From NCBI RefSeq assembly GCF_032854445.1, contig NC_088307.1, positions 4,280,001 to 4,344,000 of the forward strand: a stretch of 64,000 nucleotides of DNA, in the 5' to 3' direction. The position numbers and the translations under genes were made by a program. Of the stretch, positions 1 through 64,000 are shown piece by piece. Below the pieces are notes generated by a model. It did no database searches. It was not told the origin of the DNA and was given only the letters and a program-made list of their open reading frames with translations. Source of the DNA: Liolophura sinensis. Taxonomy: Eukaryota > Mollusca > Polyplacophora > Chitonida > Chitonidae. Numbering within the stretch: the stretch's first letter is position 1; every line of letters begins with the position of its first letter.

Positions 1-633
1 TGAAAAGGCAGGTAAAATGGATATCTCCTTCTTACGTTTACCTGGTCATTACCTATAGTTAGTCCCACACCCGCCACCAGGTAAGAGATTTTAATCCGAA
101 CTCACTTGAGAAACGATCATCGGAAGCCAACAATTGGTCATCCACTTTAGGCCGCATTAGAGAGAATGCTGTTGTGGACAGACACGCAGATAAATAGTCC
201 GCGAAACAGAAGCTCGCCCGTTTATGACGCTAGGCAAAGGATATGGCAACCACTTTGAATGCCAGTCATTGCGTAACAGTAAAGTTAAAGTCCGAGTGTC
301 TTTTGTGGCAGGAACACAAGTTGGGGTATAAAACCAGACCAAAGTAGAAAAGAACACATGCTAATGGGTGCCTCTCGTGGGTAACTTGATAGCGCTAAAC
401 TGGACACTTTTTGCTCGTAGCCTGTTGCATGCATGTGCCCAGTTTGCACCAAGGGCAAGGACAGATATATATTTAGAACCATTATACGTTTCTCTAAATC
501 AGTTAAGTGTGAATTTTAATTAAAATTATGTAGGCCTATATAAAGACTTTTGTTGTATTTCAGTAGAGCTCAGTTTGCGGTTTGAACTTCAGCGTGTTCC
601 AGTTTTGTGTGTATAAAATCTCCATGAAGACCG
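1..633. other. Intergenic, no gene seen
   Basis: Only short chance open frames on both strands, with no splice-framed exon, recognisable repeat or RNA gene. Confidence 0.5.
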
Positions 634-2700
634 TACAATGTGACCAATCCATACCAGTGTACATGCCATGTAACCAGTCCATACGATTGTACACACCATA
701 TAACCAGTCCACACCACCGTACATACCATGTTACCAGTCCATAACACTGTAGAAGCCATGTAACCAATCCATAACACTGTACGTGGAACGGAACAGCTCA
801 TGTAACCAGTCCACACCATTGTACATAGCATGTAACCAGCACATACCACTGCACATACCATGTAACCAGTCCATACCACTGTACATACCATGTAACCAGT
901 CCATATCACTCTACATGCCACGTAACCGCTCATGTAACCAGTCAATACCACTGTACATGTACATGACACGGGACAGCTCAAGTAACCAGTACATACCACT
1001 GCATGTATCATGTAACCAGTCTATACCACAATACATGACACGGAACAGCTCATTTAATCAGCCCATACCACTGTACATACATATAATCAATCAAATACAT
1101 TGTACATACCATATAACCTGTCTATAACACTGTACATACCATATAACCTGTCCATTACTCTGTACATACCATATAACCTATCCATAACACTGTACATGCC
1201 ATATAGCCTGTCCATAACACTGTACATACCATATAACCTGTCTATAACACTGTACTAACCATATAACCTGTCTATAACACTGTACATACCACATAAACTG
1301 TCTGTAACACTGCACATGCCACATAACCTGTCTATAACACTGTACATATCATATAAACTGTCCATTACGCTGTACATACCATATAACCTATCCATAACAC
1401 TGTACATGCCATATAGCCTGTCCATAACACTGTACATACCATATAACCTGTCCATAACACTGTACATACCAAATAACCTGTCCATAACACTGTACATACC
1501 ATATAACTTATCCATAACACTGTACATACCATATAACTTATCCATAACACTGTACATACCATGTAACCAGTCCATAACACTGTACATACCATGTAACCAG
1601 TCCATAACACTGTACATACCATGGAACCAATCCATACCACTGTGGATACCAAATAACCTGTCCATAACACTGTACATACCATATAACTTATCCATAACAC
1701 TGTACATACCATGTAACCAGTCCATAACACTGTACATACCATGTAACCAATCCATAACACTGTACATACCATGGAACCAATCCATAACACTGTACATACC
1801 ATGTAGCCAGTCCATAACACTGTACATACCATGTAACCAATCCATAACACTGTACATACCATGGAACCAATCCATAACACTGTACATACCATGTAACCAG
1901 TCTATGACACTGTATATACCATGTAACCAGTCCATAACACTGTAAATACCATGAAACCAATCCATAACACTGTACATACCATGTAACCAGTCCATAACAC
2001 TGTACATACCATGGAACCAGTCCATAACACTGTACATACCATGTAACCAGTCCATAACACTGTACATACCATGTAACCAGTCCATAACACTGTACATACC
2101 ATGGAACCAGTCCATAACACTGTACATACCATAGAACCAATCCATAACACTGTACATACCATGTAACCAGCCCATAACACTGTACATACCATGGAACCAA
2201 TCCATAACACTGTACATACCATGGAACCAATCCATAACACTGTACATACCATGTAACCAGTCCATAACACTGTATATACCATGTAACCAGTCCATAACAC
2301 TGTAAATACCATGGAACCAATCCATAACACTGTACATACCATGTAGCCAGTCCATAACACTGTACATACCATGTAACCAGTCCATAACACTGTACATACC
2401 ATGTAACCAGTCCATAACACTGTACATACCATGTAACCAGTCCATAACACTGTACATACCATAGAACCAGTCCATAACACTGTACATACCATGGAACCAG
2501 TCCATAACACTGTACATACCATGTAACCAGCCCATAACACTGTACATACCATGGAACCAGTCCATAACACTGTACATACCATGGAACCAGTCCATATCAC
2601 TGTACATACCATGTAACCAGTCCATAACACTGTACATACCATGTAACCAGTCCATATCACCGTACATACCACAGAGCAGCTCATGTAATCAGTCCATACC
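634..2700. repeat. 30-bp minisatellite array, about 2 kb
   Basis: Tandem repeat of exactly 30 bp, unit roughly ATGTAACCAGT/CCATAACAC/TGTACATACC. Units before about 1120 are divergent and irregular. 1121-1560 is dominated by an ATATAACCTG version, and 1561-2690 by ATGTAACCAG or ATGGAACCAA versions. Diagnostic variants recur in blocks: the ATATAGCC unit recurs 210 bp apart (1201 and 1411), and a TGTATAT then TGTAAAT pair recurs 360 bp apart (1891-1950 and 2251-2310). This fits block duplication by unequal exchange. Because 30 is a multiple of three and the unit lacks stops, long open frames exist in several frames. I treat these as artefacts of periodicity. Confidence 0.95.
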
Positions 2701-3043
2701 AGGATGCATCTCATCTGTAGGAACTGAATTTAGACGTTTTTGTCTTATGCTATAATTCTTGAACACATTCAGTCGTGTTTTCGTGGCCTTTAAAACCACC
2801 CAGTTATTCACTGATTACAAAACCAAATCGAAATAGAAACGAATGGTTCCATGCTGGGGTAACTGAGGCCGGCAGACTTATCACTTTTTTGTGCCCTGCA
2901 TGCCTGGTCAAATCAGTGAACAGAACAGATGCGACAGGTATATATTGTGATGATATATCAGTATGGCAACGGAGCCAGAATTCCTTGCAAGTTATAGATA
3001 TGGAAGCTTGTGGTATGTTTTAAGGAGTTACTGTGATGGCATG
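2701..3043. other. Spacer without supported gene
   Basis: An open stretch of about 80 codons at 2775-3023 on the plus strand has no convincing splice sites, Kozak-supported start or family resemblance. Nothing else was seen. Confidence 0.4.
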
Positions 3044-3172
3044 GGGCCGGTTTCATGAAGCATACTTAGTGCTAAGTAGCCCTTAGCTAAGTGCACTTTA
3101 TATCTCTACAACATACGTTGTAGAGGGCATTTCAGGGCAAACTTAGCAAAGTGAGCTTCATAAAACCGGCCC
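3044..3172. mobile_element. Foldback MITE, 129 bp
   Basis: Terminal inverted repeats at 3044-3061 (GGGCCGGTTTCATGAAGC) and 3155-3172 match at 17 of 18 positions. ATG sits on each outer flank and may be a 3-bp target duplication. A second inverted pair, CTCTACAAC (3104-3112) with GTTGTAGAG (3117-3125), forms a stem at the centre. No coding capacity, so it is a non-autonomous element of undetermined superfamily. Confidence 0.75.
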
Positions 3173-4204
3173 ATGAAAAGAAGAAATTCTGTAAGCATGA
3201 AGGTCAAAAAATCCCGATGCTTAACGCCACGCACGATAATTTTTTATTTAAAGGCAAAGAAAATACTTAAATAAAGTGTTTCCTGCTGGAAAATAGTTTT
3301 AGAATAAAAAGCTCGACTAAAATGCATTTAAAACATAGGATTTAATGCTGGTCTGTCGGAATCTGGTGGGTATCAATGACGCCACAGCAATATTCTTTAC
3401 TTGAAATAGTTCGTTTCAAGTTCCACTTGCTGAATGCATGCTTAGCTCTAAACGAAGGTGCATTTTGAATCATGAAATGTAGCAATCTATATGAGTGTCA
3501 TGTGACAAAGCTGAATTGACGCCATCGGCCCCAATATATATAGTCAGAAAAGGCCACAGTAGGATCCAAAGTTTTAGTTGCTTTTTACCAGGTCGAAAAA
3601 TATTCTAAAAAAATAAATCAAATTATTTTCCCGAACAGTATATGATGGTTTTTTCATCTGACATGTACTTCGTGCTGGTGTGTTCCTTATCTTTAAAGGA
3701 CGGTGGTTAAGTTCATGGATGGCGAACACCGCCCACTTCCCCTCTTTATAAGCTAGCATTCTAAAAATACGTTTGTTCATTTCATTACGCATGCTTGTCA
3801 ACTGCATGATTTAAATTCAACAAATAACAATTCAGTTTATCAAGAAATCAGAAAGTCAATATTAATAAGAGGGTATGGTCTTCAGACATTTTCCAAGCAA
3901 TCAACTGAAGGCAGTTGTCAATGTCGCCATCACACCTGGCCGGTATCTTTGACAAGTCATTTTTCAAAAACATCTGCATAGCGCGGAATCTACACTCCAT
4001 GCACTCGGTCCGAAAGTTCTATGGAATTCTACAATACCTTTATTTCGGAAGTTTTACATGAGAGTGACGTGTGTGTGGGCCAACGTGTTTCCGAACAACT
4101 TACTTCATGACAAAAACTGGTCGGGATGGTGGGGGTGGGGAGAGGTCAGTGAAAGTATACTTGCTGTCTAAGGTTCAAAAAGGTCGTTTGCAGATATACC
4201 GAAT
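3173..4204. other. Intergenic, nothing recognised
   Basis: No gene or named repeat is supported. A 77-codon minus-strand open frame at 3574-3807 has no supporting signals. Confidence 0.4.
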
Positions 4205-4330
4205 AGAGGAAACGAATATATTTATTTTATTTATTTGATCGAAGAGACAGCCAGAATGAGCTGGATTTGAACTCACAACGATCGCATTGAATCAATGTGC
4301 TGCGCTTGCGTAATTTTAGGCTTATACTCC
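4205..4330 (-). mobile_element. Internally deleted SINE remnant
   Basis: ATTTATTTATTTGAT is followed directly by GAGCTGGATTTGAACTCACA and a tRNA-like stretch. These match the tail and tRNA-derived head of the SINE at 9292-9553, but the central core is missing. The tail lies on the left, so the copy is in minus orientation. Confidence 0.55.
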
Positions 4331-4457
4331 ATTCACTGTTTTGAACTTTCAGCCGCATTCCATATAAGGACGACATAAACTCCCATAAACTCCTTCTGAT
4401 GTCTTCTAACCTTGAGGATTGACACTTGAGGATGCCTGTTTTGACAAGTCATGCAAA

Positions 4458-4459
<2 letters not shown>

Positions 4460-4522
<63 letters not shown>
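4460..4522. repeat. (TA)n microsatellite
   Basis: About 31 uninterrupted TA dinucleotides. Confidence 0.98.
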
Positions 4523-4523
<1 letters not shown>

Positions 4524-5457
4524 CTGACGCTTAATTTTCCTGAACTGATGTAATGCTTTTAAGCAATCTTACCTTTCTTCCAACTACAAAATTTCCTATT
4601 AATCACGCGTCAAAGCTGCCTTCACGGGGATGAATAACCGTGCAAGGCCATGTACTCCAAAATACAAGATATAATACTCTTACAGAAAAAGTTTCAGCCA
4701 AACTGAAATGTTTTAATTTTGTATTCTGTATATGTATGTAGTTGAAAATCTGACACAATGATTGTGGTCTGAATCTTTATAAAAAATATTTGCTCACAAC
4801 AAACTGGCATAATAATTACAAGGCGAGAGTATTGGACACAAATGTTGAGTAAAGGAGGTAATTTACTTATTTGTATTTGTCTTTTTAGTGTTGATTTCAT
4901 TACCTCGACTCCATAATTGTCAACAATTAGTATACAATATGGTTGATTTTATTTGTCTGAAAAGCAGGGAACTGAGTTTCTGTTTACTCTGTGCGTGAAC
5001 TCTAAAGAATCTTACAACAGATCAAACCTGCATAGCTCATCATCTCGAGCACGTGAGACATCACGAGATGTTAACTCAGCAGGATGTGTTGGCAGCACCT
5101 GACATCGGCACGTCAGGGATATGTGATATCCTTGGCCAATCTGTTTGGTTGGTTACGTCATAGCGGCTGCATGTTACACAGTTTTAGCATAAACGTGATG
5201 TAACATTTGGCTCGTGCAGGATCGTTATCGCCTGCCTCACGGCCTGTCTCCATTTTAAGTTAATTTTATGATTTGTGAAAAAAAAAAAAAATGAAGAGGT
5301 GTGTATATGACTCCTCTACTCCCACCCACACACACTAGTTAACTTTAAAATATATATATAGGCCTAATTCAGTTGTTACAACTTCAGAGTTTTAAAGATT
5401 TCAACCTGGCATTTTACATAATATTGCATTGAAGAGAAGATGTACTAACAAGAACGT
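4523..5457. other. Intergenic, nothing recognised
   Basis: AT-rich sequence with only short chance open frames and a short A-tract near 5280. No gene seen. Confidence 0.4.
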
Positions 5458-5569
5458 GCCCGGTTTCACAAAGATATCGTACATGTACGATAATCGCACA
5501 ATCGCACGATAATAGTGACGTACAACATATCGCACGGCAAATCGTACGTCGCTTTGTGTACCTGGGGCC
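5458..5569. mobile_element. Small inverted-repeat element, CACAAAG family
   Basis: Imperfect terminal inverted repeats GCCCGGTTTCACAAAG (5458-5473) and CTTTGTGTACCTGGGGC (5552-5568). The interior is built from short inverted motifs around CGTACATGTACG and ATCGCAC. The element at 63582-63717 has the same left end and interior words, so this is a dispersed family and not a chance hairpin. Confidence 0.65.
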
Positions 5570-5806
5570 AGTTGTTCAAAAGTGTATTAGTTACTACTGG
5601 TATTAAGTCAAATTTTATAATTAACATTTTAGCGAACTTCAGCAGCCAGTACAGTTGGCCAAAATCTAAAATATAACAGCAGTGGACTAATTTAATATGC
5701 TGTAATGCAGTTATTTTTGGTCTAAGTACATAACTGAAGACTTTAAGGTTTAAAGTTAAATCTGGTATTAAGTCTTCAAACAGTTTCGAACAACCTAGCT
5801 CTGGGC
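5570..5806 (+). mobile_element. MITE-like element, GTTGTTC ends
   Basis: About 235 bp ending in inverted GTTGTTCAAAA and TTTCGAACAAC. An inverted copy lies at 11848-12090 and shares the ends plus interior words such as CAGTACAGTTGGCCAAAAT and TTTTTGGTCTAAGTAC. It abuts the preceding inverted-repeat element, so two small transposons lie side by side. No open frame of note. Confidence 0.75.
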
Positions 5807-5905
5807 CGTGATCTTAATGGTTCGACCTAACATTTTTTTTATATTTTCAGCGATAATGCTCTATGTCGATTTTTAACTGAGGCGCCGTGTTTTCATCATC
5901 TAATG

Positions 5906-6025
5906 TGACGTCACAGAACAAGAGTGAAGAAAACGGTAAAAGGACGTCTTTCTAACACACCATCCAGTGACGTCACACAAATATACGTCCTTTTTGCAGA
6001 TTGCATCATAAACACAGTGACGTCA
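5906..6025 (+). promoter_or_regulatory. Three perfect CRE sites upstream of the small gene
   Basis: TGACGTCA occurs at 5906-5913, 5968-5975 and 6018-6025, each with similar flanks (GTGACGTCACA or AGTGACGTCA). The middle site lies between inverted arms AAAAGGACGT (about 5938-5948) and ACGTCCTTTT (about 5984-5994). This octamer is the consensus for CREB/ATF bZIP factors. The cluster ends about 90 bp before the splice donor of the putative leader exon. No clear TATA box. Regulation by cAMP/CREB is inferred from the motif alone. Confidence 0.75.
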
Positions 6026-6049
6026 TAATCAACACATAATCCTTCATGG

Positions 6050-6117
6050 TTCACACCGAGGGCTTACATCCTTTGATCTGAGATTTAAGATTTTGGAACA
6101 TTTCAGCGCTTCAAGCG
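6050..6117 (+). other. Putative 5' UTR exon of the small gene
   Basis: A strong donor, GCG|GTAAGT, follows 6117. A pyrimidine-rich acceptor ending TTTTGCAG lies at 6445, immediately before the coding exon. The left edge (transcription start) is a guess. No ATG in this exon is needed for the coding frame. Confidence 0.5.
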
Positions 6118-6448
6118 GTAAGTTTATACAAAAGTACATCGCGCCGAGTATCGGATATTGGTGTCACTTAAATCTGCATTTGCTTTTGTTATTGTTGTTG
6201 TTGGTTCATGTTTTAACATAAACAGAATGGCAGCATGTCCATTTAGAAGTTCTGTATAAACATACAAAATGTGAACCTTTTCTTTGCCTTTTATTTCTAA
6301 TTTTGCTCAAGTACATATTTAAGCTGGCGTTTTCTGTACAAAGGCTTGTAGAATGTTAATACATATCTTATAATACTTGGATATTAGTGTAATTAACACA
6401 TGTTTATTTCACAGGTTTTCAGTGATTTTTTCTTCGCTTTTGCAGATC

Positions 6449-6892
6449 ATGATGGTTCTGCCAAAAAACCTCTATACCTCTCATGAGCCATTATTTCAGA
6501 GAAGGCGATGTTCAATTGAAATTGAATCCTGTATGGCGGGGACATTCATCATAGATCCTTCAAGGAATGTTCACTTTGGTGAAAAACCTGAAAAACACCT
6601 CTACTTTCTCGCGAAGGAAGAAAAGAAATGGAAAAAGGACGCCTTTAAAGCCAACCATGGAGATATGACCTACAAATATCCGATGATGGACAAATTAGAA
6701 TTTGTGGCTCAGAACAAATCCCAGAATGCCTCAGCAGAGTTTCCAGTGTGTGCGCATGACGAAGACATGTCCCACTACGTGCATGTTCAGACAAAACAGG
6801 CCAAGAGATACAGACCTGGTGTGAAGGCGAAACTCTCTGTCTGTTGGAAGAAACTGTTCGGGAAAAGACAGAAACCAAAGGCACCTCGTTAA
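6449..6892 (+). CDS. Small basic protein of unknown function (147 aa)
   Basis: The coding part of a short two-exon gene. The frame starts at the first of two adjacent ATGs (6449 and 6452), three bases after an acceptor at 6444-6445, and ends at TAA 6890-6892. I do not recognise the family. There is no signal peptide or membrane segment. Visible features are an RRRC patch near residue 20, a cysteine-containing CSIEIESC segment, a lysine-rich middle (KEEKKWKKDAFK) and a strongly basic C-terminus (KKLFGKRQKPKAPR) that could act as a nuclear-localisation or nucleic-acid/membrane-binding tail. A polyadenylation signal follows at 7089. Three CREs upstream suggest an inducible gene. Support for a real gene comes from the coherent layout of CREs, donor, acceptor, frame and AATAAA. 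The function is unknown and conservation is untested. Confidence 0.7.
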   Translation: MMVLPKNLYTSHEPLFQRRRCSIEIESCMAGTFIIDPSRNVHFGEKPEKHLYFLAKEEKKWKKDAFKANHGDMTYKYPMMDKLEFVAQNKSQNASAEFPVCAHDEDMSHYVHVQTKQAKRYRPGVKAKLSVCWKKLFGKRQKPKAPR

Positions 6893-7088
6893 TACTTCAT
6901 TGCTCCTTTTGGTACAACGTCTAACAGAACTGACAAAGACTTTATCTGAAATTTTCTATGTACTTTTATGATTTCCATATCGCATTCGTCATGATCAATT
7001 ATAACTCAGTAATAGTTGATTGTAAAAACAGCTACATGCCGGTACATGTATTCAATGCTATATTTATGAAATGTATATGTAGTATTGC

Positions 7089-7094
7089 AATAAA
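7089..7094 (+). terminator. Polyadenylation signal AATAAA
   Basis: Canonical hexamer about 200 bp after the stop codon of the 147-residue protein. Cleavage would be expected some 10-30 bp downstream. Confidence 0.7.
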
Positions 7095-7114
7095 ACAGAA
7101 GATTTATTTACACA

Positions 7115-8339
7115 TTCGTGTCGTGTTGTTGATTTCAATTCCACATTCCACGACGACTCACAGTGAGGTTCATGTTCAATTTATCTGTATATATGGAAGA
7201 TCTGACAGGTATAAAGTTTGCCTCAATTCTTCATCGCTGGTTGCTTCAAACCAAAGATTGACATAGGTTTTGTTTTCTTTACCTTATACTACATTTTTAA
7301 AGCAGAATGCAAAAGGCAATTTGCCGTTTGTTTTAACAGCTGTTTGTACATGCAAGCATGGCCAAACTGCATGTGTATTGACCCCTCTAACCCACCCAAA
7401 TCCACCCCACAACGATCACAAAAAGAACGCGTTGACCACGTGGCCATCGAAGATCTATGTTTACAACACACATTAGTTCTTTTCCTCTCTTGCAAACTGT
7501 AGACATCGACGTTGTTTTCGTGGGGTTTCTTGAACCTATCGCTGATTGTTAAACTGTGAGGTATGAAGTAGTTTCAACTCACTATATAACTGTAACAAAT
7601 ATCTTCGGTTAAACTCACAATGGGATTTGACGAATTACACACACTCGGATAAAGAACTTTATAGAAGCTCTTGTACTCTTACTGAATTTTTTAACACGCC
7701 GCTGTGTTCACCTTCCACAGACCTGTCTCTGGCCATAAATTCAAAATAAAAAGCAATTAATATCGTGTTTGTTTAAAAAGTCTTAACACAACGTTTGATA
7801 TGTTTTGCCCAATCAGTTTCGATTTTGAAACTGATTAAATTCAAAGTTGACATTTTATAAATTTGAATTAAAACCAGTGGTAACACTAATTCATTCATTT
7901 TCTATAAATTAATTGTACAATCTCTCAAATACCCTGCCATTATTTCCATGCCCTGTCCACTATAAATGCTGCATTTCCTGTCGCATTAAGAGTATACAGT
8001 GTCTTTTGTCCAAAGACGTCATTTACATCCCAAGACTACAACGTAACTTCCGTATAAATACATGTTAATTGATATTCATACACATCTTCCGCCTTTACCA
8101 CCACGCGTCACTTCCTTTGACATGCGCACTTCAGAGCACTTCAGCTCTATGGTCCCATTAAGTTTTCTTTTGTAATATATAAGCACTATAGATGAGGGTG
8201 ACATATTGAAGTCGTTACAAAGTGTTATGACACGCACCTGTTCAGTCACTCTTCCCTTCACATTGTGTCTATGCACCTGTAAATTTAATAAAAACAAATA
8301 ATACAGACAATATTATACTGAGTATATTTTTATATTTAT
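7115..8339. other. Intergenic, nothing recognised
   Basis: Several 60-100 codon open frames on both strands overlap one another and lack splice or start context. No repeat family identified. Confidence 0.4.
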
Positions 8340-8400
8340 TGACTTACTTGATTTGTGTTTAACGCCGCCCAGGAAAGTTTTTCGCTTATATACAGGACTG
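8340..8400. mobile_element. Possible SINE fragment
   Basis: GTGTTTAACGCCGCCCAGG and TTTTTCGCTTATATACAGG resemble the left part of the element at 48640-48840 (TTTAAACGCC then TTTTTTCGCTTACAG). A short, decayed fragment. The assignment is tentative. Confidence 0.35.
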
Positions 8401-9278
8401 TTGTAAGGTTTTACAAATGGATTCTCTTGAAAAGCAAATGTTAAAAGGTCAGCATATTGTAAGTGTTAAAATGACAAAATATGTTAAATGCTGTAATATA
8501 GGATTACCTATACATTTTAACATGTTATTCTGAGCATAATAATTGTGTGTAAATCGTATCATATTGTTAGATTACAACATTTTAAGCACATATAATCTGG
8601 AACGTTAGAAGCGTTATAATTTGACCTATATAATATTTTTTAAACATTTTCTAAAGTGTTCAATTTCCTTAGAAAGTCTTAACCTAATATTATTTACGGT
8701 TAAAATGTTGGATTTGACGTTTATTAGAGTGTTAAATGTAAGATTTCAGTTTAAAGATACCACGGCAGTTTATTTTAAAGATCGGCTACAAAATCATACA
8801 TGAATCGTAATGATTCGTTAAAGATCATTCATTTAACAGAAAACAGCAAATAAGGGGTCTGAAAGCGTTCTATTCGAGACCAAAAAGGGTCTCCCTATAT
8901 TACCTCACATTTCGAATTTAATACAAATATACATGCAAGGACCTTTTTTTGCTTTGCTGCATGCATGAGATCAGACTATAATGTATATTTATGGTTCTAA
9001 TTTCATATATAATCTTGAAGTTGTGCTTGATTGTAAGCTGAAAATGTCTCCACATGTAAATGTTCATTTCGTAGCTACTGGATGTCATCTCTGTATATTA
9101 GCGGATATGAGTTTCTAGCATCATAATTAGGTGATATGAAGTTATAGAATTGCTGTTGAATGAAAGGAAACATGTTTTTGTATAGCTTAGGGCCTTGACA
9201 TGTTACCTCTTCTTATAGCGTACCCCCTTCATTAACTTGCATATCTGGACCTGGCACACTGTTGTATTAAAATATCTT
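8401..9278. other. Intergenic, nothing recognised
   Basis: AT-rich sequence without supported genes or repeats. Confidence 0.4.
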
Positions 9279-9566
9279 AGCACGTGTATTCTTTTTTTTT
9301 TGATTGGTGTTTTACGCCGTACTCAAGAATATTTCACTTATACGACGGCGACCAGCATTATGGTGGGTGGAAACCGGGCAGAGCCCGGGGGAAACCCACG
9401 ACCATCCGCAGGTTGCTGTCAGACCTTCCCACGTACGTCCGGAGAGGAAGCAAGCATGAGCTGCTCGTGAACTCACAGCAACCACATTGGTGAGAGATCT
9501 TCTGGGTCACAACGCTGCGCTAGCGCGCTAACCGACTGAGCCACGTAGGCCCCAGCACGTGTATTC
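9279..9566 (-). mobile_element. Full-length tRNA-derived SINE with intact target duplication
   Basis: The element (9292-9553) is flanked by a perfect 13-bp direct repeat AGCACGTGTATTC (9279-9291 and 9554-9566), a target-site duplication. A T-run on the left is the tail, so the SINE reads on the minus strand. Its core contains TTTTACGCCGTACTCAAG and ATGGTGGG, shared with at least eight other copies here. The tRNA-like head on the minus strand begins near 9553 with an A box (TGGCTCAGTCGG) and a degenerate B box (GAGTTCACGAGC). The intact duplication suggests a comparatively young insertion. The core is of a type common in molluscs; I recall this and did not search. Confidence 0.9.
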
Positions 9567-9904
9567 AAGTGCGCATGTGTAGATGTATATCTGTTTATAA
9601 GCCACAGACACAGTTTACACCGTTGCATTATTATTCCTATTATCGGTAATGTATTATTACTTCAATCATTCAACTTGTATTCAGCGTTTGCTGAGTAATA
9701 TCCTATGTGGAGAGACATTTAGGGTCTATGTAGGCTCAGTCTGTTTGCCAATCCAGTTCATTTGTTTAAGTAAAATATTGTTTAAAAAAAATCGCCTTTA
9801 AGATAGCCATTTTGACTTTAGTAAGAAATGGCTTTGAAGAATTTCAGAACTAGCAATGGACTTATACGGTAGATGGGGCAAATTACATCAGCAGCATCCA
9901 TTTT

Positions 9905-10025
9905 GCATGTCAGAGGGCTCTTGTGACTGAACGCTTCAGCATCGATTACTTGCAGACCAATGGCTCATGTCTATAACGTAGCCATGAGTTCGAATCCAGC
10001 TCTTCCTGACAATTTAGACATCTAA
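9905..10025 (+). mobile_element. tRNA-like SINE fragment
   Basis: Contains GAGTTCGAATCCAGCTCTTC, a clear RNA polymerase III B box, preceded by a degraded tRNA-like stretch. Anticodon and acceptor stems cannot be drawn convincingly, so it is a SINE head and not a tRNA gene. Confidence 0.5.
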
Positions 10026-10284
10026 TGAAAACTGTAGATTTCGATCAAACATACAACAAGCGTCCATTTTAACCATTAATTACGGTATATAAAAAGAATT
10101 AGGCACCCGGAAATGAATACAATTCTTCGCCGGCTTTCAGCGTATATAAGTTAACAGTTATATGGATAGAGTGGGTGGGTCAGTAAATAATGACTGTTCA
10201 AGCAGATTCATATCTGGTGTCTTGTGTATGATATTGCAGTGAGACAGCACTATATATAAACATACACATTGATTGCTTTATTGA

Positions 10285-10440
10285 TTGATTGACTGACTGA
10301 CTGATTGATGTTTACCATTATGTAAAGAATTTTTTTCATTTATGCGATATAGCGGTCAGTATTATGGGTGGATGAGTTCGGGGAGAAAACCCCCGGTATT
10401 TGACAAGTCACTGACGAACCTTCCCACTTGTGACTTATAT
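10285..10440 (-). mobile_element. Degenerate SINE copy
   Basis: Decayed version of the SINE core: GATTGATGTTTACC, TTCATTTATGCGATATAGCGG, then TATTATGGGTGG and CTTCCCACTTGTGACT. Flanked on the left by imperfect GATT/GACT repeats. Confidence 0.5.
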
Positions 10441-11772
10441 ACATGTTGATATTTGAACACCATATTCGTGGAAGACAAGTGGTCTTCAGCGAACGTTAGG
10501 CTTGGCATATGTACGAGCTTAAGACATGATTCAACTCGACTCACCATGATAGTACATAGTTGGTCACCTACAGTCGTCCATGAACATACTGCTTTAAGAT
10601 TAAACTGCATTCCAGTTGAGCCTCGCTGTTATTTCACGTACACAAGTGCCTACGACCAGAGACATCGATCGGATTGAGTTGAGTTGGGTGTTGAGGTTAG
10701 GTTTATGCCGCGATTTTACTGCGTTGTTGATTGAGTTTTATCGCCAACTCTGCGCATGCAAGTGGTGCATGAGAGAGGAGCAATACTCCTTATACATAAA
10801 TATAAAATGAGTATATATATGCAATTTTAAATACCCACTGTGGTGACTTTATAATGGTGTTTACAGCTGTATGCAAGCTGATAACCTGTTGTTTCCTTGC
10901 ACGCGTTAGTTATTGCCTGTATTTACATGCAGTTTAACAGAGATGGTATAGCTCTGAGCCAATCATCAGCACTCTTTGGTCACGTGACTAGAGTACCGGA
11001 GGTGAGAACAAAGCGATCTATAAGCCTTGATTAAGATCTTACCATAAAAAAAAAAATTAAAAACATAGCTTTTGGGCAAGACCTATTTCAGGAAAATAAT
11101 CACAATGCGCCTAGTTTTCATATATGATGGTTTCAGTGCCTTGTAGTACTTTAAGCTTAAGGAATCAACAAAAATCTGCATTAGCCGGTTTAACTCCATG
11201 TTATTTATCACGTCCTGGTCCTTGCGAGGACACAAGATGCTCAAAATCAAGAATAGGTTCGGGTTACAAGTAATAAACGCTTGCCTGCTGTACAGGCCTA
11301 CATTGCGCAAGGCATGGTTTGAGATCTCCCTTATGTAACTTTTTCAACCGTTCCCTAAAGCCACGTGCACTTAACCGCTGGACTCAGCACATGTGTTTCG
11401 ACTCAATGTGTATGATGGGGCCAGCGGTGACAGAGCGCGTGAGCACATCTCGCTAAAGTGGACGGCACGCCGGACACGTGCTTATACGCGCGGGCATGCA
11501 TGTCATTTGTACACCCGGTATATACTTGTAGATGTGACTTTATGATACGTTTGTGACTCTTGCGTCAATCTTAGTTGCACAACATCACAGTGAATGTATT
11601 GGCTTCATGCAAAAAGTATGATCAACAGTATGTTGAAAAAAAAAACACCAAAAAAAAATCCCCAAAACAAATGTTGACTGCTTCTTTTTGCATGATTCCG
11701 GACTAGTTTTATACTTTATATCGTATCTTGGTTCGTTGCTGGTATGTGTTTAATGTCGTTTTGGGAATTGTG
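10441..11772. other. Intergenic, nothing recognised
   Basis: Short overlapping open frames only. No supported gene or repeat. Confidence 0.4.
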
Positions 11773-12186
11773 AATAAAGGTCTCCGAAGAAAGTCAAGGC
11801 TTTCACTGCGGTAGATCTATATTTGGACATACCTTCAGGAAATAAAGGGCCCGGTTGTTCGAAACTGTTTGAAGACTTAATGCCAGATTTAACTTTAAAC
11901 CAAGTCTTCAGTTCTGTACTTAGACCAAAAATAATTACATAACAGTATATTGAATATGAAATTAGTCTGCTGCTGTTATACTTTATATTTTGGCCAACTG
12001 TACTGGCTGCTGAAGTTAGCTAAAATGTTAATTATAAAAGTTGACTTAATACCAGTATTAACTAATACACTTTTGAACAGCTGATCCCAGAGCACCAACC
12101 ATATTACATTGACTGCATAATTTTTTGTTGAAATATACAGATCTACCACAAAGAAAGCCTTGATTTTCTTCGGAGCTGTCTTTATT
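11773..12186. mobile_element. Foldback structure with nested MITE
   Basis: Inverted arms at 11773-11824 and 12131-12186 share AGATCTA, CAAGGCTTTC and CTCCGAAGAAA words in opposite orientation over about 52 bp. Between them at 11848-12090 lies an inverted copy of the 5570-5806 element. A further inverted pair, TTCAGGAAATAAAG (11834-11847) and CTTTATTTCCTGAA (about 12187-12200), flanks the MITE. Either the MITE inserted into an older hairpin element or the whole is one composite foldback transposon. Confidence 0.7.
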
Positions 12187-12200
12187 CTTTATTTCCTGAA

Positions 12201-13689
12201 ACTAATCAATTGCCATTATTGGCCTAGCTGGAACGCCCATTTTGGTTGGCGACAGGTATACAAATGTACTTTCGACACACATAAATTTGCATGCATGACG
12301 TATATTTTTACATAGATACTAAACTGGGTTTAAATTAACTCAACCGATGAGTAAGAGAATGAGTTCAAATTAATTTATATGCAAAGTGATCTTGGTTGCG
12401 GCTTGGTTGTGGCTTGGTTGTGGCTTGGTTGCGAAATTCTGCGTGGTATAACATGTATTCCAGTTAATATATGTGGTCTGTAAAGAACCATACAGCCATG
12501 CCAGAACCAGCCCGTACTCTTGGGGTTGATCTCATATATGAGGATGCCAAGCCTTCAAATTCATGCATAGGACGTATCGGTCTCAAGTATGCATGCTGGC
12601 ATGATGTATGCTCAGGAGTTATCAGTCTAAGAAATCGAGGACCTGTTTGAAAAACACCGCCTTTACAATAGCGGACGCGAGTACAAAAAAAGAAACGGTC
12701 GTTATTGTGATGCTAAACGAGGACTGGCAATGCATCAGTTGACTCTTGACGACTCACTTTTGGTCATAAAAAGGCTTTCTATAGCGCATTCTTGTGGTAC
12801 AATGCTTGGTGTCGGTAATGGTTGTACGGAAGTTAGGACATTGTTATACCCTATCCGCGTAACCCCGCGGGGCAAAGGCGCCTATATATAGGGCAACGTG
12901 GGTGTAAGGCCAAGCTAAGGAACGTATATATACAGGCTCATGCCAGTGTATCAGGAATAGTTCTGGTCACTTGCTCGCTGAAAAAAAAAATGGTATACGG
13001 TATATTTAAACACATGGAAAGAAAGCATTTGTTTGATGATGTGGTGATTTATCTTAAGCATTTTTATGCTACGCTTGTAATTAAAATATTTCTTAATAAG
13101 TATGGCGTTCCATGTTTAACTCTTATACGTGTGTTAACACAAGGAATTAAAGCAGTTATGCATCCGTGTAATAATGTTCGTGTTACTTGTACTATACAGA
13201 ATATAACGGTTAAAACACCTGGATAAAATGTTGTTTGGTTATAACTAACACGTGCAAATTTATGTATAAAGACCGCCATTTTAACTAATGATATTAACCC
13301 ATGAACGATTTTATAAATGGAGTTTAATATAGGGATCTGTAGAAAATCGTCTTTATAGATATACATGCGTCGATGTCTGAAATCGCAGTGTGCTACATGA
13401 ATGTAAGTCCATAGACTAGTAGTGGAATTCAGCTGAAGTCAGTTTACGGGTCACACAAAATAGGTGTCTATACATCCCGTGTGAGTGAGTGAGTGAAATT
13501 ATAAATTTGGCGTTTTCCAAGCCCTGAAAAAGGGTGATGCACGCCAGGCATCCCGTGCGTATCTTATAGGCTCTATATATCATTTGCTTTTATGGGGCAT
13601 GTGGAATGGCCAAATTCATAAACGTGAACTTTTGACCATTGGTCGAATTGAAAATCAGCCAGTTAAACGCTTGGGTTGTAGAGCCAGCG
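12201..13689. other. Intergenic with minor repeats, no supported gene
   Basis: An 11-bp repeat (CTTGGTTGTGG type, four copies) lies at about 12393-12435. A symmetrical TATA-like CCTATATATAGG lies near 12882-12893, about 100 bp before a 78-codon open frame at 12990-13226. That frame has no recognisable product and I do not call it a gene. Confidence 0.4.
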
Positions 13690-14043
13690 TTGACCAATCT
13701 CCGGCCTCCACCCTTACCACGTGACGTTTCCCTGATGGAAGCCACATGTCCTGTGCCGTTTTCAAAGCTGGAGTTTGCACCTGGATGCTGCCGAGTTATC
13801 CCGTCAGAGGGCGCGTCGATCGGAAGTGACACAAAGAGCGGTGACTTCAACTCGCGGTTTGTTTACCACTGGCGCGTGCGCGCGAGGAGACTGAGATAGC
13901 GACAGAAGGGTTTTCGTCGGTTTTACCGGACTTTACCTATGGATTTACAAAACTGATGACAAAGATTTCACGGTGACATCGGTGTATTTGTTCCCGGGAG
14001 AGGCGTTTTACTCAAAAGTCAAGCTGGATTTCCAATTTTCGAG
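13690..14043 (+). promoter_or_regulatory. CpG-rich promoter and putative noncoding leader exon of the C2-PDZ gene
   Basis: CpG density rises sharply between about 13690 and 14340 against an AT-rich background. A strong donor, CGAG|GTAAGA, follows 14043. Two very short upstream frames (ATG 13939, six codons with stop, and ATG 13956, seven codons with stop) lie before it, which fits a 5' UTR. The next plus-strand coding exons start at 24746 and 27421, so this is the best candidate for their distal leader. The link across a 10 kb intron is inferred. Confidence 0.5.
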
Positions 14044-17000
14044 GTAAGATTTCGCTTTGTTTACTCGCTAGTCGCTTCCCTGGGATCACCGATTAGATGG
14101 TCCGATGCGGCTCATCGGCCGGTCACGGTCGAGTGAAGCCTGCTTCCCCCGCGGGAACTTCTCTCGTTTCCCCCTCTCTGCTTGGCACTCATTGTCGCTG
14201 GTTAGACTGTCTTTGTCTCCTCAGATAGTAGGCCCAGTCATCGGACAGATGGTTAGCACGATTAAACCCGCACGTGCCCGAACCATTCACTGTAGCCTAG
14301 ACTCGGGATTCGGGTTTCGGCGCAATGACTCAAGCTGTGTGTAGGAATTTTGACAGGCTGTAAAATAGACAGCTTGACATTGTCACAAAATTCGGACACA
14401 ATTTATCAAATTTGGCAAGCTCTCGGTTTTCCAGATAGACAGAAAAAGTGGTATCTCCGTAAGGCTAAATCATCAAGCTCTTGCGTGTAGACATAACTTA
14501 AGCCGATTTGAGTTCTGTTTGTGTTAGCGAACGGAAAAGATTTTTAAATCGGATAGCCCCAAGCCGATTCCCTGCAGGACGCCTCATCTTTGTTTAACGT
14601 TTTTTTAAACTGTCACTTTGAACTGCTCCACGGAGCCGATTTTTTCCCAGGCTGGTTTAAGGCAAACTTAAGTCACAGTTTTGTCTGTGGATTTATTTTA
14701 TCGGTTGCTAATCACATTGCACAAGATTTAATTGCAATTTTGTGGCCAGGATTTGGTTTTTGTATCTGTGCTTTTGTTGAGGATTGCGATTGTCAGATAA
14801 GACAGGACTTTGGTAACAGATCACTGCTGAACTTAAACAAAGATGCATTATATTTGCAGATTTTTTTCTTTTCTATTTTTTTTTTTGCTGCGTTAGTGCA
14901 TACACATTGTTCTAATTTTGAATTATGTTAGGTTGTCTGTCAGTCTGTTCAAGATGGAAATAAACACTCATCATAATTGGGATTAATTTGCCAGAAATAA
15001 GATTTGTAATTTATGGCCAGAATTATCTGTCTGTGTTATTTTTATGTTTCCAAATGCTTAGAGTGTCTAAAATACCATTCCACTTTTAACAGTTTGTCAC
15101 ATTGTTGTGTTGAGTAAATGTTGTGCTGTATGGCAAACTGTAAAATTTAAGTCCTATACATACACATTGTTTTACTAATGTTTATACTTTGTTGACCATG
15201 GAAGAACTGCTGTCACAAAAGCATGCAAATATTTCAGACACTTTTAAATACTTTGTTTCAATATTCTTTTTAGAATGTTTAATGTATAGTGCAACACGTT
15301 TGTCAACAATTTGTCTACATGTAACATGTTTTTCCCAGAAAGCTGACATATATGTTTCTTAGAATGATATCCTCTAATTGATTTGAAATTTGATGAAATT
15401 TTCAAATTTTCGGTTTTAATGATTCATACCTATATGGAACATCCAGATATTATAATATAAATATATATAAATAGTTGTATCAAAATTGATGTAAACATAG
15501 TCTACAGGTGTGAGATATTACTGAACAAAATCAGTGCAAGACACCTTGAAATGCATTGAGGGGTGATCACTGTCAGCATGATACAAGTTGAGGATTTCAC
15601 GTCTTCTTGCAAAAAGTTAACAGGCATTATAACCTGTTTACCTTGAAAATTCGGTGTAACATTGACCCATTTCCTGGTGCAAAGTTAGACAGTTAAGCTT
15701 ACTCTGAAGTTAACTAATTAGAGTAATACAGTGTTAATTGAAGTTGATTTAAATTCACGGTTATGTGACTTGTCATCTTGCCTGGATACTTCCCTGACTT
15801 GGCATAATGAGGTCCACATGTGAACTGGTGAGTTAAAAAGCTGAGGGACTAAGCCCCTGTCTGGTGGACCATGTCATGGGACATGTCAGCCTGGCTCACG
15901 CTGTCAGAATCCTTCCTCAGTCTGCATAAGCCCAACTGCCCAGGATTTGAACTGCCACCCAAAGCTCGCCCAGACGAGACCTGGTGCCGGTATCAAGTAG
16001 CTCCAGTAAATGTCAAATAAACTTCCTATTAGTAAAGTAAGCAGTTTTAAATTGTATGCTAAAACATGTAGGCCTATGACCTGAAGGGATGTCACTTTAC
16101 AACTCACTTCATGATACAAATTGCAAGTTTACTTTTACATTTTAATCTACATGTACTGATGTTAGTGTGTTTGAAAAGTGTAAAACTGAACATGTAATGA
16201 TTATTGATACAAGTCAGTAATATGGTGATAAGTCACGTCATGTACTGGTACCTGTTGCAGCTTTAACACAGTCATATCTCCAGCAAATACAAATAAATCA
16301 TATACCAAATGTTCTCATACCAAAAATTTAAATAAAAGATTAAATTTTCTGAGAAATGTATTTGCCATCAAACTAATTAGGTTAGGCCACTTTAAAAAAT
16401 GTTTGTTGGACATACTCCAACCGACTCTCCAAGAACAGGGATTTTGAAGAAGGTTTTCTTCAGTTTTATCTCACAATCTTAATTTCTTTAAAATCCCAAA
16501 ATTTTTATTAGCCAAAAAAAAAAACAAAAAAATATTCCGAACTGGCTGACCCTATTTTCTTTTGATAGGGTCGGGTTTTGTCCAACAAAGAATTTTTTAG
16601 GCATGGCCTTAACATTGACCTTTTAATATGGGTGCATTTATCAGAGGTTTTGATCGCTAAGACGATGAATCTGCCCTTTGACTTTCCTGCCTTCATGCAT
16701 TCATACATGTTTGCTGAAATAGCAGTGCAAGATCAGACTCTGCCGAAACTTTGAAGTGTACTGACAGATTATCATTTATCAGGGAACCATGAGGGATATA
16801 TGGCTTTACTTAAGCTTGTTTACAGCTTTAAAGACATCTATATCACTTTTGACAGTAGTATCATAAATACAGCTTGTTTAAATCAGACACAAGGGATGTG
16901 TATAGTTGATAAGAAGGTTCAAACACTGATTTTTACCTGCACAGGTAAGCAGACTTTGATGGAAATGAACATCATAGCACTGCTATAATCATAGTTTTAG

Positions 17001-18684
17001 GGGGTGGGGAGTGGGGGTGCTCAGAGACGCCCTATTTTGATAAAGTTAACATGGGTGAGATAGGTGAAAGAGGAGGAAACCGGATATAAGATGGCTTGAT
17101 TTCGAATTCTGGCTTAACCTTTGTTGCTAATTTAGGGTACGGTGGATATAGACCTAGACATGTCTTTGGGAGTCCTTCATGTTGGTAAAAAGATTTTACA
17201 ACTGTTGGTTTGAAGTGTGCTCCATATGTCATACAGTTTCTCTTGTCTTCTTTTACTGAAAACGTGCACGCCACTGTATTTCTCCTAAAGTTTGGTATGT
17301 GATTATTTCCTTTATGATGTGCACAAGGGCCTTAACACGATATTTTTTGATGGCAACGGCATAACTTTTTATGTGAGAAATTAATCAGCTTCAAAAGAAA
17401 AAAAAACTCTTTAAGTGGCTCCATACTAAGGTATAGAGGAATCAGTGTAAAAAAAAAAATGTAAAAAAAAAATATGTCAGCTTAAAAAAGTTAAGCTTCG
17501 GGCGAAATATACAGGACTTTTTTTGTTAATATGTACATTCATAAGGTTCACATGTACACTTCTGTATTGTGAATGGTGTGTTGTACATGGTCCTGCACCG
17601 GTATATGTTGTATGCACCAGTATAGTTTGTCCAAACATCTCTCTGTCAAAAGTTACACTGTAATGAAAGCATCAGCTTTTTACTGCCCTCCTTAGTCCTT
17701 TAGTCAAACACCTTGCTAATGGACAAAGAATCAAAGGTCTTGGATTGGTTGATAATTTTGCAAACAAGACCCAGCTGAGAGATCCAGATCTGTGGGTGGC
17801 TAACAGTCTCACGCAGGGACAAGGTATTACATTGTTGTTCAGGGTGATTAAGGCAAACTTCAAAGAGATGCAATCTGTTAATCATTGGCTAATACAGTTT
17901 TCTGGAGCACAGGTAGAAATTCAATTAAGGTAACTGTTTTGCCAAACTTGAAGTCCACTGTGCTTTATTGAATAGGAGCCATAATTGCATGTGTAGATCA
18001 AAACCTTACTTTTGGCAATAATATATTTGATAGGCTTACCTAAAACAGCAGTTTGTCACTGTTTGATTGTTAATGAAAATCATTACCTGTTCATAAAGGT
18101 GTTTTCAAGGGCTAATTCAATCAGGCTGTCTTAGATCTTTAATGAGTTTTCACTGTAATGGTTGTATTGTGTTTTGTGTAGAAATCTCATCAGGAATTCG
18201 ACAGTTAACCAATTTCTAATTATCGTATTATTCAAACTGAGGACTTCCTGTAGAGCACATTGTACAGTGTAGACCCTGTTCTAAGACACGCATACAGGTT
18301 TATATGCGCTGAAACTTTCAATGAAACAGTTTGTTCAAATTGCAGATGAATCCACTCCAAAACTCATTGTCATTAATTACTAAAACTACAGGTATTTTTC
18401 AGTGCAAGTCTGTTAGGTATATATACATGTATCTAAGAGTGGGTAGATAAGATTAGGGACATTTTCACCTGGATGAATTAGCTGAGTAGATGTGCTGATA
18501 TGGATACTGTTGGGCTGCCACATCTGAATTCCTGCTTTTTAAAGCGTGTTTTATATGAAAATTGGAACAGTTTAAACGCTGTCAAATACCAGAATGTACT
18601 GAAGAGGTAAGTCTAAAAATCTTAACATTTTTCTGAACTGAAGTGACTGCATGTTATGTTTTCTATTACTGTATTAAATTCTTC

Positions 18685-18880
18685 AACCTTTTTGCATGTT
18701 TGCAAGATGTCTGTTCCGACATATTCTGAGGGCATTATTCTGTGTAGACTGTTACGCTGTAATTTTGTTTTGTGAAGCCTTGACATTGCCCAGCCCAACC
18801 AATGTAATCAGTGTAATTTGATCCCCAACATCAAAATAAAAATTGCTCTGTCCTTTGTAAAAAGTTTCTTTTTTGAAGAA
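18685..18880 (+). repeat. Unnamed interspersed repeat, copy 1
   Basis: Shares a segment of about 200 bp with 20450-20665 and 45928-46120. Common words in order are TTTGCAAG, TTCNGACATATTCTGA-like, TGTGTAGACTG, a CCAACCAATGTA block and TCAAAATAAAAATTG-like. No terminal repeats or coding seen. Class unknown. Confidence 0.65.
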
Positions 18881-18904
18881 AGTTTGATGAATCAGGGCAG
18901 TGAC

Positions 18905-19010
18905 CATAAACCAAGGTTGATAAAACTCCCACCATAATGCTGGCCGCCGTTGTATAAGTGAAATATTCTGGAGTACGGCGTAAAACACCAATCAAATAAA
19001 GTAAGTAAGG
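18905..19010 (+). mobile_element. 5'-truncated SINE
   Basis: CTCCCACCATAATGCTGGCC through GAGTACGGCGTAAAACACC to AATCAAATAAAG. Only the core and tail remain. The tail is on the right, so plus orientation. Confidence 0.8.
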
Positions 19011-19710
19011 GCTAATCCATCCGCATACAGCCATATAGCTTGTAGATTTGACTACCTGTGATAATCTCAGAGTTGTGTGGAGCTCTCTTGTCTGTGTGTG
19101 GGAGGAATGTGTGAAACTTCTGCATGCTATAATTTTGGAGTTAGGAAGCTTTGAATACACTTAGGCTACAATGGTAAAGGCATAAAGCCTTGTAAATGGA
19201 TAGCCTGTGGGCTTATAGCTAAGAGGATTGCCTTGAGGCCTTAGGGAGATATAGTGTCCTGACTCCATGGTTGTATAAGAAGATGTAATAGATTAGATAC
19301 CCAACATTTCCCCACTGAATTTCCATCCTATTTGTTTGGTATAAACCGGGTCACCCCCTCAATTATCTCTCAGAGTCTCTAATTTTTTTAAAGACTTACA
19401 GAAGCTGTAAGCAAATTTTGTTTTGGGTTTTTTTTTTGTCTGTTGCCTTGATCTCACAATGGCTGTAATCATGCCTCTGGTGAAGTCAACCCAATACAGG
19501 AAGTTTCTCACTGCAGGATTGCATGGTACAGCCGGATTACCTTTGTTCTGTAACAGTACAGAAAATGTAGCATGTTTACGCATAAGATACGTTAAGAAGG
19601 AATTAAAAGAGCTGAGAAGACACATGTAGCCTATAGACATTCCTACCAATCATCACCTAATCATTGATAATAGCTGAAGTCCTGATTTGAGTACTTCCCT
19701 TTCATTTCAG

Positions 19711-19918
19711 TACTCTTTTTTATTTATTTATTTATTTGATTGGTGTTTTATGCCGTACTCAAGAATATTTCACTTATATGATGGCGGACAGCATTGTGGT
19801 GGGAGGAAACTGGGCAGAGCCCGGGGGAAACCCACAACCATCCGCAGGATGCCGACAGACCTTCCCACTTAAGACCGGACTGGGACAGGAAGCCAGCATG
19901 AGCTGGATTTGAACTCAC
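19711..19918 (-). mobile_element. SINE, head-truncated
   Basis: The tail TTTATTTATTTATTTGATTGG leads into the full core and the GAGCTGGATTTGAACTCACA B-box region. The outer tRNA-like end is missing. Minus orientation. Confidence 0.85.
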
Positions 19919-20449
19919 ATTATATGTGTTGTAAACATCAGTTGAGTAAATAATGACAGGGTTTAAATTTGTTACAAGTATCACCTTTTTGATGGGACAT
20001 CATTAGACATCTAGATATATCTTGAATAAATCTCCAGAAGGATTGAAAAGGGTTTCTTTGCTGCCTTAACCCTGCTGCGAGGTGTCATCTATACCTGCTG
20101 TGAAGATGTTCAGTCCGTAATCAACTTACAGGTGAATCCACTATAATATGCTCATCCAATGTTTGCATTAAAGGTAGTTACATCTATTTTCTCATTACCA
20201 CATAGATTTAGCCTGAATTTGAAATCAGGTCATCTCTCTGCCAAGCTAATTTTATCAGAATAGGGTGTGGCAAAGACACAGAGACATCCCTGGGCTAAAC
20301 CTATGCTTTAACAAATAAACAAAAGGTCTTATTTCAAAAGTATTCCTGTATCAGATGGAATTGTGATTAATGTTGCAGTTATGGTGTTGAATGAATTAAG
20401 GCTTGAGTAAAAGTGGTCTTTTTTGTGGCCTGCAGATTTTGAGCTCGCA

Positions 20450-20665
20450 TGCTGTAATTCTTCAACCTTTTTGCTTGATTGCAAGGTGTTTATTCAAGCA
20501 TATTCTGAAGGCATCATTGTGTGTGGAATGATAAAATTATACTTTTGTGAATCCCTGAAACTGGCCAACCCAATCCATGTAGTTTTGTCTCCAAATTCAG
20601 ATTAAAAATGTGCATAAATTGCACTGAACGTTGCTGTTTCATATGCAAAACGGTTTAGGAATGAG
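20450..20665 (+). repeat. Unnamed interspersed repeat, copy 2
   Basis: Contains TTCAAGCATATTCTGAAGG, CCCTGAAACTGGCC and ATGTGCATAAATTGCAC. Each is also in the copy at 45928-46120, in the same orientation. Confidence 0.7.
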
Positions 20666-23600
20666 GGTAAGGATTAACACTGTGGCACGGAGCCTTATAA
20701 TCCAAATTAACTGTCTAGGTGCTTTCAGGTGTTGTTAACAGTACTCTGTTGATTGGAAGGTATACATCCAACACCTCAAGTAAAATTCACACATAAGATG
20801 TGATGTTGTTAAGTTTCACTCTTTAAATACACGTGTTTAACATCCTGTAGATCTCCACCCACCTTTCTTTGCTGATTGGATTTCCATATAGCTGTACTTA
20901 CCTGTTGACCAGGTCTTGTTAATTGCTCCTCCCACAGTTTGTTTGTGTCATCACTTTAATTAGATCTCCTCCTTTCTAGACCCTCTAATGTGATTGACAT
21001 GATACTTAAACATGTAAGAAACACTTAACGCAAACTTAACATGTCCCTGTCGATGTTTTGTAGTGTTCACCCAATGACTTAAAATGGCTGTTTTGCAGGC
21101 TAGGAAGACTCCTGAAATAGCATATGCAAACGTGGACTGCTAAAAAGTCAAACACTTTGACAAGACCTTTGGTGCAAATGTAGGACGCTTACCTGTATAG
21201 TTTATTTATTCTTCAGTTTGCACTCATTGATCTATTCAATCTTTGGGTACATTGGTTATTTCTTTCTCTTGATCGGGTTAGTTGTACATATGTATTTCAC
21301 AGTTCTTCAGGTTTAGCAGATATATACATATATCTGCAATCTGGTATATACTTATTCAAGGCATAATGTAGGCTCTCTCTAGGGCTGAATTCTGGCTCAA
21401 GTCATTTCTGAAATTTCTACTTAAACAGAGCAAATTTCTGAATTTGACAGGTAATAAAAATTTTCAGAAACATTTTAGAAGATCATTTTCTATCTTATTT
21501 CTTATCCAACACATGCCCATATATACAAACGCTATTCTTTTGACAACATTTCTGTTCCTAAATGTAAATTATTAGTTTTCTGGTGCTTCGATTATGCTCT
21601 AAATTTACCAAATTAGATGGGCATGGCTAGGACCCCTCCCAAAATGCCAAGATTATCCTCTGCTTATTTGCACATACCTGGCTGATGACCAGTGGCTTAC
21701 TGCCCCCAGGTAAGGTAATTTACCTGTAAATGGATAATTTATGTGCTGCACACTGGGATTTGACCGAAGCACACCCCACTCCCGTTATCCCACCGTAGTT
21801 GTCCTTAGGACCTTGTCCGCCCAATTTCTTTATTCCTCTGTTACCTGGCAAGATTGATCTCAGATAGCCAGTGTTGCTGATTATATTGTAAGAATCTTGT
21901 GAAAACATTGTAAAACTTTCCACAAGGGGCCTTTGTTGTGTCACAAAACACCCATCTACCCCCTGTCCAAGTTAGAGACACCATGTCCCTCTTATGGGAT
22001 TACCCTCCAAAGCCCCTGGGGGCTGCAGGAGGAATGGGCCAACTTACCTGGGAAAATTGCTGAACAGGTAAGCACAGGTATACCTATCTACCTACATGGG
22101 TGGCACATCCTTTTAGCACCAGGCCTGTTTTAAAGGCTTTCCATGAATATCTGGGAGGAGTTGACATCATGTGAAATGCTAATCTATGCTTGTATCATTA
22201 AAATGCCCTTAGCTGAATTTGCCCCAAAGTCTTTGTACCTGGCTTCCTAATCACATCCTGGTCTAGAGGAAACTAAAGTAGAATTACCTGTCTCATCATG
22301 ACAGGACGGCGAGAATTACCCATTGGCGGAGTTGTCATAGATGAGGTGGACAAGATTGTGTGAGCATAACTTGAAAGTCAGAATTTTGGAAGCCCCTCTT
22401 TTTGTGACAACAATCCAGGGTTAATAGGACGAGTTAAAGCCAGAGGCCTGCAAATTCTGTGGAAGGGAAGTCTGTTATGTACACATACATGTATAATATG
22501 GGTTGGTTTTGGTTGATTTCCTGGTAGTTGGATTGGAGGAAATGCTTTGAGGCAATGAAATCAGTGAAAATTTTTTATTAAGCATCAAGCTGTTGCATAT
22601 AATTGGATTGCAGACAGGAGCTGCCTTGGCCTTTGCAGAGTAAGAAGTCATTCTTGGTGGGAAAATTTGAAAAGTCTCGATGGAAGAAGAAATGTTCAGG
22701 ACCCTATATTCCACTGTGTTCCTGAATAATGTTCTGTTTTGAACTTCATGGAAATTTTACCATTATTTATAAGAATTTTGGTAAGCAGTTTCACCTACGA
22801 ATGTTAGACTTATAAATCCAGTGGATTGATATAAGGGATTATAACTGGATATCAAGTTTCAAATTATAGGAGACCCTATAACACCTTGACAGGGTGTTTG
22901 TATGTAGTTTGTGAGAGTCAAGACACTGACAAATCAGTCTGCGCAATTAAGTATCAGTAGAGACTGGTTATCCATCCGCTATTATTGGTCCTTTTGTGGA
23001 GAAACCTAAAGCAGGAAATGTTCGGATGCTTATTTTTTTTCCCACCTGGGTGCACAAATTCCATGGGAGAGGACTAATGCCATTGCCTCACCTGTGAAAG
23101 TAAGCCTACATTAGTCTCATTAACGATTCTGTCAAAGTTTACCATTCACAGCTTAGATGCTGTGCCTATTCTTCTACAGTGGCAAGACACTCAATAGGGG
23201 ATCAAAGCATCTCATTCTGTAAGCCAGCGCAAGTATTGACAGACTGATTTTGGAGTGAGAGACTTTGTTTAACGGACATGCAGCTCACAATGGTGAGGCC
23301 CAGGTAACAATGGGACGTTTCTGGACACAGGGCTGAGTCTCGAGTATTACTGCTCTCCAGTATGGCACCTGTGTCATTCATTGTGCTAGCAGACTTGCAG
23401 TACACATCAGATAGCGCTTTATGCTGCTAACTTCCCAGGTACTCACAGGTGATACAGGGCTTATACTAAAAGACAATCTTGTTAACATTTTGGATTTCCC
23501 TTGGATTTAACCAAAAGCTTTGGTATGTCTGGAAGCTTTCAGTTTACCTGTTCTAGTGTTTAAGGCTCATAAATGAACAGAATCTGGAAACAGCCTTTTG

Positions 23601-24745
23601 CTTCATGGTGTGGGTATTGGCTAGGGACATGTTATACATGTATGGTCATTCTGGCCAAACTCCTTCAGAATGTACAGATTCAGACCTGGTCAAGAGATTC
23701 AAGGATTCACCCTGTAAAGTTTTAAACCAGATCAGTGTGGATCACTCTAAGGCTAGGCAAGTCATTCGGATGAGGAACTTGTAAATACGTGGCAAATAGG
23801 ACATTATTATTTGTGCCCTTCCATCGAACATTTCCCATGGATAAACAAGTCTTTCCGGTCTGTGAATCCTAATGATTTTGTCGCATGATCAAGGTAAGAA
23901 ACTCAGCTGCAGGTATATTTTTGGAAAATATATCTGCTCTTTTCTGTATTGCCGTTTGTAGTTTTTCATATGTGTATTAGGCCTTTAGCAAACCCGCATA
24001 TAGTAGTGAAGGCGAAGTGATAATTATACAGGTATGCGCATACATGTAGGTTTGCTTTCAAGTCTGAGAATGTGTCAGACACACATACTCTGTACAAAAT
24101 TGTTTTTTAATTTAAGTTGTCGTGTCTAGATGCTGAAATGTGCCTTCTGAATGAGTGTTGTAAAAGAGTGCTTGTGGTGTCATGCCATCGTTAAGGAAAT
24201 CCTATCCCTTTATCAAAGCCACCTGAACCGTGACCTGAAGTTGCAATTAACTTGTCAAAACTGTTGTTTCTGGCCTACTGTGAATAACTCAAACCTGTTT
24301 ACCTTGACCAATCATCCCTGATTTAGAGTAATCACGTACAGGTGAAAGCTAGGTGAGACTGGCTAAATGGTTAGCCCACCTGGAGAAATATTACCCCCTG
24401 GAAAGTTAGGACAAAGGCACAAGCCCTCAGCTGGGGGAAAATGTGCAGCAATTAAAGTCAGATCTCATAATTATTAATTATGAAAGAGGACAAAGAAATT
24501 TGTGCCAGACATTCGAGAGGGTTTTGAGGTATATCTACAGGTGGATGTATCTGTCATTAGCTCATTGTTTGCAAACTCTCTTGCAACAAGTACATCTACT
24601 ACACATAGATGCAAGCAGTGATTCAGGAGGCTATACATGTATTACATGTAGGCACCTGATGTCTGTAAAGAAAAGTCTCAGGTGAAGACAGACCAGCATC
24701 ACTTTCATATAGTCAACGCTAGTGCGGAATTACCTTACCTGTACA

Positions 24746-24858
24746 ATGGGGGATGTGCACCGTCCTTGGTTTGATGACGACTGTCAAAGTGAAGATGATG
24801 ACTTCGATGTGTTCAGATTTTCTGTTGCCAAAGATGAGCAACCTTTTCCTAAACTCAT
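24746..24858 (+). CDS. Alternative first coding exon A of the C2-PDZ-DH-PH gene
   Basis: The ATG has A at -3 and G at +4. It opens 37 codons plus two bases, ending at a GTAAGT donor after 24858. The product begins MGDVHRPWFDDDC and is very acidic (SEDDDFDVF). The exon leaves phase 2, which matches the acceptor at 27420: AT plus C gives Ile, joining to NMEVCMKR. This isoform would total about 837 residues. No domain is seen in the exon. The acidic aspartate/serine run suggests a casein-kinase-2-like phosphorylation segment (inference). A weak acceptor-like CATATAG lies near 24703-24709, so the exon may be internal to a longer leader. Confidence 0.65.
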
Positions 24859-25944
24859 GTAAGTCAGTTAAACAGATTGCTTTGCCTAGGTGATAGTTTC
24901 ATTTACGTGTAAACTTGTGATTGTCACTTGTAGTCCTGATCAGAATATCAGTGTTGGATTGACAATCGTAGAGGTACAATCAGTCTTACTGGACAGGTAC
25001 TAAGTCTGTAGGCATATTTCAAGCTTTTATCTCAGATCTGCAGGTGATATCTAGCTTCAGATAGAAATTTGCTTGTTATAGATCACAAATTTGGATGCCT
25101 TATTTGGCAGCATTTTGCCAGAAATCATGTTTTAAAGGTTATCATTCCTGAACCACACAATGTATGTACACTGGGCAGTTTCAGTGGCCAATGGTAAAAA
25201 GCATCTGAATCCAAAACTTGATGAAGGGAGCTGGGACAAATTCAACAAAGCCAGCTTTCAATGAAGTGAGAATTTGAAATTAGATTTAAGAGCGTATTTT
25301 TGAGAGCCTGTACGTTAAAATTTTGAAGGTCTCATCAGTGTTGTCTTGTAAAGACAAATGTTCCAAATTTCAAAGTGTCAAAAACTAAACATTGTGAAGA
25401 TGAGGTAAAAACCGTCTTTGTGAAATTGACCCCTTGTTATTCCTGTAATTAAGACTACACAAACATTTTTATGCCAACTGACACACTTTAGTGTAATCCA
25501 AAGTGATCTCATTTTACTGAACAAAATCCATAAATGAAATGTTTGTGAATTTTAAAACCATACTCACATTTTGGAAGCACACATTAATTATTACGAGAAA
25601 TAACTTTGTCTTGTATGAGGGTGTGCTGAAAGCGTATCCGTGCATGACTGCTCTCTGTGTCGGGTATGTGTGGCCTTCATTGACTATGTATGAGAAATGA
25701 TCATAGATTCTTATTCCTTATCTGTTAAGCATGATTGTCATGGCTTACAGCCAGAATAAATTTCAATTTTGGGATGCCCTCAAATTGAAACATTTACACA
25801 TGTTAAAAGTGTATCTTAAGTCTATACTGAGCACAGCCCCTCTCCATGTATATATGTGTGTTTTGAAACCTGAAATTTCATCAGTATACCTGATCGGTGT
25901 ATGATACATGTATGTATTGAAAGTGATGACCTCAGCAGAAACTG

Positions 25945-26215
25945 GGGGCCTGAGTGGCCAAGGGGTTTAGCATGCCAGCATGGTACAGTGGCCCTGAAGC
26001 CTTTCACCAATGTGGTTGCAGTGAGTTCAAGTTAAGTTCAAGCTGGCTTCCTCTAGTTGTAAGTGGGAAGGGCTGACAGCAACCTGTGGATGGTTGTGGG
26101 TCCCCTCCACCTCCTGAGTTCTGCCTGGTTTTCTCCCACCATAATGCTGGCTGCTCTCATATAAGTGAAATATTCTTGAGTATGGCATAAAACAACAATC
26201 AAATCGAATAAAATC
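25945..26215 (+). mobile_element. Near full-length SINE in intron
   Basis: The head carries an A box (GTGGCCAAGGGG, about 25953-25964) and a B-box region (GTGAGTTCAAG). The core is followed by GAGTATGGCATAAAACA and the tail AATCAAATCGAATAAAA. Plus orientation, considerably mutated. Confidence 0.85.
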
Positions 26216-27420
26216 AAGAAAAACTGAGGCCATGCAATGTGAGAAATGTTACATCTCCCATATCATTGTAAAACAACATGTCATTCCGAGTGGATAGAAT
26301 ATAACAACCTTCATTTATGTGTTTTAAGTTGTGAACATTTTCATGATACAAAGTCATCAATCTGGACTTGTGAATGATAGGAAGCTCTTGTGAATGCTGC
26401 AAAACCTTCCTGGATTTTGTCAAATTTTTGTGAAACTTTGTGGGCATGATGGGGATGAGTTACAGACCTTCATGTCATGTTGGGTGATTGTTGCATTAGT
26501 TATTTACAGAGTTATCTCTCCCTGTCTTGTTCAAGTTGAAAATGAAGAGTGAACGGTTAACAGTATGAGACAACCCCCTCCTCTGGCTCTTCTTTATATT
26601 TTCTTAATTTTGATTGTGATGGTGATTTTGTATGTCAGTGACTCAAATAAGATAGATATGATCAAATCTTACATGCACCAGTAATCAGGCATGAAATAAA
26701 ATCAGTGAATGTTTTTTAAATTTCTAGGGTAATTTATTAAGATGACACCGTGGCCTATAATAGTGTGTTAGAGTATTGTTACTTGGGAGAATAGCTACAG
26801 TATAGGCCTACATTGTATCTGACCGCGTAAGTAAGATATCCAGGGTCATTCTTGGAGTGAATCAAGCTAATGATGTTCGAATGGGCAGTATACTCTCTCA
26901 AACTGCGTTCAGGGTGAGGTTGTAAGGTATCATGGAATTGCCACAAAGTGCAGGCTCAATGTCTGCCTTGGACAAGAAATTTTTGTGGATTCCCCGGCTC
27001 TTCTATTCACGGGGCACTTTCGTGTACTCCAGTATCTATACCCACTGAAGTGGATCCCACTCAAATGTTTTTATAGAGCTGTTCTCCTAAAAATGCTTTT
27101 ATTGTTTCATTCCAGCATAGTTTGTGTTTAATGACCAAAAAATTTTTATTGAAGACGTTAAAATGATATCCCAACAGGTGTCTTCTAATTTTCCAGATAT
27201 GGGCGGATTAAGTGAAACAAATACTTTATTAAAAATGGTCTAAGCACTTGGTGATGCTCATGTGGTCATTAGCAGAATAATTTCTTTGTGACCCGCACTT
27301 CAATTTTAAATTTCATTTGGAATGAATGGTTATGGCTTAACACGGCATAAATTTTAATTTTAGCGGTAGAGGCATGAATTGCCTGATTTTAATTCACATC
27401 ATTTCGTCTGCACTTTTCAG

Positions 27421-27617
27421 CAATATGGAGGTGTGCATGAAGCGGAACTTTGTTCCGACGGACGACTCTGACACCGATGATGAGGTGGAGCGTGCTCTCG
27501 TCAGTCCGTACAAACGCATGAAGTTGTCTGCCCTTCCCCAGGGCAGCGATTACCCACCCACCTGTGCACAGAACAACAAAGTGAAGGGCAAGACCATGAA
27601 GGTTCTCCAAAGCCAAG
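27421..27617 (+). CDS. Coding exon B (second exon or alternative start) of the C2-PDZ-DH-PH gene
   Basis: Bounded by a good acceptor (CACTTTTCAG, ending 27420) and a donor GTAAGC after 27617. It reads in the frame set by exon A and leaves phase 1, exactly what the common acceptor at 38682 requires. It encodes NMEVCMKRNF, then VPTDDSDTDDEVERAL, then a proline/lysine-rich disordered stretch. The ATG at 27425 has A at -3, so the exon could also supply the start if a noncoding leader (for example that ending at 14043) splices here directly. The motif DSDTDDEV resembles DSDTDEV in the start exon at 34982. No folded domain. Confidence 0.7.
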
Positions 27618-29469
27618 GTAAGCTGATTGCTTTCTTTTTTGTCATTGTTATGTCCCTGCCAAGAAGATTTGTCTGTCTGTCAGTTGGTGAGCAACTTTAT
27701 GTTAAAAAGTACAGATTTATGACTTCTATGTTTTGTGAAATCAAAAGTTATGACAAGCATAGAGAAATATTGGTTGCATCATCTCAGATTTAGGTAAGAT
27801 AATTGATTGGTTGCCACATTTGCTTTGTTGCCTTGATGCCTAAGAATTAATTAAGACAGACCAGAAAAAGAGCTCTGAAGATTCAGGCCTATACATGCAC
27901 CCATTGAAAGCTGTGCTGTCCTTGAGTTACTTCCCCTTACTCCATTTGGCCACTGTTTGCCCAGTCTTCTTTTTTTTAAAAACTTTTATACACAATTAAA
28001 GGATGGCTAAGAAACATATTTATGTTCTTACAATTTAGGACATGCCATGAACTAAAATGAAGGTAACAAGAAACATTACATTTTCAAGTACCAGGAGGTA
28101 ATAATACCGTTTTTAATAAAGAATGTCATTCTCAGACATGGACACAATCTACACAAATAAGATATTTGAAGACATAAAACTTCAACGAAATACTTTAGGA
28201 ACTGGCTAGAAGCTATAAATGTAATTGTCTACAAGCGGCTAAGAATTTAGATTACCTTAAAACATGCAGGGATGTAATTAAGAGAAAGAATTGTAATATA
28301 GTTGTGCCGGCACATAGGTCCAGTTTCTTGAATCTGTTGGAATACTAATTGTCTTATTGCATAGGTCCACACACACAATGCAATCTGTCTTAGGAATTTG
28401 TAAGCATGTAACTGATTGGCTGAGACAGCTCAGTGTGAGATGAAATGTTGACACTGATTGGCTTAAGGTCTTGTTTTTTGTTAACACATGACACTGATTG
28501 GCTTGCCTGATTCCTGCTGTTTTGCTCTCAGAGTTTCTTAAAGAGATTAAGTATTTTTACTGTTATCTGAAGTATTACACACTACATATTACAGAATTAC
28601 ATGATGTTAATTTACTTTGAGATTCCTTCTGACTTTAGCTAGAATTTGTTTAATGCCTTTTAAGTGGATTAAGTATTAGTGTTGCCTTGGTGTGTGTGTG
28701 TGTTTTGTTATATATGTGCAGTATGTCAGCATACATGTAGATAAAAAAGAAATATGCTTATTATGTGAGGCTGTCATTAAAATTTTGCTTGTTGGGTTTT
28801 AAACCTATCGCCTCTCCAGTTGCCTTATGCTGGTTTTATGGGCCGTTTGAATGAAACTTACTATTTTTCTCTCATTATCTCTCGTAGTTTCCTTAAAATT
28901 CTTCTTTTGTTTTGCTTTGCCCAGAAGAATGGCAAATACCGTTTCCCCACCGCCCTGCTCTCTTCTTTTTTTGACAGTCAACATTTTTTTTTAAGGATGG
29001 CTTAATATAAATGCAGGAATTGCTTCAGGGTCTCAACTTGGACATGTTGTTCAAAAGTGTTGTAAATGTGTTGATACAGAAGATGATTAGAATGAAAATG
29101 TTAGCATTGAATTAAATATACATGGAATAATGTTGAACTAATAAAAAAGAAGCTGCAAGTCTGACATTAAATCATTCTTGCAGTTTCCAAATAATATATA
29201 AAACAAGCTAATTCAGTGACGTATATGGGATATATATTTGAAAATGACATCTCTTATCAAGATTTGAGATGAGTTAATTACTGTTTATGCTTTTGATTTA
29301 ATTTTTTTTCTTTTTCCCTTTTTTTGTAATTAGATTAATTTTTAATTTTTGTGTACACAAATCTTTTTTTTAGCCCACACTAGACTTAAAAGAGTATTTG
29401 CAATAACAATTTGACTAAGAGAGTCGATTAAAACAATATGATTGTGACTTTCTTCTATTTCCTATAACT

Positions 29470-29640
29470 TGAAGTGAAATTCATGGCCGTACGTGGGAAG
29501 GTCTGTCAGCAACCTGTGAATGGTCATGGGTTTCTCATGGGCTCTGCCAGGTTTCCTCCCACCATAATGCTAGCCGCCCTCTTATAATGAAATATTCTTG
29601 AGTACATCATAAAACGCCAGTCAAAATAAATCAAATAAAC
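29470..29640 (+). mobile_element. 5'-truncated SINE
   Basis: GGGAAGGTCTGTCAGCAACC through CCTCCCACCATAATGCTAGC and GAATAAATCAAATAAA-like tail sequence. Core plus tail, plus orientation. Confidence 0.8.
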
Positions 29641-30484
29641 TCAAGAGAAATTCAAATGGCTTTTTATAAAAGTTACAGCACAATGCCCATATTTATTATT
29701 GGGAGTACCTCAAAACAACTTTATTTCTTGTGTTAGATACACATGTTAATGTGTATCTAACTCTTTCAAAACAATTTTCCACTTACTGTCAAATTTGTTC
29801 TCCACGCTCTTTCATAAACATGAGCTGAAACAGAAATTAGCATTCAGCTGTTGATTTATGCAGATTTGATCCATAGAGGTGTTGAAATGTTATAAGCTCT
29901 TAATTTAAATGTGAAAAAACACATCAATTAGCATTTCTCTAGCTACACGGTTGACTGAATTCCAGCGAACCATATCAAGAAGGTATACTAAAGTTCATCT
30001 TCAGGGAGCCAGGGGAAACTTTATACCTTTGGCCTGTAACCTTTCTCTTGGCTCATTAGCCTGTTGATGAGAATTCCGTTTTAAATGAGTACTCAGAGGC
30101 AAATGATGCAGAAAAACACCCTCTGATTGGTCCAGCCAGAAGAGTGCTTAATCATGAGGTAACCCATCAGGGGCCCCCCATAGGGAGAACAAGCCTCTTC
30201 ACAGTCCCCTGGTGTCCAGTAACTCTGATAAGGATGATGGGAACATGATTACAGTCAGAGATAAGAGGATGAAAGCTTTCTGCTGAATCAATTGGCGAGT
30301 ACATTTCCTAATTAGTTAAGGACACCTTCTGTATCAATATTTATGGAGAGCTCTCCTAAACTCCTCCAGAGGCTGTATGGGTTTCCTTCCTTTGCTTTGA
30401 TCCGACTAATTACTGAGCCCCTGGAAACAGGAGAAGTGTGTGAGATGCATGTTACTTTACTTTCCACTGCTTTCTCTAGCTTCT

Positions 30485-30560
30485 ACCTATTATATTTATT
30501 TATTTGATGGATGTTTTATGCTCTGCTCAAGAAATGTTTGACCTATTAGATGACATCAGA
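30485..30560 (-). mobile_element. Degenerate SINE tail fragment
   Basis: TTTATTTATTTGATGGATG then TTTTATGCTCTGCTCAAG resembles the tail and first part of the SINE core. Short and diverged. Confidence 0.5.
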
Positions 30561-33500
30561 TTTGTTTTGTGTTTTATAGGCAAGCGGGAACTGGAATGAA
30601 AGTAAAACTGAAAATTATTTTTGTGTCTGTTGTCTCCGATCTTAATTATTTGTAATGATTTTTCTGTAAATACATGTATTTCTTCATGAGAGGAATTGTT
30701 GGGACACTCCACATTTCCCACAAATGAAATGATTTTTCCCTTTTATTTTTATACACAGTCCTCCAACATCAGAAGAAAAAGACCTTGTGCCTGTAAAACA
30801 TAAAATGTAAATTTTTGTGGCCTATGGATGTGGGTTTGGTTTATAGGTAGAACCTAGCATGGAATCTACATAGATACAGCTCCCTTCATCCTGTAACTAA
30901 GAGGCCTTTTAAACATCATAGATCAGGAGCATGTTGACTGTGTTTGTCAGACACCATTCTCTAATACACATGTACCCTTGCTTTTGTCTTGAACATTTTA
31001 TCGACAGATATTTTGGAAAAGTCGTAGTTCATGTTCATATATGGATCATGCAGCCAGCAGACAGGAAACTGGATTCAGAAGTAACTGAGAAGTAAAACTG
31101 TTGATTGTCATGAAAACCTTGGAGTATTGTTAGATTGGATTTTAACAGTTCTCAGCAATAATTTGAACAGAATAACTGCAAAAATGTAAATGTTAGTAAA
31201 TAATTAGCAATTAATACCCAGACAATCCATACTAAAAATGTCCAATTAACCAATCAAAACTCAAATTATCAGCCTATAAATTACTGAATTTTTCCACACA
31301 TGATGTAGTGATTGTGTGTTGTTTCGTTTCTAGTGATTTAAATGGGTTCGCTTATCACTAACAATGTTTAGCATCGTCATAAAATCACACTCTGCTCATT
31401 ATGCACCCTGATGAAGGTGATCCTTGTGAATTAACCAACCAGTTGCTGCAGGCCATCAAAATAACCCTGCCTACATGTGTGTAGCTCTACTCTGTATTCT
31501 TCTCCACCAGATGGTCCAGATGTCTGCAGTCATTGCCTAATGCATGTTGGATTCCAAGGCTGCCATAAAACTTTTATGTTTCGTCTCACACTTCAAATGT
31601 TTTGTTTGTCAAATCAGCGATAGTCATAAAACTGCCTAATAGACAGAGATAAGACAGATGACCTTTGCAATGCAGCTTAATCAGCCCAAGGTGTGAAATT
31701 TGGCTTATTTCTGCGACAAAGATAGGTGTATCAGCAATAGTGCCATAAACATGTCATAAAAACTTAGCTCGGTTTACATCCAGGATTAGTCTGGGAGCCT
31801 GTATGGTCATACTTTCTTGACTGCTCTCCTACAAGTGTGGCATTGAGCACCAACAATATGCCTAGAATTTGGAACTGCAAAAAACCAGAGTCCAGAGGTA
31901 GTGAAAGAAAAATAACATGATTGCACGTTGCACAAGCCCTTTCCTCATAGCTCTGTCAATGTTGGGAACATGTTTCTTGGCTGTTATTTTTGCATTTTTG
32001 CCCTTTGTGTTGTCATCGTGTGGCCTTCATGCTGTATTAGTGTTCGTCTTACATTTGGTCTGCACAGCAAGCGAAGATGACGTGGTGCTCCCATGACAAG
32101 TTTCGTCGGTGTTGCATTTCATGGTTGCCAGTCAAGTATTGGGAAGAAAGCATGACTAATGGACATGTGATGAAGACTATTGTTTGCTGCAGTAATTTAA
32201 AGCATACATATTCCAGGATGCGTGAAAATTTAATGATGCTTAAAGATTCCTAGGTGCTCTCAGCTTAGTTCAAGTGTGAAAGACATCCGATATTCTTTGA
32301 TTTTTGTCACTGTGTTGTACCATGCTTGAACATGCTTGCTCACTAAACTTCATTGAATGTAGACATTTTTTCTTAACAGGCTTTCTTTATCAAACTGGCT
32401 CTTCAAAGAGAAGTTTTGTCTATTTTTATTCCTCAGTTAGTTAATTTTTTCATTGAAGGTGTCTTTCATGTCACTTTTAATTCGAGACCTTTGTACTTTA
32501 ATGAACCTGCTTAATCCCATTACACATCTGCTGTGTCAACATACTGATCCTATTTTCTGCCTACTATGTCACACCTCCAGCTCAGAATTCCCCTGAAGAG
32601 CACCTTATTGAGGTGTCAGCTACAGGATTATCTGCTCTTTGCTTTGCCCTGCAGGAAGCACACCTTTCACTTTCCTGTACAGCCCTGGAATTGACAGATC
32701 AGAAGATCACAACTGTTGTTGTTTGTTAATTTAATGCACATGATCCGTTTGAAAACATCCTGTGAGACTGTGCTGCAATTTAGTGAAAACTTTCGCATTG
32801 AAAATAAATTTTTTGTATATTGAGTCAGCAGTTTAAATGACAAATGTCATTTAATACTGACACATGCTTATGCTCATATGCCTTTGCTCAGTAACTTTGT
32901 GTTGGATTATGCAGTTTTGTATAGAAAATAGATTGCATTGAAAACTTAAAAAAATTGTAGGTACTGTTAGTTAACTTTATAATCTTTATTTCACAGCTAT
33001 TTAGCAATATTTTTTATTTCATGTACATTTGAACCTTTAACAATATTTAAAGTATGATTTCTATGCATAAACATATTTACTTTAAGAAATATCCAGTGTA
33101 AAATAATTTACAGAAAGTAAACCTATAGGAAGTTTGTGTTCTCATAAAACAAGTAAAACAAAGGTGATAAAACAAAATGAAGCCTGACACATTTACATTA
33201 TAAAAATAGCAAAATTATTAACATTCTTGAACATCAAAAGATGTTTCTTTTACAAAAATTGACTTTGTATTTGCTCTTCAGTCATTTTCAGGGTCAGCAG
33301 AAGTTGATAAGTTAACCTGCTTTGGAGCAGATGTATTAATGCCTGTAACACAATGGATTTCTATTTCCTGTGATCAAATCCTTTGTAACAACTCAAGGTT
33401 AACGAGATAATTATTTGTGAAATCTGCTGCATTCATCTGCTCACAGGGAACAACAAAGGATTAAAACATACAGGATATGTCATTTGTTCAAAGAGAAAAT

Positions 33501-34599
33501 AGTCATTTATTATAAGAAATACTACGCTTACTTTTTATTGTGAAAGTAAGTATTATTGGCTCAGCTGCATAGTGCAAAACTAAGAGTTTGTTCACATGAT
33601 TAGCTTTCTGTAGAAATTAAAAGTGACATGTTACAGTTTTGAGAACAAATAATAACATATAGTTGTGGTTATAGCTTCAATTCAGTCAAAATGTTTGATA
33701 AATAAAAAGTGTATATTAGAATTATACATATATATATAGTTTTTGTGAAAATTTCATGGACATGAAAAAGGGACATTAAAGATGTCTGTAATTCAACCAG
33801 AGCCTTGCCATTGTATGAGATTTCTTTGATAAAGACAAGTTTTAATATTTTAAAAAAATGCGTTATGCAGTAAGAACTGATTGAGTCTGAATAATTCCCA
33901 CTATTCTGTTATGCGCCTAACTATTTCTTTCATAATCCAGTTATGTAATGGTAGATTTGGAAGCAGTTTTATTACATTTATTACATTGTTTTATTTGGCT
34001 TTGCCAAGAATTTTCCAAGAGTTTCAGTAGTGGATTTTAGATTACCTAAATTTTGAATGGCTGTCATGTTGTGTTTCCACACAGTCAAGTTTATTATAGG
34101 CACACTTCTAACACATTTCAAACTGGGCTTCTCTTTGAAATGGGGTATCTAGGAGGAGATTTTCTTACGTCTTTAAAACAAAGCCCTAAAGCAGAACAGG
34201 TGTTGATGAATTGTTTCTTAAATTTCTCTGAAATCCTCTGTTAGGAGGAGTAGTTATGTAGCTGAAAAAACAGTTGGCTTTGATTGCTTCCTGCACCCTG
34301 TAGGACTTTCACCATGAAGGTAGCAGGGTTTTTAGAAATTTGAAATCTGTTGAAGTGGTTACATTGGGAGGGCCATGGACTGGGGAAGAGGGTAATTCAA
34401 GACACCAGCTGGGATAATCTTCTTAAGGCTTCAGTGTTCAGGGGCAAGAAGCCTGGTTAAGACTCCCTTGGGGGTAGATTGAGGCACCCCTGGGGATGAT
34501 ATCCCACCGCTGACACCAGTCAGCCCAGGTTGTGTGTTCCTGTGGGGAAGCAGGGAGGCCAGGCAGGCAGCTTAAGGGCTTGTGGTTGTAGTGTGAGGT

Positions 34600-34630
34600 T
34601 ATATAGTTGCTGAGGACTCGGGACAGAGCA
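34600..34630 (+). promoter_or_regulatory. Putative TATA promoter for start exon C
   Basis: TATATAG at 34600-34606 lies about 375 bp before the ATG at 34982 in a stretch less AT-rich than its surroundings. A start near 34630 would give a leader of about 350 bases. Motif-based only. Confidence 0.35.
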
Positions 34631-34981
34631 GAGCTAACAGCAGTAGTGGAGAGTGGGACAGGTCTTGTGTTGGGATACTGACAGTAGAATAGTTGTAACA
34701 AACATCATTGACATACCAGACGACACCAGTGGATGTGTTATACCACGTGAAAACATTTGGAGTAATTTGCAACTGTTGAACAAACTTTGCTGCAATTTGC
34801 AACTGTTTGTGGATATCGTTTTTGGATTATAAGACTGGCTCTCAACCACTTGAAATATTTGTGTCAGTTATTGTGTCAGGTCAAGGATATTGGGTTGAAT
34901 TTACCTGTGTGACTTTACCACATGAGTTGAAGAACATTTTCCTCTTGTGGATTTGTTTTGGATTCTATTCCACATTTCATC

Positions 34982-37900
34982 ATGGTGAAGACAGACTTTG
35001 AGGTTTTTGAGTATGGCCATGACCTGTCTTCAGACTCGGACACGGATGAAGTTGGTAGCCATAGCAATCAGCTTCCACTTGAGAAGCCACCATTACCCAT
35101 GCATGCAGTCTTCAAAGGTATAGTTTGAATTTTCCTAAAATTTATGTATTAGATACCATGTTTTGTTCAAAGCATGCAAAGACTGCATGTACATGAATTG
35201 TACAATCCCTCAGTGAAAGTGATATCCCTTCACTTTACACCACAGACCTGATGTACTTGAAAAGTTGGCACAGATTATTGAACATTATCAAATAGTGACC
35301 AGGAAGAATTTTGAAAAAGGATTTAAGTTTGAAATAAACTGGAATGTTACAGGGTTAGTTGTAGGGCAATATGTTAATAGCTTCTATTAGGGGTTAAGAA
35401 CATGTAATAAATTTAAATGTGAGTTACGAGAAAGTGTCCTTTAACCATCCACACATTTTACTTTCAATTAACACGAATATTGTATTTATTTTGATCTGAC
35501 TCTGCACTAGCATTGATGTACTTTCATCAGAATAGGTTTGAGTTACCCAAGTCGGATGCACAAACTACGAACCAAGCACAAAGGAAAGTGTGATGGGAGG
35601 ATTGTGTTTTCAATATTTTTTCTACTTTCTCAGGCATTGTTAACCCCTATTCATAGTTGTGCAGGTTTGGCTTGGGGCATTACCAAGCCAAAAGGGCTTA
35701 AGACCTGCACCCACTGACATCTAATTACAGTTGCATAATTATTGTTACCACTGACTAGGAAGAAGAAACCAGATTATGTTCTCTTTAAGGAATCACAACT
35801 AAAATATGGCCTAAGGCATACTCAGCCACACTCCTTGGACACACCTCACTGAAAGAGACACCCCAAAGAAGGGTGTAATCACTTCTTATTGTACAAAAAG
35901 TTTAGCGTCTCTCCTTTTGGGCATTTCTTAATTATCCAGACTTGTACTTGGCAGTATCTTTCAGCAGGTGTGTGATGCCTTACAGGATAGCTCCTGGGTT
36001 GTCTCCAACCTGTTGTTAGTGTTCTTTACCTGGTGTTGAGCCAGGGTGTATAATGTGGCTTGTGCTGTTTGAAAAGAATGTCTTAAGTAGGGCATGAATG
36101 TAGAGACAGGTGAAAGTGCCAGGTACTGAATTTGATCTTATCCTACTAAGGTAGAAAAGGGCAGGTGTAGAGTGAAGGAACACAGGGAAATCCCAGAAAT
36201 TTTTTGGCTCCCAAAGTCTTTGGCGTTTACACATTTTGTGAACAATTTTAAACTGTTTTACTCAAGCAAATATGTTGAGTTCCTTTTTTTTTTGGCTCTT
36301 GGGTATCTTTTGGGATTCTTATTATGTATTTGAAATAAAATATTTTATTAATGAAAAATACAAGGGTGAGAAAATTGAGTCTGAATATATAGCCTATAGC
36401 CGACATTGAAGCATGCGCTTCATTTTCACATTGTAATAAAACTTTATTGTGCTTCACTTGTTTGAGCTTCATTGTCATCCACTTGTGTTTGTACCAACAC
36501 TGCCATCTGGTCTGCGGCTAAAACACATCTGTACTGACCTATGAGATAAGAGAGAAGTGTGTTCTTGGTCATGCATCAGTCACACGCCTCTGTTTGCAGG
36601 TGTACAAAAGGACGGGCTTGTAAGGCCCTGGTTACATGGCTGGCTGTCAGACAGGCACGCTTCATTGTTGACCTGGTAATATAAGTCAGCTGGGAGCAGG
36701 TGTTCCGTTGGCTGGTGTTAGAAAACAGAAGTTTAGAGTGACATTGCCATAAATTTTAACAGAATGACTTTCACACCTCATTTACTTCTCCAATAGTTGA
36801 CTGTCTTACCAGGTTATACAGTTTTGAATTCAACAGCTTGCCATTGGTTACAATATTCAATGTGTTGTAAAGGTTATTTTTTTTTTCCTCAAACTGCTTT
36901 GGAGCAAAAATTATTCATAAAATGGCATACATGCACTGTGGCTAGACTATTGAGAGGACTTGTCTTGAGAACATGTGATTACCACCTTTAAAACATATTC
37001 AGAATTGGTTTACAAATACTGTGTTTATGAGATTTGTGGGTAAAACATAGTTGTTATAGGTGAAGTTAAAGTCAGCATGAAATGTAAAACTTTAAAAGCA
37101 TGTACAATTCATTCCTCTTTCAGTCCATATGGCTTGTTTGTTCTAAATTTTTTGATATCACAAACATATTACAGATGTCAACTTGACCAACTGTGGTTTC
37201 AGGTACCTGATGTGGATGTGTAATTCGTGTCTTAGTATTCATTAATCAACAGGATGTTTTGTTCTTGTTTTTGGCCTGTCTAGACAGACAGGTGCTTCTG
37301 GGAGGAAATGTGAGCACAAAAATTACCAAACTGAATATGTGATTGCTCAGTTGTGTAATGTGTTAGACATTGGGTTTATTTCATCTAGCAATTCATGGCA
37401 GGAAGAACACTGTATTGTAAACAAAAGCATCTAGGATACAAAGTAGATTCAAAGTAGAAGTTAATATTAACAGGTAGTTGTCCGGTAAATTGGTTACATG
37501 CATGGAACCTGTAAACTTTTCTACCTGTCTTTTTTTTATCCCACTAACAAGAAAATTGCATAAGCAAAATGTTGACATCCTTTCATTTTAGTTGTACACA
37601 TATCTCACAATCAAATCTTTTTTTTTTAAATCTCAGCCCTTCCTGTGTATTATTACAATGAGATTGCCTGATAAACTCCCACCTTTAATTTCCAACTGGG
37701 AGTCCAGGTGAGAAAGAACCTACCTTAGGGGGTGATTGTTAGCACAGAGCAACAATCCTGCCAGTAGAGATCTCAAACCTTTCACACCTTTCTAACACCT
37801 TTGTGTTATGGCACATATTAAAGGGATAATTAGACTAAGTGAAAGCTGCCAAAGACAAAGGGGGGAAATAGTGAGGACTGGGGAATTAGGGTTTACCTGG

Positions 37901-40900
37901 TATTTTACCCCACACTTCTCACCTGTCATTTTATTTACCTGAGCTTTTGAGTAATCAGTGATCAGGCATGTGTCACTGTGGCTTCCCTTTGTACTGTGAC
38001 AAGGCATGATTTACTTACACTTACCAAGTTCAGAATTTTGAATAACATTAAACTGCAGGTCTGAATTTGAGTAAAACTACTTTCATTTGACATCTCTGTT
38101 TAAAACAGAGATGGCCTAGGATATCAGTCAGTGTGTTCACCAAGCTTATGTAGCTTAAACCCACTTCAGTGATGATCATTGTGATGTGTGGACTGTAATA
38201 TGATACTGTAGTGCTAAGATACCTGTCTGTTGTTAAAGGTATCTGTGATCTTGGAGGATAGTTAGGTTACCTGAGTTTATTTAGACTGGTATATATAACC
38301 CAGAGATTTGCACCTGTCCTTCATTCAGTATGACGCTGAGCAAAGGGCTAGAATCAGATCAGCATTTCTCGTACCACGAGTTCGTAGGGAAATGCACAAT
38401 GTCAAAACCATCTACTGGAGAGTTTTTTCCTTTGAAAGAAGCAGGTAGTTACAATTGCATTTCTGTTCTTCTATACAGTTTTTCCCCAGCCTGCCCACTT
38501 TGCACCTGTTTCAGCTTGGCTTCCTTCTGGCTGTATTAATATATCCTTCATATGTACCCCAGCCTCCAAAGAGCTGGCGTCCCATCTGAATGCATGTACA
38601 TGGTATCAGCTGTGCTGGCATATTGTACTTTCAATATTTAGTCTTTAAATAGTAATTTATTCTCTTTTTTTTTCTTTCACAGGTCAAATCAAGCTTGCTG
38701 TGTACATGAACTTTGGCCTGCTTACAGTGCATGGTAAGTGTTACAGTATTATCATTTGGTACTACTTGCAAAACTAGAAGTAACATGCAATACATACCTC
38801 TGGTCTTCAAGGTTCTAGACATGATGCCAGAATTTTGACACTCGAAGAAAGGGAGCAAACCAGGATAATTTAACAAGGTTATTGATGGAAAATAGTGTAC
38901 CGTTTTTTTTTCTGATCACGGCTAGATGTATTTTGAAAAGGGTGTTACATTGACATTATTGTTGCATGCATTCTGTATTGCTTAAAATATTGCGTCTTTT
39001 TGCATTCAGGAAAGTTAATAAATATTTTCTGCTTTCTCTCAGTTATCCAGTCCAGGCATTTGAGTTCCAAGTGGAAGTCCCTCTGTGATTCGTATGTCAA
39101 GGTAAGCCTAGTAAATCAACTTTCAGTGAATTTGACATAATTTCTGGAAATTTTTTTTAATATGACATGTTACTACAAATGTGACTACATGTCTTGACCT
39201 GTTTCACATTTTCCTCTTTTTTGCTGGTGTGATACTTCAGATGTTTAAGATGTGTTCCTATTTTTTGCTTGTTTGTCCACAGATGTCACTGTTACCTGAT
39301 GAGAGTAAGCGTACAAGATGTAAGACACAAGTTGTCTACGACTCCAACAACCCACTTTATGACGAGAAATTCTCATTGTAAGTGCAACATACAAATGATT
39401 TGTTAAGATTTAAATTTAGGATAAAATGGATTTTAAAAAATCCAGATGCAGTAGTTTTTACATTTTAGAAAGTAAATTGTGTCAGAAACCATTTTGATGG
39501 CACACTATCTCTAAATTCCCATATGTGTGTTTTTTTTGTTTGTTTTATTTAACAGTTCTTTAACTTTAACTTTGATATTTGCAGTGAACTTTTGGAAGAG
39601 GACCACAACAAGCGTTTGTTGATCTCTGTGTGGCACCGTGACCAGACAAGCAGCCTGAGCGAATTCCTGGGATGTATGTCATTTGGTGTGAGACACCTGC
39701 TTAATCCCAAAAAGGTAAGTCAATCTGTCTTCAGAGTTTTATGTCTGCAAAGGCTGGAGTTGTAAAATTTGCTTTTAATGAATGCATTTGAATTTAAAAA
39801 GTTTGGCTCACATATGTAAATTGTTAATCATGTACATGATTCATCACTTCTTTATCATATTTTGCAAATACCTTTTCCTTTTTGCAGGAGACAACAGGAT
39901 GGTATTATCTGTTGACTGAAGAAATTGGCCGTAAGAAGCATCTCCAGGTGTCGAAGAAAAAGCAACAGCAGCAACTCAAAGTCAGACGTAAGTTTTTTTG
40001 TTGGTTTTTTTTTGTTTTTTAAATAGTACAGTTAGAAAACTTATAAAGCAGCATTTGAAAAGAGAAAATGTCTTTTGTATAAAATATTGAAAGTTTAGCA
40101 CATAATCATTCTTTGCATTATTTTAATTTCTTGAGTTTACTTTTTTCTCTGCAGCTCACAACAACATCCCTGCCATTAACAAAGATATCTGGTGGATGGA
40201 CCCAATGACGGTAATTATCTCCCTTCATCCATTCCAAATTATCTTCCTTCCCCACCCTCCGTAAAGTCTCAGTATTTCATGTCCGACCAAGCTTTAAAAG
40301 TAGAGACATTCAAGTAGATATACTTTTTAGTTTTATTCATAAAAGTTTCTTATATTTGATTTCTTCATCTTTTCACAGATCACAGTTCTCCGAGGGAAGA
40401 ATGGGTTTGGATTCTCTGTGATTGAGTCTTGTCCAGTCAGGATCGGTAGAGTTGACAAAGGTAGGTTAAAACACACTCATTCTATATTGCCCCCAACACC
40501 ACTGCACACTAGTAATAATATGATGTATTATGTGAAATTTTAATATTTTTATAAATAAATGAAAATGTGTGAATATTGTCCATTATTTTTGTTGTTAGTT
40601 GTTTTTCTTAATATTAAACTTTCTGCTTCCAGCCTCTCCTGCTGAAGAAGCTGGCCTGAAGAAAGGGGACTGTATTGTGAGAGTGAACGGACGCAACGTT
40701 TCAAGGTCCACTGCTGACAGTGTTGTAAAATTGGTCAAGTAAGTATTTACTTTACAATTTGTCTTTGAAATAATTTTATCCTTAAGATCATCATCCAGGA
40801 TATATACAGCAGTACTTTAAAATTCATGCCATTGATAACTATAGCAATACAGCCTTTTATAAAACTGCAATATTGTGATATATAGATTGTGTTGTCCACT

Positions 40901-43900
40901 AAAATTAAAAATTATTTAATTTGATAACCTGTGGAACGTTTTCAGGCACAGCAGTGGCAAGCTGGTTTTGGATGTCCAGCGATCACAAGAAGTCTGCATC
41001 GAGAAGATGGACAAGTCGCCATGGAGACCATCGTCATCTATGCAGAACCTCAATGATGAGAACAAGCAGCCTGTGCCAGTGTACAATGATGACTTGTCTG
41101 AGTTTGACGGCTCGGACAACGAGAGCAGGGAAAGACAACTCTCGGTCGACGAGGACATAATCTTGGCTGAGGCAGATTTCCCTACCAGTACTCCATTGCC
41201 ATTATTCTGTAATGCTGCAAAGGTGAGTCTTTACCTTATTGATTTTTAATAGTTACCAATCAAGGATCAAAGGCCACTAACATATAAATCCGATTATCCA
41301 CATGTACTCTGTTTGATAAATTGTAATATCATCTGTACAAAATTAAGAAAAGTGGTTGTACAAATTTTAATTATTTCTATCTTTATTGTTTCCAGACGGT
41401 TCCCTCGGCTGATCGTCGTAAGCAGGAAGCTATTCACCGGCTGATGAGCATTGAGCTGGACTTCATTGACTTCATGCACAGCGGAATCGAGAGATACTCC
41501 CGACCCCTCAGGCACTGTATCCTGAATGCCAAGCAACACTTGGAACTCTTCCAGAACGTCGAAAAGGTAAGATGTTTTACCTGATGAAATACTGACTTAT
41601 GTTATCCTATTGTAAGATTACAATAAAAACAAACCTGCTGTAAGAATTTATTGATTGTCCCGAACAGTTTGCAAAACATCGTTCGGAAGTGGAAATGAGC
41701 TGTGTGACCAGTTGACCATCTAACATTCTTCGCACCAACTTCATTCTAATAAATGTGCATGATGTCTGTGTTGTGCAGTTGGTGACGATCTCCGAATACC
41801 ACATCAAGCAGATGCAGGACAATGCCCCGTCTTGCTCTGACACAGACACTACCAGTTCTCAGTCTTCTATGGACGGCACCAACCACTTTGTCAACTCCAT
41901 CGGCATGATCTACCAGTCTAAGGTAAGGCACTGGCAAATGTGGACATTGATATGTGCTATTATGGCTGTAAAATTGACACTCTTGCACTAATGCAGATTG
42001 ATTTAAATGAAGCCCAGGTGTAATACATATTTGTTGGTGTGTTCAGTTGTGAAATAGGTAATGTTTTCGAAAAAAAAAACGTGTTGTTATGTCATTGTTT
42101 AGAATAAAGTTTAATTGTGTGTTTTCCTTTTCTGAGACAGGTATGTCTTCATTCAGCTTAATTTGGCACAAAAGTTTTAGCATTTGTCATGCTTACTTAA
42201 CATACATATTGCTTTCTTTACCCACAGATACAACTGCTGTGCCAAGCCTATGATATTTATGCCCGGGGTCTCAGCAATGCCAACAAAGTGCTCTCAGATC
42301 TCAAACGATGCCAGGAATTCCAAAAATTTATCCAGGTACGCTAATAAACCTTTTTTGTCCTTCTGTCATATCACAGTTAGTTTCTACCATTTTTAGAAAG
42401 GTAAATGTAGTATTTTATTAATTAGGTAAGGCAAATTACAACATAAATGATCTTGAGCGCGGAATAGTAAATCAGACCTCCAATCTGAAGTGAGTAAATG
42501 CCGGTAAAATCCATCAATGAATTTCCTCACTCTCTCTGTGTTACAGGATGCTGACGATGGTCGACAGCCCAGTATCATGGCGTTCATCTACCGTGCTGCT
42601 CAGCATATCCGTGAGCTGTACCAGGTACTGAGGGATGTGTTTGAGAACACGCGGCCAGACAGCAGGGATTTCTACAAGCTCAAGAGAGTCGTCGAAGGTA
42701 AGTTGCACAATCAAAACAAGTGGTGATTTTTACACCATACTTTTGTAAATGTTGGTTATTGATAATGGTTAATAATGAGGAATAAATCAGATGGAGAAAG
42801 GTAAAACACCTTAATCTCTTAAATACTGTAAATCACCCTGCTCCATTAAGTTATGGAAAAATATGAGCACCTGAGCACCTCTCCAGAATAGTTGTGAATA
42901 CAAGAGGGCTATTGGTTGGTGAAAAATTTCCTTGAAATTATAACTGATTTTCTGTAATTCCTCTGAAAATATTCCTAAGGTACTTACCTGAACAGTGGTA
43001 TAACAGTGTCTTATCTCTTTTTCACTAGGTCTCCGGGAGTGTGTCACGAACATCACCAACTACAGCTGTACCAGAACCTGCAGCTGGGGGTCTATCAGTT
43101 CTGGCATCAGCTCAGACTCCGCCCGATCTTTGGGGTCCTCAGGGTCCTCCAGCACGGGGTCTGAATCCTACATGGGCAAACCCAAAGCCCCAAGTCCCTC
43201 ATTGGCCAGCTACAGGTCATGTGACAGTGAGGTCATGAAGCTCCAGGATAGGCTGATTTTCCCATCAAATGTTGAGGTAAATTAATTTGCTGTCTTTGTT
43301 AGGACATGTACTTTATTGAGTTGAAAATCCTTGAAATTATGATACAGTGTGAAAGGCTTGGAAATGTGATATAATGCACATTGTCCAAAGTCTCTTTTGC
43401 AGAGTTCTGAATGGTCTACTTTCAAACACAAATGTTGTTAATATTTGTTTCTTGTAATAATTAGAACTACAGATTAGTTTTTTTGTAAATAATTTAAATC
43501 AAACTCATGGTTTTACTTTTATTGTTGACAGATGTTCCAACTGTGTGGAGAGGACAGACATTTGATATACAGTAGTGAGCTGTATGAATGGGATGGCCGT
43601 GCCTGGGCTAAGGTGAGAACTCGCTAATCTCTCATGTCACCAGTTTTGTTATCAGAACTATTTTGACATACTCTGTAAATTAAAAATTAGCTGAAGATGT
43701 TTTTTCGAACTGATGTTAATGTAGATATACTATATATTTATATTCCCTAAGAATAGAACAGTAGAGCGCAAGATTTAGGTTTTTTTTATGGGATTCTGCA
43801 TAGTTATTCCCCTTGATGCGCACTGCTCTTGGAAGTTGTCTCCCCTGAAACTCAAACTTACAGTTTTCGATTTACTTTCAGATTCACGCCTTCCTGTTCA

Positions 43901-44476
43901 CTGACATTCTCCTACTGACTGAGCGAGACAGACGGGGCTACTACATTGTCCTTCAGAATCCTATCTTCCTCAGGGATGTTCGAGGAATTCACTCACAGCG
44001 AGAGCACAGTAAGTAGAAAAACTGACCTAGGTTGTAAATGTTCCTGGAAAGCTAAAATTGCTTTTGTAGTGTGTGTAACAGGTGAAAGCTTAACTTTTTG
44101 CCATTGATTTTGACTGTAAGAAGTTCATAGAAATCATAACACAAGATTAACACTAGTTGTTAAAAAATGGTAGTTATTATCTCATTGTTGCTAGAAAACT
44201 GAGTTAACTCTTTAATTCTTTGTTTAGAGTTAATGTTTTCTTTTCTTCTTTTTTTCAGAAACTGAATTTGTTATGCATGTAAACAGCCCAAGGGATCCCT
44301 TCAGCAACTGCCGCGTTTCATTCGCTGAGAAGCACCTTTTCCGATCACCGTCCTCGGAACAGAAATTCACCTGGAAAAGCCTGATTGAGCAGAGAATCTT
44401 CGCAGTACGCGGGAGCGTAGAGCATTTCAGCAGTACCAGCAGCATCAACAACTGTGGCTCCACCGTTATCGTCTGA
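34982..44476 (+). CDS. C2-PDZ-(DH-like)-PH signalling scaffold, RGS3 N-terminus-like (779 aa isoform)
   Basis: Eighteen exons, all GT-AG and frame-consistent: 34982-35117, 38683-38733, 39043-39101, 39283-39377, 39585-39714, 39888-39987, 40155-40210, 40379-40460, 40633-40738, 40946-41222, 41396-41566, 41779-41922, 42228-42335, 42547-42697, 43029-43276, 43532-43612, 43882-44008, 44259-44476. The first exon starts MVKTDFEVFEYGHD and carries acidic SSDSDTDEVG. Order by residue: C2 about 47-178, lysine/glutamine-rich linker to 190, PDZ 210-284, acidic linker, DH-like helices about 370-560, serine/glycine-rich linker, PH about 639-755, and a tail ending STVIV. Compared from memory, the C2 and PDZ resemble vertebrate RGS3, which also has a PH-like region but then an RGS domain; this protein stops without one. 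Likely a membrane- and receptor-associated adaptor or Rho-pathway protein. Exchange activity is doubtful (see the DH entry). The ending VIV could be a class II PDZ ligand. Homologues may be named RGS3-like or RhoGEF. Confidence 0.9.
38292..38328 (+). promoter_or_regulatory. TATA plus initiator promoter for start exon D
   Basis: TATATAA at 38292-38298 is followed 31 bp later by TCATTC (38321-38326), which fits the animal initiator consensus with its A at 38323. Transcription from there would give a leader of only about seven bases before the ATG at 38330. Both elements and their spacing are textbook. Use in vivo is untested. Confidence 0.55.
38330..38444 (+). CDS. Alternative first coding exon D of the C2-PDZ-DH-PH gene
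   Basis: The ATG (A at -3) opens 38 codons plus one base, MTLSKGLESDQHFSYHEF through FFPLKEA, ending at a GTAGTT donor after 38444. It leaves phase 1, the same as exons 27421-27617 and 34982-35117, so it can join the acceptor at 38682 in frame to give a 772-residue isoform. Unlike the other starts it lacks an aspartate-rich run. A TATA/initiator pair lies directly upstream. The donor is weaker than the others. Confidence 0.55.
38683..39987 (+). other. C2 domain (five exons)
   Basis: Residues 47-178 of the 779-residue isoform. Begins IKLAVYMNFGLLTVHV, continues with CDSYVKMSLLP, SNNPLYDEKFSF and LLISVWHRD, then LGCMSFGV and GWYYLL. The order matches a type I C2 sandwich, and GCMSFGV...GWYYLL is close to what I recall of vertebrate RGS3. 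Of the five calcium-binding acidic positions, the loop-1 Asp (D78) and one loop-3 Asp (D133) are present. The first loop-1 Asp is absent (SSKWKS), loop 3 has His131 for Asp, and the last position is Ser-Glu. The domain is therefore probably calcium-independent. Confidence 0.85.
40379..41222 (+). other. PDZ domain and acidic linker (three exons)
   Basis: Residues 210-284 form a PDZ: ITVLRGKNGFGFSVIES, with the carboxylate-binding loop GFGF at 218-221, then SPAEEAGLKKGD and VRVNGRNVS, ending LVLDVQR. The first position of helix B is not histidine, so class I preference is not expected. Residues 285-364 are an acidic, disordered linker with DDLSEFDGSDNESRE. The PDZ would bind C-termini of membrane proteins such as receptors or ephrin-type ligands (general family knowledge; the partner is unknown). 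Confidence 0.9.
41396..43276 (+). other. Divergent DH (RhoGEF-like) region and Ser/Gly-rich linker (five exons)
   Basis: Residues about 370-560 follow the DH pattern. CR1 is RRKQEAIHRLMSIELDFIDF with the conserved Glu384. A middle block is YDIYARGLSNANKVLSDLK. The CR3 equivalent is FIYRAAQHIRELYQVLRDV ending ENT. Against the canonical CR3 (PxQRxxRYxLLL), Pro is Ala, Arg after Gln is His, and the RY pair is Glu-Leu, with no gaps needed. The fold is likely kept, but the GTPase-contacting surface is altered, so guanine exchange may be lost or retargeted. Residues about 565-635 are low complexity with SSGISSDSARSLGSSGSSS. Confidence 0.7.
43532..44476 (+). other. PH domain and C-terminal tail (three exons)
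   Basis: Residues 639-755 read as a PH fold: LIYSSELYEWDGRAW, then AFLFTDILLLTERD, LQNPIFLRDV and a terminal helix with the conserved tryptophan (FTWKSLIEQRI). It sits directly after the DH-like block, as in DH-PH exchange factors. The tail ends NNCGSTVIV followed by TGA at 44474-44476. Confidence 0.8.
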
Positions 44477-45370
44477 AAAAACTGAATCATCAATTTATTT
44501 ATGTGCTCAGACATATGATGGTGCTGCGTTTGCTTCTTGGATCATGAAGGAATTCTCTACTAGTGTATCCTGGGAGGAGATCATTATTTCAAAGTGCTGG
44601 CTGAGGATGTGGACTGTACACTGACTTCACTGATGGAAAAAGTTTTCCATGACCAAACGATCAAAGACTTGACAAAAATGTGGAACAATGATTTTTTTCA
44701 AAACATTGCAATACGCTTGCAAGTACCTTCTTGAAGGAAACAATGTTTAAGTTTATTTTCACAAAATGACACTCTGTGCTATTGTATAGATACACTTCGA
44801 CAAACCATTCCAGTGCTTGTGAACTTAGGTGTTTACAATAGGGTACTATTGTATGATGTAACTAGCCTTTTAGTGTTTATACGCTCTGCATGTTTTATTT
44901 ATTTGGACACGGCAGTGTATTTGTGAATTTTCCTACTGTTTTTACACCAAAATGTGCAATGACTATTTACGGCTCTTCCCACGAGGACCCGTATTTTAAA
45001 CCTCACAAAAATGATGAGGTGGACATTTTAGCAACTTTTTAACTTTTCAGTAAGAATATTGGTTTGCTAGTTATATAAGAAGTGTGTTTCCTTGTGTAAA
45101 TTATATTAATTAAATTAGAAAAAGCAGAAACTTGGACATTTATAAGTGTCCCTGCACCAGCAAATGTCATGGTAACTTATGAGATGGTCAGTACCAGTTT
45201 ATGATTTCATCTTTCAGAAAGCTGTCCAATGTGCTTGTATTTTTGTTAAATACTCCGTCTGTTTTCCTGTACAAAGCTTGTTAAATCGTGTACATAATTG
45301 TCTATAGGTTTTGTATCATATCGAAAAAACAACTTACACAAAGTATTAAAACAAAATGATATACCGTGAA
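44477..45370 (+). terminator. 3' UTR of the C2-PDZ-DH-PH gene
   Basis: ATTAAA variant polyadenylation signals lie at 45109-45114 and 45345-45350, the second followed by GT/T-rich sequence. No canonical AATAAA appears sooner. The end is approximate. Confidence 0.5.
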
Positions 45371-45927
45371 AATTGCGACTTCTTCGATTTCTTCATGTGT
45401 TTGGTTCCTAGTGTTTCCAGCTTTAATTTGTTGTTCCCAAGTACCACTTGACTGTCTTCGACTGACTGTATTCTTCAGCAGACCATCCAAAGACCAGTAA
45501 GGTTGGGTTTCCACTCTCAGCACAGAGCATTATGGGATACATATATTATGACTCATTCATATAGTGTAAATTGGAAACTTTTATATCTCCAGTTACGACT
45601 TACAAGGTTCTCATGTGATTGATGCGAGTATCTGTGTCACTTTAAAACCTTTTTTTTCAAATACCTGAAAGTGGGAAATGCCGATTTGTGAAATGAATCC
45701 ATGATCTTCTCACATTTTCCATGGATCTCTTAGGAATTAATTTTCCTGTGAAAAGCAAGCAAAGAGAAATGCTGGATGTTCTCACCTTGTTTTGACCATC
45801 ATAGTCCTAATAGAATTCTTTTAGATGCGTGAAATTTCAGAAACTAGATTGTGACCAACAACTATCGGTCAACTTAACAATCCTGTCCCCCAGCTTTGAA
45901 CCAATCACCCTAAATGTCACAGTGATT
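45371..45927. other. Intergenic, nothing recognised
   Basis: Only short chance open frames on both strands. Confidence 0.4.
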
Positions 45928-46120
45928 ACTGTTCGCATGTTTGCAAGGTGTTTATTCAAGCATATTCTGAAGGTACTATCCTGTGTAGACTGATAAGATT
46001 CGAGCCCTGAAACTGGCCTACCTAGCCAATGTAGTGACTCCAAAATCTTATTTAAAATGTGCATAAATTGCACAGAAAATTGTTCTTTCATATGCTAAAA
46101 GATTGAGGAGTGAGATACAG
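45928..46120 (+). repeat. Unnamed interspersed repeat, copy 3
   Basis: Shares TTCAAGCATATTCTGAAGG, CCCTGAAACTGGCC and ATGTGCATAAATTGCAC with the intronic copy at 20450. A decayed SINE-like stretch (TATAAGTGAAAAATTCTTGG) follows near 46238, as a SINE follows copy 1. Confidence 0.7.
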
Positions 46121-46765
46121 GCGAAAGCGAGCTAACTGAGCAAACTGATACTAATAATTTCACCCTGTGTTTGAATGCAGAGTTCAGAGAGCCTATCACA
46201 ATATTGTGAAAAATGTATTCCTTGACAACCCCATAGTATAAGTGAAAAATTCTTGGGTATTTTTGAATTCTGCATCAGTACTGTGTTTTTCACGCCCTCA
46301 GTGTGAATGGTTAACTATGGCTGTGGAGTAGGGGAATAGTCAAAACTGACATCTGGATGTATGGGTACCTGTGCCTTTTCCCAAGTTTTCGTGTCGTTAA
46401 GTACTTGATTCTTTTAATAAGTTATAACCCTTGCCCAGTCAGCTAGAGGCTATTGAAAGTGTCTGTACGAGAAAGAAAACCAAAACGATCAAACGGGTTT
46501 TAAACTTCATAGCAGATTGCTTGATATCTCGCTTGCGACTGTTACTGATGATTTGTTTGTTGATCTGATTTGGGATTAACGTCACTTTGAGGATTAATTC
46601 ACACCGTGTCTTTGCTACTGTTTCGCTAAAGTGAAAGCTGAAGACACCAGAAACAAGGACCCATCCAGTAGAATCTTAATGATAACCGTGGTCGAAGTGT
46701 GTTTGGCTTATTCCTCTTGTGCTGATTGCCAAGCAAAGTAGCAGATTAGCATGAAGTGATTCGTG

Positions 46766-46924
46766 ATTTGATTGATTTATTTATTTGATTGGTGTTTTAC
46801 GCCGTACTCAAGAATATTTCACTTATACGGCGGCCAACATTATGGTGGGAGGAAACCGGACAGAGCCCGGGAGAAACCCACGACCATCCGCAGGTTGCTG
46901 GCAGACCTTCCCCCTTACGGCCAA
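46766..46924 (-). mobile_element. Head-truncated SINE
   Basis: TTTATTTATTTGATTGGTG tail, TTTTACGCCGTACTCAAG and the rest of the core down to GCAGACCTTCCC. The tRNA-like head is missing. One of the least mutated core copies here. Confidence 0.85.
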
Positions 46925-47451
46925 TTCGTGATTGAACCTCAGATAAATGAACAAAGGCTATATCCACTGCTCCACCCTTGTCACTCCTTAGCTAATCAGG
47001 TCACCTGTTCAAATTCAACTTTCACTGGTTCGGCCCACTAGCCTCACATCCGGTTTATAAATGAAAAAATTCTGGTTGATCAACAAAACTATTTTTTTTT
47101 AAATTAAACTGAAATAATTTTTTGTTTTAATCACTAAATTTTTTAATTCAAAAACTGGTTTACGAAACCGACCTTGTCATCTTGCTCAACAGGAGTGACA
47201 CAACGGTTTCGGTCTCGTATATGCAGTACCCTTTAATGTGTCAATCAAAATAAGATAAGCTGGGCAGCACGCAAAGTTAGCCTTTTTTTATGAAAAAAGT
47301 GAACTTGTTCGGTGAACAAATATTACGCCATGCATAAAAAGCCCGGCTTTAAGGAATTTGTAGATTTCCTCACTCTGATTGATATATAAAGCCTTGCATG
47401 ACGATAATACATGGTTGATGTCAATCAGATGGGCGTTAGCACAGTCTAACA

Positions 47452-47710
47452 TTCACTCAAAAAGTCAGCCTGTTAATTTTAACTGAAAGTCTGTTGTCTA
47501 AGTGACGCTAGAATGTATTCTGTTATTATAACACAATATTCTATCACATTCAACATAATATCCTGTTAGTCTAATAGAACGGTTGTGTTGAATTAATAGA
47601 ATGTATGTGTTATATTTAACAGAAAAATCTGTTGCAATAGTAGAATATATTCTAGCATCACTCAGACAACAGAGTTTCTGTTGAAACTAACAGATTAATT
47701 TTTGGAGTGT
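47452..47710. mobile_element. Long-TIR foldback element, ACACTC family, copy 1
   Basis: Both ends begin with CACTC then A-rich sequence (inverted at the right as TTTTTGGAGTG), followed inward by TCTGTTA, TCTGTTGTCT, GAGTGA and GCTAGAATGTATTCT in mirror image. The inverted arms reach about 60 bp. No coding. Related copies lie at 52990, 53262 and 54316. Confidence 0.75.
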
Positions 47711-47949
47711 TCGCCAAGCCTACATGCATATATATATCCACCTTACACGTGAGAAAGTTGGCCAGTGACTTGCCAGAGGGCGGTGTCTTTTCCACCCAGG
47801 AGACAGACCTCTATCACGTAAGTGAAAAATACGTGAGTATGGCGTTAAGTAGGAATGAGATTAACAGACATGAGAAGAAAGAAGAAGACTTTTTGGCCCG
47901 GAGGTAAACAGAGTCACGCCAGTCCATCTTAATCCATGAGATCCACAAC

Positions 47950-48235
47950 TCTAATCCGTCATCGGTAAGAGGTGTGTCAGTTCTCTGGCAAGACACCTGA
48001 GTTCCGCCGGCTTTGACACGAACAGATGTGTCAGGTACCTGGCAAGATGATTTGGTTCCCCGTCGGCCCACTAACCTATAGACATTGGGTGAATTTCGTC
48101 TAGTAACTAACAAATTGGGCGTCGTGATTCCCCGGGGGTCGAGCAATATTGACATTGGTGAAATTTTTGTGATACCGAACAAGTTAGGAGGTGTGGTTCC
48201 CCGTCGGCCGACCAACTTAGACATTGGTGAAGATT
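47950..48235. repeat. Short tandem repeats of about 70 bp
   Basis: GGTTCCCCGTCGGCC, an intervening GATTCCCCGGGGGTC and again GGTTCCCCGTCGGCC occur at about 48054, 48126 and 48195, each followed by a GACATTGGTGAA-type segment. A related duplication (GTGTCAG...CTGGCAAGA) precedes it. It causes a 136-codon minus-strand open frame that I do not regard as a gene. Confidence 0.6.
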
Positions 48236-48337
48236 GTCAGATCCTTCCCTAAGAGCAGTGGGTCCCTGTGGATCTGTGATATTCCCACGGCCACATGCAA
48301 ACCTTACCATCGTCATAAAGGTATAAAAAAGTCTAGC

Positions 48338-48371
48338 CTGGGATTAAGATAGACGTCTATCGTAATCCCAG
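48338..48371. repeat. 34-bp near-perfect palindrome
   Basis: CTGGGATTA, one mismatched base pair, then GATAGACGTCTATC at the centre and the mirror TAATCCCAG. The stem is 17 bp with no loop. Not obviously part of the neighbouring element families. Confidence 0.85.
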
Positions 48372-48639
48372 TTTCGTTCTTAGCTATGGTAAAAAATAAA
48401 TCAGTCATTAAGACAGAACATTTCGTTGCGTTCTTCTCCGTGATAAGGGCTCTTGCAAAAGAGAAAATTAGCTTACGGTTTTAAATGAGGATGAAAATTT
48501 CGATCCATATTGCAAGATTAAAGTCAATATAATGGAAAAAGTTGCTAAAAATTTGGTGTTGTAAAAGTTGATGCATCACAGTTGCTATTTTAACTGTTAC
48601 ATACTTCAAATATGTATCACATGCAATTTGTCTGCTGTT

Positions 48640-48905
48640 TAAACGCCAAATACAAGATTTTTTCGCTTACAGAACGGGGATATACAGGATGGAGTGATGG
48701 CACGAGCAATGAGAGCAAATGGGGCATGAAGAGATTTGCTGTCCAAGACCAGAATCGAATCCACAGTTCGTGTGTGTCCTAGCATTTGAAAGACAAGCGT
48801 CTTTAGCGCCGTGCCCTGTCCAGTTTCCCCCGACCACGCATCTATATAATGCTGGCCGCCGTCTTATAATATTCTTAAAATATTCTTAAGTATACGGCGT
48901 AAAAC
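48640..48905. mobile_element. SINE pair: tRNA-like element next to a SINE fragment
   Basis: 48640-48840 contains, on the minus strand, GGCGCTAAAGACGCTTGTC and a B box GGATTCGATTCTGG, indicating a second tRNA-derived SINE family. 48847-48905 is a core fragment of the common SINE in plus orientation (AATGCTGGCCGCCGTC), with a short internal duplication (AATATTCTTA twice). Confidence 0.6.
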
Positions 48906-49107
48906 TGTGATCACGACTGCCTTAGTTATACTTGATATGTAAACTTCATCAAAGGACAGACCCTTCAACAGCTTATAGCTCTCAGGTTATATAAACACAG
49001 AATTAGACAAGACCTTGAAACATACATTGATCGATAGAATAATGTTAAATTTATGCATTCTTAATCAGTTGCCACTCATTTATACATTACGCGCCTTCAG
49101 TTGAATG

Positions 49108-49158
49108 GATGGAATGGGGGTGGGGGTGGGGATGGGTGGGTGTGGGTGGGTGGGGTGT
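49108..49158 (+). repeat. G-rich tract with quadruplex potential
   Basis: GGGGGTGGGGGTGGGGATGG continues into more GGG runs separated by one to three bases. At least seven runs of three or more G occur within about 50 bp. Confidence 0.8.
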
Positions 49159-49266
49159 ATTTATTTATTTATTTCACTGGTGTTATATTGTCGCTTTCCA
49201 CTATGTACGATGACGGTCAGATTTATCGGTTTTCTGTGTCACATCTGTATTTCGGGGTGGAGTGTA

Positions 49267-49268
49267 TT

Positions 49269-49294
<26 letters not shown>
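49267..49294. repeat. Short (TA)n microsatellite
   Basis: About 14 TA units. Confidence 0.95.
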
Positions 49295-49299
<5 letters not shown>

Positions 49300-49330
49300 T
49301 AAAGCCTCAATTTGTACACCACGGTCTATA

Positions 49331-49667
49331 ATACCCCGTTCACACGGACAGAATTTAAACCGGATCAAATCTGAACTGGTTTAAATCGAAGCCAGTTGTA
49401 GAAATGCGCGCGTTCAGATGACTTTGGGGCCATGTCGGTTTTAAGCCAGTTCAGGGATCACATTTAAGCCGGTTTAGTCATTATGACGTCATCCTGACCT
49501 CCACGTATCACGGGCATTTAATCCAGTTATCGCTCACATGGTCAAGATAAATCGGTTCAAGCCCTGAAACTAGATTAAAGCTTCGTCGCATACAGGCGAC
49601 GTCAAACTGGCTCAAAGCCACTTTCGCAAGTTAAACCAGCTTAACTTTGCCCGTGTGAACGGGGTAT
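49331..49667. mobile_element. MITE with 17-bp perfect terminal inverted repeats
   Basis: ATACCCCGTTCACACGG at 49331-49347 is matched exactly in inverse at 49651-49667. The 337-bp interior is rich in AAACCGG/TTTAAGCC motifs and holds one TGACGTCA. Flanking TA suggests a TA target duplication. No coding frame, so non-autonomous. Confidence 0.85.
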
Positions 49668-49849
49668 ATATGAAGCTCATTTCAAATGTCGGTGGAGACA
49701 TGTTATTAGACGTAGGGGACTGCATGATTAATTTTTGTTATGTGGTTTATGGCCTTTGGGGTGAAAGGTAACCATACCTATACAGTGCCCGTTAGTTGAA
49801 GAAGCCCCCCCCCCCCCGACGCCATTTTTACAGATATGCACACGTTTTA

Positions 49850-51300
49850 GTTACGAAAGACTGTTTTCAGCATTATGTTGCTCGACCGTATCATGCACAC
49901 AAGATCAGGTAGCCGTGCAGACGTTTCAATTGCGACAAACTTGTTTTAACGTTTTAACATTTTCAGACCGTATCACGCACACAAGATCAGGTAGCCGTGC
50001 AGACGTTTCAGTTACGAAAGACTTGTTTTAACGCGTTCAGCTTTATGTTGCTCGACCGTATCATGCACACAAGATCAGGTAGCCGTGCAGACGTTTCAGT
50101 TACGAAAGACTTGCTTTAACGTTTTCAGCTTTATGCTGCACGTCTGTACCATGCACACAAGATCAGGTAGCCGTGCAGACGTTTCAGTTACGAAAGACTT
50201 GTTTTAACGCGTTCAGCTTTATGTTGCTCGACCGTATCATGCACACAAGATCAGGTAGCCGTGCAGACGTTTCAGTTACGAAAGACTTGCTTTAACGTTT
50301 TCAGCTTTATGTTGCTCGACCGTATCATGCACACAAGACCAGGTAGCCGTGCAGACGTTTCAGTTACGAAAGACTTGTTTTAACGCGTTCAGCTTTATGT
50401 TGCTCTACCGTATCATGCACACAAGATCAGGTAGCCGTGCAGACGTTTCAGTTACGAAAGACTTGCTTTAACGTTTTCAGCTTTATGCTGCACGTCTGTA
50501 CCATGCACACAAGATCAGGTAGCCGTGCAGACGTTTCAGTTACGAAAGACTTGTTTTAACGCGTTCAGCTTTATGTTGCTCGACCGTATCATGCACACAA
50601 GATCAGGTAGCCGTGCAGACGTTTCAGTTACGAAAGACTTGTTTTAACTTTTTAACATTTTCAGACCGTATCATGCACACAAGATCAGGTAGCCGTGCAG
50701 ACGTTTCAGTTACGAAAGACTTGCTTTAACGTTTTCAGCTTTATGCTGCACGTCTGTACCATGCACACAAGACCAGGTAGCCGTGCAGACGTTTCAGTTA
50801 CGAAAGACTTGTTTTAACGCGTTCAGCTTTATGTTGCTCTACCGTATCATGCACACAAGATCAGGTAGCCGTGCAGACGTTTCAGTTACGAAAGACTTGC
50901 TTTAACGTTTTCAGCTTTATGCTGCACGTCTGTACCATGCACACAAGATCAGGTAGCCGTGCAGACGTTTCAGTTACGAAAGACTTGTTTTAACGCGTTC
51001 AGCTTTATGTTGCTCGACCGTATCATGCACACAAGATCAGGTAGCCGTGCAGACGTTTCAGTTACGAAAGACTTGTTTTAACTTTTTAACATTTTCAGAC
51101 CGTATCATGCACACAAGATCAGGTAGCCGTGCAGACGTTTCAGTTACGAAAGACTTGTTTTAACGCGTTCAGCTTTATGTTGCTCGACCGTATCATGCAC
51201 ATAAGATTAGGTAGCCGTTCAGACGTTTCAGTTACGATCGAATTGCTTTAACGTTTCAACGTTTTCAGACCGTATCATGCACACACGATCGGGTAGACAT
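49850..51300. repeat. 88-bp satellite with 434-bp higher-order repeat
   Basis: About 17 monomers, each holding AAGATCAGGTAGCCGTGCAG and GTTTCAGTTACGAAAGACTT. Three linker types occur: A (GCGTTCAGCTTTATGTTGCT), B (GCTGCACGTCTGTACC) and C (TTTTTAACATTTTCAGACC, shortening the unit to 82 bp). The variant AAGACC recurs at 50335 and 50769, exactly 434 bp apart (4 x 88 + 82), and the order A-B-A-C repeats with it. The outermost monomers are the most diverged. No coding. Confidence 0.92.
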
Positions 51301-51387
51301 GCATTCATGTTTCCAGGCATAATATATTAGATCTACTCATGGCGATGTTCGCCGCTTACAGGCTGGTATTGATACCGATAAAAAAAA

Positions 51388-51510
51388 AGCCTCCGCGGCC
51401 CAGTGGTTAATGTACTGGTACAACACAGTGGCACAGGAATCTTGCCACCAATGCGATCGTTGTGAGCCCGTCCCACCCATGCTGGCTTAATTCCTCTCCG
51501 GTTGTCAAAA
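51388..51510 (+). mobile_element. tRNA-derived SINE head
   Basis: GCCTCCGCGGCCCAGTGG followed by TTAATG resembles a tRNA 5' half with A box. A degraded B-box region is GTTGTGAGCCCGTCCCACC, then ATGCTGGCTTAATTCC as in the common SINE head. Confidence 0.55.
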
Positions 51511-51707
51511 CTTGATAATTTAAACAATTCAAATTGTTGATTCAAGCTCCAAGAGAAAGCGTTTTAACGTAATGGCCATATGACTGCATATATATGTATA
51601 TGTATATGTATAGGCCTGTACGCCTTAGTTTTCTTCAACCATAATAATTTTTGGCAAAACGGAATATATCTCGCAGAAATAAGGAAACTTACCTTTAAAA
51701 TTGGTGG

Positions 51708-51840
51708 TATAAAACTCTGAAAATCTCCCTTTGCAATAAATGAACGCCGGGCGTCATGACTATACCCTGCTGTATAAAACTCTGAAAATCTCCTTTCACG
51801 ATGAATGATCGCCGGGCGTCATGACTATAACCTGCTGTGT
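51708..51840. repeat. 65-bp tandem duplication
   Basis: TATAAAACTCTGAAAATCTC begins at 51708 and again at 51773, each followed by CGCCGGGCGTCATGACTATA. Confidence 0.85.
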
Positions 51841-51894
51841 TGAGGGAACCGTCTATATACAAGCGTTGTGTACATGTGTATATGATGCTTTGAG

Positions 51895-51898
<4 letters not shown>

Positions 51899-51976
<78 letters not shown>
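51899..51976. repeat. (TA)n microsatellite
   Basis: About 39 TA units without interruption. Confidence 0.97.
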
Positions 51977-51979
<3 letters not shown>

Positions 51980-51999
51980 TACTCATCACAATGCATGCA

Positions 52000-52989
52000 C
52001 TGTAAAACTAATCTGTTAAATTTAACACAATAATATGTTTTTCTATAACAATAATATATGGCAGATTGTGTTACTGAAACATATTATGCTGTGTGCAACA
52101 CCAAGTCATGTAATTAGTTACATCACCTTATTGAAGTATTCTGTAGGAATAACAGAGCCTATATGTCTAAGTCTATGATAAGTGACACAACAGTGTCTAT
52201 AGCCATAGCAAAATTTATTCGGCCATCATTCAAAGAACATACATGTATCCAGTGTCCTGTTAGATTAAACAGACTGGTTTTTACAGTGTACCTTTATTGC
52301 GCATTTTCTCCTCTCCCCACTGAGCCCCAGCAATACCCCTTGAGTGTACCTCGCTTAACTTTCCATTCCGTGTGTATAGCGTACTCGCTTTCTCCCATAC
52401 ATTTCCCCATTGACGTAGATTGCCCCCCCCTCCCCTGGGGGTGGGGTATTTTTGGCAACGTTCACCATCCCCGACAGCTGGAGCACGTATTACTAGTATC
52501 TTCTGATACTGAAGAGTTTTGAGCAAATATAACCTTCCTCTTACCCATTCTGAACCTATACTACAAGGTACCATACAACAGATGTACTAAATAAAGATTC
52601 CTACAATATACTGGTACCCTGGTAAGCCTATATATATACTGTGATGTATCATATATTTATGTTTGCAGGTATTCTAGAATAAAATAAAAATAGAAATTTG
52701 TGTTGCAGTCCCGGAGGAGGGAGTGGGGGGGGGGGGTAGAAATGTTTGGAATTCGAAAGAAAGCCATTTCATGAATTAAATGATCTGTGATTCCCAAATA
52801 GTCTGAATTAAATTAATATTTTGTTGTAGGCCCACATCACAATTGTCGTATTTGCTTAGCTGAAATTAATAGGTGGATTGTGTACGTTATGAGGAGGGAG
52901 ATGAAATACATGAGTATGTCGTATACATCTGTGTGAATATATGAATGGTGTTTGACCAGGGTTTAATGAAGCTTTTATATAATTATGCA
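52000..52989. other. Spacer with poly-C and poly-G tracts
   Basis: A half copy of the ACACTC foldback family may start near 52003 (CTAATCTGTTAAATTTAAC). C-rich (52422-52436) and G-rich (52718-52736) runs occur. A 119-codon open frame at 52163-52522 has no supporting features. Confidence 0.35.
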
Positions 52990-53178
52990 CGACAGGGTAG
53001 TCTGAATGATGCTTGAATGTATTCTGTAATTAAAACACAATAGGCCTATTCCGTTAGTCTAATGGTATTTTTAGAATATGTGTGTTATATTCAACACAAT
53101 AATCTGCTGCAATAATAGATTAGGTTCTTGCGTCACTCAGACAACAGATTTTTTAACAGATATTTTTTTGAGTGTAGA
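52990..53178. mobile_element. ACACTC foldback element, copy 2 (left end decayed)
   Basis: Carries GAATGATGCTTGAATGTATT at the left and CACTCAGACAACAGATTTTT with TTTTTTTGAGTGT at the right, as in copy 1. Confidence 0.65.
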
Positions 53179-53261
53179 ACCCATTGTAAATGAATCTTCA
53201 ATCCAAATTCAAGATAATGTCATGCATACACGCAAAGAATAATTTGGAAATTTTAATTTAA

Positions 53262-53400
53262 TATTATTCTGTTAATGTAATATGATCTTCATGCTGAGTT
53301 AGTACGATGTATGTGCTATACATTTAATAGACTACATTTTTGCATCACTCAAACAACAGATTTTCTGTTAAATTTAACAGATTATTTTTTTAGAGTGTAG
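53262..53400. mobile_element. ACACTC foldback element, copy 3 (partial)
   Basis: The right arm is intact: GCATCACTCAAACAACAG, TTCTGTTAAATTTAACAG and TTTTTTTAGAGTGT. The left arm is mostly lost. Confidence 0.6.
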
Positions 53401-53720
53401 GCTGCACTGATTTAGAATCATTTCTAGACATCTGAACACTATAAATGACGCAAGTACCTATTTATACTACATCTTTGTACTTCAGAAACACTATTTAATG
53501 GTTCCAAAAATATTAATCTGTAATATGGTTATATAAATATATGTAGCATATATATAACCATGTTGCAGAATAATCTTTTCTATGTTCATTTGAAAAAAAA
53601 TTGTTTATAACATCAAATTAAGTTATGATTACAATTGAAAGAATCATGTCCATGGAATTTGTGGATTAGCTCACTCTCATGATTTGTGTGGCCATTCCTG
53701 GAAATAAGTCGACGATGCTC

Positions 53721-54257
53721 CTGTGGCCGTTATCACTAGGCTGGCACACGCGAATATCCCAAACACCAACCGATCCTGTGGCCGTTATCACTAGACTGGC
53801 ACACGCGAATATCCCAAACACCAACCGATCGTGTGGCCGTTATCACTGGACTGGCAGACGTGAATATCCCAAACACCAACCAATCGTGTGGCCGTTATCA
53901 TTGGACTGGCACACACGAATATCCCAAACACCAACCGATCCTGTGGCCGTTATCACTAGACTGGCACACGCGAATATCCCAAACACCAACCGATCGTGTG
54001 GCCGTTATCACTAGACTGGCACACGCGAATATCCCAAACACCAACCGATCGTGTGGCCGTTATCACTGGACTGGCACACGCGAATATCCCAAACACCAAC
54101 CGATCGTGTGGCCGTTATCACTAGACTGGCACACGCGAATATCCCAAACACCAACCGATCGTGTGGCCGTTATCACCTGTGGCCGTTATCACTGGACTGG
54201 CACACGCGAATATCCCAAACACCAACCAATCGTGTGGCCGTTATCACTAGACTAGAC
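53721..54257. repeat. 55-bp minisatellite
   Basis: Unit GTGGCCGTTATCACTAGACT plus GGCACACGCGAATATCCC plus AAACACCAACCGATC. About ten copies start at 53723, 53778, 53833 and onward. One junction near 54175 is shortened (ATCACCTGTGGCCG). Very low divergence between units. Open frames across it reflect lack of stops only. Confidence 0.93.
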
Positions 54258-54315
54258 AGTTCGTTTAGTATCGCCTTGTTGAAAACATGATATTAGACAT
54301 GACAAGTACTGAATT

Positions 54316-54568
54316 CGAAAAAGTAATCTGTTAAATTTAATAGAAAGTGTGTTGTTTGAGTGATGCTAGAATGCATTCTGGCCTTGCAGGAGGTTGTTCT
54401 GCTATATATCGCGTACGTATTCTATTATTTGTACATGAAGACTGTATAATGTTATAACAGGATATTCCGTTGAATATAATACACAATTATGTTACAATAA
54501 CAGGATACATTCTAGCATCACTCAGAGAACAGACTTTCTGTTAAAATTAACAGATTATTTTTTTTTTA
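54316..54568. mobile_element. ACACTC-family foldback element, copy 4
   Basis: Inverted arms of about 60 bp: AATCTGTTAAATTTAATAG, GAGTGATGCTAGAATGCATT at the left, mirrored by TACATTCTAGCATCACTCAG and TTAACAGATTATTTTTTT at the right. The best preserved pair of arms in the window. Confidence 0.75.
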
Positions 54569-55118
54569 TGTGAAAAAATAAATTTGTGCCCAATTATGGA
54601 TGACTTTGCATGAATATTGTAGCTTTAACGATGGATATCTTTATTTTTTCCTCTTAAAAGACGTTCAAACTAATGTGTAAGATCCAAGCCAACTTCCGGG
54701 GCTTTGCTGGACCTTGTGTACGACTGTTGGCTTTGGACGCTGGTTGCATTGGAAACACTTCGGATGTGCGCAGGAGAAATTAATAAATGCCTGAGCGTAT
54801 AATAAAAAAATATAATGAAACTGTAACAAAGACAGCTCCCAGGCTAATTAGTTGTAACACATCACCCAATACCCTTGTGAAAATATTTGCATTTTTGCGC
54901 GGCGCGTTTTTTTTTCTTTACGTGTTGTGCAAAAATAACGTTGGGTTTACGAATATAACCGGTCTTTTCTTTTTTCGCCTGGGTGAGAACGTCATGTATC
55001 TAAGCGAGCTAATTAATCTTTCTTCTTATCGTATACTAAAGCGCTTGTGGTAGGTTTGCCAAATTGTGGGAACCGGCTGTTAGAAGGCCGGGGAGAAAAA
55101 GTGGTTCCATCGTGCCTT
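54569..55118. other. Spacer upstream of the second gene
   Basis: An 88-codon open frame (54787-55053) is low complexity and unsupported. No repeats recognised. Confidence 0.4.
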
Positions 55119-55126
55119 TGACGTCA
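55119..55126 (+). promoter_or_regulatory. CRE site upstream of the second leader exon
   Basis: Perfect TGACGTCA about 220 bp before the GC-rich leader exon. Possible CREB/ATF site; motif evidence only. Confidence 0.4.
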
Positions 55127-55339
55127 TCCGTATTTTGTGGAGCAGATCTATAAATAGAACATAGGTCCAGTCGATTATATGGAGGGCAGACCATTTAAAC
55201 CCTCCCAATGTTTCAGTACAAACCATTGTTTATTTTCAACTGACAGACTAGGGTAAATAAACAATAAGAGAACAATTCACAACAGTTTGTAAGAATTGCA
55301 AGAACAACATTGTTTATAGCGTGAAATCTAATATTGCCA

Positions 55340-55569
55340 GAGGTGATGAATGCGCGCCGGCCGGAGAGGTGGAAGAGCGGCGGCTGACTTTGTGGTTGTT
55401 AAGGGCCACCGTAAGTCGTACAACAAGCGCGTTGCCATTTGAGATGAGATAGCGAAATGCTGAAGCCGTTTGCCAGTCTGGAAGCCGCTATCGCCTACAA
55501 CTTTATCGTTATGGGCGAATTCTGTCGAGCTTTATAGGCGAAGTGGATTGAATCGAGCTCAAGACGAAG
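55340..55569 (+). promoter_or_regulatory. GC-rich leader exon of the downstream gene
   Basis: A local rise in CpG (GCGCGCCGGCCGG, AGAGCGGCGGC) precedes a donor GAAG|GTAATG after 55569. A second, stronger donor-like ACC|GTAAGT follows 55409. The next plus-strand acceptor with downstream coding is at 59786, so the 3.7 kb repeat array would be intron 1. The start position is a guess. Confidence 0.45.
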
Positions 55570-55984
55570 GTAATGTGTCTTTCCCTAACTTCCTTGTGGG
55601 AATTAATTGATAGTTTTGCTTGCATTCAAGTTTTCCCACATCCCTCCATATTTTAGAGACTTCGACACATGCACACGCTGTCAATCACCTTTGGCTGGTT
55701 TCTTGTTAATTCACCGCAGTTTACAAAATTCTTTCGTTCTGCCAGCGTTATTCTTGTCTACATTTTATTATTACCATTGATTATCAGGAACAGCATCTGG
55801 AGTTTTCCACTGCAGTATAAAACGCCCAAGGTTACTTTGGGATTTCACCGGTTACATATTGACACTCGCGCTCTTGTCGAACTTTTATACGATGGAACAG
55901 ACGCGCCATATTTAATTCGGTATTGTTTTATTCCAGGAAAGGACAGAGTGATACAGATTGTGCAGGCTTTCAGATATCTTCATT

Positions 55985-58540
55985 GATTACTGATGACAGC
56001 TACTCCTCACTTACCCTGTCAGTCGTTCAGTTCTATAGCTACTGACCCTGTCAGTCAGTCAATCAGTCATTCAGTTCTATCACTACTGACCCTGTCAGTC
56101 AGTCATTCAGTTCTATAGCTACTCACCCTGTCAGTCACTCAGTCAGTTAGTTCTATAGCTACTCAGCCCTGTCGGTCAGTCAGTCAGTCAGTCAGTTCTA
56201 TGGCTAATCACCCTGTCAGTCAGTCAGTCAGTCAGTCAGTCAGTCAGTCAGTCAGTCGGTCATTCAGTTCTATCACTACTGACCCTGTCAGTCAGTCATT
56301 CAGTTCTATAGCTACTCACCCTGTCAGTCAGTCAGTTCTATAGCTACTCAACCCTGTCGGTCAGGCAGTCAGTCAGTCGTTCAGTTCTATGGCTAATCAC
56401 CCTGTCCGTCAGTCAGTCAGTCGTTCAGTTCTATCACTACTGACCCTGTCAGTCAGTCATTCAGTTCTATAGCTACTCACCCTGTCAGTCAGTCAGTCAG
56501 TCAGTTCTATAGCTACTCAACCCTGTCTGTCAGTCAGTCAGTCAGTCATTCAGTTCATTAGTTACTCAGTCCATCAGTCAGTCAGTTCTATAGCTACTCA
56601 CCCTGTCAGTCAGTCAGTTCTATAGCTACTCAACCCTGTCGGTCAGTCAGTCAGTCATTCAGTTCTATGGCTAATCACCCTGTCAAGGAGTCCGTCAGTT
56701 CTATAGCTACTCACCCTGTCAGTCAGTCAGTCAGTTTTATAGCTACTCACCCTGTCAGTCAGTCATTCAGTTCTACAGCTACTCATTCTGTCAGCCACTC
56801 ATTCAGTTCTATAGCTACTCACCCTGTCAGCCAGTCAGTTCTATAGCTACTCATCCTGTCAGTCAGTCAGTCAATTCTATAGCTACTCATCCAGTCAGTT
56901 CTGTAGCTATTCACCCTGTCAGCCAGTCAGGCAGTCAGTTCTATAGCTACTCACTGTCAGTCAGTCAGTCATTCAGTCATTCAGTTCTATAAGGTACTCA
57001 TCCTCTCAGTCAGTCAGTCAGTCAGTCAGTCAGTCAGTCAGTCAGTTCTTTAGAAAGTCACCCTGTCAGTGAGTCAGGCAGTCAGTCAGTAAGTCAGTCA
57101 GTTCTATAGCTACTCACCCTGCCAATCAGTCAGTCATTCAGTTCTATAGTTACTCACCCTGTCAGTGAGTCAGTCACTCAGTCAGTCAGTCAGTCAATCA
57201 GTTCTATAGCTGCTCACTTTGTCAGTCAGTCAATTGGTTCTATAGCTACTCACCGTGTCAGTCAGTTGGTTCTTTAGCTACTCACTGTGTCAGTCAGTCA
57301 GTCAGTTCTATGGCTACTCACCCTGTCAATCATTAAGTTCTATAGCTACTCACCCTGTCAGTCAGTCAATCAGTCATTCAGTTCTATACCTACTCACCCT
57401 GTCAGCAAGTCAGGTCAGTCAGTCAGTTCTATAGCTACTCAACCCTGTCAGTCAGTCAGTCATTCAGTTCTATAGCTGCCCACTCTGTCAGCTACTAGCT
57501 ACTCATCCAGTCATTTCTGTAGCTATTCGCCCTGTCAGTCAGTCAGTTCTTTAGCTAGTCACCCTGTCAGTCAGTTAGTCAGTAAGTCAGTCAGTTCTAT
57601 AGCTACTCACCCTGTCAGTGAGTCGAGCAGTCAGTTCTATAGATACTCACTGTCTGTTAGTCAGTTAGTCAGTCATTCAGTCATTCAGTTCTATAGCTAC
57701 TCGCCCTGTCAGTCAGTCAGTAAGTCAGTCAGTTTGATAGCTACTCACCCTGTCAGTGAGTTGGGCAGTCAGTTCTATAGATACTCACTGTCTGTCAGTC
57801 AGTTAGTCAGACATTCAGTCATTTAGTTCTATAGCTACTCGCACTGTCAATCAGTCAGTCAGTCAGTCGGTTCTATAGCTACTCACCGTGTAAGTCAGTC
57901 GGTCAATCAGTCAGTCAGGTCCATAGCCACTCAACCTGTCAGTGTAACAATCACTTCTATAGCTACTCACTCTGTTAGTCAGTCAGCTCTGTAGCTACTC
58001 AACACACTGTCAGTCAGTTAGTCAGTCAGTTCATTAGTTACTCAGTGCATCAGTCAGGCAGTTCTATAGCTACTCATCCTGTCAGTCAGTCAGTCAGTCA
58101 TTCAGTTCTGTAGCTACTCACCTTGTCAGTCAGGCAGTCAGTAATAGCAGTAGAGTTACTCACCGTGTCAGTCAGTCAGTTCTATAGCTACTCACCCTGT
58201 CAATCAGTCAGCCAGTCAGTTCTATAGCTACTCATCGTGTCAGTCAGTCTGTTCTATACCTACTCACCGTGTCAGTCAGTCAGTCAGGCAGTTCTATAGC
58301 TGCTCAGCCTGTCAGTCAGTCAGTCAGGTCTGTAGCCACTCAACCTGTCAGTGTAACAATCACTTCTATAGCTACTCACTCTGTTAGTCAGTCAGCTCTG
58401 TAGCTACTCAACACACTGTCAGTCAGTTAGTCAGTCAGTCAGTCAGTCAGTCAGTTCATTAGTTACTCAGTCCATCAGTCAGTTCTGTAGCTACTCACTC
58501 TGTCATTCAGTCAGTTCTGTAACAATTCAGAAGGTTCACC
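55985..58540. repeat. (CAGT)n-based compound minisatellite
   Basis: Runs of CAGT alternate with TTCTATAGCTACTCACCCTG, giving units of variable length. CAGT is the reverse complement of ACTG. The 105-codon open frame just before it (55669-55986) has no support. Confidence 0.95.
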
Positions 58541-59690
58541 CGATCATCTCTATACATGTAGCTCCTCAAGCAACAATATCCTTAGTTCCTCACCCAATCA
58601 ATCAAACACTCGTCCAGTTCATGCAATCATTTCTATAGCTATTACCCAATTCAACCAATCATTTAGCTACTAACCCAGTTCAGCCAATCAGTTCTATAGT
58701 TCCTCACCCAGTTCATGCAACCATTTCTCTAGCTGCTTACCCAGTTCAGCCAATCATTTTTACAGCTACTCATCAAGTTCATCCAAGCATTTCTATAGCT
58801 CCTCACTCAGTCATTACTATAGATACTCACCCAGTTCATCCAATCATTTTATAGCTACTCAACCAGTTCATCCAGTCATTTCTACAGCAACTAACCCAGT
58901 TCATCCAACCATTCTCTAGCTACTTACTCAGTTCAGCCAATCACTTTTACAGCAATTGATCAAGTTTATCAAATCATTTCTATAGCTCTTTGGCCAATCA
59001 TTTCTGTAGCTCGTCTCCCAATCATTTATAGAGATACTTACCAAGTCCATCCTATCATTTCTACAGCTACTCACCCAATTCATCCAATCAGTTCTTTGGC
59101 TACACACCCAATTTATCCAACCATTGCTCTAGCTGCTTACCACTCTAGCTGTTCAGCAAATCATTTTTATAGCTACTCACCAAGTTCATCCAATCATTTC
59201 TATAACTGCTTTCCAATTCAGTTCATCCAAACCTTTCTATAGCTGCTCACCCAATTCATCCAAGCATTTCTGTATCTGCTCACCCAATTTATCCAAACAT
59301 TTCTGTACCTGCTCACCGAATTCATCCAAGCATTTCTGTATCTGCTCACCCAGTTCATCCAAACCTTTCTATAGCTGCTCACCCAATTCATCCAAGCATT
59401 TCTGTATCTGCTCACCCAATTTATCCAAACATTTCTGTACCTGCTCACCCAATTCATCCAAGCATTTCTGTAGCTGCTCACCCAATTCATCCGAACATTT
59501 CTATAACTGCTCATTCAATTCATCCAAACATTTCTATAACTGCTCATCCAATTCATCCAAACATTTCTATAACTGTTATCCAATTCATTCAAACATTTCT
59601 ATAACTGCTCACCCAATTCAGTATTTCTACAGCTTACTCTACAGTTCTATAACTACTTATCCAGTTCAGTCAATCATTCTTAAGCTACTC
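58541..59690. repeat. Diverged minisatellite, 33-bp units with 132-bp higher-order period
   Basis: Units of TTTCTATAGCTACTCACCCA with GTTCATCCAATCA continue the previous array after the CAGT runs stop. At 59218-59514 the unit settles to 33 bp (CAATTCATCCAAGCATTTCT with GTATCTGCTCACC), and four-unit blocks repeat: AAACCTTTC occurs at 59229 and 59361, 132 bp apart. Confidence 0.9.
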
Positions 59691-59786
59691 TCCACTGAAA
59701 TTATGTCAACGAATCAGTCATTTACTCTGTTATTAACCAAAATCCTAGAATTTTGAATTCTCACTCACTTTTTCTTACTATTCCAG

Positions 59787-60420
59787 GTGGGGATGATGGC
59801 TGTGGTTTGCCTCAGACAAGAAGATTAACAGCATTGTCCATTGAATGCTTTTGACATATAGGGTACTGGCAGATGTCAGACACAGCAACATCCTGCTAGG
59901 CTTTGGCTGGAAGCAACATGACAGCTGATGTCTGACTCAGAGGAGTATATAAGGCTTTAGACTTTGTACAACAAATATTTGGAGCCAAATTGTAGGGTGT
60001 GTGATTGAATTTGATGTGTTCATCTTCATTTGCAAATTACGGGACATTTTTCAGACAGCGGGACGTATTTTGATCAAATATGGTCGTGTGTGGGTAGGTC
60101 AGAAGTCATTGACTTGTTTGAGCGGTCAGTGGACCATCACAGGACAGTGACCTTGTGGAGCTTACTGATGCACCTGGGTTCAAATTCTTTGATTGGTCAC
60201 CGGTAATACACCAGTTGAAAGTTGTAAAATTTTCCGGGTTTTAGGAACAAGGAAGGACAACAAAAAAAGAATTCTTGCCATAAGGTGCCAAAAAAATTCT
60301 CATATAAGGACGTCAAAAAAAAGTTCCACAATGGCCAAGAAAGCTAAAGATAAAAAGTGGAAAACCAAGCTGAGTGTGACGTTGAACCAGCCTAAGATAT
60401 CGCCTGATCAAGAAGACTCA
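59787..60420 (+). other. Candidate exon with upstream short frames
   Basis: Acceptor TTACTATTCCAG ends at 59786 and donor GTAAGT begins at 60421. The first ATG (59793) opens a 12-codon frame ending within 59828, an upstream ORF. A second possible acceptor, GGGTTTTAG, ends at 60244. From 60245 the main frame is open and basic all the way to the ATG at 60331. Confidence 0.5.
60331..60420 (+). CDS. First coding exon of a downstream gene, possibly an R4-class RGS protein
   Basis: The ATG lies in good context (ACAATGG) and opens 30 codons ending exactly at a strong GTAAGT donor in phase 0. The peptide begins MAKKAKDKKWKTKLSVTL and ends SPDQEDS. The KKWKTKLS..L stretch alternates basic and hydrophobic residues like the amphipathic membrane-targeting N-terminal helix of small RGS proteins (RGS2, RGS4, RGS5; compared from memory). 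The rest of the gene lies beyond 64000 or in exons I could not identify in 60421-64000. Reading upstream in frame, the sequence is open from a TGA at 60190-60192 with no earlier ATG. The identity is a hypothesis from about 20 residues. Confidence 0.45.
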
Positions 60421-60721
60421 GTAAGTAGATTTACTCATTATTCTGACTTTTCCAGTGCTTTGTTGTTTTAAATTTGTTTTATTGTTTTGAATACTTATTT
60501 TCAGACAGTCTAACAGAGGACTCAGAAGAGATATCAGTTTGAGTTTCAGACACAGACAGTGATAAGCGGTTTGAAGATTGAGAGTTTATGGTGATGTTGA
60601 GAAAAATTTGCTTTGTTACAAAGTTCCTTTCAGGTTTGATATTATATGGTTATAATCAAGAAGTCAGCGAAAATAATATGAACCATAGGCATTAAAATAA
60701 GCTGTTAACATTATTAAATGA

Positions 60722-61603
60722 CAGGATCTTGTTTACATGTATACATGTATCGTATTAGGACTGTCAAGGATCTTGTCTACATGTATACATGTATGGTATT
60801 AGGACTGTCAAGGATCTTGTCTACATGTATACATGTATGGTATTGGTACTGTCAAGGATTTTGTCTACATGTATACATGTATCGCATTGGTACTGTGGAG
60901 GATCTTGTCTACATGTATACATGTACGGTATTAGTACTGTCAAGGATCTTGTCTACATGTATACATGTATGGTATTGGTACTGTCAAGGATCTTGTCTAC
61001 ATGTATACATGTATCGTATTGGTACTGTCAAGGATCATATCTGCATGTATACATGTATCGTATTAGTACTTTCAAGGATCTTGTCTACATGTATACATGT
61101 ACCGTATTAGTACTGTCAAGGATCTTGTCTACATGTATACATGTATGGTATTAGGACTGTCAAGGATCTTGTCTACATGTATACATGTATCGTATTGGTA
61201 CTGTCAAGGATCTTGTCTACATGTATACATGTATCGTATTGGTACTGTCAAGGATCATATCTGCATGTATACATGTATCGTATTAGTACTTTCAAGGATC
61301 TTGTCTACATGTATACATGTACCGTATTAGTACTGTCAAGGATCTTGTCTACATGTATACATGTATCGTATTGGTACTGTCAAGGATCTTGTCTACATGT
61401 ATACATGTATCGTATTGGTACTGTCAAGGATCATATCTGCATGTATACATGTATCGTATTAGTACTTTCAAGGATCTTGTCTACATGTATACATGTACCG
61501 TATTAGTACTGTCAAGGATCTTGTCTACATGTATACATGTATGGTATTAGTACTGTCAAGGATCTTGTCTACATGTATACATGTATCGTATTGGTACTGT
61601 CAC
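60722..61603. repeat. 44-bp minisatellite with embedded palindrome
   Basis: About 20 units of TCAAGGATCTTGTC plus TACATGTATACATGTA plus TCGTATTGGTACTG. The 16-bp TACATGTATACATGTA is a perfect palindrome in most units. A variant CATATCTGCATG occurs at 61036, 61256 and 61432, spaced 220 and 176 bp (5 and 4 units), each followed by the same neighbour variants (ACTTTCAAGG, ATGTACCG), so four-unit blocks have been copied. Confidence 0.95.
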
Positions 61604-61605
61604 CA

Positions 61606-61677
61606 TATTGCTGGTCGCCGTCGTATATAAGTGAAATATTCTTGAGTACGGCGTAAAACACCAATCAAATAAATAAA
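61606..61677 (+). mobile_element. 5'-truncated SINE between two arrays
   Basis: ATATTGCTGGTCGCCGTCG through GAGTACGGCGTAAAACACC to the tail AATCAAATAAATAAA. It directly abuts the 44-bp array on the left and the 28-bp array on the right. Confidence 0.85.
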
Positions 61678-62020
61678 TGGTGTACTTGCTGTGTCCTTGT
61701 TTAAATGGTGTATTTGCTGTGCCCTTGCTTAAATGATGTGTTTGCTGTGCCCTTGTTTAATTGGTGTACTTGCTGTTCCCTTGTTTAATTGGTGTATTTG
61801 CTGTACCCTTGTTTAATTCATGTATTTGCTGTGCCCTTGTTTAAATGGTGTACTTGCTGTGTCCTTGTTTAAATGGTGTACTTGCTGTACCCTTGTTTAA
61901 ATGGTGTATTTGCTGTGCCCTTGTTTAATTGGTGTATTTGCTGTGCCCTTGTTTAAATGAGGTACTTGCTGTGTCCTTGTTTAAATGGTGTACTTGCTTT
62001 GCCCTTGTTTAAATGATGTA
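61678..62020. repeat. 28-bp minisatellite
   Basis: About 12 units of TGGTGTACTTGCTGTGTCCT plus TGTTTAAA with scattered substitutions. Begins at the last A of the SINE tail. Confidence 0.92.
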
Positions 62021-63581
62021 TTCAAAGTATCTTGAACCAATGGTAGTTAATGGTTTGTGATGTTTACTAATAAAAGAAATAAACCATGTGTATTTGTAAT
62101 ACTGTATTTAACTGACCCACTTATTAAAATAAAATTTTTAAGCTTTCGCCCAAATATTTTTATACCAAAGATCTTTAGATATTATTTAATATGGTTGGAG
62201 GGTTCACATGTTAATGGGTTAGCTTTGTAGCTTACTAGACTTGTCCAGGTGCCTGCCTCAGACGTTATGCTGAGCATGTGTGGGAGATTGGTGATAAGTA
62301 CCATCTGTACATACAGGGTGGTCTGTACAGACCACCATACCTGCCCCGAGCTCTGGGAAGAGTATATGTAATGACCATAGCTGATTTATTCTCTATCGTT
62401 TAGTATGAAAATGTTCATAGGTATAAAATTACGCCTGTATGAAGCATGCAATGTTGTTACCTGTATTACAGATTTGTAACAATTAATTATGTGTAATAAG
62501 TATGTTTTTTCTCTAAAAGTAAATGTTAACTTTATACATTGACTGTGTTTGCCCTAAAAATTCTCAAAAAATAGTGAGTATTTAGAGACAATTAAAATAT
62601 TACCTTTGGTACTGATATTCACGTTTTCCCAGTACTTCAAACAAACATTTCTAGTAAGATAATAACTAGAATAGGCAGTTAACTTTGGCATGGATGAAAG
62701 TTCAGGTTTTGCTCGTATACAGTATAAGGACAAATATTTGAACAGTAAAAGGTAAAAAGACACATGCATACAATTTGTGAAAAATTCATGAAGTATTAGT
62801 CAAGTGGCTTTTTCATGCAAGCAACATTTTAAACTCATTGCAAAATCATTTAGCTTTACTTAACTGTCCATTCATGACGCTATGATTTGACAGTATGTGG
62901 GCAGCTTTGGACACAATATATGTTGGCTGTAGGGGTCAAATTTTAACATCCAATTTAAAAGCTTAATTTTTCAAGGCATGTGTCATTTACCAAGTATTGT
63001 TTTGAAACCAGACACATGATGTGTAGCTGCACACAGGCATGGTTGGCTATGTGGGGAATATGGAAACCTTTTAAATGGGGAAGCGTTTTCTAGGGGTAAC
63101 TTGGTTTTCCAACAAGACAGCTATTATGAGGGCTGTTGGAAAATCACTGTCTCGCAGGGCAGTTATCACTGTGACAAAAGTTTCCACAATGATGCATGAC
63201 ATTGGGCTAGCACACAACTGGACTTTGGTCGGAAACTTCTGAAAACAGCATACAAATATTTCTGCACAATTTTCTTTCATTTCCATGGTTTACATGTGTA
63301 ATTCTCATTTTCAGTGAAAACTCATAGATTGGTGGTCTCATAATTTTGAAGGAAGTAGTTACTTAATTTTTCCTACCCTTTGATGTAACTTTCACTGTGA
63401 CACTTTTTCAGGAGTGTGAATTACATGAAACTCTTTTGTTTCATCCAGTTTTTTGGGAAAAGAAAAGGGGTGAGAAAATCTGAAATATTGTTTACAATGT
63501 CAATCATATGCCTTTACACTTTGACCAATACAGCTGTATGTACAAAGATATACAATGTTCACGTAGCATTTACAGTATATA

Positions 63582-63717
63582 GGCCACTCTCACAAAGATG
63601 TTGTACATGTATGATATCGCACATATAGGACAATGGTGCGGTAATAGCGACGTGCAAAATGTCGTTTGACAAATGTATGGTAAAAAAAATGTTGTGCACT
63701 GCTTTGTGAAAGTGGCC
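63582..63717. mobile_element. Small inverted-repeat element, CACAAAG family, copy 2
   Basis: Ends GGCCACTCTCACAAAG (63582-63597) and CTTTGTGAAAGTGGCC (63702-63717) match in inverse at 15 of 16 positions. The interior shares GTACATGTA and ATCGCAC motifs with the element at 5458. Confidence 0.75.
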
Positions 63718-64000
63718 CAAGGATCCTGTTCAAGGGAGGTAATTACTGATTCATTCCTAAAACATATCCCAGAACAGAGTTATCTCACCCTACTGTCGAT
63801 TTCATTTTTAAGCCTGCTGGCAAAAATGTATTAATAACATGTGGAATTTTTGAAGTTTCAAGTTCAACCATATTTGACAGATCAAGCTTAGGTTTGTCAT
63901 AAATTACAGGTCTTACATTAACAAGACCCAGAATAACTTGATAGTTAAAATTTATTTGAACAAGTGCCAACATTGAAAAATTATAAAATAATGTTTTGAT
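63718..64000. other. Window end, nothing recognised
   Basis: No exon or repeat seen. Confidence 0.4.

Follow-up and report, generated by a model that had tools for sequence, protein, structure and literature searches.

A PsGEF gene and a downstream R4 RGS gene in Liolophura sinensis form a probable counterpart of the vertebrate RGS3 locus

The long form of vertebrate RGS3 is a single protein, encoded by one gene, with the domain order C2, PDZ, PH-like and R4 RGS and no DH domain. A related protein, PsGEF, has been described in insects and in the limpet Lottia and is composed of C2, PDZ and RhoGEF domains (PMC2684095). As far as the available text of that 2009 report goes, its C2-PDZ part was noted to resemble vertebrate RGS3, an RGS domain was noted as absent, and GEF activity on Rac was reported for Drosophila. 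Among the genomes searched there, DH-bearing PsGEF occurred only in insects and the limpet; the DH exons were said to have been lost in Daphnia, where an adjacent transcript encodes a PH-like domain, and the proposal of Higuchi and colleagues was a gain of RhoGEF exons by an RGS3-like gene in protostomes (PMC2684095). In the open-licence literature this paper was the only one among the matches listed to treat RGS3 together with PsGEF, and a word search of the available text of PMC10605842, PMC5091641 and PMC2954821 did not return 'RGS3'. PsGEF and the R4 RGS proteins are both known families. The new points here are their linkage and the probable correspondence of the PH domain with RGS3, both absent among the matches listed in the open-licence literature.

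The window analysed is a stretch of 64,000 nucleotides (C13:4280001-4344000) within a 609-Mb assembly. The reading was extended to C13:4442000, with window numbering continued past 64000 (C13 position = extended coordinate + 4280000); the 162 kb read in total, window plus extension, contained no N. We consider it likely, with a probability of about two in three, that this stretch is the Liolophura sinensis counterpart of the vertebrate RGS3 locus, and that a single locus was ancestral and lost its DH part on the vertebrate line. This verdict was drawn from a single genome and depends in part on a provisional human RGS3 sequence.

Table 1. Features of the PsGEF and RGS region (window numbering, continued past 64000) and of an RGS12-type gene on another contig (C6 coordinates)
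Feature	Position	Strand	Remarks
PsGEF gene	34982..44476	+	18 coding exons, 779 aa; introns GT-AG, phases in agreement, frame free of internal stops
PsGEF exons 1-6	34982-35117, 38683-38733, 39043-39101, 39283-39377, 39585-39714, 39888-39987	+	
PsGEF exons 7-12	40155-40210, 40379-40460, 40633-40738, 40946-41222, 41396-41566, 41779-41922	+	
PsGEF exons 13-18	42228-42335, 42547-42697, 43029-43276, 43532-43612, 43882-44008, 44259-44476	+	
C2 domain exons	38683..39987	+	best PDB match RGS3 C2 (3fbk)
PDZ domain exons	40379..41222	+	PDZ end early in exon 40946-41222
RhoGEF (DH) exons and DH-PH linker	41396..43276	+	Pfam RhoGEF
PH domain exons	43532..44476	+	includes late-found exon 43532-43612, phase 0 to 0
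Possible second first exon of PsGEF	27425-27617	+	begins with ATG, as does 34982-35117
Modelled PsGEF C-terminus	44462-44476	+	...STVIV
Candidate first exon of RGS gene	60331..60420	+	30 codons, ends in phase 0
RGS gene exons (extended)	145201-145905, 149080-149273, 150246-150409, 152564-152727, 153960-154133	+	GT-AG, matching phases
Tandem arrays between the blocks	49863-51237, 53670-54255, 56058-59571, 60723-61602, extended 112175-116335		units include 88 bases x 14.6 copies and 23 bases x ~177 copies
Dispersed element	9341-9519, 46772-46991, extended 65154-65336, 101168-101305, 109135-109329	both	recurrent peptide pieces such as GRARGKPTTIRRLLADL
RGS10/RGS12-like exon	C6:48455203-48455367	-	
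PDZ near this exon	C6:48483498-48483722	-	44% identical to PsGEF PDZ

A sequence-only reading of the window had placed a C2-PDZ-DH-PH gene on the plus strand with its end at 44476, and a phase-consistent GT-AG model together with Pfam matches agrees with it (Table 1). The initial model consisted of 17 exons, and the Pfam domain scan and the first PDB search with the PH domain were run on this version, without 43532-43612. It contained a C2 domain (2e-19), a PDZ domain (PDZ_6 1.6e-12, PDZ 2.8e-10) and a RhoGEF (DH) domain (1.9e-12), and a protein with C2, PDZ and RhoGEF in that order is PsGEF. By tblastn, the provisional human RGS3 segment lying between PDZ and RGS matched the known PH exon (E 8e-5); a second, weak match (E 3.2) fell between two known exons, and it was this one that led to the eighteenth exon, which has 81 bases and good splice sites. 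With it included, the RhoGEF match improved to 5.7e-13 and the PH domain was matched by Pfam PH over model positions 2-103 of 105 with E 2.5e-4, at 22 bits and so under the cut-off of 25.1. The model has its own stop and ends without an RGS domain. Upstream, the possible second first exon and exon 1 can each be spliced to exon 38683 in phase 1 without closing the frame and share an SDTD-type acidic stretch (DSDTDDEVE in the former, DSDTDEVG in the latter), so that PsGEF perhaps has two alternative first exons and two promoters. At the other end of the protein, the modelled C-terminus could be a hydrophobic PDZ-binding tail.

Comparison of the individual domains with PDB chains pointed to RGS3, whose C2, PDZ and RGS domains are represented by 3fbk, 2f5y and 2oj4. 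In a search with a PsGEF model still lacking exons 43532-43612 and 40155-40210, the C2 domain matched that of RGS3 with 133.9 bits over 137 residues, followed by protein kinase C with 70.7. The best matches of the PDZ domain were likewise RGS3 (1whd 44.5, 2f5y 41.6 bits), closely followed by a bacterial protease (41.3) and RGS12 (40.3). Judged by these scores, C2 and PDZ of PsGEF appear to be of the RGS3 kind, clearly so for C2 and narrowly for PDZ. A search of the assembly for a second C2-PDZ gene gave 17 matches, with no C2-like match adjoining a PDZ-like one outside the PsGEF locus.

The PH domain probably extends this correspondence to the middle of RGS3. The human segment used was taken from the provisional sequence, whose flanking PDZ and RGS parts are consistent with 2f5y and 2oj4. 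PsGEF residues 631-699 align with this segment over 70 columns at 38.6% identity; in a search against this one sequence the match has 45.1 bits and E 1.1e-8. The alignment runs from the DH-PH linker (LIFPSNVE in PsGEF, LVFPVFVQ in RGS3) into the PH domain. The local score of 104 was not reached in any of 5000 shuffles, whose maximum was 59. The provisional segment passes the Pfam model of a RhoGEF-type PH domain, SOS1_NGEF_PH (29.6 bits, cut-off 27.7), and the PsGEF PH scores 17.9 bits on the same model, under that cut-off. Neither the PsGEF PH (without the added exon) nor the provisional segment matched a PH domain in PDB by sequence, and the two match each other. On this alignment, vertebrate RGS3 seems to retain only a remnant of the Rho-activating part of PsGEF. 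The opposite course of events, close to that proposed in PMC2684095, would start from an RGS3-like ancestor with C2, PDZ, PH and RGS, to which protostomes added a RhoGEF while the RGS part became a separate neighbour. The distribution of DH-bearing PsGEF in that survey, with only insects and the limpet, speaks for such a gain. A RhoGEF-type PH domain kept in the provisional RGS3 sequence, together with its match to the DH-PH linker, fits loss of DH better than gain, and the PH-like transcript next to a Daphnia gene said to have lost its DH exons also tells against gain (PMC2684095, available text), which we regard as improbable.

The RGS part lies beyond the window. A Pfam RGS profile search of the assembly gave 11 matches, two of which are on the plus strand of C13, starting 88.5 kb past the window, and when the plus strand of the 162 kb was scanned for the sequence that precedes the RGS core, one match rose above threshold. 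An RGS gene with a PF00615-type domain, expected from the sequence-only reading past 64000 on the same strand, is therefore present. Its product comprises a linker, the helix LARHVKRKLQFLRRR and then an RGS domain (Pfam 1.5e-36, cut-off passed); helix and domain are encoded from 150246 onwards, 106 kb past the PsGEF stop and 90 kb beyond 60420. In a scan for the basic amphipathic R4 helix, a measure of sequence likeness only, the position 150241 scored highest among 129,142 stop-free windows. The nearest PDB chains of the RGS core were RGS2 (115.1 bits), RGS3 (115.0) and RGS5 (113), and 72 of 167 residues, helix included, were identical to the provisional human RGS3. In a tree built with fifteen provisional human RGS domains, the gene joined the R4 group (86/88, short of the program's star level) and stood away from RZ, R7 and R12. 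The RGS domain alone is thus not specific to RGS3, being as near to RGS2. The first RGS exon of the extension, at 145 kb, has no second copy found in the assembly. A likeness between PAYALFLQFNPGS in this exon and PNYIILAPLNPGS in the provisional RGS3 was weak (E 0.94) and was set aside.

Other RGS matches, compared with provisional human domains, belonged to R7, R10/R12 and RZ. The match at C7:21.5 Mb showed a weak likeness to RGS10, and for those at C9:1402570 and C10:31867031 none of the nine provisional domains gave a hit at 1e-3. For a match at C1:19.9 Mb, the provisional RGS4 was best at 31%, yet a PDB search identified it as axin (53.5 bits, next family 37.9). Since none of these was classed as R4, the gene downstream of PsGEF is the one R4-like RGS gene that a non-exhaustive search of the assembly revealed, and the earlier proposal that the parts of RGS3 are divided between two neighbouring units on the same strand is upheld. 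Such a neighbourhood might have arisen by chance, with an R4 RGS gene happening to follow PsGEF and the likeness to RGS3 reflecting shared domain families only. R4 RGS domains are not RGS3-specific, the blocks are separated by 100 kb of mostly non-coding DNA, and one genome was seen, all of which would suit a coincidence. For a single R4 gene placed at random, however, the probability of falling downstream at such a distance, with strand shared, is 8.7e-5 (3.5e-4 for either side and strand), and the C2 and PH likeness is specific to RGS3, which makes chance the least credible of the explanations considered. It is probable that RGS3, PsGEF and the R4 RGS gene beside it go back to one locus and that vertebrates lost the DH.

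Between PsGEF and the RGS gene no recognised gene was found, and the DNA of about 100 kb is mostly non-coding. The strongest unassigned segment before the RGS core in a codon-use scan was the 145-kb exon (20.9), and the next scores within the gap were 8.9 on the plus and 9.7 on the minus strand. A Pfam scan of 232 open frames of at least 60 aa on both strands from 44.5 to 145.1 kb, exclusive of masked tandem repeats, low-complexity frames and frames across fetch borders, gave three single matches, DUF2569, Defb50 and SCAMP (E 0.0028 to 0.0062), which were taken as chance. There were 347 frames of 45-59 aa, 173 of them on the plus strand; a scan of 150 of these 173 gave two matches (E 0.0059 and 0.0095). 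In a positive control, the same kind of scan on 68 frames taken from PsGEF and from the RGS gene returned RGS and C2 along with one chance match and missed PDZ, RhoGEF and PH, so a small gene in the gap could be missed. Several of the tandem arrays in this region have extended parts free of stops in all or most frames and are a trap for ORF-based reading.

The sequence-only reading had assigned an R4-like helix to a coding exon starting at 60331. This part of its observation did not hold, while the C2-PDZ-DH-PH gene and the downstream RGS gene did: the best 16 residues there (at 60343) ranked third in the helix scan, behind 150241 in the true R4 helix and a chance match on the minus strand, which puts the R4 likeness at noise level. 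A direct splice from 60420 to 150246 would also break the frame. Rejected as an R4 helix, 60331-60420 is still the best candidate for a first exon of the RGS gene. It ranked first (12.6, next 7.1) among 22 candidates between 44480 and 145190 that start with ATG, have at least 45 bases, end in phase 0 and have a donor of at least 4.9, the lowest modelled value, when ranked by codon use and donor score; a stricter donor limit left 11 candidates and dropped this exon (donor 6.0). It is in phase with the phase 0 acceptor at 145201, and with it as start the candidate model yields an RGS protein of 496 aa across an 85-kb intron. On this candidate model, a gene starting at 60331 would encode an RGS domain.

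PsGEF and the RGS gene might also be one complex gene, in which alternative splicing yields, in addition to PsGEF and to shorter forms of RGS, proteins of the type C2-PDZ-RGS, which would be RGS3-like, or C2-PDZ-DH-PH-RGS. Both blocks lie on the same strand without a recognised gene between them. Vertebrate RGS3 is one gene, and C. elegans RGS-7 is a C2-RGS protein (a search of the open-licence literature for text on the C2 of RGS-7 found none among the matches listed). Frames are compatible: a join from 41222 to 145201 is open and, as had been noted, the donor after 44008 is in phase 1, the phase needed by an exon starting at 60245, so that the path 44008-60245-60420-145201 stays open through to the RGS stop. 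Nine of the 17 PsGEF donors are in phase 0, though, and the fit with 145201 is too permissive to count as evidence. The acceptors 60245 and 59787 score 4.8 and -0.8, and the 21 acceptors of the gene models all score at least 5.4. The proposed splice from 44008 to 60245 is thus in frame, but it relies on a weak acceptor and drops the last PsGEF exon, which encodes the C-terminal part of the PH domain. The best donor in this last exon scores 3.8 against 4.9 for the lowest modelled donor, so a vertebrate-like fusion of a complete PH domain to RGS is improbable in this animal. A complex gene is accordingly unlikely, if somewhat less so than the gain of a RhoGEF. With the PsGEF stop and the poor donor of its last exon counted for two blocks, two separate transcripts seem the likelier output, within common descent of the whole locus and loss of DH on the vertebrate line.

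Under the preferred reading of an ancestral locus that lost DH in vertebrates, and with biochemical roles taken from the respective families, the first block would encode a C2-PDZ-DH-PH protein that probably acts at membranes, binds partners through its PDZ domain and activates Rac. The second block, which follows on that strand after about 100 kb, would encode an R4 RGS protein that speeds GTP hydrolysis on G-alpha. The ancestral order would have been C2, PDZ, DH, PH and RGS; vertebrates would have come to hold C2, PDZ, a remnant PH and R4 RGS in one protein with DH gone, and the absence of DH exons in Daphnia would be a parallel case. A more far-reaching version, about as unlikely as the complex gene, may be put forward tentatively: the bilaterian ancestor might have had one C2-PDZ-DH-PH-RGS locus whose alternative splicing could supply both Rac activation and G-alpha inhibition, perhaps even within a single molecule. 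Vertebrate RGS3 would then be a RhoGEF minus its catalytic domain with the PH kept, and protostomes would have kept the catalytic domain and made RGS mainly as a separate protein, with joined transcripts still produced in animals such as L. sinensis. If the preferred reading is right, PsGEF would not be a protostome invention, and RGS3 would derive from a Rho activator coupled to a domain that switches G proteins off. The middle of RGS3 would be explained, an origin of R4 RGS genes suggested, and a single locus provided for comparing the coupling of G-protein and Rac signalling across animals.

Among the known systems, PsGEF of insects and Lottia shares the order C2, PDZ and RhoGEF with the gene described here, and Lottia PsGEF has two introns in its PDZ-coding part, as does this gene (after 40460 and 40738). 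No feature setting the two apart was found; in the available text of PMC2684095, published PsGEF is described without an adjoining RGS gene or a PH domain of its own. RGS12-type genes offer a second comparison, for the PDZ and the RGS exon on C6 (Table 1) lie 28 kb apart on the same strand, the RGS being nearest to RGS10/RGS12, and by their sequences probably form a gene of this type. With the R4 RGS genes (RGS1, 2, 4, 5, 8, 16, 18 and others) the downstream gene shares the RGS domain, the preceding helix and its placement in the tree, and it is longer than these, having a linker of about 330 residues before the helix in the model. Vertebrate RGS3 matches the locus in its order of C2, PDZ and R4 RGS domains, probably also in the PH-like part before the RGS, and differs in being one protein without DH, whereas in L. 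sinensis DH is present and the RGS part lies 106 kb beyond the end of PsGEF.
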